From Ulota crispa (taxonomy: Eukaryota > Streptophyta > Bryopsida > Orthotrichales > Orthotrichaceae): a stretch of 64,000 nt of DNA. The stretch is from assembly GCA_963920765.1 (NCBI GenBank), contig OY987246.1, positions 17,108,868 to 17,172,867 of the forward strand. The letters run 5' to 3'. The notes under the pieces were generated by a model. That model saw only the letters and a program-made list of their open reading frames with translations. It was not told the origin of the DNA and searched no databases. The position numbers were made by a program, and so were the translations under genes. Numbering within the stretch: position 1 is the stretch's first letter; each line of letters opens with the position of its first letter. Below are positions 1-64,000 of this stretch, one piece after another.

Positions 1-41
1 TAGAAAAAAAGATGTAGTGGATTTGGCAATCCCCTACTTAA

Positions 42-70
42 CCCCTAAATGCCCAATCAACCATTTCTCG
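42..70. mobile_element. Solo piggyBac-like left terminus
   Basis: TTAA at 38-41 followed by CCCCTAAATGCCCAATC. No matching right end was found before the separate element starting at 2184, so this is an orphan or eroded end. Confidence 0.45.
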
Positions 71-1888
71 GTTGTTGCCATTTTTTGCAGGTTGCTTGAG
101 ATGAAAAAATTATAAATTTGAAAAAATACAAATCACTCTCATATAGGAAAGCAAGTTCACTTTTCAACCTAATTTGAATCATGTCAATCTAAGTTAAACT
201 CCACCAAGGAGAATTTTCCAAAAACAAACATTTCAATATTTACTAGTATTATAAAATTTACTATTTTGGGAAACTAATGATGTTTTCTCCTTCAAAAATA
301 TTGCGTTTTTGAGTTTTAGAGTAAAATGTTTATTTTTAAAATTTGTAATTTTGTTGAATATTAAATGATAAATGCTTCTAAATTCATTAAATAAGATTCC
401 AAAGCTTTTTTTGAATGTTTGACCATATGGATAATTACTAAACATCATGATTTATGTTTTCTCTTTAGAAGTAAACTTCATCAAAGTTACAAATGTATCA
501 TTTTATGATGCATATGTGTTTTCATTTCTTTCATTTGATTTTTCATGAAAAATACTTGTGTAAATTTCATATTTTTAAAATTTGTTTGAAAAGCGCCTTT
601 ACAATTGGATGGTTTGGTGTATTAATCGTCCCTATTCAAATACAAATAATGAAGTTTGATTAATTTTGTTAAGAATTTGGATGTATACTTTTAAAAAAGT
701 AATTGTTGAGAAACTCATGATTTTAACCAAAACTTTCTCAAGATTTTCAGTTTTTATTTTTTATTTTTAATTTAAGCTTTACTTTATTACTTATAGTAAA
801 CTTTATTAAACAACTATAACTTGTTAGTATTTAGGATAGAATTATAAAATTTAGAAGCGTTATTTTATGTCAATAAAATCGTTCTTCATCAATATTTGGT
901 TATTCCACTACAAAGTATGTTTTTAGTTTAGAATAAGCATTATATAAAATAAATAAATAAGTCCACTTTTCTGCTTGTATTTTAGTTGACTTTTTATTAA
1001 CATCAAAAATTATACTAATTTTTTCCTAATATATTTACGACTGATACGATTATGAAAATTCCCTTTTAATGATCAAAATACATTTTTTGTAAATTACTTA
1101 AAAAGGCTACAAAAAAATTAGTGTTCAAGTTTATTGTTATTATATTTTACAAATCTTTTTACTCTAAATTGATTAGCTATGTGGTCAATTGCACCATGAA
1201 ACCTTAACCATTTTATGATATGTGGAATTCCATGTAGATTTATTCTTTCAAATACTTTAGACATTGCAAAAAGTGATTCTTGCCAAAGTGACAAATTATC
1301 TTCATCCACAAACATGGATGCCATATGTAAAAGATGGATGAAAACTCATTCCTCCATAAAGAATAGTCCACATTTATTCAATTAGAGTAATATTGTCTCA
1401 AGATTATGAAGCAAATAAGCAAGTTCATCCATTAAAAAGCAAGAATATATTGCTAAATATCCACATGAAAAATGTATTGCTTTTAAAAAAAATGTTGCTT
1501 AAAAAATAAACCCAAATTCTATGTCATTTTGTCATCCATTTTGAGCCTTCAGTTGATCACTTTCTGATTATGAGATCTAGTCTAAAATTAATTTGGACCA
1601 TCCTCTCTTTCTCTTGCAATCACAATGCTCCAAATGCTTTGGTTAGGGACCTTGGTCACTAGCGTAAAGAGGCCCTCAGCCTCAGCAACTCTCTTCTTTT
1701 TAGCAAAATTTCATCAAAATCTTACTTCACTTTGACATTGGCTACTCCAACACTAAAAGAATTGGTGTACAAGCATATGAAACTAAGGCTTTATTTGGGG
1801 CAATACATTGCTCACCGAAAAAGAAACCAAATAAATCACCAAATCCTCGTCAAAGAGACATAATGTTTGTCATAATGCGGATGATTTT
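71..1888. other. AT-rich DNA, no gene recognised
   Basis: No conserved protein, RNA or clear element was seen. The longest frame (1118-1324, minus) has no recognised family motif. Confidence 0.5.
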
Positions 1889-2000
1889 ACTACTAGAATA
1901 ATGTGTCCACAATGATTGTAAACAAGACATTATTAATAACAAAAAATCAATCATTGTGGATAATTTTACAATCGTTGTGAACATGCTCATTCTATTAGTA
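1889..2000. mobile_element. CACTA-like hairpin, decayed
   Basis: ACTACTAGAATAATGTGTCC pairs imperfectly with the inverse of ATGCTCATTCTATTAGTA. The inner arms pair through CACAATGATTGTAAA. Confidence 0.45.
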
Positions 2001-2183
2001 TGTTACTAATAATCTATTATTGGGTTGACCAATTTTGGATAATTCTATTCATTTTGTTTTTTTGTGCATGCATGCTAGAGTGCATATTGCTTAACCAACG
2101 GAAAAAGAAAAAAGAAAAATATTTTTATAGAGCTAGGGCTCACCCACAATTGAAATCATACTCCAAGAAGTCATGTTATTTAA

Positions 2184-2950
2184 CCCCTAAGCGCCCAGGC
2201 CATTTTTGCCAAAGTTAGGGTTTTGTAAGACCTATAACTTTGATGCATTGTATCTTAGTCAATTGGATGATACATAGAAAGTGACTTTTGAAAATAGTAG
2301 AACACCTACTTAGAAAACAACTAGCAAATTTTGGGAACAATATTTGACCATGTGAGATGGGAGATTATAATATTTGATCAAACAACATGTGATTGTAAAA
2401 TCTCATTTTTTGGCACGTAGTTGTTATTAATTAATTTTTACAAAATTCTATAAGCTCCTAATTCATCTCAATTTTGGTGAGTAGCAAGATTAGATGTGAA
2501 TGCACACCCTTGCAAATTTATTGAAGATAGTACTTCTTTTGTTAAGTTTTAGGGCTTCAAACTACTATTGCACGGAAAACAATGACCAACACAATTGGTG
2601 AGGGTTGCCACAACAAGGATCTATAACATGATTGAACCCTTGCTGGCAAATTTCTTGCTAACACAAAACACACTCAAGGAAGCTTGCCAAGAAGCTTGCA
2701 AGGGGTATTGATTGGTTGCAGCTTGTAAGACTCTGCTTGCCACCACGCCTTGTATGGTGTTTTGCCCAATCAAAGCTCTTGATGCACTTGTACAACATTT
2801 GGCTTGCCTCACCATTACACCACTTGCATGGACCACTTGAATGCCTTCATAATTGTAGTTTATAGCAAGATCAAAAAATTAGATCATGTGCCTCAATCAA
2901 GCCTCTAGAATCTTGTTAAGACACTTTTGGTCCTCTAGGGCGTTTAGGGG
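2184..2950. mobile_element. piggyBac-like MITE (767 bp)
   Basis: Termini CCCCTAAGCGCCC and, inverted on the right, CCCCTAAACGCCC, flanked on both sides by TTAA (2180-2183, 2951-2954). No transposase frame is present. Confidence 0.7.
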
Positions 2951-3870
2951 TTAATGAAGGCCTCTTTACATCTATGACCAAGGGCTGTGACTAAGGCAAT
3001 TTAAATGATGTAATTGGATGAGGACAACTGACTAATACAAGGTTGCTTTATGTTAGCTAAAAAAAAAAAAATGACCATGGGCAAAAATGAATGAGAAAGT
3101 GACATTGAATCTTTTATATCATGAAATAAATAAGATTTCATGGTCACCCAAATTTTGTGTTGGAAGCAACCTCAAGAGGTTCTTTGCCCAAATTTTGAGG
3201 GTAATCAAGCCATCCCAAAATATTTGAATTATTTATTTTTGTTAATCTTTCATGCTATTTACTACCATAGATGTTGTTTTAGTGCTATTTTATTATTGTG
3301 AACATAGGTCTTATTGCTAAAATGTTGTTTAATTGCAAGAAATGCATTTTAATTACAATAACTTTAGCTTTACGACTACAAATAAAAATAAATGATACAT
3401 TTTTTGTAAAGAATGAATGTCTGGTTAACAACATAATATTTTATAGCTAATTATATTGTAAAATTGTATGAAGACAATGAAATGGTCTTTTACTTTGCAT
3501 TTTTTCACTTTGTACAATTAACTAAAGCTTTAGTATTACGTTTTGTAATTTTGTTAATTTTAAGTTTCTTCCTCTATTTCTTGACATCCAAATTTTTGAA
3601 GTTTTATCAAGAAGTTAGAAGAAAAATAAGAGAAGGAGAGAGGAGAGAATAAGAAAAAAGAAATGAGAAAAAAAAGTAGAGTAAACAATTAACCCTCCAA
3701 TGGACTGGTCTCTTGAACAACCGAGCATCTCTTTGGAAACAATACAATACGGTGTCATAATGGAGGTATCTTTATCATGTAGATACTTGTTATTTATTTA
3801 TATTTGTGTTGATTTCAATAAATCAACAATTGTGGCAAAAAGGGTGGTCGTGGTGAGGACCACGATTTGG

Positions 3871-4076
3871 TGACAGCGCAGCGGCTATAGTCCAGTGCGC
3901 TGCGCCGTCTTGTCACATGCACAGCTCAGGGGGGGCAGGTAGTAGGTTGGCTGGGCCAATTTTCTGCCTCACTAGCTACCAAACCGTGAGCCGCCATCAC
4001 CGCTTGATGAGTCCGATGGGATTCAAACCCGGACCGGCGGGTGGCCAGAGACGACCGCTTCTCTAGCCAACTAAGT
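3871..4076 (-). mobile_element. tRNA-derived SINE with 11 bp target duplication
   Basis: Flanked by the perfect direct repeat CCACGATTTGG at 3860-3870 and 4077-4087. On the minus strand it begins with an A-box-like TTAGTTGGCTAGAG and then a B box GGTTTGAATCC, the internal Pol III promoter of tRNAs. The 3' end lacks an A-tail and instead finishes in a GC-rich stem (GCGCAGCG with CGCTGCGC, plus-strand 3875-3908) before the target duplication. About 206 bp. Confidence 0.8.
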
Positions 4077-4087
4077 CCACGATTTGG

Positions 4088-5880
4088 CATCTGAAGACAA
4101 GCGTTTGATGCTATTATATGCTCGCAAGGGCACGTGGCCACTTTACGATGGTATGTATTTTGTAATTTAATCATTTTCATATGTTTATCTAGATGTTTTG
4201 GAAGGCTCATATATTTTGCCTTTATTTGAATAAAAATACTAAGGATTTAGAAGTCAATGGGAAAGGTGTGAAAGGAAAAAAGGTTTAGCATCTATGGTAG
4301 GATTAGGATAGAGAGGGGCATGAGTTGATGTGCCTCACCTTCCTACCTTAGATAGGGTCAAAAGTATAGAAGAAAGATCTTTTAGTTGTTGGAAATTAGT
4401 GTATGAGTGTTGGTGGAAAGAAAAAAAAAATCCCGAAACTTTGATGTGAGGAATTTTCTGTGTATACATGATTTTAAATTGAAATTTGAGGAGATTGTTT
4501 TTTGTGTGATTACCTTTCCAAAATGAGTTTGCAAGTTTGAAGTGGAGTTGTGATGCAAAAGTTATGAATGTTTAAATTTTAAAATCAAAAAGCCAAACTA
4601 TGAAGAAAAGCTGAGATTTTGACAAGCCATAACTTATGATTTGTATATCATTTTGTAACAAAATTTGGAGGGAGTGTTTACCTTAGTCTTGGCTTTTTAG
4701 AAAGTCCTTAAACTTAAAATTTGAAACTTGGAGGAGAAAGTTATGAAGGTGTGAATGATGGAAGTAGCTGCTCTTTTGTTATGAAAAGGCTAAAATTTTG
4801 AAGAGCTACAACTTTTGAACAGTATGAAACTTTTTTCTAAAAATTTCAAAAGCAATAGTTTATTGTCATAGCTTTTTGAATTGTTTTCAATCATTCCATT
4901 TGGAGTCTTATTGAAGAAGTTATAGTATGTAGAATTTAGGATTTTAGATGCTCTCTAAAAAATTGAAACTCACACTTTAATTGACTAGAACTTACGGACA
5001 GAATTTTATTTTGAATTGAAATTTTACGGATTGTAGCCAATGATATCATCTTTCAAAATTGATATCACGTTTTTTAGGTGATGTGTAGAACAAAAATAAT
5101 AGAGGTTTATAGAGGCAGTGTTTAGTTTGCAAGGAGGAAGAAGAGCCTCAACTTTGAACCTGCACAACTTTTGGATAATAGCTTAGATTGAGTTGAAATT
5201 TGAAAAAATGTTAAAAGGTTATAAGAGCTTTTCAAATTGCTATTACACTTAGCATTTGGACCCTTGAGCCATCTGTGGCACTAAATAGAAAGTTGCAGCT
5301 TTTCTAAGACTTGTTATTTGTGATTTTTCCCATTGTTTTTATTAAAACATAAAAACCTGAAGACATGAAGACTTGAAGATCTAAAGATATGAAGATTTCA
5401 AGAGGAATGTTTTGGGTTTATTTTTTATGTACGTGTGAAACGTGGCTTTGTTATTCCTAGCCGGTTTTGGAGGCTCGTTTGTCAATTCATTTCTATTCTG
5501 TTTTGTAAACCTTGTTGCAGGTAATTTGGATTAAACCAAACTTAATCCCATTTATTGTCGTAGTGACAAAGTGGGATTGTTCACCCACATGGTCGAGATT
5601 TGCTCTGTTTTCACGATCTGGAATTTTGACTAGCAAATCGTGAATTTGAATTTAGGATCCCGTCATACAGACGGCAGCTCGTGTCTGCTGTCCCGATCTA
5701 CCCGTCCCGTATCCAGTGAGCTTTTATCCCTACCTTGTCCTTCATACCCCTAAAGTCAACCACAAGATAGGTCAACGGAAAACTGAAGACTAAAGATCTG
5801 AAAAGTGAAGATCAAGACAGAAAAAAATTTTAGTTGGTAACGCACGAATCGCAGCGAGACACCCTGCGTGTTCTCAAGGC
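4088..5880. other. AT-rich repeat-like DNA with GC-richer tail
   Basis: 4500-5300 carries many loose AAGTTATGA and AACTTTTGAA motifs. 5540-5880 is GC-richer and might be a retroelement long-terminal-repeat or leader remnant, but no matching second repeat or coding domain was found. Confidence 0.35.
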
Positions 5881-6330
5881 GCACTCCTCTCAACACAACA
5901 ATGAGGTATTTTCTTGTATTTGGAGTGCCTCCACACCTTTATCACATTTGAGATCAACAAAAAAGTTAGAATATAGATTAATGATCTTTTAGTGCGGTAG
6001 TCAAGATCCCAAATTAAAGCTTTTTGTTGGTAGTAAATGCCAGTTATATAGAAACTTACATAGTATGTATTCTAGTAGTTCGGTCCTTTAACCTTTGAAG
6101 GGCCCTTGGACTTTGGAGCTACGGTACCAAATACGGTCACAACCAATATTCATAAATTTGAATCAACTAGAAATTAAATGTTACAACCATACATATTGAA
6201 GGATTGTATGATGGTGGATACATAAATTTTTTTGAAAAGCCCTCAAAACAGCTCAAATATGTCCTATACATACGACCATACATACAGCCATAAAGAACTT
6301 TTGGGCAGTTCAGGAGTTAAGGGCTAAGTT
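5881..6330. repeat. Degenerate piggyBac-like family B sequence
   Basis: 5895-6090 matches the interior of family B (TGAGATCAACAAA-AAGTTAGAATATAGAT, TTGTTGGTAGTAAATGCCAG). It ends GGTCCTTTAACCTTTGAAGG, a decayed terminus. A second decayed end (CAGGAGTTAAGG) occurs at about 6307-6320. Confidence 0.5.
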
Positions 6331-7101
6331 CACTTTACATTATCAAAAGTGGCCAATGAATAAGGAAATCAACTCTTAGTCACTAGTCATGATCAAGAGC
6401 CATGACCAAGAGAAAAACAAAGACATGCACTTGATCACTTAGTGTAAAGAGGCCATTAGTCGCGGTCCCCAAATTCTTTGTTCACCAAAGAATTGACTTC
6501 TTATTTTTATCTTTTTTGTTAAGTTTAAAGAAAACAAAAAAATTAATTTTTTCAATTTTATTTTAAGCTTCTTGATTATTTTTTTAAGTTTCCTGTTTTG
6601 TTCATGGTCAGGTATTCTATCAAAGAATTAGGACTTTCATAGGAACGTACGCCGACATCAGTGCCACTTGCAAACAACTCGTGTCTTGTGCGAAGACTTT
6701 TGTGTGTTGAAATGATTGTGGGAATATGAGGAAGTTGTTGAGAGCAGTACTGTTGGGGGAGAAATTTGAGCTCTGCCGACTAGTTTCCCATGTTTGGTGG
6801 GTTCAATGGGATTTTTAAAACATTGGTCGGTTTCAGCCATACATATTTAATCATCTTAATCGTTTTTTCCTCACATTATTTTAAAACTGGTTGATTTCTT
6901 TTGTCTAAAAACATTCACTCGCCAAAATCCATCCATGTAAAACATGATTTGTTTATAATTAATCATTATTTATCCTTGACAAGAATTGAATGTGGTATAG
7001 CTATTCATCATGAAAAAGGTCAAAGGTCCTCCCAATTCCAAGAAATGGAGATGGAATTGAAAATAAAAGTTTGAGATAAATCAATGTAAAATTGAGAATA
7101 A
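6331..7101. other. No gene recognised
   Basis: AT-rich. The motif TAGTGTAAAGAGGCC at about 6440 recurs in variants at about 1664 and, inverted, 2962, hinting at another old repeat. Confidence 0.35.
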
Positions 7102-7850
7102 ACCACCCAAGGGGCTCAAACGGTGCCCCTCTACATTGTATTATGAGATGCCCAATTTTTCTTTAGGATTATTTTTAGTGGTTATTATTATAAAAAAAAA
7201 AAAAGTCTCATTGAAGTCTTGTTTTAGTATCACAAATCTCATTTTGAAAATGAATGATTATAATTTGTCTATTCAAGATTTTATGCAAGGGTGTCTGTTG
7301 CAAATCTTCACTTTCTAATGTTGAGGGCTCTTAGAAATGAGCCTCAAATATAGTACACTATAACTTGGAGAAAAAAAAACATTAGAAACTCAATTAACCC
7401 CTAAAGGACCAAAGGGACATGTTTTGTCCTTGCTCATACACAAGGGCTCATGTAGGCACAATGACCTTCCCACCGCTTAAGGGTTAAAAAAGTTGTAGAA
7501 TATGTTTTGAGAAATTGTAAATTGATGGGGTTATGCATTTTATACTTTACATACTCATATATTTTTGGTACCTTCAGTTTTAGATTTGAGATGTGAAAAT
7601 AGGATTGAAAAACTTCAAATCACTTTCACAATTTTAACATCCTCAATTTCTCATGATCAAATTTTTTAAATTTTAATCCATAAGCGATGTTGTTGTGTTT
7701 TCTTTTCCCACATAATCTCTAACATGTCTAGCTTGAATTTGTATGGTTACATTTCAAAAAGAATTGATACAATTTATCAAAATGCTAGCATTTTGTTTAC
7801 TTTAGAGAATATTTTAAGATACTCAAAATAAATTGTGGGCGCTTAGGGGG
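7102..7850 (+). mobile_element. piggyBac-like element, family A, with nested insertion
   Basis: The interior matches 38619-39263 and its relatives (TTCAAGATTTT-TGCAAGGGTGTC, GAAATGAGCCTCAA, GTTATGCAT-TTTACTTTACATAC). The right end GGGCGCTTAGGGGG is followed by TTAA (7851-7854); the left end is degenerate. A 96 bp element (7398-7493) interrupts it. Confidence 0.65.
7398..7493. mobile_element. 96 bp piggyBac-like element inside family A copy
   Basis: Ends CCCCTAAAGGACC and, inverted on the right, CCCTTAAGCGG, flanked by TTAA at 7394-7397 and 7494-7497. The paralogous element at 38619-39263 has one uninterrupted TTTAA at the matching place (about 38905), so insertion duplicated exactly TTAA. 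Confidence 0.75.
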
Positions 7851-8267
7851 TTAATAATTATCACTTTCATCAAGTAAAAATTCTAAATCCCCTCCAAGAT
7901 TTGGATCACAATGATACATTTACTTTGCCAAAATTCAAGAGAAAAATAGAGATATTTATTTTACAAAAGTCGGCCATATCACAGGTCACATTGAACTTTT
8001 CATAGAACACATTTTTGTAATTTAATGAGGTTTTGTTTAACACAAAAAATGTGCATATGGATGTTTCTCACATATCCATGCAATCAAATTGCAAAAATTC
8101 ATAACCAATGTTTTTCAGTCAATTTTCTTGCAAACCCATGATGATTGAACAAATAAATTCACCAAAATAGGATTTTGGTATTTTGGGGTTGACTGTTTTG
8201 ATATGCTTGAGTAGGATTGCAAGTAAGAGCTAAATAAAAATGTTGCAAAGTAATAAAATGCCAACAA

Positions 8268-8710
8268 ATGTCAAATTTATTACATAACATGCTTAATGGT
8301 AGAAGGGGTGACAGTTTTTTTGGTACCTCACTGTACTATACAAAAATCAATTCTAAGAATCTAATCCACATGCACCATCATTTTGGTCCTTTTCTGAGAC
8401 CAACAATACCAGTTGCTTTCATCACAATTCTATTCTTTTATATTTGCTAGGAGGCACTTGATGTTTTATTAGTTTCTAGTACATGGTTGGAGGGCGTTTG
8501 GTGTTCTATATTTGGGGCATCCTTTATTGTTTCAACTTCCACCAAAAAGTTCTAGAAAATTTTGGAAATAGACATGGTTGGAGGGCACTTGGTATTCTAT
8601 ATCTTGGGCATCCTTTGTTGCTTCAACTTACAACAAAAAAATTTAGAAGGTTTTGGAAAAGGGAGCACTTAGGGAAATCCTCCCACTTAGTATACCACTT
8701 AGTAGTATAG
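8268..8710. repeat. Dispersed repeat, copy 1, with tandem sub-repeats
   Basis: Matches 28365-28810 in direct orientation (CCACATGCACCATCA-TTTGGTCC, GAGACCAACAATACCA). Contains two to three tandem units of about 95-100 bp beginning CATGGTTGGAGGGCGTTTGG. Frames are not conserved; transposon-type sequence of unknown class. Confidence 0.65.
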
Positions 8711-8825
8711 ATAGAAGTTATTAAATTCGGGCACACATGAGGTCTAACCTCATTCAGAAGTTGGTCAATGAGTAAGCGCTCTAAAAAGCCATGTAGAAAA
8801 TACAAAGAGAGTTTCATTTCTGTCA

Positions 8826-9303
8826 AGGGAAAATTTCATGAATACACCTGAATTTTGCAATATTTTCATAGATACCCCTGCTTTTTGAGAAATTTCCCAA
8901 ATATTCGTAGACCATAAATTTAGGCATTTATTTGTTGTGCTTGTAGTTTCTTCATGACCAATGTTGAAACATGGAATGTAATAAAACAAAGAAGAAGCAA
9001 TATGCGCATAGAGGTCAAAGGGAATTGGCATGTACAACCTAAAAACTCCTAATTTCACTACAAGGAAAATTTTCCAAAATGACAAAAATATGTCCAAATC
9101 AACATGGCTAAATTTACAAAAATTGACCAATTTGACAGTTATTTTTTGTCATTTTGGACACATTTAGTCAATTTGGACATGTCAATTAGGACACAATTTC
9201 TTGTAGTGTTTTTTTGATCCAAGGATATTTGTGAAATTTTTCAAAAAGCAGGGATATCTATGAAAATATTGCAAACTTCAGGTGTATTCATGAAATTTTC
9301 CCC
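8826..9303. mobile_element. TIR element GGGAAAATTTCATGAATA with nested hairpin
   Basis: Ends GGGAAAATTTCATGAATACA are repeated inverted at 9284-9303; pairing continues about 60-80 bp (AATATTTTCATAGATA, AAGCAGGGATATC). A CACTA-like hairpin is nested at 9056-9208. A related half-end lies near 54662-54760. Confidence 0.75.
9056..9208. mobile_element. CACTA-like hairpin MITE
   Basis: Ends CACTACAAGGAAA and TTTCTTGTAGTG, flanked by TTT on both sides. The arms pair through TTTTCCAAAATGACAAAAA and its inverse. Confidence 0.7.
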
Positions 9304-9629
9304 TCTTTCAAAATGAGCCATGGACCAAGCGCTGCAGGTTAGAAAGCCAAATAAAAAACAGAGAAGCAGGGTTTGGTGCACAGAATCTGCCACATTGTAG
9401 CAAGTTTCAAGGCCATGATGAGTGATGAGCTGAACCCAGGCGTCTTTTCTTTTTCTTTTCCGACATAAGCTGAATCATAAGACCAATGACCGGCTTCCCA
9501 AATTTGGAGGAGGTAAGGTAGGAGGTTTTAAAATGGTGCAAGCTCTGAAATGGTACACATCTTCAAATGCACTCTGTTTGTACAATCATAAAACCAATGA
9601 TTGGCTTCCCAAATTTGGAGGTAAGTTAA

Positions 9630-10262
9630 CACCTAAATGCCTAAGGCCTTTTCTAGGCTTCTAGGAATTTGCTTCAAACTAAACTAAAATGCATTATTTT
9701 AATAAGGAGTATCAAGTTCTTTTAAATTGTGACCGTACAAATCAAACTAGATATGTTTAAGGTCACATTTCAAAAAAAACCACACAACAATATCACTTAT
9801 GGATTGAAAGATTATAATGTTTAATTATGAGGTGTTAAAACGACAAAAATGACTTGAAGCCTTTGAATCCTCTTTTCACATGTTGGATTTAAAAAAATGG
9901 TCACAAAACAAATTTAAGGTTAAAGAAAATAACATACATAACCCAATCATTTTTTAGCTTTTCAAAATCTCTTCTACAATTTTTTCATAAGTTTTTTTAG
10001 TGTAAATTTTTCTCCAAGATCTAGTGTATTTGAGGCTCATTTCCAAGAGCTCTCAACACTAGAGAAAGTCAAGACCCTTGCACAAAATCTTTAATAGAAA
10101 ACTCATAATTGATCATTTTTTAAATCAGATTTTTGATCCTAAAACTAAACTTCACAAAGAATAAATCCAAAATATAAGCTACTAAAAATAGAAACTTAGT
10201 TGAGTTTATTGAACTTTAGAGTATTGCCAACACCAAAATTTGGTGCCGCACGCATTTAGGGG
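9630..10262 (-). mobile_element. piggyBac-like MITE, family A (inverted)
   Basis: TTAA at 9626-9629 and 10263-10266. Termini CACCTAAATGCC and, inverted on the right, CCCCTAAATGCG. The interior is family A in reverse orientation (TTTGAGGCTCATTTCC, ACCCTTGCACAAAATCTT). Confidence 0.75.
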
Positions 10263-10344
10263 TTAAATGTAGGAGGTTCTAAAATGGTGCACCTTTCCAA
10301 ATGTATTATGTTTAAGGTAAACATACCTATACCCAACCGTTTAA

Positions 10345-10570
10345 CCCTTGAACGACGGGAAGGCCCTTTGTGGCCAGTACAATATGGCGTATTTTCCTTG
10401 TATTTGGAATGGATCCACACCTCTATTACATTTCAAACTAACAAAGAAGTTGGAGAATAGATCAATGCAATTCTAGTGAGCTACTTGAGATTCCAAATTA
10501 AAATTTCTTATTGGTAGCAAATGACAATTATATGTTAGCATATATACTATGCCCTACAGGTGTTTAAGGG
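10345..10570. mobile_element. piggyBac-like MITE, family B (226 bp)
   Basis: TTAA at 10341-10344 and 10571-10574. Termini CCCTTGAACGACGGG and, inverted on the right, CCCTTAAACACCTG. The interior marker TTTGTAGC-type and TTATTGGTAGCAAATG sequence is shared with the other family B copies. Confidence 0.75.
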
Positions 10571-10676
10571 TTAAGAGTTTGGGGTATTTCAAGGTTTTGA
10601 AAAATTCTAGAACAAAATCCATAAGGTTAGCCCTTCAACAAGCTATCACATAACGTAATTTTTTTTGGAAAAACAT

Positions 10677-10938
10677 ATAATACCATATTAGGTAAATTGG
10701 GAAAAAAGGGTGTCCCAATTTGTACTTCACCTACATCTAAGAACATCACCCAAAATCAAATTTGAAGGTATCAGATTCAGTCTAAGCTACTAAGATTTTT
10801 TCCCTCCCAAATTCCTCCTCTCAGGTGAGGGCATGTGTCCAAAAAAAAAGACGTTGAGCTCAATTGTACATGATCATGTACAACCTGTAGAAGTCCCAAA
10901 ATGTACCATTTTTCCCAATTTTCCTAAAATGGTGTTAT
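10677..10938. mobile_element. MITE, CATATT-terminus family
   Basis: Termini ATAATACCATATTAGGTAAA and, inverted on the right, ATAACACCATTTTAGGAAAA. It shares the interior of 13587-13804 in the same orientation. It is nested in the composite repeat 9515-11694. Confidence 0.75.
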
Positions 10939-11272
10939 ATTGTAGATTATTTTATATTAAAGGGCAAAGTTGCAGCTCATAGGGTCCCTATTAGCAACTC
11001 TAAACTACCCTTGAAATTGCTTGAATGAGTTCCTATACATGTGCTTGACGGTTCCAATCCCAGCCTTCCCAAACTAGCTCCTAAGCTGCCATGTGGCAGG
11101 ATTTGCTTGTGCAAGTAGCATTCATTGCTCCACTATGGGTTCAATAGTGACTGGTGCACACCTCAAAACTAGGGGTTGGCATTGGGTGACGCTTGGTGAA
11201 CAATACATTTACCTTGTACTTGTTTTTTTCCATAATCTTTCAACAATGTAAAGGTAACATGCATTTGAGGAA

Positions 11273-11484
11273 CACTAGAAGAAAAACAAGGATAAACGAT
11301 TGCCACAAATTGCAACGATTAGGTCACCAAAACTGCCTTGCAACTGCACAAACAATTGCACAACATTTGCACAACATTTGCACAACTACAATCTAATCGT
11401 GCAATTGTTGTGCAATTGCAAGGCAGTTTTAGTGACCTAGTCGTTTCAATTTGTGGCAGTCGTTTCCTTGTTTTTCTTCTAGTA
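11273..11484. mobile_element. CACTA-like hairpin MITE
   Basis: Ends CACTAGAAGAAAAACAAGG and CCTTGTTTTTCTTCTAGTA, flanked by GAA on both sides. Arms of about 95 bp pair (CGATTGCCACAAATTG, CTGCCTTGCAACTGCACAA and inverses), with a short TTTGCACAACA repeat at the loop. Confidence 0.75.
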
Positions 11485-11837
11485 GAAGTGCACCATTTTA
11501 GAGCCCTATACCATTTCAACTTCAAAAATTCATAATTAAATCCACAAAGCTCCAAAAAATATGAAACAACTTGGGTTAAATGTTAATTGCTCTTATCTTT
11601 CAAGGAAAATTTACTGAAAAATATTTAAGAAGTTTCACCTCGCCAAAATTCAATTTCAGCCTTCAGATGGTCCATTCAATGAGCCTCCTACCTTATTGTC
11701 GTTCACTGGCCCCATGCACTAGCTTGTATCGCAAAGAAAAACATATGCCTGTTTGAACTAGCAATTTGTATGGCAAGCATCAAACTGGGTGGAGCAAAAA
11801 GGCCAATGTGCATTCCCCGAGGCACAGCCGACTTTAA

Positions 11838-12481
11838 CCCCTAAATGCCCAAGGCACCCAATTTGGGTGTTTGCAAAACTTTGAAAATAAATAAAATCTT
11901 ATCAAATCATTATTTTTGGTATTTTCTTTTGAACACAAGTTTGTTTTGAAGTCTATTTTCAACATCAAAAATCTGATTTTGAAAATGAATGTTCATGATT
12001 TTTCTACTTAAGATTTTGTACAAGGGTGTTCACTACAATCTTGAGTTTTCTAGTGTAGGAAGATCTTGAAAATGAGTCTCAAATACATTAGAGCTTGGAG
12101 AAAAATCCGCATTAGAAATCCATTTCAAAAAAATACATGAGTAGATTTTGAAAGCCGTAAACTAGTTGAGTTTAAATATGTAATGACCTTAAAGCTTGTA
12201 TTTTTTTGATGACCAACTTTTTAGATTTGACATGTGAAATGAGGCTTAGAAAACTTCAAGTCACTTTTGCAGTTTTAACACCCTCATGTTCAAACGTTAT
12301 AATCTTTCAAACTATAAGTGATATTGTTGTGTTTTCTTTTTCCATGTAATCTTTAACATGTCAAGTTTAAATTTGTATGGTTATAGTTTAAAAAACTTGA
12401 TGAGATTTATGAAAAGGTTGGTTGCTTGTTCACTTTCCTAAAAATGCCAAGAAGTTCAAAAAGGCCTTGGGCATTTAGGGA
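11838..12481 (+). mobile_element. piggyBac-like MITE, family A
   Basis: TTAA at 11834-11837 and 12482-12485. Termini CCCCTAAATGCCCAAGGC and, inverted on the right, TCCCTAAATGCCCAAGGC. At about 644 bp it is the best-preserved pair of ends in family A. Confidence 0.8.
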
Positions 12482-12677
12482 TTAAGCCCTTTGCTTGGTA
12501 TCGTGCGCTCCTCCTCTGCCGGATGGTGGCACCCCATACTGGCTTTTTTTCCTAGCAAATGGGTGCTTAGTTGTTCCTTCCACATTGGAGAATATCTGGA
12601 GGGAAGGAAATGGGAATCATGTTAGAATTGGCAAATTTTTGTCAGAAAAAAAAAACGCACCCCAATACCCCACCATC

Positions 12678-13013
12678 ATAACATTCAGTAGCACTCAGCA
12701 GGCCTGCCCTCCCTCCAACTGAAGAGTGTGAAATATTCCACACTCTTTCATTCAGCCGGATGAAAGAGTGTGGAATATTCCACACCCATCAGTAACTAAG
12801 AGGACACTTGGCTGAACTTGTCAGAGAGTTTATGAAAGAGAGGCTCAGTTTAGTGCACATAAGTCAATGTGGGGGCCAACCTTGTCAAAAAAACTAAATA
12901 GTTAAGAAGAAAAAAAAAAAAAAAAAAAAAAAAAATTGTCATGATGAAGTTCGTGGATGATACCTGAAGAGAGGGAAAGGCAGCCTCTCAGTCTTCAGGC
13001 TACTGAATGTTAT
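12678..13013. mobile_element. MITE, ATAACATTCAGTAGC family
   Basis: Perfect ends ATAACATTCAGTAGC on both strands. The interior holds paired GTGTGGAATATTCCACAC palindromes (12729-12786), a poly(A) run at 12909-12936 and GAAGAGAGGGAAAGGCAGCC. Related copies at 26283-26531 (inverted) and 41528-41831. Confidence 0.82.
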
Positions 13014-13355
13014 AATGGCGCTGCTTAACAAAGAATAAAAGAATAAAAGAGAATAAAAAGAAATGATCGGTACCAATTTGGAGAAGGACGACTAAAAATC
13101 GGAAGAAGGCTCTTTATTTAATGCTTAAACATATCGTGTACTGCATGCAACCAGATGATAGGCCAGCTCCATGCTCCGTGCAGAATAATATTATGCTGGG
13201 GTGTTTTGTTGGATTGTTTCCAAAATGCAACCGACAAACTCAGACTTGGCAAGTTACTTAGTTACCGCTTAAATCAATTGCAAGTTCCTTCACTTCCAGC
13301 GCTGCTCGGAATCGACAGCCGAGTCCAATTGCCGGCAAACAAAGCTTCCGGTTGG

Positions 13356-13541
13356 CAGCTGCCGAGACGGGGATGGTTACAGCAACGCAGAAGTGCCATT
13401 CATGTGCCTTGTCTAGTCTCTATTTGGGATTTTTAGGCAACCTGGTTGCCGAACCTATAGCAGTCCTTGTCGGTTTGTGCAAGTATCTCAATTTTCTGGG
13501 TTTTGCTCTCTTAGTGAGCAGATCACACTGTATGTATGCAG
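13356..13541 (+). repeat. Upstream copy of duplicated leader segment
   Basis: About 190 bp here recurs as a diverged direct repeat at 14014-14205. The shared order is GC-rich start, GTGCCAT-CATGTGCC, CTGGTTGCCGAACCT and TTAGTGAGCA. The second copy ends about 150 bp before the lectin-kinase ATG, so both probably derive from that gene's promoter or 5' leader. A MITE (13587-13804) lies between them. Short frames across the repeat are not conserved between the copies, so I do not call a protein. Confidence 0.7.
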
Positions 13542-13586
13542 CTTCACTCCTGGAAATCAGCTAGTAGGATGACTTCGTAAGGTACA

Positions 13587-13804
13587 AAACGTCATATTCA
13601 TTGAATTGGGGAAACGAGATTTTCAAATTGCACTTCACCTTAAACCCAAAAAGTTACCTTAAACAGTCTAAGCCACTAAGATTTTTTCCTTTGCAAATTT
13701 TTCCTCTCAGGTGAGTGCACGTGTCGGTTTAAGAACCTGTAGTAGAACCTGTAGTAGAAGTCCCAAAATGAGCGTTTAGTCCCAATTTAAGGAATATGGC
13801 GTTA
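13587..13804. mobile_element. MITE, CATATT-terminus family (upstream of lectin kinase)
   Basis: Terminal inverted repeats read ACGTCATATTCATTGAATTG on the left and, inverted on the right, AACGCCATATTCC-TTAAATTGGG. The interior has the family marker CACTAAGATTTTTTCC and CCTCTCAGGTGAG-GCACGTGTC. Related copies are at 10677-10938, 16832-17083 and 17394-17654. It is non-coding. Confidence 0.75.
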
Positions 13805-14013
13805 CAACGGACAGTTGCACGTAGAGCACAAGCTTGCTTCATGTGTGCGGAGTTCGAGCTGCATCGGAACTAGCTTGACTACGTCAGTCCCAGGTTCAAC
13901 TCACTTCACGATTTGAGCATCACAGCCAAACACCTCAGTGCTATTTTGTGTAAGCTCTGCCAGATCCCTGCATGGCTGCATGAGATGAGGCATATAACCT
14001 AAGTTTCTGGTTT

Positions 14014-14205
14014 GCTGCTGCTAAGACAGTGTGGATTACAGCGAAGCAATAGTGCCATCCATGTGCCCTTCTTTAGATTCTCTTTGGGATATTGAGGTAA
14101 CCTGGTTGCCGAACCTGGCATAATCCGTATCGCCAGTTGGTGCATGTGTTTTCCCCTTTTTCAGAGTTTTGTTCTTTAGTGAGCAAATCGAACTGCATGT
14201 AAGTA
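14014..14205 (+). promoter_or_regulatory. Probable leader/promoter of the lectin kinase (second repeat copy)
   Basis: Diverged direct repeat of 13356-13541, ending about 150 bp before the ATG at 14353. Position suggests 5' leader or proximal promoter. No clear TATA box at a fixed distance is seen, so the transcription start is unknown. Confidence 0.4.
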
Positions 14206-14352
14206 CTAGCCCTTTAAGATTGTGATTGCAACATCCTTGCGGTATTTCCCTGCCGTTTTGTCAACCAGGAGGTAGACAGCTTCTAAGATAGCGTGTTAAC
14301 CAGAGATTTCCTGCTCCCGGCTAGCCTTGGAGCCTACCGACAATTTCGACCA

Positions 14353-16653
14353 ATGACGATGGGGTTTTCTGATCGTTTTGTAGTCGTTTACCTGATTCTA
14401 ACCGTGCTTGCGATCCATGGTGGCTACATCCTCGTGGAAGCTGAAAACACCAATTTCAGCTACCCCTACTTCAGCTCGATAGACAACTTCACAACCGTGG
14501 ACGATGTTCAATACTATCCAGACACAAAATCATTTCTGCTGAACGGTGGAGAAGTTGGGATACAGACTGGCAGCTGTGGGAAGTTATTTTACAAAGATCC
14601 AGTGAGGATGAAAGATATCGCATCTGGTGCAGTGGTTTCTTTTAGCACCGCCTTTACATTCAAAATCTCGGGCCAAACCTCTTGGTATTCTGGTAGCGGA
14701 TGGGTCCCTGCCATCCATGGAGATGGATTTGCTTTTACAATCGCCCAGACCAACACTCTGGGGATCATGGGGGTTGCAGGCGGAGGGTTATGCCTTCTGA
14801 CTAATGATGACAACGGCCTGTCCTCCAATAAGGTCTTTGCTGTAGAGTTCGACACCTTTCTAAACCCTGAGTACGCGGACGTCAGTGACAACCATATCGG
14901 TGTCGACATTAACAGCTTGAACTCGTCATGGTGGTTCAATCTTTGTGGAGGCGAGCAACCCAACTGCACGTATCTTGTCAACAACGGCTCCTTCACTTCT
15001 TGGATAGATTACGACAGCACCACCCAAAAGCTTAAAGTGTACTTTGCTACCAGCTCCACATCCGAAGACAACCCAGTGAACCCACCCCCCAAACCGCTGA
15101 AACCTGTCATCGAGGCAACTCAGCCCTTAGAAGGTCTTTTGGATGAGTACATGTACATTGGCTTCAGTGCAGGTATCGGAGCCTACAACGAGGTTAACCA
15201 GATTCAAGCTTGGCAGTTTGCAAGCTCAGAACTGTTTGCAGTAGCAGCTCAACCCCCTGTGGTAAACGCTGGTGCTAGTTCCTCTCATGGAAAGAAGGTC
15301 GGGATCATTGCTGGTGTCAGCTCAGGAGTTGTTGGAGCATTGTTACTTGCGGCGTTGCTATTTACCAAGTACCGGAGGAGAGCATCTTTCACCAAGCAAA
15401 GTAAATTCAATCTCGTGGACCGGAATCTCGTGCCACGCGTCTTCACGTGCAAAGAGCTCAGCAAGGCCACCAAGAACTTCAGCAGAAGTGAAATGCTTGG
15501 AAGCGGCGGTTTTGGAGCTGTGTACAGAGGTGTTCTCCCCTCAGGTGCCCTGGTAGCAGTCAAACGAATGCAACACGGGAGCGAGCAAGGGGAGGAGGGC
15601 TTCCAAGCAGAAGCAGCAAGCCTCAGCCAGATTCGGCACCGGAATTTGGTGCAGTTGCGAGGATGGTGCCACGAGGACGAGCAGCTGATGCTTGTCTATG
15701 ACTACATGTGCAACGGCAGCTTGGACGAGTGGCTCTTCCGATTTCCTCAACGAAAAGCTATAAACCTCAACTTGGCGGATTCACTTCCACTCCTGATGAG
15801 GCACTCCATAATCAGCGGGGTAGCCGCAGCACTATCATACTTGCACGAGGAATGCAAGCAGTGCGTGTTGCATCGAGATATCAAATCCAGTAATGTCTTG
15901 TTGGATGAAGATTTGAATGCGTACCTGGGAGATTTTGGACTTGCCCGCCTGATTGACCATCAAAAGATGGAGAAGACTACCCTGCTGGCAGGAACTCTGG
16001 GGTACATGGCCCCAGAGATGCCACACACAGGGAGAGCCACCAAGGAATCGGACGTGTACAGCTTCGGCGTCTTGATGCTTGAAGTGATGTGTGGGACGCG
16101 GCCACTTGACACCGAACGAGGAGATGGCACTTTGGTTGACCGGGCATGGCGTGCGCATGAATCTGGAAATATTCTTCGTGTGGCTGATGTAAAACTTGTA
16201 ACAATTCCACCTTCGGATGCAGATTTATATGGTGGTATGGAGCTGCAGGAGGCGTCGAGCTTGTTGATCCCAGAGGAAGGGACTGACCAGTACACTTCGA
16301 CGATTTTCGCCCCAAGTGCCTCAATGGAAGACAAGAAGATGGTGACGAGTCTGCTGCACTTGGCGCTTATGTGCTGCGATCCGAATCCAGATGGTCGACC
16401 ATCTATGCGACAAGTGTCCCAATCTCTGCAGGCTTCAGAGAGTATGGAGATGTCTCTGCCTCCTTTGCCGGAATGCAGTCCTCTTTCGCATTATTACGGG
16501 CGAGGACTGTCAATCATAAGTTCAAACTCTACGTCGTTGCGTAGTGACAATGTCCAGGATGCTGGGCAAGGATCATCCATTTCCACTCTGATGTCCTTCG
16601 GTGCGACTGCTGGGGAGCATGCCAACTTCGAAGATTCCATCGCTTCGATCTAG
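14353..16653 (+). CDS. L-type lectin receptor-like kinase, intronless
   Basis: Plasma-membrane receptor kinase expected to bind a carbohydrate or other apoplastic ligand and signal through a cytosolic Ser/Thr kinase. The 766-residue protein shows a hydrophobic N-terminal signal (about residues 5-31), a legume-lectin domain (about 33-290) starting with the family's FSYPYFSS-type strand and containing the VFAVEFDTF core, and a transmembrane helix at about 317-340 followed by YRRR. The kinase domain (about 375-690) has a glycine loop GSGGFGAVY near 383, VAVK lysine near 404, HRD at 507-509, DFG at 527-529 and APE. HRD makes it an RD-type, probably active kinase. The open frame extends upstream to a GTG at 14293, but the ATG at 14353 directly precedes the signal peptide, and a second in-frame ATG follows at 14359. 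About 60 low-complexity residues separate the DVYSFG region from the last kinase helix. L-type lectin kinases are commonly intronless. No partner gene is nearby; MITEs of one family lie on both sides. Confidence 0.96.
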   Translation: MTMGFSDRFVVVYLILTVLAIHGGYILVEAENTNFSYPYFSSIDNFTTVDDVQYYPDTKSFLLNGGEVGIQTGSCGKLFYKDPVRMKDIASGAVVSFSTAFTFKISGQTSWYSGSGWVPAIHGDGFAFTIAQTNTLGIMGVAGGGLCLLTNDDNGLSSNKVFAVEFDTFLNPEYADVSDNHIGVDINSLNSSWWFNLCGGEQPNCTYLVNNGSFTSWIDYDSTTQKLKVYFATSSTSEDNPVNPPPKPLKPVIEATQPLEGLLDEYMYIGFSAGIGAYNEVNQIQAWQFASSELFAVAAQPPVVNAGASSSHGKKVGIIAGVSSGVVGALLLAALLFTKYRRRASFTKQSKFNLVDRNLVPRVFTCKELSKATKNFSRSEMLGSGGFGAVYRGVLPSGALVAVKRMQHGSEQGEEGFQAEAASLSQIRHRNLVQLRGWCHEDEQLMLVYDYMCNGSLDEWLFRFPQRKAINLNLADSLPLLMRHSIISGVAAALSYLHEECKQCVLHRDIKSSNVLLDEDLNAYLGDFGLARLIDHQKMEKTTLLAGTLGYMAPEMPHTGRATKESDVYSFGVLMLEVMCGTRPLDTERGDGTLVDRAWRAHESGNILRVADVKLVTIPPSDADLYGGMELQEASSLLIPEEGTDQYTSTIFAPSASMEDKKMVTSLLHLALMCCDPNPDGRPSMRQVSQSLQASESMEMSLPPLPECSPLSHYYGRGLSIISSNSTSLRSDNVQDAGQGSSISTLMSFGATAGEHANFEDSIASI

Positions 16654-16831
16654 TTCATCGATCTTTACAGGTCCGTAAGCTCAATGGAGTGTTGCTGTAT
16701 CTTGATATATTGAAAGTTTGTTGCATATATATGTGAGTAAGAGATTTACACTTCCATTTTGATCCTCTCTATCACAGCACGTTCATGTCGTAAACCTTCT
16801 ACGGCTAATGATTTATGATACTTCCGACATA

Positions 16832-17083
16832 AAAACACGATATTCATTAAAAGGAAAAAGCTTATAAAGTGGGACTTTGAAGGATTAAGGTGGTCACCTG
16901 AATCTGAGCTCCAGCGTTTTTTTGGTACACGTGGCCTTGAGAGGAGGAATTTGCAAGGGAAAAAATCTTAGTGACTCATATTGAATCTGATACCTTTAAA
17001 TTTGGTTTAAGGTGACTATTTTGAATTAAGGTGGAATACAAAATGGTACACATGTTTTTCCCCTTTTATTGAATATCGTGTTT
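16832..17083. mobile_element. MITE, CATATT-terminus family (downstream of lectin kinase)
   Basis: The ends AAACACGATATTCATTAAAA and, inverted on the right, AAACACGATATTCAATAAAA are nearly identical. The interior matches 13587-13804 in the opposite orientation. It begins about 180 bp after the lectin-kinase stop. Confidence 0.8.
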
Positions 17084-17393
17084 AAAGGAAAGCGGCGTCT
17101 TAGAATGAATCGTGTGTTGAAGTAAATGGTGCCTTTGTGTTATCTTCTCCTATCATGAAGAACAAACATCGCTTGCTTGGGGTTCTGCACAAAGATACAT
17201 ATTAAATTCGTAACTTGAAACTCAAGGTGGAGTGTCAACAATTTCAGTTTCCAATTAGCAATTCTAAACTCAACATCTCTTTACTATCAGAACAATATGG
17301 ATGATCAAGAGAGGAACCTGTACTGAATGGGTAGCGCATATCTTACCACAAGACCACTCAAATGTTCAATCCACAGGGCTTTCAGAATTTCAT

Positions 17394-17654
17394 AATAACA
17401 CTATATTAAGTAATTTGGGTCAAAATGGTCATTTTAGGACTTTTGAAGATTTGGGGAAATTGGGGTGATCACCCCAAACCAAGCTTCAACGGTACACGTG
17501 TCCTCACCTAAAAAGAGGAATTTGTGAGGGAAAAAAATTTAGTGGCTCAGACTGAACCTGATAATTTTGAATCTGGTTTGAGGTGACTATTTTGGATTGA
17601 GGTGGAGTACAAAATGGTACCTTTGTTTTTCCTAATTTACCTAATATGGCGTTT
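17394..17654. mobile_element. MITE, CATATT-terminus family, third local copy
   Basis: Termini ATAACACTATATTAAGTAAT and, inverted on the right, AAACGCCATATTAGGTAAAT. The interior (GGTACACGTGTCCTCACCT, TTTAGTGGCTCAGACTGAAC) matches 16832-17083 in the same orientation. Confidence 0.78.
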
Positions 17655-18559
17655 AATTCTTGGAGACTTATGTTGCAGAGTATAATCAGACCATGTCAAG
17701 AAGCCCGACTGTCCTATCAAATTACACACTTGATGACATTCTCAAAAATGAGTCTAACGCCTAAACAAAGAACTATTTCAGCAGGCATTGCCAGCAACAT
17801 TTGAACAGAGGCTGGTGAAACTCAAATTGGATGGATCGGCCATTTCCGGTATTTTCCAAAAGTCGTCACAGAGCAGCTCAAATATTCAACGCAGATTAAT
17901 TGGCTATATGCTTTCAGATACTGTAGGTTGATAGCAGATTCGGCATAAAATAATTCTCGAAAACTTTGCCTAATTATTCTATAAATCGTTCTCCAAAAAT
18001 GCCCAATGTCAAACAAATCAAAAATTGAAATGCCGAATTTTATGAAAGTCATTAAGCTTAACTAACAATGAAAGGTCAAGGTTGATTCCAAAAAGGCTCA
18101 ATCTACTGCAAATTTCTTACCAAGGATTAATTTTAGAAAGTGGAAGATGCTTAAAAAAAGGCTTAATTTTACCATTTTTTTTAACTGAATGCCAAATAAT
18201 AACAACTTTTTTGAAAGTGCCTAATCTTGTTTAACTATAAAATTTGATGCAAAATTGATTTTTTTTGAAAAAATAATCAATTCGGCAGGGAGCAACCGAA
18301 TCTACTCCCCACCTACAGTAATCCTAGCAACGCAACTTCATATCCATTATCACAAGGTTTGTTTCTTTTGAAGTAATAAGTTAATTACTCTGGTTTGTGA
18401 TTGGCGTTACTTTTGTGATGGATTATTTCGTGGAGCCTGCAAATGTGACTATGTCAACCATGTCAGCATGGCAAAAAGACAAAGTAACCTCAATTGAGAA
18501 AAAGAGGATGGTACAAATCAGACTTGACGGTTGCTTTCAATTAGTTTAGCTTGGTTTTT
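17655..18559. other. No gene recognised
   Basis: AT-rich sequence between a MITE and a foldback element. Short frames only. Confidence 0.4.
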
Positions 18560-18970
18560 TATAGAGTCTTGATACTCCCACCCCCCTTTTTGATACTGTC
18601 ACCTCTTTCTTTTACAACATTGTTCAATTCTTAGTCATTTTTGGGAACAGTTTTTTTTTTTCTTTTTAATTTAGAATTAAATATGTATCCCACCACATGA
18701 TTCTTTGTAGGTGTTTTTTAAAATGATGAATTGCAATCAAAAAAATTGATACAAAAAGCCAACACTCTATTATCTTTTCTCATCAAATTTTGATATTGTA
18801 GTTTATCATTTGAAAAACCCCAACAAAGAATCACTTGGTTTGATACATATGTAATTCTAAATTTAAAATAAAAATTTGTCCCCAAAAACAACTCAAAATT
18901 GAAAAATGTTGTAAAAGAAGGGGGTGGCAGTATCAAAAAGGGGGTGGTAGTATCAAAGACCTTTTTATAT
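18560..18970. mobile_element. Long foldback element, TCTTGATACT family
   Basis: The arms nearly cover the element: GTCTTGATACTCCCACCCCC on the left mirrors GGGGGTGGTAGTATCAAAGAC on the right, continuing through CATTGTTCAATT and its inverse. Open frames inside are incidental. Related to 46465-46829. Confidence 0.75.
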
Positions 18971-20229
18971 TGTACTAGTTTACGTACTTGTTGTACCAAC
19001 GGAGGCAATAAAAATAACTTTTGTAATAAACAAATTTTGCAAGAGCAATTTTAAAAATGTGCCAATTTAAAATTTAAAATTGTTTCAATCCCAAATGCTA
19101 GCAATCTAATTCAAAGTAAATCCTCACTATAAACCACATTACGCATGTATTCTTCTCTCCCATGTTGGTCCTGTAGATTCAAATTAGGCAAAAATAGAAA
19201 GAAAATAAACATACCTTCCACATCCATGTCAAACTTTTCAAAAACACCAACGTCAACAACAATATTGACCTTCATCCTTCTCTTCATTACCTTGGAAAGC
19301 CACAAAAACACAACAAACCTTTACGCTAATTCTAGCTCCAGAGTGACTCATCAAACTCATGATAAAAAATAAGTTGTGTGTCATAAACCTCACAATACCT
19401 CAAGACTTGTATGTGGAGTACGCAAGGTCCAAAACCAAAAAAAGTTTGTCACCAAATTTTTGGTGCTAACATGCCCCGCATGTTACATGATTTTTTGTGC
19501 ACGCAAGGGACAACTGCTCAATTTAAAGCAATTGATAGACATGAGCCTAACTCCTATGCATGGAAGAGTTCATACCTTGCAAAAGCAAAATCTAATATAT
19601 ACAAAAGAGAATACAACCTTTTGAGCCACTCATTTTAATTGGGTGAGAGAGTGTTGTGGTGCAACCTCTAGTGACATGTTAACTTTTAGTGAAACGGCTC
19701 AATTAATTGGTTAAGAGAAAGTGTTGTGGTGTAACTTCCAATGATTTGTTATACTTTATTATTAACCACCACGTGAATCATGGAGCTACTTGCTTTTATT
19801 GGCCAAAGAGAATGTAAAAGGTGCAAATTGTTAAAGTATTGTTTACTGCTACATGCATGGAATGCAACTCATAGTTGCACTCAAACTCTCTTCTTTTCAT
19901 CCAAAATGGGAGCTTGGGATTCTTTTATATATACAGATGACTAACATTGAGATTTGTGTTATATATTAGGTTATAAAGGATATCAAGTTAGAGGATATTG
20001 GTTTAGAGGAATTCTACTATACCATGAAAATTGGGGATGGGGATACTGCAAGGACAACTTAATCTTCTTATTATCACTTTAGGAAAAAGTTGTACTTAAA
20101 TAGAGAGTTCTAGTCTTGTATAAACCAACTATATTGAACATACCAAAGATTCATAGATAATTTCAAGTACTTGTTGAATAGTGAAAGCAAGTCTAGCTTT
20201 GCTCGAAGTTCTTCCAAGAACCTCTCTTA
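18971..20229. other. No gene recognised
   Basis: AT-rich. GAGAGTGTTGTGGTG-AAC repeats twice (about 19643 and 19706). Overlapping short frames on both strands lack family motifs. Confidence 0.4.
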
Positions 20230-20545
20230 AAACCCTCAAACTTGGGCGGTTCAAACTACATCCCACATCCCATTTGACGAAGTCCCAAGGGAGTGTGAAA
20301 TCCCATCTTTCTACGCTAGAGAAGATGGGAAGAGATGGAACTTGGGCTAAAAGATGGGTCTTCCAAAATGCTAAACTCAATCTTGGAGTGAAATCCCACT
20401 TTTTTTGACCCCAAAACTTGGAAAAATGCTAACTTGAAAAAATGCTACCATGTAGGCTCCATGTAAGCAAGTGGGATGTGGGACTTGGGACATAGTCTGA
20501 AATGCAAAGTCCCATCTTTTCCCTCTCTCCGCCACAGTGGGACTT
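20230..20545. repeat. Inverted-repeat region with ATCCCACTT/AAGTCCCAT motifs
   Basis: Motifs such as AAATCCCATCTTT, GATGGGAAGAG, CATCCCACATCCC and GTGGGATGTGGGACTTGGGA recur in both orientations, suggesting a decayed foldback element. Exact ends are not resolved. Confidence 0.4.
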
Positions 20546-20687
20546 TCGGTGTATCAAATTGTGCATATTTGATAAAATTGATCATTTTAATAAAACTAGG
20601 GGAGGAAACCCCATTAGTGTATCTTCACATTAGGGTTTTGATTCTCCAATTTAGGGTTTTGAATTGAGTCCCCCTCGTAAGGGAGTG

Positions 20688-20880
20688 AGGGCTGCGCCAG
20701 CCAAGGAAGTAGTGCAAAACCAAAGCGACGCGCGCGGAGCCGGGCAGCAAGCTGCCGGATGGCCCCGCACCCAAGAAAAATTAGATTAATATCATGGGGA
20801 CCGATGATCCCCGTATCAGATATTAAACTGATAAGAACAGATACTACACTTGATCTTAGCCAAAAGGCCGAGAATGGTAT
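20688..20880 (-). ncRNA. U2: U2 spliceosomal snRNA
   Basis: Branch-point-recognising RNA of the spliceosome. Read on the minus strand it starts ATACCATTCTCGGCCTTTTG and contains the near-invariant 5' half, including GTGTAGTATCTGTTCTTATC with the GUAGUA branch-site pairing element. The stem II region follows, with a GGGGATCATCGGTCCCC hairpin whose arms pair. A single-stranded ATTTTTCTTGG Sm site comes next, then GC-rich 3' stem-loops ending near GGCTGGCGCAGCCC. The sixth base is A where U is usual. Length (about 190 nt) fits U2; the exact 3' end is uncertain by a few bases. The intact core and promoter argue for a functional gene. Confidence 0.95.
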
Positions 20881-20904
20881 ACATCTACCTCATCAAGCTA
20901 AGAC

Positions 20905-20950
20905 TATATACCTCAAGTCAGGCGGTACGAGGCACAATCAATATGGGGTT
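20905..20950 (-). promoter_or_regulatory. U2 promoter: TATA box and degenerate USE
   Basis: On the minus strand a TATATAGT-type box lies 25-32 bases before the U2 start. AACCCCATATTG at 20950-20939 lies where plant snRNA genes carry the upstream sequence element RTCCCACATCG, about 59-70 bases upstream. The TATA match is good and the USE match is partial. Their spacing, about 30-35 bases centre to centre, is that of Pol II-type plant snRNA genes. Confidence 0.55.
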
Positions 20951-21520
20951 ATCGACTTTCACAAACAAGACGTAACACTAAATTAGGAGATTCATCGAGT
21001 AAGACAGCAAATGACAGTTGTCGTACTCTTCTTCACAGAAATTCAAGAATAATGAGACTATGCCAAGGCAACGAATTGTTTAGACATCTCAAACAGCAAA
21101 GTTTGACAAAACAGTATCCTGACCAACACCTCAATTCGGCGTTTTAGCAAATCGGCCGCCACAATAATAACCTTCATTTCTGAAATCACTGATAGATATC
21201 AACTCATATATATTCTGGTCCAACTCTCTGAAACATGTACAACTATACTCCCTCGGTTTAAGAGGCCTGGGGATGAGACCGAGCTTTTGACAAGAGCTCT
21301 GACAATTACCCACAATCAAATGGAAATCAGTACTCATCAGCAATTTTGGCTGTAACAGGAGGACCTGAGACAATAACCACAATATACTGATCAAAAGCAT
21401 ACTACAGTAGTGCACACAATCGTGGTCTCCGCAGTCCACCACTCCAGCACGAGGCAGAAGATTCTTCGGAGCCGATTTTGATGTTTGGAATATATAAAAT
21501 AATCTCGAGTAAAACATATC

Positions 21521-24500
21521 TCACAACAATTGTTTCTCGTAAAAGGCTGTCTGGAGTTGTTTCACCAGAGCCAGCCATGCACCAACGTTTTGGCCATCAA
21601 CTGACACCCAATCAACTACAGTAGCTGCAGGTTGTTCCCACCACTCATCAACCTGCATTAGTGCAAGCAACACTTCATCGGTTAGCTCAATGACAAGAAT
21701 GAACGTTTTTGCCGGTTATAAGTGATTGAACGATTGAAATAGGTATTCTCAGAATATTTGCAGTACAAAATATGTACTTGTTTGTAATTTAGAGGCCCAA
21801 ATATTCGAAGCATCAAATATATGATCCAAGTCCATAGGTGCTGGCAGTGTGACCTTGGTATGCCTTGCAAGAGGAGGAATATTCTAGCTATGGTATGCAT
21901 CCTGCTGGCATCAGTGTGCATCACGTATCCAGATCTTCCCCCCGAACTGCACTCTCCCAGAACGCCAAATCGAAGACATTTAGATACTCACCAGACCACG
22001 TACGCGCTTGCAGTCTTCCAAGCACCGTTGAGCCTCTTGAACTGCACTCTTAAGCTCCGGCAGCCACATTTCTAGGGCGACTCTATCTTCCTCGGCTGAC
22101 TTCTCAGCGCAGAGAGCCACGCTTCTGGTAAGTGCACAAACAAACACAGAATTTTAATGGATTGGAAAAGCCTTACTACGTCATCTGCAAGCCACAGAAA
22201 CATGAAAACATACTCACCTCTCATACTCTGGTATCGATGCACCAGCAGCAGCTAACAGGCCTCGGCCGCTTTTAAGAAGATCCCTCAGGGTCTGCACTTG
22301 ATTCACTGCTTTAGCAAGATCCTCGATTAGGTTCGCAGAAGTCCCACCAGGTCGGAGAAAGAACCGCAAAGAGTCGACAATCTGAGCTAACCCAAAGTCT
22401 CCACTTTCCCCTGCAGCAGATACACAGGTCTAAGAAAGTGGCAAGAACCTCGGACATACATCAACACCTCATGAGCCCTTTAAATTTGAATCAGCCCAAG
22501 GAGAAAAACATTCTATTTATAAAACAAGAAGATTTATTATCTGCGTTGAAAAATCATCCTAGATTAAAACATCACGATTCAATACAGCAAACCTAGGTCT
22601 GCATTAGAACTTGAAGACACGTAGTTCCAATTGGTACATAACTTGCAAATAAAATACACGAAGCATTCCGCGTAAGAAAACGAAGGAACGGATTTGAAAC
22701 TTTGCAACAAGTAAAGTCTCAAAATACCGGAAGAATAATAGGTCGCTGCTGAAATGCGGCAAATCGATGGAACAGCAGATAGATCCCCGCTTGCTGCCCT
22801 TGCAATGAGCAAGTCAGTGCTCCTCTCTGCGGCGGCAATAGCTTCAGCCCCGCTCGCAGTGTTGGACATCAATCCCTCTAAAAGTCCCTGATGAAATCCA
22901 AAAGCAAGTGAATTTCGGTTGCTGTTCACAAAGATATTTTCCATCTTAGTAAGTACATTTTAAATGCAACTCGTTGCTCTGATGTTCTTGGCTAAGTTTA
23001 AGTTACCTGAGAGGAAGCTGGCATCATATACAAGCGGTTATCAGGACTTCTTTGAAATGCAGAAATTTCCCTCTCTAAGAGATCACGGGCGGCGTTGGAC
23101 TTATTTTGTAGAGACTCGCATGTAGGAATAATTGTGCTTGCCGATTGCTCTACAGACGCCCTCCAGTGATGCTCCCATGCAGCCGCTGCCGCCTGAAATA
23201 AAAGAAGAATTTATACATCAACTTCAGCAGTCACATTTACTAATTGACAGGCTTGAAACAGATTAAGAAACACGACTAACTAAACTTTACGCATTTCCTG
23301 CACCGTTCATCTGCCTAGGCTGCATTCATCATTTCCAAAATTTGAAAATTAAGCTGTTTCGTATCAATCTGCCGTGTCTCCTTTAGAACGAAAAAAAATC
23401 ACAAAGCAGGAAAAGATACGTACCATGTTAGCACGGAGAAGGCCTGCGTAAATAGCTTCCAATCCCATACGCCTGGAGTCAAATTCTTCTATTCTTTTCC
23501 ACTTCTGACGGAGAGCTTCCTCTGCTTTTCTTCGTTCTTCACATAACTTATGAAGACGCTGAACCTCTACTGTAAGTGTATTTACACTAGCTCGAACTCC
23601 TGCCAGCTCTCTTTCCTTTGCCCACACCTCTAACTGCAAGCATACAAGAAGGGATTCTTTGTGTCAAAGCTACAGATAAGAATTACGAAACCAGGTAATG
23701 AGAATGCAAAGACAGGGGTGACCATAATCAAAAGCCGAACCGACTTACTTCGTGTTGCCGAAGAGGACCAGTGGTTTGCGAGCTTGTATCTCCGCCAACG
23801 TCATGTATCCGTAATATAAGCTCGTCGCTTCGTCTCTTGGCCTCAGCAGCCTGGTTCACTGCATCTTCAGTGGCCATGAACTGATGCGCGTGGGCTCTCT
23901 GTCAATGTCAGACTTGGTTAGTAAAAGAGACCGGAGAGATGTGAGCACCTGTTACATGCGCACGTTTTGGCTATGCAATCCACTGACGCATTCAAAGAAT
24001 GCACGCAAATGCCACAACCAAGTCGGCAATCTGTGCACGATTATAATGCACAAACTGGATAATCTGGACCACTCAAAGGATTAAATATCAACCTGTCTTT
24101 CTCGAAGTTGTTTGAAGGTATTTTTAGCTTCCTTCGTGCTTCCCCTGGGATTACGGCGGTGCACATTCAACAGGTCGTCTACTTCCGCTGAAATGTCCTC
24201 GAGAACCCTATTGTTCTCGTATCTGTACCTGCACATCTGACGGAACAAATTAACATAGCAGACGAGGCGATCACATGACGAAAAAGACTTAGGATCTGTA
24301 CGCATTTAAAAAAACACACCGACAACATTCAAATGTGCAGCTCCGATTCCCTGCCTTGCTTGTCTAAGCTAATTTGAAATCTCAGACGCAAATCACATTG
24401 TACTGGATAGATGGTGATTGTCAGCTTGTCACAGCGGAATACGAACGATTCATTTGATGCGCTCTTCAGCGGTTCAATCTGTAGATTACAATAAAGACGT

Positions 24501-25802
24501 ACCTAAGCCGTTCAGCATCAGCTCGGACGTCAATCTTCTCAGTTTCAGAGCCAACGGTTGCCACAACACGCTTGGTGTAATCAGCGATGGCTTGTAATAA
24601 CAGAGGGGGATTTTTCAACAGATTCACTGCAATCGCTTTCACTTCTTCTGGAATGCCATCCCCTTCCACTTCAAAGCTCAACTTGGCAGCTTCTAGCTGC
24701 CCGTCAGACTGGTTGCTTGCACCATCATATGCTGGAAAAGAGGTCCTAATTCTATCCAGTAAAGCAGCCGAGAGGACTTCACATGCCTGACGAATATTTC
24801 GCTCTTGAAAAGTCTCCCGCAACACTTGTTTATCCTCGGACACACTGGATGATGTCGAGAGATGTGCATCCGCATTGCCTTGCAAGCGTTCCTGGACGAG
24901 GTCGGACGGCGCAGACGTCCCTCTCTGTGCTTCCCTCGCATGCTCAACATGAACGTAAAGTCGCTTCCAGTACTCCATGAATATGCGAGTAGACTGTTCT
25001 GACCGCTGGTCATACGATTCCAGCAGTACCTGCTTGTGTCTACAACAACCATTGCATTAAGAATCATGCACCCGAGTGTCCGACACGAAGCTAACAAAAT
25101 CATCAAAAACGTACAACAAAGTATATTATCCACATACCAACGATTTATAAAGAAAATTATTTACAAGCGCACCATGTCTCACCTCGAATTATTCTTCTCT
25201 TCGGAAACGCGTTGGCGTTCACTTTCTTCCTTGGAAGCATCGAGCATACGGCTTTTCAAGTCTTTCCCCATACGCTGCACGGATAATCTCAATTTCTCCA
25301 CCTCATGCTCCGCCGCGTCCCTCTCCCGCAACGCCTTCTCAATGGAGTCTTCACTGTCAGCCACCTTCTCTCTTTCTCTCTCAACACCTTCCCTCGACTT
25401 CGGCCTGTCCCCCGTACCAGCAGCCCTCGATCGGCTCTTGTTCAGTCTCCTCACACTCTTTCCAGAACTCGATCGCTCAATCTTGCTCAGCTCCGCTTCT
25501 TTCTCTTTCTCCTTCTCCTTCTCCTTCTCCTTCTCCTCTCCTGCGTCCTCCTTCAATTCACGCTTCCCTCCGCGCAACGGACTTCCATGCACATGAATAT
25601 TACGCCGAATCTTCTCCACCGTCTGGTCCGACTTCACCCTGTCCAACAGAAACCTCCACACCAGCATCATATTCCCCCTGCAAATCCTCCGCAGAGCCTC
25701 CGCCGACGGCGACGCCCTGTATCCCATCTCCTGCTGCAGCCATTCGATGATCGCTTCAGCAGTCGGCGCTCCGCCATTTCCACCACCGCTACCACCCTGC
25801 AT
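21521..25802 (-). CDS. AUG5: Augmin subunit 5 (HAUS5-like), ten exons
   Basis: Subunit of the eight-protein augmin complex, which recruits gamma-tubulin to existing microtubules in spindle and phragmoplast. Exons, 5' to 3' on the minus strand: 25802-25183, 25039-24503, 24228-24093, 23898-23749, 23633-23424, 23192-23007, 22887-22728, 22410-22218, 22124-21992, 21652-21521. All introns are GT-AG and phases join into 818 codons plus TGA. The family landmarks are the N-terminal [14 protein letters not shown] and [36 protein letters not shown] at the exon 1-2 join, [27 protein letters not shown], and a C-terminal [20 protein letters not shown] before the stop. Length is close to flowering-plant AUG5 (about 800). 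The start at 25802 (MQGGSGG) fits the family; upstream in-frame codons lack ATG. Charged coiled-coil stretches lie in exons 1, 2 and 5. Exon 1 carries a (GAGAAG)n tract encoding Lys-Glu repeats. It lies upstream of U2 on the same strand. Confidence 0.96.
25497..25536 (-). repeat. Coding hexanucleotide repeat (Lys-Glu) in AUG5 exon 1
   Basis: Tandem CTTCTC units on the plus strand, read as alternating GAG AAG in AUG5, give five to six Lys-Glu pairs in the variable linker after the N-terminal domain. Unit length is a multiple of three, so copy-number change would keep frame. Confidence 0.85.
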
Positions 25803-26282
25803 CGCTGTAAAACCTCCCCCCTCACATCCCCTCAATCCATCTCCGACTCACCATCGCCGCTCAAAAGACCCGGATCCTGAGCGGCAACACAATGTCAATG
25901 CCATCGACATGAAATTCTTTGAACGGCGTCCTCGAATCGTTCAAGAGCATTCGGTGGCAACAACAACAACGACGCTGGGCCCGCCATAGCCCGCCTGGCG
26001 ACGACGACGACGTTGGGCGCCATTCGACTCTCGAAAGCTCCAGCCCCGCCCAATCGAACGAACTGAAGGCGGGAAAGAAGGCGTTCGTATGTTTTGGATG
26101 TAAAATTAAAGCGACGACGGACGGATCCATGGACGGAGCTTTTCATCCGTCCGTTCACGCCCGTCTAAGAAATGTACTTTTTTCGATTTGGCCAGCCAGT
26201 CAGTCTGGTATTAATGGTAATATAAAGTACCTGCGTGCATAATATGCGTGGAATCTGTCAATGGGACGCCAGTGTACCACAA
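25803..26282 (-). promoter_or_regulatory. AUG5 5' leader and promoter region
   Basis: GC-rich 480 bp between the AUG5 start codon and a MITE at 26283-26531. Open frames occur on both strands but resemble no protein and follow from the base composition. No TATA box is evident, which is common in housekeeping genes. The transcription start cannot be placed from sequence alone. Confidence 0.45.
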
Positions 26283-26531
26283 AACATTCAGTAGCCTGAA
26301 GCGAGGCTGCCTTTCCTTCTCTTCAGGTATCATCCATGAACTTCATTTGACAAAAAATAATAATAATAATAATTTTTCTGACATGGCTGGTCCTCACATC
26401 GACATCTGTGCACTAAACTGAGCCTCTCTCATAAACTCTTTAACAATTTCAGTCAAGTGTCCCCATAGTTAAAGATGGGTGTGGAATATTCCACACCGTT
26501 TCATTTGGAGGGAGGCGCTGCTGAACGTTAT
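26283..26531. mobile_element. MITE, ATAACATTCAGTAGC family (inverted), upstream of AUG5
   Basis: Ends AACATTCAGTAGC and, inverted on the right, ATAACGTTCAGCAGC. It contains GGTGTGGAATATTCCACACC and GGCTGCCTTTCCTTCTCTTC. Begins about 480 bp upstream of the AUG5 ATG. Confidence 0.8.
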
Positions 26532-26551
26532 GCAAACGAGGTACTAGAGAG

Positions 26552-26983
26552 CAGGGTTTTTTTTTTGGTTTTCTGAAAAATGCTTATGTAGCATTCTTTG
26601 AAAATGGTTTGTAGCTTGCAAGTTTCATCTTGTTTTTAGTTGGAGTTGAAAGTGGCCTCTATGCATGGATTTTTGCAGTGTCATGGGATTATTTTTGTAA
26701 GCAAAAAAATATTCATTGACATTCTTTTGAAAATATCCATACAACCATTGGTATTACTCAATTATAGCATGGAATTGGACCAGACAATACCTCAAATAAT
26801 TTTAAAGTGATGGCATCAATTTTCAGTTTGACAAGAATCTTATGGAAGCCTAGACTGCAATGCAACTCTCATTATTGCAATTTGGCATATTTTGAAAAGA
26901 AATTCCCCGTTTTTTTCTATAGGCTTAAAGCTCACCTTTTCTTGAGGCAATTGGACCTTAAATTGCCCAAAAAAAAAACACTG
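26552..26983. mobile_element. hAT-like MITE with 8 bp duplication
   Basis: Perfect CTAGAGAG at 26544-26551 and 26984-26991. Ends CAGGGTTTTTTTTTTGG and, inverted on the right, CAGTGTTTTTTTTTTGGGC. 432 bp, same interior as 54080-54519. Confidence 0.75.
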
Positions 26984-27041
26984 CTAGAGAGTGGCAAATT
27001 ATATCCTTTTCTTTCTTGTTATTTTTTCTTCTTTATTTTAA

Positions 27042-27853
27042 CCCTTAAACGACCATAGGGAATAGTATATACGCTAACGTATAATTGTTCCTCCCTCTGT
27101 CCCAATATAAAGCTCCAAATTAGGCATAGTTCTTGTCCCACTAAAAAGCTCCCTTTTGCTAATTTCAATTGCTGAGAAAGTGTTTTTGTCATGTCCCATG
27201 ATCTCATGGGGGCAAATTAAGCAATTAAAGAGCATTCCTCTCCTAACAAGCTTGACCTTGCCCACATGTGGTACCATTGTTGCTACTAATCATTAAATCA
27301 TTAATAATGAGGAGCTAGCAACATGTACAAATATGGTACTTTTTGCATAGAATTTGGGTGCCCAAACAGTAACATCAAAGTTAGAGATTTTTCACGCATT
27401 TGGTAGATGGTATATTGATTCTAGAACATATGTGTCATTAGCAAAAATATTAAAATAATGAAGAGCCGGCAGCCTTCACAAACTATGCACAAATATGGTA
27501 CTTTTTGCATGCAATTTGGGTGTCTGAATGGCAACATAAAAACCTGAGATTTTGCAGATATTTGGTAAGTGGTATATTGATTCTAGAATGCATTTGTCAC
27601 TAGCATAATGACTAAAAATATAGTTAATTCCTCGTAGAGAAGTTTTTTGGAGCTTTATAATGGGACAAAGGGAGTATTTGCTACCCATAAGAAATTTTAA
27701 TTTGGGATCTCAAGTAGCTCACTAGAACCGCATTGATCTATTCTCCAACTTCTTTGTTGGTCTCAAATGTAGTAGAGGTGTGGATCCATTCCAAATACAA
27801 GAAAAATACTCTGTATTGTATTGATCGCAAAGGGCCTTTTGGTTGTTTAAGAG
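27042..27853. mobile_element. piggyBac-like MITE, family B, split by a Stowaway-like MITE
   Basis: TTAA at 27038-27041 and 27854-27857. Outer ends CCCTTAAACGACCATAGGG and, inverted on the right, CTCTTAAACAACC. The 584 bp element at 27091-27674 lies inside; without it the unit is about 228 bp, like other family B copies. Confidence 0.72.
27091..27674. mobile_element. Stowaway-like MITE, AAAGCTCC subfamily
   Basis: Ends CTCCCTCTGTCCCAATATAA and, inverted on the right, CTCCCTTTGTCCCATTATAA; TA flank on the right. 584 bp, nested in piggyBac-like 27042-27853. Same family as 42730-43310, inverted. Confidence 0.8.
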
Positions 27854-27877
27854 TTAATCTCTTTTTCCATTGCTTAA

Positions 27878-28111
27878 TCCTTAACGGACCAAGCTACTAT
27901 AATGCATAGTATGTACGGTGCTATATAACTGGCATTTGCTACCAACAAAAAGTTTTAATTTGGAATCTTGACTACCTCACTAGAACAGAATTGATCTATA
28001 TTCTAACTTCTTTGTTGATCTCAAATGTAATAAAGGTGTGGATGCACTCCAAATATAAGAAAAATACTCCATATTGTACTGGTCACAAAGGGCTGCTTGG
28101 CAGTTTAAGGG
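27878..28111. mobile_element. piggyBac-like MITE, family B
   Basis: TTAA at 27874-27877 and 28112-28115. Ends TCCTTAACGGACC and, inverted on the right, CCCTTAAACTGCC. 234 bp, located about 20 bp from the previous family B copy. Confidence 0.74.
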
Positions 28112-28364
28112 TTAATCCTTGAGCTCCTAGCCCAAATTCATGCTGTATTGGATCTCATTGCAAATAATTTGGCGTCGTAAGTTCAAAAACAACATCTAGA
28201 AGAGTTAGCCATTGATATTGCATGAGGCTTAGGATCTGCAATTGTGTGAAAAATTTGGTAAGTTTTCATCGTACAGATCAAAAGATTATGACGGTCAAAA
28301 AGAACAAACTATTGAATACTAGTATACAAGCACACGCTTTGCGTGAGTAGGACATGTATGAGTA

Positions 28365-28802
28365 ATGCAACATTCAACTTTACAAAAATTGATATCTTGC
28401 AAATCAATTGGTCTAGAATCTAATCTTGCCATGTACTATACAAAAAATCAACAACTCCCAATTGGTTTAGAATCTATCCACATGCACCATCACTTTGGTC
28501 CTTTTTTGAGACCAACAATACCAATTGCTTTCATTACAATGCAATTCTTTTATATTTTGCTAGGAGGCGCTTGGCATTTTATTGATTTCTAGTACATGGT
28601 TGGAGGGCGTTTGGTGTTCTACATTTGGAATATCCTTTATTGTTTCAACTTCCAACAGAAAGTTTTACAAAATTTTGGAATGAACATGGTTATAGAACAC
28701 TTGGTGTTCTATTTGTTGGGCATGCTTTGTTGCTTCAATTTACAACAAAACATTTTAGAGGGTTCTGGAAAAGGACGCACTTAGGGAAATCCTCCCACTT
28801 AG
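28365..28802. repeat. Dispersed repeat, copy 2, with tandem sub-repeats
   Basis: Direct copy of 8268-8710 with the same tandem structure. It ends where a Stowaway-like MITE begins. Confidence 0.65.
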
Positions 28803-28804
28803 TA

Positions 28805-29164
28805 CTCCCTCCGTCCCAAATGATCTTCCCGTTGACCTTTATTTAGTGTCCCAAAATGGTCTTCTTGTTGGAGGAAGAAAGGAGGTAGTGACACTTGCAC
28901 ATAGTCCAAAAGCATGGGCATGCTAACCAATCCCACGCCATCAAGTGAGTGGCCACCGGTGCTCTTCAAAAATGCCTCAAAAATTCAATTTTCAAGCACT
29001 TTGAAACCACACTTTGAAAACTAATTTGGAACTCAAAATTTCAGAACAATAGGAGGACATCAAACTCTATTCATAAGTTCAACTTTTTTTTGAAAAATGG
29101 TTCTTTTCTAGTCTAATTTACAACATTTTGTGTAACAGGAAGATCATTTTACGACAGAGGGAGT
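28805..29164. mobile_element. Stowaway-like MITE, GATCTTCC subfamily
   Basis: TA target duplication (28803-28804, 29165-29166). Ends CTCCCTCCGTCCCAAATGAT and, inverted on the right, CTCCCTCTGTCGTAAAATGA. The CTCCCTCYGTCCC terminus is the plant Stowaway (Tc1/mariner) type. 360 bp. Confidence 0.82.
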
Positions 29165-29166
29165 AG

Positions 29167-30407
29167 TATAGATGGAGAGGCTAGTCTTGGGGTGCTGGGA
29201 GGCTCAAGGGTCCATGGTTTTCTTAATCAAACGATTTTGGGTGATTATCGTTCTTTCAAACACCGGTCAATCTCCATAACTTCGCTTTTATCCCTCCAAC
29301 TTTTCTTTCTTTCAATCTTATCCCCTTCAACTTTTTGTAGACCCCCATGTTTTGTTTGTTTTATATTATGCAATATAAATTTTCAAATTTCTTCTTTGTA
29401 AGAATCCGTTGATTCAAAGAATGGATGTACTTCATTTCCTGAAATGTATATTGCATTCAATAAAGAAGTATCTTTTACTATGACCTCAACGAAAAAAGCA
29501 GTAAAATAGTAACAAGAAAAACCATTTTAGTTAAAAATCGTACATTATAAACTCATGACGAGAAGAAATTTGAAGACCGTTTATGTTTTATTCACAACCT
29601 CTTAAAGGGAAAGTTTCAAAATTTTGGTTTTTTATATTATTGATGAAAATTGGTGAGTACAATAAATATTAGTAAGTACAATCCTAGATCCATACATATG
29701 GATTTCATTAGTGGATCACATTATAGCTTTTGCTTCAGAGTTGTCACCGAATCATTTTTTGAATTGCAGTTTGTAATATGTCCTCTTCTTTTTTGAAAAA
29801 CTAACATGCTTCATAGAAATTGGGAAGTATAAGGTAAAAAGAGGTTACTAGAATCAAAAAGGGTTGAGAGTGGAAAAAGGGTTTGAACTCAAATACAACC
29901 CTTAATATCATCTTCAAACCAATATGTTATTTTATGTATACATTTTTAATTTAATTGAAGATGTGAGTTTGTGGAAGTGTAGTTACTCTTAACCCAAAAG
30001 ATTAAATTAATATATTTTTTTTGGCAACATAGCAATTTTGAGCATTTGGTTGTGAACAAAACCTTCTATGCACTCTATTAGGTTTTGGACAAAACTCATG
30101 TGCAAGGATTACCTTTCCAATGCATTATTCCAAAAACAATCGAACAAAATTATAAGAAATTTTGAATATACTTAGGATCCTTTTCAAATTAGGGAGAGTG
30201 GGCCCAAGAATTTATAATACACCTAAGGTTTCTTCACATGAGCAAGAAGGGAAAGGTAAGGCAAGCTACATTGTGTTAAAAAAAATCAGAGCACACAAAG
30301 TTGGATCTAGTTTTTAAATATACACCTACAAAAATTTCAAGTACAGTGACACAATTTTGACATATACAATTTGAACTTGATTTTTTCAAAAAAACAAGAC
30401 ATATCAA
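29167..30407. other. No gene recognised
   Basis: AT-rich sequence with no long frame or clear terminal repeat. Confidence 0.4.
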
Positions 30408-30832
30408 CCCCTAAAGGACTGATTGTCAGTTCAGGGGACAAATGGGATTTTGGGCATGTATCAAGCCATATCTACGAGCAAACTAAAAGTCCTCATAACT
30501 TTTGTCTTATTTATTGGAAATGAGTGATTCAAAGCTTCCCATGTATATGTAAACTCAAAGAACCAATTTCAGATTTTTACTTTAAAAAGACGTAAATTTA
30601 AAAAAAGTTTTTGGGCTGCCTAGACCATTCAACCTCTCCAATTTTTTAGAAATTCATTTTCTACTTCTTCAAAAAATGTTGGAATGAAGAAAAATCTATA
30701 TGCCCACACATATTTTTGAATTCCACATTTTCCATAAAAGTTTCAAAAAATCACACAAAGTAGTTTAGCCATAGCTAGATACATGCCCAAAATCCCATTT
30801 GTCCCCCAAATGGATAGTTAGTACTTTAGGGG
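30408..30832. mobile_element. piggyBac-like MITE, family C
   Basis: TCAA left, TTAA right (30833-30836). Ends CCCCTAAAGGACTG and, inverted on the right, CCCCTAAAGTACTA. Inverted subterminal blocks around GACAAATGGGATTTTGGGCA extend pairing to about 60 bp. Related to 61951-62860. Confidence 0.72.
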
Positions 30833-30836
30833 TTAA

Positions 30837-31562
30837 AGGATGTCAATGTTGTTCAATTTTTTGAATACATGCTTCTACGAAGAAGACGTACGTGGAGTTT
30901 CAAATTTCTGGCTTTGTAAGCAATTTCTTGCAAAATTCTATGTACATTTCTTTTTATAGGTTTTGTACATTTCCAAAGACGTTGAAATTTTAGAACAACA
31001 AGCTAACTTGTTTATAGCATCAAGAACTCTAACAAGCAAATACCATGTAGCTATTTGTAAAGTTAACCAAATCTTATTTTCAGGAGATTTGCCCAAAATT
31101 TAGCATGTCCGAGAAAACACAAATCATAGTGATCAACCTCATGATTTCTCAAATCACAAGGGAGTTGATGCCAAAAATTTCAGAGTGGCTAATGACTATA
31201 GAGATGCCTCCAAGGTCTTATAATTACATTCCACAAAATATTCCTTGACTTTTGTCTATGTCTTGATTTAGCACATGCCCCTCTACACTGATTCCACATC
31301 ATGAACACACAAAACCTTTGGGAGTTAAATAAACACTTTGTGTCATTGAAGAATTAATCATATGTTTATAAAGGTAAAAGTAGAAATCATGTTGGAACCT
31401 TTTGTGAGAGTTATAGGATTTTTCCAATTAAATGAAGTTTATTTGCAAAGATTGGAGGTTAGCTATTGTAAAAAAATTGTATTTCTCTTTTCATTGTTTG
31501 GGTTATATAGATGATTGTGCATAGTTTATAAGAATAATAATCATAGTTTTTCAATATTGATA
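30837..31562. other. No gene recognised
   Basis: AT-rich spacer between piggyBac-like families C and D. Confidence 0.4.
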
Positions 31563-31566
31563 TTAA

Positions 31567-32503
31567 CCCCTAAAGCCCAATGGGTGTTACAGAGAAAAAT
31601 AAGACCAAAATTATCATTTTTTGATGACTTTTTTTGAATTCAAGTAATTTTTTTTTGAGTTTCAATCATACAAAAGTGCAAAATACATGTAAGGCAATGT
31701 GTGAAAACAAATTCAGCCCATTTGGTCACGTAGATTGTAAGGTTATAATGTTTGAAGTGAAAAAAACAATTTTTTTCATTCTTGCAAAGTAAGGTTAGCA
31801 GACTTTGAGCCCTCTTAAAGTAGATTTTTTGCTCTACAAAAAATAAGATTTTTGACCATTCACAAGTATATGATGTTAGGTTCACTTATCAAAAATTTCA
31901 AAAGCAAATATAGAATCTAGCTTATTCCAAATCACCCTACAATTCAAGGAGGTTCAATGAATTGGCAATACACTAGTCATTTTTTCATGATTTCTTGTGC
32001 AATAAAGAAGTCTTTTATTTGAAATCCAAATGGCCAAATGTTAAAGACAAACATCAGAAATATGCAGAAAAAAATCAAGAGCTTGGCATTCACAGAATGA
32101 AAGATAATAGGGCCTGCAGTTAGAAGAAAATGTCTTTTCTTGAAACCGCCCAAACATAGTTAACAAAGTTTGACTCCTCTTGGAATGTGATGTGAGAGCT
32201 CAATTTTTTTCTTGATGATTGTGTACCATATTTTATTAGTTACATACACGCCAAGTTTCCAAAGTTAATGAGAGCTTTAGCATAAGATTCTCCAAAGATG
32301 CCCATACTGCCCAAGGTGCCCAAATTCTTTTGGGCAGCATAACTTTTTACTCAAGCATCCAATTAGAATTTTGTTTTCTCACACAAAGGTATTCATTAAG
32401 TGCATCTTGTTTTCAAATTTCAAAGCCATCCGCCAAAAATTGACTTCATAGGAACCTACCCAACTTTCAACCAACTGTTGAACGAGCTTTTGTGGTTTAG
32501 GGG
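31567..32503. mobile_element. piggyBac-like MITE, family D (937 bp)
   Basis: TTAA at 31563-31566 and 32504-32507. Ends CCCCTAAAGCCC and, inverted on the right, CCCCTAAACCAC. The interior is shared, inverted, with 62926-63879. It lies downstream of the BT1-like gene. Confidence 0.74.
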
Positions 32504-32507
32504 TTAA

Positions 32508-33503
32508 CATAAATTCATTTGAAAAGTACAAAATGAACAGTTTATAGAAGATAAATCATTTCATTAAACATTGCATTTTCATCTAAAATTGTTAATTACA
32601 AAAACAAAAAAAAACACCGTATTACATGCAAAGTTCAAATGCTTAGTGCCTTCCTTCAAAAGTGGAATAGAAAACATTTTACTGGACAACGCTACAAGGG
32701 AAGCACTTGATTACTCTCATCAGTGATTCACTCTTAGTTTTTCAACAATGTATTTACTACTTACATATTGTGCATGTTATGAATGGATGTCAGTAATGGT
32801 AATTTCTATCTGCCAAAACAGTAAACAGTTGTAATTTCATTGCTAATTACAAACATTGAAAGTAAGCAAGGCAAATTTAATAATCAACTTCAATAGGGAT
32901 ACAAATTACCAACAAAGAACTGTGTAGTATAGATATATCATCTAACTTTTTAGAAGTACATTTTTCTATAGTGTGTTGTTCTTAAGTTGTACTTAGGAAC
33001 TAGCTTCCTAATGTTATATTTGAAGTAACTCAGTTACTAAGATCATTTTGGATTTAAATTTATCAATGTAAATTTATTTAGAGTAAAATAAGCAAGATAC
33101 CGCTCAACTAACTTCACCTTTGGATGGATATATCAACTTGTAAGTAGGTGATTAGCAAGTTATGATCATGCAACACTTAGTATATTTGCAAATTAATGGA
33201 TGCAATCTAATTGTATTAACAAAGTTGACGTTATTTTACCATTTATGGTTTAGATGGATGTAAAGGATCCATTTGCTTCCAAAATTTAATTAAACAACAT
33301 CAACTAGGTAATTCATATATAGATTGAAATATATCAGGTGAGTGGAAACATGTTATTACTTTTTTCCTTTTAATTAATAATTGAGTTGCCTAGATATTGA
33401 TATCCTAATTGTTTATTGGGAAAAAGATTCTACATGACTTACACTCTTATTTGTTTTACTCCATTTGTGGTTTTACTTTTTGTGTGACATCAAGATAACT
33501 TAC
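32508..33503. other. Downstream of BT1-like exons; expected C-terminal exons not found
   Basis: Reading the minus strand, candidate acceptors either meet a stop at once or lead to very short frames. No sequence resembling the last BT1 helices was recognised. Confidence 0.4.
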
Positions 33504-35992
33504 AGAATAGTTAACTTTTGCATAAGAATGTGCTTAAAATAGTGGTTAAATAGGAAAGTGCTTAACATGAGGCCTCCCCAATCGATAATAGGAGAAAGTC
33601 TCAACAATGCGGATTCCATTTGTGAAAAATCCTTTATATAGTAAATCGTGTCAAATGGAACATTAGGAATGACAAGTTGATGGATCAATACTTGCAGTCC
33701 TAGTAACCACAATCCTAATCTGCAATTGCCCAAATAGAACACCATCATAAAAATTTAGAACTTTTATCAAACATTTACTAAAAGAGCTAAATGCAACAAA
33801 TTTTGGAACTCACATTAACAAGGGCAAGGAGAAAAATATCCACACGTAAGTTTTAGTTCAATTAGTTATTTTTCTAAATTAAATATTGGTTTTTCCTGTC
33901 TAGATTAATGACAATTTAAAGCCCAAAATAGAAAACCAAATGATAAAATTCATTCAAAATTTGTTGTTTAATTGAATTTTAAAAGCACAATGAATAAATG
34001 ATATCATTTGCATCAAATTGTTAAATGATAAATAATCTCAAATTTTGACCAATTGAAATAACATTCTTACGGCATTGGGTGTTTTATAATCTTCAAAGCT
34101 ATCAATTTCAACTCTTGCCATAAATTGTTTTGTTTTTTTACATATGGTTGCTCTTGAAAAGCTTCAAGATGTCTACCAAATGAGTGATCTTGTGCATTAG
34201 GATGTTCTACTTGTCTTTCAAACTCTTCCACCTACTAATCACAACAAAAATGTAGTTAGCTAGAATAAAAATTTAAAGTCTCTCATCAATAAATACTAAA
34301 TATGGGTAATTACCTCAAGAAAGTCAAGTCTTTCTATAGGATTGTGCATGTTGGAAGTGAACATTTTGTGCGAGTTTTCTTCTAGGTTTGAACTATTAGT
34401 TTCCAAAATGTACTCAAATTTCTCAATTCTAGTTTGTCCAATTTGAATCCAATCTCCATCATCATAATCATGCTCTTTTATGTCTTTTATTGGTAATATT
34501 TGAACCTTTTCACATATTCCTGCAATTTATAGCTTCAAATTCAATATGTAATGGATTGGAGTTTATAGTGGCATAAGATACATGATGCAAAATAAATTTA
34601 ACATACCTTTATGGTCAGTGGGCAAAGGCACACTTTGAAAATGAATTCCATAGCTACCATTAGAAAAATTTCTTTCTTTCACAAATTCTTGCATCATAAT
34701 TGTATCCAAATAATCATCCTCTTCAATAAAACTATTAAGCATGCCAAAGTAGTCTATGTCAATAGGAGATTCATCACCAATTTCAAGATTTAATATTTCT
34801 TTATTTTCATTGTAGTTGCCTTCATCAATAGCCATTGTCACTTGACACAATGTCTTTTTGCCAAACAATTCATGTGTGAATAGTTGAAAAATAGGACAAA
34901 TTGCAAAAAGAAGAAAGATGCCTTCAATTTTGCATATTTTTAAACCTAGTCCGTCACATATGCTGCCAAGTACTCCGCCCAATGCTATGGCAAACCAAGG
35001 GATTGGTTTCAAATCTTTAGAAGGATTAGCCCTGACAAGGATGACTCATGAATTTTAAAAACAACTGTTTATCTACATACAATATATTATTTCAAATCAA
35101 TAAAATAAAACAATCTCAATGCAATTAAAATAAAGTACAAATTAACAGTCTAGATAGTAACTAACTGACAAAATATAATTACATAAGGTTTCATGTATAA
35201 AGGACAAGGAAAAACCTATTCTCTTTTACAATTGTAACATCTACAATCACATCCACCACATTGGTACTAATATTTCTGGTAGTAAGTAGCATTGTCAAAT
35301 AAATGAAGGATGCTCTTGAAGGCGTTCTTTGGGCAAGCGTCATCCAAGAAATGAACAAAATACTTGAGACAACTAAATAGGATAAACATGTTTTGCCTTT
35401 GTTTGAAAGACAATTTGATACAATAACACTACAAAACACACAATTACATAAAACATGTTACAAATTCAATTTGTATGAAAATCTACTTGCAAGTGGATAG
35501 ATACAAAGAGTTTTTATGATTAGTTTGTTCCAATTTAAAATACTCTTATCCATTTTTGAATGGAAATCCATCTAGATTTGGATATGTTGCGGGAATAAAA
35601 TAGTCACAAGCATTGTTTTATATTGTATTTTTCTTGGTACAAAGTTATGTAGAAAATTTCATATTACACTAGAAGGAAATAGGGGTATCCACAACTCACA
35701 AACAAGACTTCCGGTAGTTGCGCTCTAGTCATTTTTGGCCATAAATGACTAGGGGCAACTTCAAATGACTGGGCAACTACGTTTGTGAGTTGTGGATACC
35801 CCTATTTCTTGCTTTAATTAAAGCATAAAATTAGTGGATTGAATGATTATACAAAAATTCATTGTACCCAAATTTAGGCTTAATAGTCAAAGGAAATAAA
35901 GCTATTGAGATCAAAACTTGAGAAGCAACATTAAGCCATATTGTATCTTTCATTTCATTAGGCATCTCTGTCCATATAAAAGAGCTCAAACT
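33504..35992 (-). CDS. BT1 (folate-biopterin transporter) family protein, partial gene model
   Basis: Probable multi-pass membrane carrier of the BT1 family, whose plant and cyanobacterial members move folates or pteridines. Six consecutive exons on the minus strand keep one open frame: 35992-35868, 35428-35216, 35031-34607, 34519-34314, 34231-34071, 33719-33504. All junctions are GT-AG with compatible phases. Order of motifs follows the family: ...SIALFPLTIKPKFG joined to KGKTCLSYLVVSSILF (family: LPW-IKPLYG and YRRRSYLVLSGLLGA), then NVVDVIVDVTIVKE (family SDVVVDSMVVERA). Next come WFAIALGGVLGSI, a long acidic loop, KIIKHPMP, TIYYIKDF, and WGGLMLSTFLFNHYFK. No convincing exon for the first or the last four membrane helices was found, so both ends are unresolved. 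An exon with LILYALLVGLLLVHLL near 36553-36763 may belong to it. Codon use is far more AT-rich than in the other genes. Either a fast-evolving gene or a recent relic. Confidence 0.6.
35667..35813. mobile_element. CACTA-like hairpin MITE
   Basis: Left end CACTAGAAGGAAATAGGGG, right end CCCCTATTTCTTGCTTTAA. Arms pair through GTATCCACAACTCACAAAC and its inverse. It lies in an intron-sized gap just after the first recognised BT1-like exon. Confidence 0.68.
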
Positions 35993-38614
35993 CTACAATA
36001 AATGCAATCTTGTGTCAAAATAATTACATTTCTAGTATCTTTTGTAATTCAAGAAATTTCAAGAGATAATCCTTTATTTATTTTATTTTATTTTCAACAC
36101 TTTTAATGCATCCTTGTGTTAACATGTTTTGTATCATACACCTCCATATAATCATTTGCAATTAATTTGAATGAAAATATCTACCAAATTGAAATTGATT
36201 CACTTCAAGAATGAAAGCTATCTATTAGTTTTGGCTACTTTTCTATGTACAATCTTTGAGCACAATAACATGATTGATAGCTTTATATGAACTAACAAAA
36301 ACATTCCTATGGACAATTGGACTTAGCTTAATTGAAAGAGAAATTTCAATGATAAGACTTTTAAAAGGTTTTATAACATTTGATGATATAAGCAATTACT
36401 TTGAATAGTTTGATTGAGTTGCATAAAAATTTGATTTTTTGCAATGACATTTATTCAAGGAACTCAAATTTATCAAAAGATAAAGACTCATAAGCATAGT
36501 GAAATCAAAAAAATGTTGCTATTTATATTTTAGTTCAAAAAGGAATTAATTTTTATACCTGAATCAAATAAATAAATGTTATAAGAAAATATAACTGAGT
36601 GTTGTACATGCTTGGAAGTGCTTGTATCCACCTCATTGTGCAGCTTGACCAACAAATGAACCAACAATAAACCTACTAAGAGAGCATATAATATCAAAAA
36701 GGAAGTGAATGATGTCCAAGAAAAAGTGGATAAGGAAGGTGGTAATGAAGACAAAAAAACTAAAAACTAAACCTACTATTTGAATAATGATCTCTAGAAT
36801 TTTCCCAAGGTTTAAGGATGAAAGGAAGACAAGCTATAGTTGTTTGTAACAATGCTTCTTGAAAAAATAAACACTTGAACGCACTCTCTAATTCTCTGTC
36901 ATCAATTAGTCTTTTTTAGATACAATATACCCTACTAATGAATACGTCACAAAATTATTCATATAATCATATTCTTCCACTCCTATCATGAACTAGAACA
37001 CATAATACATTTCAGTCACCATAAAATAAAAATCTAATAAATATAGTAGCAAAAAACCAAGCTTCAACCAAACAATAATGTTAAATGAAAAAGTTTCATC
37101 AAAGAGAAACCAAGATGCAACAAGCCCCTAGATTGGACATGCAACTTATTACAAACAAAGCTTAAATGTTGAAATATAGAAAAATCACACCTTATTTGAA
37201 GTTAGTAGAAAGTAAAGATAGTCCTATTTGGAGTTGAATTTACAAAAGGTTAAATTGAGCATTCAAGAACACTTCTTTACTATTTAAAAATTGTTAACAA
37301 TGTCAGATGTTTTATTTATCTCCATTCATCTTTGATAATATTGTTTGTATTTGATTTGAATCAACTTGAACATTTCCTAATTCATTCCACATTTTTTTTG
37401 CAAATCTAGAGCTAAATGCTTTATATTCTTTTTCCTAAGTAGTAACTTTTAAGGAAATATTAGTTTCCTAGCACTTTGCATAGGTGCAAAAGGAAAAAAT
37501 GTAGCAAGATATGACGGTTGAATTTGAAAAGGAACGTTGCATGGGAAAAGTCATTCCCAATGGATCTACTAAAGCTCATCTAGAAGGTTACTTGCTCCTC
37601 TTCCCCTTCACATCAAATTCAATATTTCTAAGATCCAATCACAATGTAATAATATTATTTTTCACATGGGTTTCAAATCTTATTGCAAATTTATTGGCAC
37701 TTGTATGTGCAACTATAATGGTTTATTGCATAAGTGAAGGTGCAAAGTACTTGTAATTACAAAATTTAAAGGTATTGTAATACTTTTGAGTAATTTGAAT
37801 CCGCTTTGAAGTGACTAAAGTACTAAAGAGATTGAAAATTTATGGAAGTTTACCTTGGCCATTCAAGATTATATAATGAAAGGTTACATATTCTTAAAAT
37901 ACTATTTTTATTTTATGAAATTCAATACAATATGACATAATTCAACCCAACATATATGTATACCAAAAGCCAGATTATGTCTAAAAATGTGCTCAATAGC
38001 AGGGTTTAAATTGTTGGCAAACGCTGATGGATTTCTTCCCAAGTTTCTTCCAGTGGTTTCTCTTCCCTCTAGAAATTCTCCAATTTCCAAGGGACAACTC
38101 AACACTCATTTGCCAGAAATTTAAACTTTGCTCAATAGTCATTAAAATGTATTCAACATTAGGAACCATCAAGGCTAAAATTTAGAAAACCCATCAATTC
38201 ATGATGACTTCCTATTATTTTCACATTCAACACTCAAATATCATTCTTCAACATTCAATAGGTTCAAAACAAATGTAATTAAAAAACAATACCTCACTAA
38301 CACACAATCATGCATAATAGGAGAATTTGTAAGAATCTTTTATTTGACAACATAAGAACTTACATAGACCACTACAATAATGTTTCCCCATTCATTTCTT
38401 GGGCGGATTGTTTTACAAAACTAGAGTTCTACGAGCATTTTGCACAAGAATTTACATAATTAGAAGTACAAAGTCTTTATCCCAAATTCACAAGTTCATC
38501 CATTTTTGTGGCATTATTTCATGCTTGATGAAAAAAGAGCATTACAAGAAAAGAACTTCCTTGTTGTGCTTTGCCCTTCACAATACTCCATTTTCTCCTC
38601 TAATGCTCTCTTCA
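35993..38614. other. Upstream of BT1-like exons; no certain gene
   Basis: A minus-strand frame at about 36553-36763 is hydrophobic (LILYALLVGLLLVHLL) and could be a 5' exon, but starts without ATG and its phase does not join the next exon directly. A plus-strand frame at 37511-37756 has one hydrophobic stretch and no known motif. Confidence 0.35.
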
Positions 38615-38618
38615 TTAA

Positions 38619-39263
38619 CCCCTCAAAGCCGGAGGGGCGGTTTTTACGCCCCTCTGAATTTTCTTCAAGGATGCCGAAGGTTTTTTGAAATTTTATTTTG
38701 TGGTTGTTATTATAACTAAATTGTTGTTGAAGTCTAATTTCAGCATCAAGAGTCTGATCTTAAAAATGAATTAACATGATTTGTCTATTCAAGATTTTGT
38801 GCAAGGGTGTCCATTGCAAATCTTCTCTTTCTAGTGTTGAAGGCTCTTAGAAATGAGCCTCAAGTATACTAGAACTTGGAGAAAAAATCACCTTAAAAAT
38901 TCATTTAAAAAAGTTGTAGAATAGATTTTGAGAAGCCGTAAATTGATTGGGGTTATGCATGTTGTACTTTACATACTCATATTTTTTTGGTACCCTCAAT
39001 TTTAGGTTTGAGATGCAAAAAGAGGATTGAAAGACTTCAAATTACTTTCACAATTTTAACACCCTCATGATCAAACATTGTAATCTTTCAATCCATAAGT
39101 GATATAGTTGCAATTTCTTTTTGTATGCAATTTACAACATATCTACTTTGAATTTGTACGGTTGCGTTTCAAAGAAAATTGATAAGATTGATCAAAATGC
39201 CAGCATTTTGTTCACTTTCAAGCAAATTTTGAGATACTCCAAAATTCTAGGGGCGTTGAGGGG
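38619..39263 (+). mobile_element. piggyBac-like MITE, family A
   Basis: TTAA at 38615-38618 and 39264-39267. Termini CCCCTCAAAGCC and, inverted on the right, CCCCTCAACGCC. 645 bp. It provides the uninterrupted reference for the insertion at 7398-7493. Confidence 0.78.
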
Positions 39264-39358
39264 TTAAGCATTACCCTATACATGGTACCTTGTATATGAT
39301 ACATAGAATATGGGGAATTTATTTGGAAAATTTGCTCCCTAACAAATAAACTTACTGG

Positions 39359-39962
39359 AAGGTAGGAGGCTTGAATTACATTCGGTCATTTAGAACCATC
39401 CATGTAGGGATGTCATAAACAATGCATAAAGCTTCTTAAATGGGTCACATTTTCTATGTTTAGAAATTGTACTTGTGAATGCACGGTTTTAGGAACTTAA
39501 GAGAGTGACATGAGCTACTGCTCAGTATGCTTATTGGTCATAATTGTGTTGAGATTTGTCTTTGAGTAAAATATAGATATAAGTTGTACTTAAATAAACA
39601 AAAAAAATTCAATCATAAATTTGAGTATTAGAATATGGAATGAGTGTTTGCACGCTCTAAGGGCCTTATTGGAATATTCTTAACTTTGTAGTGGTTGCTT
39701 TTTGGACTCATGTACTCCATTTACAAACTGCCTTTGAATCATGAAAGCTACCACCTATGATCAAGAATAGCTACCTATGCAACTTTTGCTTTGATAAATT
39801 ATAGTTAATTCATGTCAACTCAAAAATTTACAGTTTGAACATCCACAAAACTATTTCTTCCTTGACTTTCTACCAAGAATAGGTCCAAATTGCCAAGCAT
39901 ACCTGATTTTTCTACAGGTGCCTACTATCCCTTATATGGTCCATTCATGAGCCTCCTACCTT
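39359..39962. mobile_element. MITE, AAGGTAGGAG terminus family
   Basis: Ends AAGGTAGGAGGC and, inverted on the right, AAGGTAGGAGGCTCATGAAT. A piggyBac-like element begins at its right end. Confidence 0.6.
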
Positions 39963-39964
39963 AA

Positions 39965-40610
39965 CCCCAAAACAGCCTTGAAGACACAATGTGCCCTCAA
40001 CCAAATTTTGAAGTTAAATAAAACCTTACCAAATTACTATTTTTAGTAGTTTATCTTTTCTAAATATTCTTTTCAAAGTTTATTTTTAGTTTCAATAGTC
40101 TGATTTTGCAAATGATCGTTTATGATTTTCCTATTCAAGATTTTGTGCACGGGTGTCCATTGCAATCTTGACTTTATGTAGTGTTGAGGGCTCTTGGGAA
40201 TGAGCCTCAAGTACACTAGATCTTTGAGAAAAAAACCACATTACAATTCATTGAAAAAAATTATAGAGTAGATTTTGAGAAGTCATAAATTGATAGAGGT
40301 TATGAATGTTAGGCCCTTTAAACCTCATATTTTTTGGTGGCCAAGTTTTTAAATGTGACATGTGAAAAGAAGATTGAAAGACTTCAAATCATTTTCAAAA
40401 TTTTAACACCCTCATGATCAAACATTATAATCTTTCAATCCATAAGAGATATTGTTATGTTTTCTTTTCTAATGTGATCTCTAACATTTCTAGTTTGATT
40501 TTATATGGTTACAATTCAAAAGAATTGATACAAATTATCAAAATATTGGCTTTTTGTTCAAATTAGAGCAAATTCCTAGAAGCTCAAGAAATTCCAAGGT
40601 CATTTTGGGG
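39965..40610 (+). mobile_element. piggyBac-like MITE, family A
   Basis: TTAA at 39961-39964 on the left, TTAC on the right. Termini CCCCAAAACAGCCTTG and, inverted on the right, CCCCAAAATGACCTTG. 646 bp. It sits exactly at the end of the repeat 39359-39962. Confidence 0.72.
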
Positions 40611-40626
40611 TTACTAGTAATACATA

Positions 40627-41396
40627 CTCCCTTCGTCCCAAAATGATCTTCCTTGTTGGCCTTTTTTTAGTGTCCCAAAATGATCTTTTTGTTGGAAGAG
40701 GAAGGAAGCTAGCAACACTTGCACATAGTCCAAAAGCATGGGCATGCTAACCAATCCCATGTCATCAAGTGAGTGGCCACGAGTGCTCTTCAAAAGTGCC
40801 TCAATTCAATTTTCAAGCATTTTGAATCCACACTTTGAAAACTAAATTGAAATTCAAAATTTTAGAACAATAGAAGGATTTCAAACTCTATTCATGGGTC
40901 AATTGTTTTTGAAAAATGGTTCTTTTCAAGCTTAATCTAGGGAATTGATATATGCATACTGGGGGGTTGATATTTGCACACCCTCCTTGGGGTAACTTTT
41001 AGATTTCTACCATCCTAAAGCTAAATTTGAGAATTTTGAATTTAGGTTTGAACTTAGAGACCCTGATTTAGTCTAGAACCATAAAAAAGTTGCAATTCAA
41101 CAATCCCAATGAAAAAGCTTATCTTTTTTTACAACTAAAAGTAAAAGTAACACTTTTTCCCCTAGCTCAACTTTTTCATTGGGTGTTGTTGAATTGCAAT
41201 TTAATTATGGTTCTAGACTAAATCAGGGTCTCTAAGTCCAGATGTGAATTCAAAATTCTCAAATTCAGCTTTATGATGGTAGATATCTAATTTCACCCCA
41301 GGAGGTGCAAATATCAACCCCTCTAGTGTGTATATATCAATTCCTTTAATCTATAACATTTTGTGCAATAGGAAGATCATTTTGGGACAGAGGGAG
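40627..41396. mobile_element. Stowaway-like MITE carrying a nested foldback
   Basis: TA flanks at 40625-40626 and 41397-41398. Ends CTCCCTTCGTCCCAAAATGA and, inverted on the right, CTCCCTCTGTCCCAAAATGA. It is the same element as 28805-29164 plus a 406 bp insertion at 40940-41345. Confidence 0.82.
40940..41345. mobile_element. Foldback element (Mutator/hAT-type duplication)
   Basis: Direct repeat TTAATCTA at 40932-40939 and 41346-41353 flanks ends GGGAATTGATAT and, inverted on the right, AGGAATTGATAT. Arms of about 190 bp pair around a loop near 41130-41155. The sister MITE at 28805-29164 shows the site without the insert. Related to 44173-44586. Confidence 0.78.
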
Positions 41397-41527
41397 TATG
41401 ATTTTAGCAACAGCTACGACGATGACTCCCTTTGGCGCATGAGTTTTCTCTCCCGTCCTTAGAACTTGCGATAAACGTTGAAAAGGCTAAAGCAGGAGCA
41501 AAGACTTCCTTGTAATGCAAAACAAAC

Positions 41528-41831
41528 ATAACATTCAATAGCACTACCAGAGGCTGCCCTCCCTCCAATAGAATGATGTGGAATATTCCACACCATTCTT
41601 TAGCTATGGTGACACTTGGTTGAATTTGTCAAAGTTTATGAAAGGGAGGCTCAATTCGGTGCACATATGTTGATGTAGGGGCCAAGACAGTTAGAAAAAG
41701 AAAAAGAAAATAAATGAAATAATAATAATTAATAATAATAATTATTAATATTATTTTGTTAGGATGAAGTGTTCATGGATGATACCTGAAGAGAGGGAAA
41801 GGCAGCCTCTCTTCAAGCTACTGAATGTTAT
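41528..41831. mobile_element. MITE, ATAACATTCAGTAGC family, cutting rps19 fragment
   Basis: Ends ATAACATTCAATAGC and, inverted on the right, ATAACATTCAGTAGC. It contains TGTGGAATATTCCACACC and AAGAGAGGGAAAGGCAGCC. It directly abuts the mitochondrial rps19 fragment. Confidence 0.8.
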
Positions 41832-41894
41832 GAATGAGAGAACTCTTGCAATACAAGCATCCACAAAAGGGCCTTTCCATACAGATTGTGTCAT
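41832..41894 (-). pseudogene. rps19: Mitochondrial rps19 5' fragment
   Basis: ATG at 41894-41892, three bases after the rpl2 stop, begins MTQSVWKGPFVDACIARVLS, the N-terminus of ribosomal protein S19. The rpl2-rps19 order is that of the mitochondrial and bacterial ribosomal cluster. The frame is cut after about 20 codons where MITE 41528-41831 begins; no continuation was recognised beyond the MITE. Confidence 0.85.
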
Positions 41895-41897
41895 AAA

Positions 41898-42091
41898 CTA
41901 ATTTCTGTGTTTTCTTACTACTGTTCTAAATCCACCTTTGGCGGGCTTTCCCCAAGGTGATACCAAAGGTTTACCTCCTTTTGTGCGTCCTTCACCTCCT
42001 CCATGAGGATGATCCACCCGATTCATAGCAACACCCCGAACAATGGGACGTCTGCCTAACCATCGGCTTTGTCCCGCTTTGTCAAGTGCCG
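41898..42091 (-). pseudogene. rpl2: Mitochondrial rpl2 3' fragment in nuclear DNA
   Basis: About 64 C-terminal codons of ribosomal protein L2 in one open frame ending at TAG (41898-41900). They include [33 protein letters not shown] and [13 protein letters not shown], then a short basic tail. The tail and the directly following rps19 start are mitochondrial rather than plastid features. The upstream side loses homology near 42092 with no acceptor site in view, so this is a truncated organelle insert, not a terminal exon as far as can be seen. Confidence 0.88.
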
Positions 42092-42171
42092 ATATGCCGC
42101 AATGAAATCACAGCATGTCAACCATTCAACCTTAACAATCCTACTTCTTAGACTAACAGTAGCTTTCTTAA

Positions 42172-42499
42172 CCCTTAAAGGACAATAGGGCATAATATAT
42201 TGTAACCTAATAGCAGATTTGGCACTTCTCATCTAGTTGCTTCACTACTGGTAGTGGAGCGACTGGATGAGAAGTGCCAAATCTGCTATCAAATTCCAAT
42301 ATATGCTGCCGTATAACTGATATTTGCTACCAATAAGAAGTTTTGATTTGGGATCTCCAATAGCTCACTAGAACCGCTTTGGTCTATTCTCCAACTTATT
42401 TGTTGATTTCAAATGTAGTAGAGATGTGGATCTATTCCAAATACAAGAAAAGTACCCTGTATTGTATTGGTAGCAGCGGCACGCTCAGTCTTTTACGGG
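42172..42499. mobile_element. piggyBac-like MITE, family B, with inserted hairpin
   Basis: TTAA at 42168-42171 and 42500-42503. Ends CCCTTAAAGGACAATAGGG and, inverted on the right, CCCGTAAAAGACTG. It is about 100 bp longer than other family B copies because of a hairpin at 42202-42297. Confidence 0.74.
42202..42297. repeat. Near-perfect hairpin (about 38 bp arms)
   Basis: The arm at 42210-42249 contains TAGCAGATTTGGCACTTCTC and is mirrored at 42252-42289, with a loop of only a few bases. It interrupts a family B element between stretches that are contiguous in other copies. It could be a tiny foldback transposon and, if transcribed, a small-RNA precursor. Confidence 0.7.
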
Positions 42500-42729
42500 T
42501 TAAGTATTAGAAAACAGTAGAAATCGTAGATATTGCGCATTAGAAATTTGAAGCAAATGGACCTTGCGCTTAGCCAGCGTTTTCAATTTCGAGCAAGAAA
42601 CCTGACAATTAGCAGAAAATTGCAATTAGTCGTACTAATCTGGAGAGGAGTAGAGAAAAAACGGCATCGAAATGCGACAAAGATAAGGAGGCGCAGGCAG
42701 GAGCGTCAGTAAGCAAGAGGTAATGCGTA

Positions 42730-43310
42730 CTCCCTCTGTCCCATATAAAGCTCCAAAAAATTTCTCCATGAGGGATTATCTGTATCTTTAGTCATTATGC
42801 TAGTGACAAATGCATTCTAGAATCAATATAAGTTACCACCTACCAAATGTTTGTAAAATCTCCAGTTTATATGTTGTCACACCTAAATTCCATGCAAAAA
42901 GTACCATATTTGTGCATAGTTTGTGATTGCTGCCAGCTCCTCATTATTTTAGTCTTTGTACTAATAACATATGCGTTCTAAAATTGATATACCATTTACC
43001 AAATGTGTGCAAAATCTCCAGCTTTGATGTTGCGATTTGGGCACCCAAATTCCATGTAAAAAGTACCATATTTGTACATGTTGCTAGCTCCTCATTATTG
43101 ATGATTTAAAAAATTAGTAACAACAATGATACCTCATATGGGCAAAGCCAAGCTTGTTAGGAGAGAAATGCTCTCTAATTGCTTAATTTGCCCCCATGAG
43201 ATCATTGGATATGACAAACGTTTTCTCAACAATTGAAATTAGCAAAAGGGAGCTTTTTAGTAGGACCAGAACTATGCCTTATTTGGAGCTTTATATTAGG
43301 ACAGAGGGAG
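42730..43310. mobile_element. Stowaway-like MITE, AAAGCTCC subfamily
   Basis: TA at 42728-42729 and 43311-43312. Ends CTCCCTCTGTCCCATATAAA and, inverted on the right, CTCCCTCTGTCCTAATATAA. The interior has two copies of a CATATTTGTGCATAG-type block. Confidence 0.82.
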
Positions 43311-43465
43311 TATTTTTTTTTTACTAGAAATTTAATGCAGACGGATACTGTCGTCATCAGTTTCCTGCCAGAAAAATGTAATAATAATTTTTTTTTGCAG
43401 TGTTTGTACTAATATAACGACAACAAGGAAACGACAACAGCAAGATTCGACAGAGTGAGAACAAT

Positions 43466-44029
43466 CTGCAAGTGTGCGGTGAAAGGTAAGAGCGAAGACT
43501 TTCTATAATCACAAATGTCTGAAGATGTATTACAGCTCTCTGATTTTCATCAGAAATTAGTACATGTACTAAGAATCTAACAGAAAAAATGGCAGAAAAT
43601 ACAACTCTACTACTACTTTAATCTTGAAGCTAACCGAGAGAGAAATATGAATTTTCTTCAAAGAATATTTTATGTATTTGTATTTAAATCTACAACACAG
43701 AATTTTGAAGGCGTGTAAACAGAACTGAGAAGATGTGTCGGCTGCAAGTGTGCGGTGAAAGGTATGAGCGAAGACCTTCATAATCACAAATGTCTGAAGA
43801 TGTATTACAGCTCTCTGATTTTCATCAGAATTAGTACATGTACTAAGAATCTAACAGAAACAATGGCAGAAAACACAACTCTACTAAGCTTCCTACAAAT
43901 TTGATCTTGAAGCTAACCGGGAGAGAAATATGAATTTCTTCAAAGAATATTTATGTATTTGTATTTGGATTTACATCTACAACAGAGAATTTTGAAGGCG
44001 TGTAAAAAGAACTGACAAGATGTGTCGAC
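43466..44029. repeat. Tandem duplication of about 280 bp
   Basis: Unit 1 (43466-43741) and unit 2 (43742-44029) both start GCAAGTGTGCGGTGAAAGGT and end AAGATGTGTCG, with about 90% similarity by eye and small indels. No gene recognised. It is about 0.9 kb beyond the ABCA stop. Confidence 0.8.
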
Positions 44030-44172
44030 GAAGCCAATCATCGATTTGCCATTTGCACACTGCGAGGATCCAGAAAGTAAAGTTAATAACAAAAAAAAAA
44101 CGGCTTCGAAAGAGCCAGAGTCGGCTTCTTTGATTGAGAACGCACATAATTAGGGCTTTCCATTTTTGCAAA

Positions 44173-44586
44173 GGGGATTGATATGTGTACCACACCCTTT
44201 CAGCTATTCTACCACACCCCCGGGGTAAATTTTAGGTTTCTACCATCAAAAAGTTGAATTTGAGAATTTGGAATTCAGATTTGGACTTACAGACAGTGAT
44301 TCAGTCTAGAATTATAAAAATGTTCTAATTGAACAACACCCAATAAAAGAGCTTATCTTTTTTTGTAAACAAAAGTAAAAGTAACACTTTTCCCCCTAGC
44401 TAAGCTTTTTTATTGGGTGTTGTTCAATTAGAACATTTTTTTTATGGTTCTAGACAAAATCAAGGTCTCTAAGTCCAAATCTGAATTCCAAATTCTCAAA
44501 TTCAACTATTGGATGGTAGAAACTTAAAATTTACCCGAGGGGTGTGGTAGAATAGCTAAAAGGGTGTGGTACACATATCAATCCCC
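44173..44586. mobile_element. Foldback element with 9 bp target duplication
   Basis: Perfect TTTTGCAAA at 44164-44172 and 44587-44595. Ends GGGGATTGATATGTGTACC on both strands; arms of about 190-200 bp cover nearly all of the element. A 9 bp duplication points to Mutator-like mobilisation. Confidence 0.82.
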
Positions 44587-44602
44587 TTTTGCAAATTGAT
44601 GT

Positions 44603-44915
44603 AAGGTAGGAGCACCCATAAGCGGTAGTGTCCCCATAACCGTCACCTCTAAAATCTTGAAAAATCTGTAGAAGTAAATAGATGTAGTTACAAGGATGTA
44701 CAACATGTGAACATGAAACCTTAGTGTTGGTTATGGGTGCAATGGCAGTTTGCTCTTTAAAAATTCACAACTTATTCTCATAGAATCCAAATAATACATT
44801 CAAGAGTGCAAACTCATTATTTTTCAGTTCCTAATAGGATCCAATTTGCTAGATGTTTAATAATAGTCATCATGTTCAAAACCCTTAGTTTGATGCTTAT
44901 GCGTGCTCCTACCTT
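44603..44915. mobile_element. Mutator-like MITE, AAGGTAGGAG terminus
   Basis: Perfect 9 bp duplication AATTGATGT at 44594-44602 and 44916-44924. Ends AAGGTAGGAGCACCCATAAG and, inverted on the right, AAGGTAGGAGCACGCATAAG. 313 bp, lying about 20 bp after the ABCA stop codon. Confidence 0.85.
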
Positions 44916-44935
44916 AATTGATGTAATGACAGTAC

Positions 44936-47900
44936 TCACCTTCCTGGAGGATTTGTGGCAGGCTCTCGAAGACTTCTTGCGGTGCGCAACGATGTTGAGC
45001 GCCAAGCTTGGCCAGGATCCGAGTCCAGCACTTCGGCAGCAGGCTTGGGCTCGCTGTGGCGTGCTATCTTCAATGCTCCGACATCGTCTTGTTGCCAAAA
45101 CACTTCCACCATCATGCCATGTGGAGCAACCTCGGACACTGAATCTGGTATTCTCACTTCCTGAGCTCCAACAGGCACCTGCAGAAATATATTCCAATTT
45201 AGATATACAGTGGTGCTTGGTTAGCGAGCCCAAAGTGTTGACCTTATCCAAGCATTGATCATAAACAAACACTCCATTTGCATTACTTTCCCTAGTTTTA
45301 GTGGTTGCAACTTTGGTGGTGCTTTCCCACCCATGTGTTTGATACACTAACCAAACGCCTTTCTAACTAATGAGTCAAAATGGGCATTGATGAAAAGAAA
45401 ACATTGACCTTAAGCAAGCACTTGACCTTAACCAAGCTCATAATACATGTTTTGTGCAAAAGGGGAGTGGAGCTGTGATCTTATCCAATTGTTGCTCTTA
45501 CAAAGGTTGACGCTAACCAAGCACCACTAAGGTATGTACACCCAAAAGTGACATTTAACTTTAAATATGGTAATTGGGAGGGTGTTTTGAGAATCTAATG
45601 GCATGGGCTTGTTAGGAAATGGCTGCACATTCAAGGAAAATTGTCTTTGGAATTTTTTGAGATCATTTGAATAAAATATGAATTGTTGAAGGCAACTCCC
45701 TAGACTTACCTATTGTAGACACTAGACTCTTGAAAATGCGACAACAAAAAGATCATGTCACACTTAATCATAAACCGCCACCTACACAATTTTTGTTTCC
45801 TTGTGTCAACTTGAGTGTCTAATTTGGGTGCATGTGTGTCTTGTTTGGGTGCAAAAATGCTTACTATTAGGTTTAATTTTAGATGTCACTAAACGGCTGG
45901 TGTTACTAATGGGTATACATACCGTATACTTGCAATTGAGTAAAGTAATACCTACATAGCGAACTTAACATTAAAGCAAACGAGCTTATTACCTTTAAGG
46001 TTTTCCCATTCACAGTTAACTTTTCAAACCGGCCTTCTGCAGCAGCGTTTTCCAAATCAGCCTGCCTGGATATGGTCAGGAAGACTTCCTCCAAGGTCGT
46101 CAGGCCTAATTGCAGGTCGGATACCCCGAGCTCAGACTTTCTAGCTTCCAACAGCTTGAAGAAACCCTGCGCAAAAGGTCTCGTGATCATCAAATAAACT
46201 CCTTGAGAAAATCAAAGAACGATTGTTCCTTTCTCAAAAGGAAAATTGAGGTGATTTGTCAAGCAAGGGGAACGATCAAGTTACCGGCAGTTGCGGTTCC
46301 TTCTCTCGAGGTACTATAAATGTGATGTACGCCTTGTTCTCATCACTCGGAACGAGACCCAGTTGCTGCACAGACAACAGATTGCTCAGCCTCAAAAGCA
46401 ACAATTTCAATCAACAACGACATTGCAAGCAACATCTGTGCGGTGACCTGTAACGATGGATGGTTTAAAAAAGGGTCTTGATACTGCCACCCCCTCCCTT
46501 ACATCATTGTTCAATTTTTAACGGTTTTTGAGATAATTTTAAAAAAAAATTAGAATTGAATATGTATCAAACCAGGTGATTTTTTGTTGGTGTTTTTCAA
46601 AATGATAAACTGCAATCCAAAATTCTGATAAGAAAAGATAATAGAGTGTCGTCTTTTCTTATGAATTTTTTTGATTACAGTCTATCATTTTGAAAAACAC
46701 CAACAAAAAATCACTTGGTTTTGTACATATCTAATTCTAATTTTTTTTTAAAAATCGTCCCCAAAAACCACTAAAAACTGAACAATGATGTAAAGGAGGG
46801 GGGTGACAGTATCAAGTCCCTTAAAAAAGCTATAAACATATGCGCAAAGAGTATCAACATACCTCTTGGAAGAAATTCTTTACTCCTGCTCGTCGGACCT
46901 CCTCCCGAGCAGCTTCACCAGGCTGCTGCAAGCCATCTTCACGCCGCACACTCACATTCACAAGGTAACCAGCACCGAACTTGGTCTTCAAGTGGATGGG
47001 CGTTCCAATGCAACGCAGCTTTCCTCTGGCCATGATCGCCACACGGTCGCCTAAGATATCCGCTTCTTCCATAGAATGCGTCGTCAACACAATGGCACGT
47101 CCCTTCTTAGAAGCCTCAATGATGTCCCACACATGTCGCCTCGTCACTGGATCCATGCCGGTTGTCTGAAAGGCAAAGATAATCACAAACATTACTCCTT
47201 CCCTCCTGACTAAGATTTTTTTTGCAAAAGCTTTGGGATCGGTGCGCATCTCAACCTTTCAGCGCCGAAGTGCAAAATCCTACCAGGTTCCATCCAAAAC
47301 CCTAAACTAGCCGTCAGAAATCTCTTAGTTAAGGTCCATATTCACCAGTTCAAGTTTCGGGTGAAAGCTTCGATCAAGTCTTAGTCTTGTTTCTTCTCCA
47401 GTTTTGACTGAAGAATTTGCAAACTAGTAGATAACCTTTCATGTAGTCAAAATGTGTTTTGAATTTTTTTGGAAGCAGGATCTTTTCTGGCTTGAAAAAC
47501 CCGACCAACTCTTTCTTTTCCACTTTTGACGGGAGAATTTGCAAACCAGAAGAAAATCTCTCATGTAGTAATAATAATGTGCATTGAATTTTTTGGAAGC
47601 AGGATCTTTTAGGGTATGAAAAAAGCCGAAGAAAGCACTTACTGGTTCGTCGAGGTAGACAATCTTGGGATCGCCGATGAGAGCAATGGCAACACTCAGT
47701 CTTCTCTTCATGCCGCCACTGTAGCTTCCTGCCCTCACGTTTGCCGCTTCCGCCAGCTTCACCTGCTCCAGGAGCTGACTACTTCCCTGTTGCCACGGGA
47801 AACAAGGAATTTTCAGCACATTTCATACAAGTAAAACCCTGAACTTCGCAATTGCTGGCATTGTAACAATCGTTCAGGAAGATGACTGTGTCTTTCAAAT

Positions 47901-50900
47901 GCTTCAGACTTACTTCTTTGATTTCGGAAGCAGGCAAGCCCTTGATGGACCCAAACAGGTACAGATGTTCACGAGCTGTCAATGCTTCCCATAGCACATC
48001 AAACTGTTTGAAACAAAGCCATTGTCAGTAAACCATGGATTGTTCATGCAAGGTGCGTATGTCACTCTCTAGACTCAATTACTTTATACCATCCAAAATT
48101 CACAGAAAATTCTAGTTCTACCAGAAACTCCGTTTTAAATACTCAAAGAGTGGGTTCATGTACCTGAGGGCAAACACCCATGTTCTTGCGTATGTTGGAA
48201 ACACCGGCAGTGCTTCTGATGGAATCTCCATACACCATAGCTGCCACATATTAAAAAAAGGGAGGGCGATATCAATAAAAACCCGTGGAACTGGTTGTAA
48301 AGGAATGTTGACACTAGGAAATCAGCAAACACGAAAAATCCTAAGTAGGGTTAGTGAGTTTCAGAGATTTGAAAGAATCTTACCGTCACCAGCTGACGTA
48401 GGGATAGTACCAGTAAGGCAATTGATAGTGGTAGTCTTGCCTGCAATGGTAACATGTCAAATTAGGTTTCGGGTTTAGTATGGAACTCCGAGATATTCCA
48501 AATTTAACAGATGGAAAGAGAAAAATAGTGGATACGGAAAGTTGGAAACCAAAGGAAAACGGGGATAATTACCTGCACCATTAGGACCCAGCAAGCAAAA
48601 CAGCTTGTCTTTTTCAATATTGAACCAAGACCCCTGCAACAACAGAAAAAAAAACAAACAAATCAATAGCAAGCATCGAAATCAGTAATGGAAAAACCAA
48701 GGGCTGTAAAAGTAGGAATTTGCCAAAGGAAAAAGAAGTGGAGCAAAACCTTGACGGCGTGATACGGCTTAGTCGACTTCCACCGACATCCTTTACATTT
48801 GTGCGACCCAGGATAGGTTTTCACCAGCCCTTGCACGTGTACTGCAACATTCGGATCCTGCAATTCCATAAAAAACACCAATTCCTTGATTAGCCGTGAC
48901 TTTTAAAAAGTGGGTAAATTCTGATCCCTCGGTTTTTACACAGTTTTAACCAACAGTTGTACCAGATGTGCATTACAGGAGAAGAGCAAGCAGCACATTA
49001 CCATGTATCCGTCCTGCTTCTGCTCTTTGACAAGAGCAGATTCAGTTGCAACATCTGGGTCGTCAAGTTCCTCAGGCGGAGGAGGGGGAAGAGATCCACC
49101 GCAGCTGCAGCAGCGGCCACCTAAGGTACAAAAATACCACTTTTTAGAATAAAAAAGCAACGTTTGAGTAATCCAGACTTTTGTAAAGCACACAACGTTG
49201 AGCAAGATCTTGGATCTGCAAGGAAATAGTGCCGCATATGGAAAAAACAAAAAAACGAAAAAAAAACAGGGGTTGAGTTAGTAAATGTGAATTACCTTCA
49301 AAAAGTTTCACCCCCTTTCCACGCCAATAGTTTGGGGATAGGAAATAGAAGCAGGGCTTACGCACTCCGTTGACATCGGGAAATACGTTGTCGAAGTAGA
49401 TTGCCAGCAAGAACCACAAGAAGAAGGTGGCAAGTAACCAGCCAAAGATATCATTCTACATGCCAAAAACACCACAGTTTTTAGTTTTAAAATTTAGATA
49501 AAATAAGAATCTCAGCCACTTGGCTAATGAGTAATTATAACAACTAAGCAAAAGTATTGAAAAGAAATTAACCATTGAAGTGATAGATAGAGTACTTGAG
49601 GAGGAGAATTTTTACCATGGTCAAAACACAGTCGTCACTACGGTAGGAACATTTGGACCGGTCCTTCCATTGGATTCCAGGGTCTTGTGCAGTCGACGTG
49701 GCAAGTCCCAGATAATTAAGAGCAGCTGCGAACACATTAGGTGGAAAAAAAGACCAAATGGCTCGGAGCCCAGTCGAGAATTTCTTGTCATAAGGGAAAC
49801 CGAAAATAGTCACAAGCTGCACAAGCAAAAAATTCCTCAGTCAGATACATCTTCAAAAGCTCCTAACTAACCACTCTCTCAAAAACAAAATTGCACATAA
49901 AAGCTGTTTTCATGGCTTCTAACACACAAACAAACACGATTTGAATGCAGAACTTTGATGTTTGTTTGTAAAATGAACCTGTGTCAGGAAACCGATGATG
50001 AAGACAAAGAAACCAACGTTCGTGGCCGAGGTAGACTTGCTAACAAACGTGGAGACCATGAAAGCCAAACCAATCTGCAGTCAACAAGAACCAGAAAAAA
50101 AGAGCAACATTTCAATACAGAAAACAGGTACCCACTAAACATGGTTTTCCAGCAAAATTAGACTTTTCAACAACGCCATAAGGAAATTGAGCACAAAAGG
50201 CAAAGATAAGCATGATGCAATTCATAAAGAGACCTTGAAATTCGTAAATAAGCCTCCTAAGAAATCACCTCCTTTGACCAACTTGCAAGATGCCACTAGT
50301 GCTAGACAAAAACTACTAATTTGCAATCCTTCCAATAATTTCAAGTGTGGAGATCTCTTCAAATTTGACCTACTTGGGTGCTATCTCCTCATTCCACATT
50401 ACCCTATGATTAAATCTCTCTAAAACAACTTAAAGGCTAATGCTACCAAAAAAGTCTCGTTTTTGGATGTTTCCAAATAACACGATAAGCAGAAAAGATC
50501 AATCCTTGGGAACGTAGGCAATAGTGCAATCTTGGGGAATGCCTAGGCAAAAGTGCAATCTTGAGGGAGAGAGGGTTTTCTTACCATGTTGAGCTGGAAC
50601 AAGAAAAAGAGGAAGAAGAGGATGCCGAAATTGTTGTTGATGAAGAAGTAGAACTGGAACATCATGCCGAACAGGACAAGGAGGAGAGACGACACCAGCA
50701 CCAGCACCACCTCCCAAACCAGCCACGTAAGCCAGTAGGCAGAATCAATGAGTCCCATGGTGGACATCATCTGCATCACCAGGACCAACACAGTCGCTAA
50801 ACAAATCAAACTCTCGACATCGCCATCATCCAAAAAAACCGAATCTTCACCACTCAACTTCTTATCTTCTTCAAAACTTTCAGCAAAAACAGGTTCTTCA

Positions 50901-52477
50901 CCGTGAGAAGCTCAACGCACCTGTCTCAACCGGAGTTCTTTCTCCGCCACCAAGTTACTAAGCTGAATGACAAAACCAAACATTGTCGCTGCCAGCAGAA
51001 ACGCAGGTCCCACTGTCCCCACTACCGAAACTGCGTTAATGGCTGGATGTGCAAACTGCGTGAACCCCACCTTCCACTCGAGATTCGCATCTGCCACCCC
51101 CACAACAAATAAAGGTACAACTTTGTAAAAACCCCCAAAACTCCATGTGCACTAACTTCACCCTGAAAAACCCTTATTTCAAAATTACAACTTTCAGTAT
51201 TTTTACCCATGATTAGGGCAAAAGCAGGTTTCAAAGGAGCGCCAAACCCTAATTTACTGGGTCGTTACCTCCAGACACAAGCCGGGCAATCTCACGCTCA
51301 GCAGCAACTTGCAAAGGAATCTGATACGTAAAATTGGGATCTTCATAACGCCCATGATCTCCCGTTGCAGTCGAATTGGTCTGGATACCGTAAGCTATGG
51401 TGGTGCCGCGCTCTTCGAAGTACAAAGCGCCCGTGGTGGTCATGGGATTCGCCAGAAGCCACTCATCCGACTGCTCCGTCGTATCAAAATGCAGAATCTG
51501 CAGCACCGAATCATGTCAAAAAAACAGGGTAAGACGACCAAACTATTTGCTTCGAGTTGTGAAAACTGGAACAACGCTATTTTGTGAGCGTAAAACGGTG
51601 AGAGCCATGAGTACTGAGCCAAGATTTTGTAAACGGGAACTGATTCTGAGCTCAAAATTAATGAAAAAACTAAAATAAACAACAACTTTTCAAGAGATGA
51701 AAGTTTAAAATGCACGAATTACAGGGCTCTATGTACACATGTGAACTTTAATACTTTTGGCAGAAAAAGTCCAAGCTCACGGCTCACAGATCACGGATCC
51801 TGCTCATTGTTTGCGTTTTTTGCTGTCAGGTTTGGATTTCGTACCTTGGAAGGTGGAATGGGGCGGCCGGGGTTGTTTTGCCGGATGTTGCTCACCAACT
51901 GAAGCAGGCGAGGGGTTTGGGACCCAATCCAGATGAAATCTCTGCACGCCGGCTTGATGTAGAAGCCATTTTCGCAAGCCGGAATGGCAGGTACGATTGC
52001 TGGTGTTGGGTTAAACAGGTTCTTGTAGTTTGTCGTGCCTCGTTGCAACGCTTTGTTGGAGAGGTCCACGCAAAAGATGAGGAAGATGAAGAACAGCGAG
52101 GATCCCAGCTGAAGCACTGCAACAAAACATAAATAATCAGTAAAAAAAGCTTGAAAAATTCCTCAGCTGTTAAGCTTTTTCAAAGAGGACTCAGAACTCA
52201 AGAACCAAATTTTTCTCAACAAACACGAGTTTTTGAATCGGTTGCAAAGGAATTAGGGCAAAGCTTAGTTCCAGAGTGGTTGACGAGACAGTTCAATCTG
52301 ATATGTGGGTTCAGTCTGGTGGTGGGGGTTTTTACCTGTAGCACGCAAATTGCGTCGGGACAAGAGAAAATTCTTGTAGAAAAGGGCCTTGCATTGCTGC
52401 ACAAAGTTCGAAAACCCAGATTTCGTATGCGACGGCGGGGTCGACTTCGGAGTAAACGACGTCAACTCCTCCGCCAT
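44936..52477 (-). CDS. ABCA: Half-size ABCA-subfamily ABC transporter, 19 exons
   Basis: Membrane ATPase of the plant ATH-type ABCA group (one membrane domain then one ATP-binding domain), generally linked to lipid transport. Exons on the minus strand: 52477-52336, 52116-51845, 51497-51269, 51090-50921, 50770-50585, 50074-49979, 49816-49616, 49455-49296, 49120-49002, 48857-48750, 48633-48573, 48440-48384, 48240-48164, 48003-47914, 47786-47643, 47165-46863, 46365-46285, 46166-45993, 45178-44936. Phases join into 970 codons plus TGA, the usual length. One membrane helix lies just after exon 1, then a large loop, then helices in exons 4-8. Walker A GPNGAGKT at 577-584 spans the exon 11/12 junction. 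Q-loop Gln 626, signature YSGGMKRR at 678, Walker B IVYLDEP near 699-704 and switch His 734 are all present, so ATPase activity is expected. The C-terminal VPVGAQEVRIP and MVEVFWQQD are family-typical. The TGA overlaps a perfect splice donor, so the last residues could differ. Confidence 0.94.
46465..46829. mobile_element. Foldback element, TCTTGATACT family, in ABCA intron 16
   Basis: Ends TTAAAAAAGGGTCTTGATAC and, inverted on the right, TTTTTTAAGGGACTTGATAC; arms of about 170 bp. It starts about 34 bp after the donor of ABCA exon 16 and fills most of that intron. Confidence 0.8.
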
Positions 52478-52938
52478 TGCTACGTGAAATTTTGCTCAAA
52501 CTCAATCTTCACAGTTTGGAATTTCTTTCTGAAGAAACAAAATGCTCTAGCAAATGCGTGCAGGGGTCGCAGAGATCCACCCAACTTGGAATCTCTCGGA
52601 ATCTGCACTCGGCACTCCCTCTTCGAATCCAAAACCCAGGGATTCAAAATTACGAATCGTTCACTTATAAACACAGAAGTTCAACAGGCAGGAATCCCAA
52701 ACACACAATGCTCGCAATCTGCACCGCCTCGCCACCTCGTCTCGGACTTTGAATTCGGGGATTCAAACCCACGCGAGACGCAGAACGGACTTGGACAAGC
52801 GGAGAGTCCAAGACCAGGGATTCAAAAATCCCGCTACCGACTACGTGGGAGCACCATCCAAGGTGACGAAACCCAACACTTTTGAACACCGCAGAGTGGC
52901 TGGCAGTGACGTGAGACGCACGGTTGTGGGTGTGGTGT

Positions 52939-52960
52939 GGCAACTGGGCCTGATATAATA
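52939..52960 (-). promoter_or_regulatory. Candidate ABCA core promoter
   Basis: On the minus strand TTATTATATC followed by GGCCCA lies about 460 bp before the ABCA ATG. It is a possible TATA box with an adjacent site-II-like GGCCCA. The distance would imply a long leader. This is the best candidate seen but is unproven. Confidence 0.25.
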
Positions 52961-54071
52961 ACAGAGCTACGTCCGAGGTGGGGATGGGCATGGGAACAGT
53001 AACAGTGCAAGAATGCGGAGAATGGGGAGAAAGGGAGACGGGGAAGGAGGGAGGAAGGGGTGTGAATTTTTGCAGACAAGAGAGGGGGAATTGGACGCGC
53101 AGGGCTCATATTACTGCACATACTTCGATGTGGGGCCAGGGTGGAAAAGCACCTTTTTTCACCCACCACAAAATTTGAGAGTTTCGATCTTTACCATCTG
53201 GAGATTGAAATTGAAATTGAGAATTTTGAATTCATATTTGGATTCAAAGACCCTTCTTGAGTTTGGGACCCTGGAGTAGTAGGGTACAATAGGGGTTTCA
53301 AGCATAAAATTTGGCTTTTGAACTTCTCACCTCACACGATCTCCGCTCACTGGTGAATTGTTTTTGTTCCCTTGCACATGCAAAGTCTGAGACACCCGTG
53401 AATTTGCGGAAGTTTCTGCAGTTTGAGGACGCAGGTGAATGAGCCTTGCAAAACCACAAAAGTCCAAAGGTGAGTCACCTCATGATTCACTTACAGATGT
53501 GAATCTGCGAGTGAGTCACCTGAAGAAACTTAAGTTTGAAGACCCCTAATTGAACAACAAAAAATAGGAAAAGTGCAAATTATTACTATTATCCTTCCAA
53601 AGTTTTTCAGCCCTGGTCCCGCATCGACGTATGTGCAGTAAACCGAGTCGACGCGCTGGAATTTGATAGCGGGTGTGGGCACCTTCGAGCTAGTGTCCTG
53701 TGAAGGTGTTCGGATGAAGGCAGTCGGGTTCGGCGGAGGTTCGTGTGCACTGGTGGCCGACGTGTCAGTTCAGCTGACCATTGCGAATCCGTTGCTATGG
53801 ATTCCGCATCCTTGTTTCGGAGAAAACTTCAGAGAAGACTTCGGAGAAAGAGAAACTCGTTCGTGCTTGCTGCCAGTGCAACGAAATCACCGACTGCAGT
53901 CTTCGTCCGCTTGCTAGTTCCCGCCACGAATGCCGCTTTGTGAAGAAGATTGTGGACCTTTGGGTTTAATGATGGGCTCTGGAGTCTGGACCACACGACG
54001 AGACTGACGCCCTTTGGACCCATGAGGTAGGAAGTCGTGGACCAAATGGGGAGGAGGTCTTGGACCAAAGG
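52961..54071. other. GC-rich region upstream of ABCA, no gene recognised
   Basis: Overlapping short frames on both strands reflect base composition. Short repeats of CAGGTGAATGAGCC and GTGAGTCACCT occur at 53430-53525. Confidence 0.35.
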
Positions 54072-54079
54072 GAGAGGAG

Positions 54080-54519
54080 CAGGGTTTTTTTTTTTTGGTT
54101 TTTTGACCAATGCTTGTGTGGCATTTTTTGAAAATGATTTGTTGCTTGCGGGCTCCATCCTTGTTTTGTTTGGAGTTGAAATTGAAGGTGGTCTCTATGT
54201 ATGGACTTTTGTAGCATGATGGGATTTTTTTGTAAGCTAAAAGTATTCATTGATCTTTTTTTGAAAATACCCAAATAAACATTGGCATTACTTAATTATT
54301 GCATGGAATTGGATTAGGCAACACCTCAAAAAAATTTGAAATTAGGTATCAATTTTTAACTTGATAATAATTTTGTGAAAGCCTAGGCTACAATGCAATT
54401 TTCATTATTTCAATCTGGCATTTTTTGAATTCTTTTCCCCCTTTTTTTCCTATAGGCTTGAAGCTCACCTTTTTTTTTTTATGCAATTGGACCTTAAAGT
54501 GCCCAAAAAAAAAACACTG
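54080..54519. mobile_element. hAT-like MITE, second copy
   Basis: Ends CAGGGTTTTTTTTTTTTGG and, inverted on the right, CAGTGTTTTTTTTTTGGGC. Flanks GAGAGGAG and AGGAGGAG match at 6 of 8. It interrupts short tandem units containing TTGGACCAAAGGG (about 54038-54075 and 54528-54545). Confidence 0.72.
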
Positions 54520-54545
54520 AGGAGGAGATCTTGGACCAAAGGGGG

Positions 54546-55372
54546 AGCACGCAACTTTTTTTGGTTTTTTTGGTAGGTCAAGCAACGTCACTCAAGGATG
54601 CAAGCAAGTAATGAAACAATGGACATAATTGTGCATGTGTGCATTTTCATCCATTAAAATCTAGGGGAACATCTTGAAGTTTGCCATATTTGAATAGATA
54701 CCCTTGCTTTTTCAGAAATTCAAACATTGCACAAATACCCTTGGATCATAATGTTTAGGTATTTGTTTTGTTATGCACGCTACGTCTTTCATGACCAATA
54801 TTAAAGTAAGGAGTGCGATAGAACTCTTTGTAATTATAAGCAAGGAGATCTTAAGAAAAAAGCTACAAAAATAAATTGGAGTTATAGTTTGTCAAAAAAA
54901 TGTTAAAATAGCACCCAAAATCAACCACTATTTCACATTTGATGGTCAAATGTTTGTTGGTTTATGGTGTCTTACACTATAAAATACACATTGGCAAGGG
55001 GATTTGTTTTGGATAGAATCATCCATGTGTGCAAGTTTGTTCATCAAATCAGCTACTATTAATGGATTTCATACAAAGTTTGGTGGATTATCTTATACCA
55101 CACATGCCAATGACCAATCACACATGCTCTAATTTCTTGGTATACGAGGTCCAGAACGTGTTGAAGTGCATAGAAATGGTAGGTTTTTTTTATAGCTTTA
55201 CCTTGGTACAAAACTGATATTTCTCATTTTCAACCAGCTTATCACGTATCTGCACCCAATACTTACCCTATTTGCTATAATTAGACAGTTTGAGAATCTA
55301 GCAAATTCTAATCTTGTTGTTTAAAATTTCAACCAATATTTTTTTTGCATTCTTACGGTCTCACCAGCTACT
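54546..55372. other. No gene recognised; decayed TIR fragment
   Basis: 54662-54760 resembles one arm of the element at 8826-9303. The rest is featureless AT-rich DNA. Confidence 0.4.
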
Positions 55373-55700
55373 AATGTAGGAGGCTCATGAATGGACCATC
55401 TAAGGGCTGAAACTAAATTTTGGGGAGGTGAAACTTCTAGAACTATTTTTCAGTAAATTTTCTTTGAGAGACAAGAAGAATTGACATCTAATCCAAGTTG
55501 TTTCATATTTTTTGGAGCATTTTGGAATTAGTTATAAAATTTTGAAGTGAAAAGGCCATAGGACTCTAAAACAGTTCATCTTCTCAAATGTACACCGCTT
55601 GTACATTTTTGAAACATATGAAAAACAGCATGTACACATGAAATACATTTAAGAAGGTGGACCATTTTTGAGCATGAGCCAAATATGAACCTCCTACCTT
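55373..55700. mobile_element. MITE, AAGGTAGGAG terminus family
   Basis: Ends AATGTAGGAGGCTCATG and, inverted on the right, AAGGTAGGAGGTTCATA. The interior (TTTTGGGGAGGTGAAACTTC, TTTCAGTAAATTTTC) is shared with 57014-57341 and with 11484-11694. No clean target duplication is visible. Confidence 0.7.
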
Positions 55701-55801
55701 AATGCACCAATTGCAAGATCTCCCAAAACAGTGACAGGAACCAAAAGAAATGGCCAATCGTTAGATCTTGTCTAGTTACAAACACAATTCAAGCTTTAAA
55801 A

Positions 55802-55936
55802 GACTAGAAGAAAAAAATGTCCTAAATGATTAGTCCATAAAAATTACAAGTACAAGTGCACAATGACTAAATTACAAATACTTAGGACATTTACAATTGT
55901 TTAGGATCCGTTATTTATTGTGCATTTTCTTCTAGT
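55802..55936. mobile_element. CACTA-like hairpin MITE
   Basis: Ends GACTAGAAGAAAAAAATG and, inverted on the right, CACTAGAAGAAAATGC. The interior pairs through CCTAAATGATTAG and TTGTTTAGGATCC only loosely. Confidence 0.6.
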
Positions 55937-57013
55937 GAAACCAACCAAGGGATTTGACGAATTCTTTCATTTTTTTTTCACGTAATTTTTTCTTTGTATT
56001 TTGGAAACCAGTGTCAAAATGAGGTATGCCTTCTGCCAATAATTTGCCCAAAACAATTCCATGTTTGGGGCTTTTCCAACGGGAATAAACCACATACCAA
56101 CGTTTGAGAAGATTTTGAGCGTCACCAGCTATGATTTCAAATTTCCTAGTCTCAACTCTCATTTGGATATAAGGTAGGTAGCTGGAATTGTGCCCCCTCA
56201 CAAATAATGCATCCCATAAGTAGCCCAAGAATGGATATGAGATGGTTCTTAAATGGACTGTTCTTAGTCTTAAAAGAAAAGGTGTTATTATTGCAAGAGC
56301 CAATCATACTTCTTGATTTCACTTCATCACTTTACACTTTGCAGCGGGAACTGTTTATGGAAAACTTGAAATCACAAAACAGGTACCTACTATAAAAAAA
56401 ATTTGAAAATTCATCAACAATTCAACAATGCTTTAAAAAATATGTAAGAAATTGTCTTACATTTAGCATCCATTTCTCTTTGTCTGAAAATTAAACAAAA
56501 ATCTTCATATCTTGAAAAGACCATGAAAAAGCAGATCAACTCTTAAATTGTTGCTTTTTGAGCTACCTACCTTACCCTAGCATGCACCGGATATTTTCCT
56601 TAATTATCGAACATGTTATGGTTAGTTTTTATCAGAAAAGCGGACCAGATTTTTTCCGGTACATTCAAGTTTCAACCAATTTGCTTTTGCCATTTCAACC
56701 GGCTGACATTGTACTTCGTATTGATAGCCGGTTCTTCCCGATCATTGCCAAGAACTTTTCAAAGCGCAGCATGGAGTGAAGAAAGTGTTGTCTACTCCGA
56801 AATGCAACTTCCAGGCGGGGGGCTCTCGCCAGAGCACGACATGCACAGAAACTGCAATCGACGCACCCAAATTACCAAGTCAGCGAAATGCGTGCACGCC
56901 ATGCCGTCGCTCCGATGCACGGCGGAGCGATACAGTCATCAGGTAGACACACCGTTCTCTGACCCCTCCCCAATTTCGCACCCTACTTTTGAGTGTTGAA
57001 CCCAAAGTGGAGT
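55937..57013. other. No gene recognised; one 123-codon frame
   Basis: The minus-strand frame 55932-56303 shows no recognised domain. 56620-57000 is a GC-richer island without a convincing product. Confidence 0.35.
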
Positions 57014-57341
57014 AAGGTACGAGGCTCGTAAACCAACCATCTAAGAGCTGAAACTGAATTTTGGGGAGGTGGAACTTCTTGATATATTTCTCAGTAAATT
57101 TTCTATGAAAGACAAGAGGAATTGGCATCTAACTCAAGTTATTTTGTATTTTTCATAGCAATGTGGAATTAGTTATGAAATTTTGAAGTGAAAAGATCAT
57201 AGGGCTCTAAAATGGATCACTTCCTCAAATGGACGCCCACTATACATTTCTAAAAGGCTATGAATAAGGCATGTACCTGTGGAGTTCATTTGGGAAGGTG
57301 AGCGGTATTACTGCCCTAACAGAGTTCAAACCTCTTACGTT
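57014..57341. mobile_element. MITE, AAGGTAGGAG terminus family
   Basis: Ends AAGGTACGAGGCTCG and, inverted on the right, AACGTAAGAGG. The interior is closely related to 55373-55700 in the same orientation. 328 bp. Confidence 0.7.
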
Positions 57342-59195
57342 AGTGAATGCCTCTTGCACAAGCAAATTTTGTCACATGTCAACTGCTAAGCTACTTTGAG
57401 ATTGTTGGGATTGGGACCCTCAAGTGCCATTATAGGAACACATCCAACAGTTTCAAGGGTAGTCTAGAGTTGCTAATAGAGACCCTACAACTTTGTCCTT
57501 TAATAAAAAATAATCTACAATACTTTTTCCCACAAAACTTACGTCCCTCGACAACTTATTGAAAGGCTAACCCTATTGGTTTTTTTCTTGAATTTTCTGA
57601 GACCTTGAGGTACCTCAAATGCTTAAACGGTTAGGTATGGGTGTGTCTACCTTGCAAACCAACCCTTAAGGCTGGACCACACCAAACAAAATTGACATTT
57701 TGTATAAAATAGGTGGCAGCGTTTACATGTTTGTGTAAAAATAAATTTTCTGATTTTTTTTAGGGCCCACTTTTCTAGTCTGTTCAAAACTACCCAATTT
57801 TGAAAGTTCACAAATTAACATCTCAAATCTTCTACCCGAGAATAATGGAGAGGTTATCTTTAGTAAAAAATAGTAGGAAACCTTGAAAAAGTGATTGTCT
57901 GCCAATTTACCAAAAACACAAGTTACTTCTCAAACCGACTGTTTTGGCTCGTATGGCCTCGGCATCACAGAGAAATCCCTCTATCCAGAACTCCAAGTTT
58001 CAACTGGTGTGGATGCTTTTGCAAAAGCTCCAGCGGCGTCGCCGTGCAGAAGTCGAGGTGCATTTGTCACACAACATCCGGGACTTCAGGACCTGAACCT
58101 ACGTTGAAGTCTCTTCATGAGTTGCTGAGTGGGTTCGAGGGGATCCCGACAAAATTGAGCCAATGAGCTCAAGCCACGGCAGCTCCGGATCCCGGGACTT
58201 CGAGAGTCGGGAATCGGGGTCCCACCTCTCGACACCTCGTGTACGGACCGTACCTACTTTGCTGCAGTCTGTCTAGATTGCGACTATGTGTCACACAGGT
58301 GTTCATTGGTTTCGTAACACCTTTTAAGACCTTTTTAGTTCTTTTTAATACTTTTTAGAAGGTTCGATTTACTGCACTTAAGTTTTGTGGGGTCAGAATA
58401 GAAATAGCTCGGATGTTTCATCCGCCAAAAACGGCCAGTGTGAATTGACCCCCTTATTGTCCTTTTTTGGATGAATGCGTAGGGAGCTCTGTCAATTATT
58501 TTGGGAGGTTGTGTGCAGCTTGACAATTTTTTTTGCCTAAATTTTACCTCAATTTTAGACTAGTTATCATTACATTAGAAAAATAATGTGAAAGAATGGA
58601 TGAAATTGCAAGGCTCCTTCCCAAGTAAATACAATGTTTGTCAAAATTTGGATGGAAGCTAATAAAATCAATGTATTTTATGGATGAACGTGCACTACTT
58701 GTTGACTCTACCCATTTCTCTCCAAATTTTTCTTACTAGCTTGCATTGTTAGGTGCATGTTGCGCAACCAACAAAAAAAAAACATAATTTAAAGGTTGGT
58801 TGTGGGGCCAAAGTATAAAGCTCCGTCTTTTCACATTTCAACATTTATGAGACTTTGGGAAATTTACCAGTAGGAGACTGAATTTATAAATTTTGACTTC
58901 ATATTTGGATTCAAACACCCTAATTTACTCTAGAACTTGGGAGGAGTATATGGTTGAACACTACAAAAGTAGGGGATAAATTATTGTTTTTTCCCTTGCT
59001 TCAAATATGATTTTTTCCATTTTGGCAAAAAAAACATGGATGTGCAATGGACAAAGTTTGATAGCCCCATTCATTCAAAAATAGAATGATGAGGGAGTCA
59101 GTTCACCCTAGTTGCCAGAAATTGGAAGAGTGTAGATATTTACCATTGAAAAATTGAATTTGGGAATTTTGAATTTACTTTTGGATTCACACACC
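57342..59195. other. No gene recognised
   Basis: Contains a GC-richer patch at 57940-58290 with short frames only; otherwise AT-rich. Confidence 0.35.
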
Positions 59196-59199
59196 TTAA

Positions 59200-59427
59200 C
59201 CCTTAAACAACCAAGGAGCCCTCTGCAACCAATATAGTATTTCATATTTTCTTGTATTTGGAATGCATTCACACCTTTACTACATTTGAGATCAACAAAG
59301 AAGTTAAAATATAGATCAATGCGGTTCTAGTGAGCTAGTCAATATCTCAAATCAAAACTTTTTATTGATAGCAAATGCCAGTTATACAACAGCGTATTTA
59401 GTATGTATGCAAGCGGTCGTTTAAGGG
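59200..59427. mobile_element. piggyBac-like MITE, family B
   Basis: TTAA at 59196-59199 and 59428-59431. Ends CCCTTAAACAACCAAGG and, inverted on the right, CCCTTAAACGACCGC. 228 bp. Confidence 0.78.
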
Positions 59428-60031
59428 TTAATTTCCTCGAGAACAACACACGGAGGAGGACAAAACTGACCAGCTCCTAAATACGGCGAGGATTGTTACT
59501 TTTACGCTTGTTAGTAAAAAAATTAAGTTTTTCCGCCCAAGCCACCCAAACACGTATGTGCACAGAAACACGTATGTGCAGTACATCAAGCCTACTTGGA
59601 AGTCTAAGTGCACTTTCAGCCCATTCAGTACTATGGGCGTCAAAGACCACACACTAAGGTAAGAGGCTCGTGAGATGAGGGCATCTGTGAGGAAATCCGT
59701 GTAGAGGAAATCCAGGTAGGCTCATATAATGGGTATATTTTTGGCAAAGAGACAAAGAAGAGGAAATCTATTGCCGCTTTAAATATAATTCTTGAAGTTG
59801 GTAGGAATTTATTACAATAGTCAAAGGTACATAGGTAGCTATTTTGGAGAGTAGGACGTAGCAATGATGGTGTAAAATTAGTTTGTGAATTGATGGAAAA
59901 GTTGCTTAAATTTGTGCACTCTCAATCTTAAAAGGTTTCTAAACCGGCCGTATGTTGGATGTACAAATATCTCATTTTACCCATTCCAAATTCCAATGCA
60001 GAAGTTATATTGGAGACTCACATTGATTTAA

Positions 60032-60348
60032 CTACATGAAATAGTGCATTTAGGTTGCCCCATACTAATTTCTTGACATTTCATACTATTTAAATATTTA
60101 CCAAGCATATAGTAACTTTTGTCAATAATCACTGTGATAAAAAATGGAGGAAGCAAGCAAAAGTTGGACCCACCAACATGCGACACAACTAGTGAGGAAG
60201 GAAGCTAGAACTTTAAACAAAATTAGGAATTATGATAGCTTGAAGAGAGTTGCATGACCCTCCAAGTGACCAAGAGTGAGTCATGAAGTAACTTTCAGTA
60301 AGGCAACCTAATTGTTGAGGCAACCTAAATGCACTATTTTGTGTACAG
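60032..60348. mobile_element. TIR element, AATAGTGCATTTAGGTTGCC family, copy 1
   Basis: AATAGTGCATTTAGGTTGCC near the left end and its inverse near the right end. It is directly abutted by a second, similar copy in the same orientation. Confidence 0.7.
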
Positions 60349-60665
60349 CACACCAAATAGTGCATTTAGGTTGCCCCATACTAGTTTCTTGACATTGTGC
60401 ACTATTTAAATACTTACTAGTGGTACAATAATTTTCAGCAATAATTATTGTAATAAATAAATTTTAAAAGACTTGGCAAGTACTACAAAGCTATAGAAAG
60501 ACAAACTAGCAATATCCAAGTTATAATTCAAATGAAATCTAAATTTGTAAAGAGTTGCATGCACTTCCAACAGTTCCAAGTAGGCAAGTGGTGGGTCATG
60601 AGGTAACTTTCCAAGGTAAGGCAACTTAATTGTTAAGGCAACCTAAATGCACTATTTGGTGTAGT
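60349..60665. mobile_element. TIR element, same family, copy 2
   Basis: Ends CACCAAATAGTGCATTTAGG and, inverted on the right, the same motif. The interior parallels copy 1 (TTCTTGACAT, CACTATTTAAATA, GGGTCATGAGGTAACTTTCC). Confidence 0.7.
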
Positions 60666-61140
60666 ATGAGGTCTAACATGTATCTTACTAAAATGAAATG
60701 ACAACAATTGGCCTAATAATGGCAAAAAAGCTAACTGTTCAGTTGCACTACTTATTCATCTGGGGCTCTAAAACAACTCATTCACGAGCAACGTTGCAGG
60801 ATACGCAAAGCTTAGACAATTTTAATAGCCTCATGCACCATTTTTGAAAATCCTACATGGGCAGTTTAAAATGCCCTAACGGAACTTGAGCCTCTTACCT
60901 TAGAAGAAATCAAGACTTGTGGTTCCAATGCATAAATTTGCTTTAGAGGAGTCTTTAGTTATTAAGTACTAGTATAGGCATCCATCAATCTGACAAGATG
61001 CAAACTAATTTTAGGCCCAATTATGCAAAGCATTTCTCTTGCAAGAAAATAATTCTTACTTTTTATCTGCGCACTCAAATTTCAAACTTTACCCATGCAC
61101 TAAAATATTTGTCTTTGTTTACAAAACATTCCTTTGTAGT

Positions 61141-61356
61141 CACTTCAACAAAATCGGCATTTTATGATTCTAAATTATGACTGTTGTGAGTCATTCATAA
61201 TTATGAATGACTCACAACAGTCATAATTTAGAATCATAAAATGCCAAATTATGAATGACTCAACACGGTCATAATTTAGAGTCATAAAATGCCAAATTAT
61301 GAATGACTCACAACAATCATAATTTAGAGTCATAAAATGCCAATTTTGTTGTAGTG
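61141..61356. mobile_element. CACTA-like hairpin with internal tandem units
   Basis: Ends CACTTCAACAAAATCGGCA and, inverted on the right, CACTACAACAAAATTGGCA, flanked by AGT (61138-61140, 61357-61359). One left arm faces three tandem right-arm units of about 55 bp (GACTCACAACAGTCATAA variants). Confidence 0.78.
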
Positions 61357-61374
61357 AGTAAAGCTTTTTTTTTT

Positions 61375-61775
61375 TGTACCCATAGAGTTTTTACCCATGC
61401 AATTAAAAAAAAATTCACTATTTTCTCACTCACAAACATATTATTAAAAGTTTTTACCTGAGCAATATTTTTACCCACGTAGTAATTATTCACACAATGC
61501 TTTTATATGTTTTTTGTTTTTTACCCACATAGAAATTGTTCTTACAAATTTTTTATAAATTTTTTAGTTTTTGCACATGCGGTTTTGTTGCACCTTTTTA
61601 TTATTTAGCCATGCATTTTTTTACACATACAATTTTTTACCCATACATTTTTTTCTCACATAAGTTTTTACCTATGCAAATTCTTACCTATGCATGTTAT
61701 TACCTACACAATTTTTTACCTATGCAAGTTTTTCACCTAAGCAAATTTTTACCCATTGAGGTTTATTTACCCACG
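61375..61775. repeat. Degenerate minisatellite TTTTTACCCATGCAA
   Basis: About 20 loosely spaced variants of TTTTTACCYAYGCAA over 400 bp. Any frame through it is a by-product of the repeat. Confidence 0.7.
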
Positions 61776-61856
61776 TGATAAAAAGACCTCCAAATTGGAA
61801 AATTGTGTTTTTTTATATAGATAGATGACATTATTAATCAATAACCGTAGTCAACT

Positions 61857-61950
61857 ACACTAAATAGTGCATTTAGGTTGCCTTACTCTAAAAAATTACC
61901 TTGTGATTCTCCATTTGGCCACTTGGACGTGCATGCCAAAGTTGTCACTC
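61857..61950. mobile_element. Truncated copy of the AATAGTGCATTTAGG family
   Basis: One end (CACTAAATAGTGCATTTAGG) plus about 75 bp of interior matching the inverted 3' part of 60032-60348. Homology stops where the piggyBac-like element 61951-62860 begins. Confidence 0.6.
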
Positions 61951-62860
61951 TCCCTAAAAGACCATTGTCCCTTTGGGGGACAAATGGGATTTTGGGCATG
62001 TACCTATGGCTAAACTACGTTGCCTGATTTTCTGAAATTTTTATAGAAGGTGAGGAATTCAAAGATCTACGTGGGAATGTTATTTCTTCATTCCGTCATT
62101 TATTGAAGAAGTTATGCATGAAAGTCTTGAAAATGTTGCTCCCTAGGCAGCTAAAAACTTCTTTAAAAATTCCATTTTTTTCAAATAAAAATCTGAAATA
62201 GGTTCTTTAGACTTATATAGACGTGGGGAGCTTTGAATCATTCAATTTTGATAGATGAGATGAAAGTTATGAGGAGTTTTTGTTTGCGGGCAGTTCTAGA
62301 TTCTCAACTCTAAAATAAACTTTGAAGTCCTTTATTTTACTCAATTTTTATTATTTTGGAAAAAAAAAACAATACCAAAGGATGTAGATTAATTATCACA
62401 ACATTATAACCGTTGGGATTTGCATTTTAATAATTAAGTTCTTAACAATGTAGTGTTTTGACTCATTTTCTATTTCTTTTTACTTACTATTTTTTCCCAT
62501 GTGTTGTATAGCTCCAATTGATTTGAAAATTCTCCCACACATACCTAACTTGGTCTCCTACATGGGAAAAATAAACCTCAACTTTGTGTAGAGTGATTTT
62601 TCTGCTCTAAGAGTGGTCAAAGCGTTCTGAAATTTCTAGGCAGCAGCAATTTGTTTTTTTTCTTCAATTCAGATGTAAATATCTCACTCATTTTATCTAG
62701 ATTGAGCTGATTTTTTTACCATGTGTATCTCTTGTAGTCTAATGTAAGATCTTATGGTTGGATTCTAGTAAAAGCTTTTTTTCTTACCATTGTACTTGCT
62801 TCCCCAAAAGTGGCAGTTAATTGTGCTTTTCACAAAAGAAATGGCTTGGTCCTTTAGGGG
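61951..62860. mobile_element. piggyBac-like element, family C
   Basis: Left end TCCCTAAAAGACC (TTAA lost), right end inverted CCCCTAAAGGACC followed by TTAA at 62861-62864. It shares GACAAATGGGATTTTGGGCA with 30408-30832. It appears to have inserted into, and truncated, a TIR element beginning at 61857. Confidence 0.62.
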
Positions 62861-62925
62861 TTAATGCTAGGGTTTCATATGGTTTATGGCCTAGACAATG
62901 ATACTTAATTTCTTTGCAACATTAA

Positions 62926-63879
62926 CCCCCAAAAGACCAAGAGTCCGTTCAATGACCACTTGCAAACTTGGGTAGGGTCATACAAAGTCAAATTTCATTG
63001 GATGTTCTCAAAATTGTCATCAAATGTAAGTATGTATCTCTAAATGGATGTGTAATTTTTTCCCCAATTGGATGCTTGATTCAAAAGTTATGCTTCCCAA
63101 AAGAAATTGGGGAGCTTGAGCAATTTGGGCATCTTTGGAGGATCTTAAGCTAAAATTCTCATCAACTTTTGAAATTTGGCACGTATGTAACCAATAAAAT
63201 GTGGTATACAATTGTCAAAAAATAAACAAAAATTGAGTTCTTAAATCACATTCTAAGAGGAGTCAAAGTTTGTTAACTATGTACATGCAGTTTCAAGAAA
63301 ATGAACATTTCCTTCTAATTTCAAGCTCTATTATTGTGCAATTTAAAAATTCAAAGCTCTTGACATTTTTTTGACTTATTTCAAATGTTTATCTCTAACT
63401 TTTCCCAATTCAAATTTGAAATAAATGACTTCTTCATTGTACAAGAAATCATGAAAAAGAAAACTAATGTAATGCTAATTCACTTAACCTCCTTGTATTA
63501 TAGGGTGATATAGAATAAGCTAAATTCTATATTTACTTTTGAAATTTTTCATGAATGAACCTGACATCATATACATATGAATGGTCAAGGACATCATTTA
63601 TGTGAAGAGCAAAAATTTTACTTTGGGAGGGCTCAAAGTCTGTTGACCTTATTTTGGAGGAATGAAAAAAAAGAAATTTTTCACACTTCCAACGTTATTT
63701 TCTTACAATCCACGCTTTGAAATGGGCTGAATTTTTTTACACACATTCATTTATTTGTATAACACACTTTTGTACAGTTGAAATTTAGGAAATAAAATTT
63801 TAATTTCAATTTTGGACAATGCCCTAAAAGTTTGCAATTTCTGAGAAATTATCTCAAAAAACACCCCTGGTCCTTTAGG
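62926..63879. mobile_element. piggyBac-like MITE, family D (inverted)
   Basis: TTAA at 62922-62925. Left end CCCCCAAAAGACCAAG; right end inverted ACCTAAAGGACC with a decayed TAAT flank. The interior matches 31567-32503 in reverse (AATGGGCTGAATTT, TTCCTTCTAATTTCAAG). Confidence 0.65.
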
Positions 63880-64000
63880 TAATAATATTGTTTTTAAGTC
63901 CTAATTGTTGTTAAAAAAAATCTTGCAATAATTATTGATGAAAATCATTGTAATACTCGTAAGTAGTTATATAGTGTAAATTGTTGAGAAACTAGTGTGG

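Follow-up and report, generated by a model that had tools for sequence, protein, structure and literature searches.

The window (the whole stretch of DNA analysed, 64,000 nucleotides at C5:17108868-17172867 of a 274.8-Mb genome) holds 13 paired elements with inverted ends of the form TTAA-CCCYTAAANGNCC, along with relics, split or partial copies and a single end. TTAA lies on both flanks of 10 of the 13 elements, and the flanks of the remaining three read TCAA/TTAA, TTAA/TTAC and TTAA/ATAA. These 13 were kept from 17 candidate end pairs: three pairs (38-2954, 3689-6320 and 6088-6320) were dropped as implausible, while a fourth (27038-27857) is an interrupted copy and was not counted as an element. 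The preliminary description, which counted about fifteen loci with common inverted ends, mostly TTAA-flanked, is in good agreement with this result. The features are as follows, with window coordinates and with a strand (+) assigned to the single end at 38..49:

38..49 (+): single end TTAACCCCTAAATGCCC without a partner at plausible distance (end search)
2180..2954: element of family E, ~775 bp, TTAA on both flanks (end pair; 39 relatives scored)
5890..6091: family B relic, ends lost (self-comparison)
7125..7860: family A relic, split by the 94-bp element at 7394-7487 (self-comparison)
7394..7487: 94-bp element inserted in the family A relic (38814-39009 is its empty relative, with a single TTAA and a junction identity of 86%)
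9626..10266: family A element, TTAA on both flanks (end pair, clustering)
10341..10574: family B element, TTAA on both flanks (end pair, clustering; empty relative at 57524-57653, 77%)
11834..12485: family A element, TTAA on both flanks (end pair, clustering)
27038..27857: family B copy split by a ~590-bp repeat at 27091-27676 (self-comparison, end pair)
27874..28115: family B element, TTAA on both flanks (end pair, clustering)
30404..30836: 433-bp foldback with D-type ends, flanks TCAA/TTAA, formerly described as family C (inverted arms, clustering)
31563..32507: family D element, TTAA on both flanks (end pair, clustering)
38615..39267: family A element, TTAA on both flanks (end pair, clustering)
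39961..40614: family A element, flanks TTAA/TTAC (end pair, clustering)
42168..42503: family B element of 336 bp, above the usual length, TTAA on both flanks (end pair, clustering)
59196..59431: family B element, TTAA on both flanks (end pair, clustering)
61968..62864: incomplete D copy that retains a single TTAA-CCCCTAAAGGACC end, at 62853-62864 (end search, self-comparison)
62922..63885: family D element, flanks TTAA/ATAA (self-comparison, end pair, clustering)

The ends are far more abundant than in shuffled or reversed controls. With up to one mismatch allowed, TTAACCCYTAAA matched 27 times in the window, versus a mean of 1.63 and a largest count of 6 in 100 shuffles. Genome-wide, a search for the ends, which the preliminary description had proposed, found the strict end TTAACCCYTAAANGNCC 9,725 and 9,740 times on the two strands (19,465 in total), versus 0 and 1 (one in total) for the reversed control. 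In the window and 200 kb of contig C1, TTAA directly precedes 42 of 44 strict inner ends CCCYTAAANGNCC, and positions -5 to -8 before these 44 ends hold mixed bases. The inverted ends are short and begin with CCC, a characteristic of piggyBac.

Element families, age and copy number

Families were delimited on a sample of 54 elements, picked by eye from 73 candidate pairs in 264 kb, made up of the window and a 200-kb sample of C1. Clustering assigned 18 of them to D, 11 to A, 11 to B, three to a 925-bp group and two to a 232-bp group, with nine singletons; family A measures 641-654 bp, B about 234 bp, and D about 925-960 bp plus derivatives. Several unrelated interiors thus occur among dispersed copies with common ends. 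The sizes agree with those given earlier for A, B and D, while C does not stand as a family of its own: the element at 30404-30836 clusters with D and carries 69-bp inverted arms (at 83%), thus it looks like a D derivative, a foldback built of one D end. An additional family (E) is represented by the element at 2180-2954, a singleton in the clustering. When the best 40 of its 2,148 candidates, itself included, were scored, 39 relatives at 80-84% were found, most of which match across the whole of positions 1-775. D was searched with two overlapping queries, which returned 4,704 and 4,113 candidates at first look; of the best 40 scored for each, the top relatives were at 90-94%.

Divergence from the consensus was 11-21% for A and 10-16% for B, while the D copies fell into two halves, i.e., 18-25% in the seven closest of 14 and 40-44% in the other seven. 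Thus, with the A and B copies and half of the D copies 10-25% off their consensus, most sampled insertions are old.

The 54 sampled elements span 79-1,879 bp; in the two longest, the frame tried is broken by 34 and 20 stops. Short, non-coding, bounded by inverted ends and high in copy number (thousands of candidates per family), the elements have the characters of MITEs. The pairs cover 29,270 bp of the 200-kb C1 sample (41 pairs) and 6,859 bp of the 64-kb window (13 pairs); 36 of their 108 ends are strict, TTAA lies on both flanks in 43 of the 54, and their lengths average 669 bp. Extrapolation from this sample gave about 29,000 elements, 19.5 Mb or about 7% of the genome, a rough estimate which rests on 54 eye-chosen elements and includes one pair (C1 sample 63028-64369) that is a D element plus other DNA.

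Target duplication and empty relatives

Because TTAA is palindromic and contains TA, the length of the target duplication was tested on rare non-TTAA insertions. Genome-wide, strict ends with one outer base of the target changed numbered 860 at -4 and 740 at -1, a slight difference (p 0.003), and those with a middle base changed 858 at -3 and 541 at -2, a strong one (p 2e-17); both asymmetries count against the piggyBac reading. Among 13 elements with both flanks non-TTAA at the listed places on C1, 11 carried the same 4-mer as a direct repeat on both sides (CTAA in four, TTAG in three, TTAT in three and GTAA in one); the other two (ATAA/TTAC and TTAG/CTAA) are not direct repeats. Among nine D rows, too, some flanks are at odds with the pattern: copy L032 has TTAT on the left and ATAA on the right, and copy L038 reads ATTA/TTAA. 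All 11 pairs joining the -4 and -1 lists agreed (null mean 0.27, largest 3 of 2000), versus one direct-repeat pair with a changed middle base from the -3 and -2 lists; the middle TA is therefore kept at the rare targets. As the same four letters stand on both sides in 11 of the 13 elements, the target duplication is 4 bp, with a strong choice of TTAA and some tolerance at the first or last base. Arithmetic on small counts (10 elements with both ends strict per 36 strict ends) puts non-TTAA targets at ~1.7% of insertions.

Insertion was also seen when the flanks of 103 candidate end pairs were joined and compared with the window and fetched sequence. For five insertions there is a relative without the element, continuous across the junction and with a single TTAA (best identity 92.7%); these empty relatives are paralogues and not excision products. 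On the C1 sample they were found for 15245-15484 (92.7%), for 115383-115632 (86%; its own flanks are TCAA/TTAA) and, several in number, for 72821-73755, which lies inside a family B copy. Junction matches were weaker for 9626-10266 in the window and for 76696-77636, 91784-92746, 97417-98336 and 158943-159860 in the C1 sample, at least some of the relatives being gapped or mismatched at the insertion point. Other junction-spanning matches, read by eye, were rejected as artefacts of tandem neighbours or of wrong pairing. TTAA duplication, as originally proposed, is thus borne out both by the five insertions with empty relatives and by the direct repeats at rare non-TTAA targets.

piggyBac transposase genes in the genome

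A piggyBac transposase elsewhere in the genome had been predicted, and a profile search for PF13843 (DDE_Tnp_1_7) recovered the family: from 527 candidates, 116 places on contigs C1 to C11 were scored, giving 120 match rows, every one above the curated cut-off (best match E 1.3e-73, domain 2-349 of 349). The domain was found in 0 of 14 control genomes (identities not given here). In-frame stops are present in 110 of the 120 rows, while 10 rows at eight places have none in the matched stretch. The presence of copies on all large contigs, of which there are eleven, the largest 41 Mb and the smallest at least 5 Mb long, and the decay of the copies speak against contamination. Of the places listed, C5:17378513 lies closest to the window, at a distance of about 206 kb.

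The elements themselves had been described as lacking a transposase. Consistent with this, PF13843 was not found in the 296 ORFs scanned (149 + 146 + 1), out of 431 of at least 84 aa that were listed for the window and the fetched DNA after removal of four duplicate loci and of low-complexity ORFs.

No link between transposase copies and these ends emerged from two tests of position, one on a single locus and one on a single end subtype; as only about one third of sampled ends are strict, these tests say little either way. At C1:1180709-1181995, the only listed PF13843 copy in C1:0-1.8 Mb, no strict forward end lies between 1,134,367 and the start of the copy. CGTCC-type ends (529 in the genome) come within 5 kb of a PF13843 place in one case out of the 20 in the listed range, and there the end is oriented away from it. 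The nearest of 56 element places to the 116 PF13843 places is 21 kb off, a distance of little weight since these elements are the best-scored of thousands.

Origin of the elements and comparison with known systems

Several lines of evidence uphold the original reading of an amplified piggyBac-superfamily set: i) the ends; ii) the 4-bp duplication; iii) the piggyBac-like rare targets; iv) PF13843 in the genome. The elements are thus very probably non-autonomous MITEs of the piggyBac superfamily, mobilised in trans. A piggyBac transposase produced from another place in the genome would bind the short CCCYTAAANGNCC inverted ends, excise the element and join it at TTAA, and repair would then leave TTAA on both sides of the element. 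The piggyBac transposases of this genome, or their ancestors, would be those that recognise the MITE ends.

The elements resemble the piggyBac superfamily (T. ni piggyBac, Pokey/mPok of Daphnia and animal piggyBac MITEs) in the 4-bp TTAA duplication, the rare CTAA/TTAG/TTAT targets, short CCC-starting inverted ends, non-autonomous derivatives and the occurrence of PF13843 transposases in the same genome. A passage of PMC6651600 cites Li et al. 2013 for a share of 2% non-TTAA piggyBac insertions, mainly CTAA/TTAG and ATAA/TTAT with TA conserved; for Pokey the figures given are TTAA 88.1%, TTAT 5.9%, ATAA 5.1% and CTAA 0.85% (excerpt of PMC3849761); and animal piggyBac ends are described as mostly starting with CCC, with TTAG, CTAA and GTAA among the rarer duplications (excerpt of PMC10813416). 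On the other hand, the elements differ from known piggyBac elements in their land-plant host and in the inner end CCCYTAAANGNCC, the ends compared being those of the MITEs.

Three other explanations were weighed. The plant telomere unit resembles the element end, which has one extra base, so that a chance or telomere-like (CCCTAAA) motif without transposons might be considered; this is scarcely credible and was rejected on the end counts against the reversed control, the family E borders common at 1 and 775, and the empty relatives. The MITEs usually met with in plants are Tourist (PIF/Harbinger) and Stowaway (Tc1/mariner), which, like the present elements, are short, with inverted ends, high copy number and AT-rich targets; they duplicate 3-bp TWA and 2-bp TA, respectively. 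As TTAA contains TA, TTA and TAA, such MITEs might favour TTAA as a target without duplicating the whole of it, the outer A being part of the element, and two observations lean that way: -1 was the least deviant position in a small sample (1 of 137, whereas each of the other three deviated 6 to 8 times), and the D copy L032 is flanked by TTAT/ATAA. However, the full 4-bp direct repeats CTAA, TTAG, TTAT and GTAA are not produced by a 2-bp or 3-bp duplication, and the genome-wide deviations at -1 are of the same order as those at -4; TA and TWA duplication are therefore rejected for the bulk of the elements, which leaves this explanation very unlikely.

A different TTAA-duplicating superfamily, most of all Kolobok or else a Sola group, might have supplied the MITEs, moved by a transposase of its own and with the piggyBac genes coincidental; this is improbable, though less so than the two preceding explanations. 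In its favour, Kolobok shares the TTAA duplication, and the position tests tied no PF13843 copy to these ends. In the relevant passage of PMC9587614 its termini are 5'-RR, whereas those here are CCC, and the hosts given there under 'plants' are green and red algae, with no land plant. Moreover the rare-target spectrum found here is that reported for piggyBac.

The non-autonomous piggyBac reading concerns a kind of element known from animals; its host and scale are new. piggyBac is a main tool of animal genetics, and to our knowledge plant transposon catalogues usually omit it. The six end sequences searched matched no paper in the PubMed Central open set, and TTAA MITEs of a land plant were described in no title or abstract found there. 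General statements of piggyBac in plants do exist (excerpts of PMC10140906 and PMC10813416), and a plant review names it in a superfamily list and otherwise, in the passages at hand, as a tool (PMC10794571). The repeat table of C-Fern, a non-flowering plant, has a PiggyBac class of 1,230 copies and 122,417 bp; the label is the same, but the class is minor there, and ends, targets and MITEs are absent from the source passage (PMC6890710).

A large natural set in a land plant would show that the superfamily is able to amplify there, its thousands of insertions would serve as a record for studying target choice, it would provide a transposase with a history of activity in plant cells, and repeat annotators would be told to seek TTAA MITEs in bryophytes. 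A wider scenario is put forward tentatively, as somewhat less than an even prospect: piggyBac may have invaded a land-plant lineage, probably bryophyte and perhaps by horizontal transfer, and given rise to several MITE families of ~29,000 copies in all, which make up roughly 7% of the genome and one of the lineage's largest DNA-transposon populations, with some transposase frames still open. Were this so, no natural piggyBac system would have been worked out in a land plant before it.

As a coding mother family, low-copy GC-rich elements (the 1816-bp L017:4637-6452 and relatives, L039-L050) were considered and rejected: no transposase family in Pfam was found in the 30 ORFs of L039-L050 scanned (20 of 89 ORFs plus 10 from L049/L050), the best stray match being RNA_pol_RpbG (E 0.0085), under the cut-off. 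These elements have a common end of 40-70 bp, and a 1300-bp stretch of L049 has two relatives at 66%. Among ORFs of the fetched DNA, flagellar-gene matches were to IFT122 (1.7e-9; a propeller, which can cross-match), Meckelin (2.9e-4) and, weakly, IF140/IFT172 (0.0041), values given without the curated cut-offs; since intraflagellar transport is absent from flowering plants, they suggest a land-plant host that has swimming sperm, either a bryophyte or a fern. Other ORFs matched legume-lectin and malectin receptor kinases and HAUS5.

TTAA flanks and adjoining insertions

Around positions 560862, 567086, 571414 and 634777-635010 of contig C1 of the genome assembly (G000), adjoining elements lay head to tail with a single TTAA common to both, and this sharing is repeated insertion into TTAA beside earlier copies. 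Genome-wide, the four flank bases outside the strict element end (positions -4 to -1) deviated from TTAA more often at -3 (858) than at -2 (541), an imbalance that runs against the equality predicted by a palindromic target.

Paired transposase copies and low-copy elements

Among the 116 scored places of the piggyBac transposase domain (PF13843), the profile search placed copies in opposite orientation, with identical or nearly identical scores within each pair:
C2:36765124/36779670, opposite-orientation pair
C7:18203169/18223004, opposite-orientation pair
C10:676128/785346, opposite-orientation pair
These pairs are inverted duplications or assembly artefacts.

The low-copy GC-rich elements at loci L039-L050, outside the window, had in common an end of 40-70 bp that by eye resembled the family B end; their interiors, mostly without kinship to one another, are possibly captured host DNA.

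Other features of the window

Self-complementarity revealed large foldback repeats whose arms are 87-160 nt long and match as complements at 83-90%, several of the repeats being akin in the window self-comparison, which also recovered a ~590-bp repeat (87% identity) and a stretch related to 40623-41400:
8827-9302, large foldback repeat
18569-18956, large foldback repeat
40941-41344, large foldback repeat
44161-44598, large foldback repeat
46471-46822, large foldback repeat
14287-16650, uninterrupted ORF for an L-type lectin receptor kinase (Lectin_legB 1.5e-48, kinase 1e-45)
27091-27676 and 42728-43310, ~590-bp repeat
40623-41400, 31-bp inverted ends CATACTCCCTTCGTCCC... (inverted-repeat search)
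28803-29120, the related stretch

Because its copy at 27091-27676 splits a family B element, the ~590-bp repeat is probably another transposon. The 31-bp ends look like those of Stowaway-type elements.
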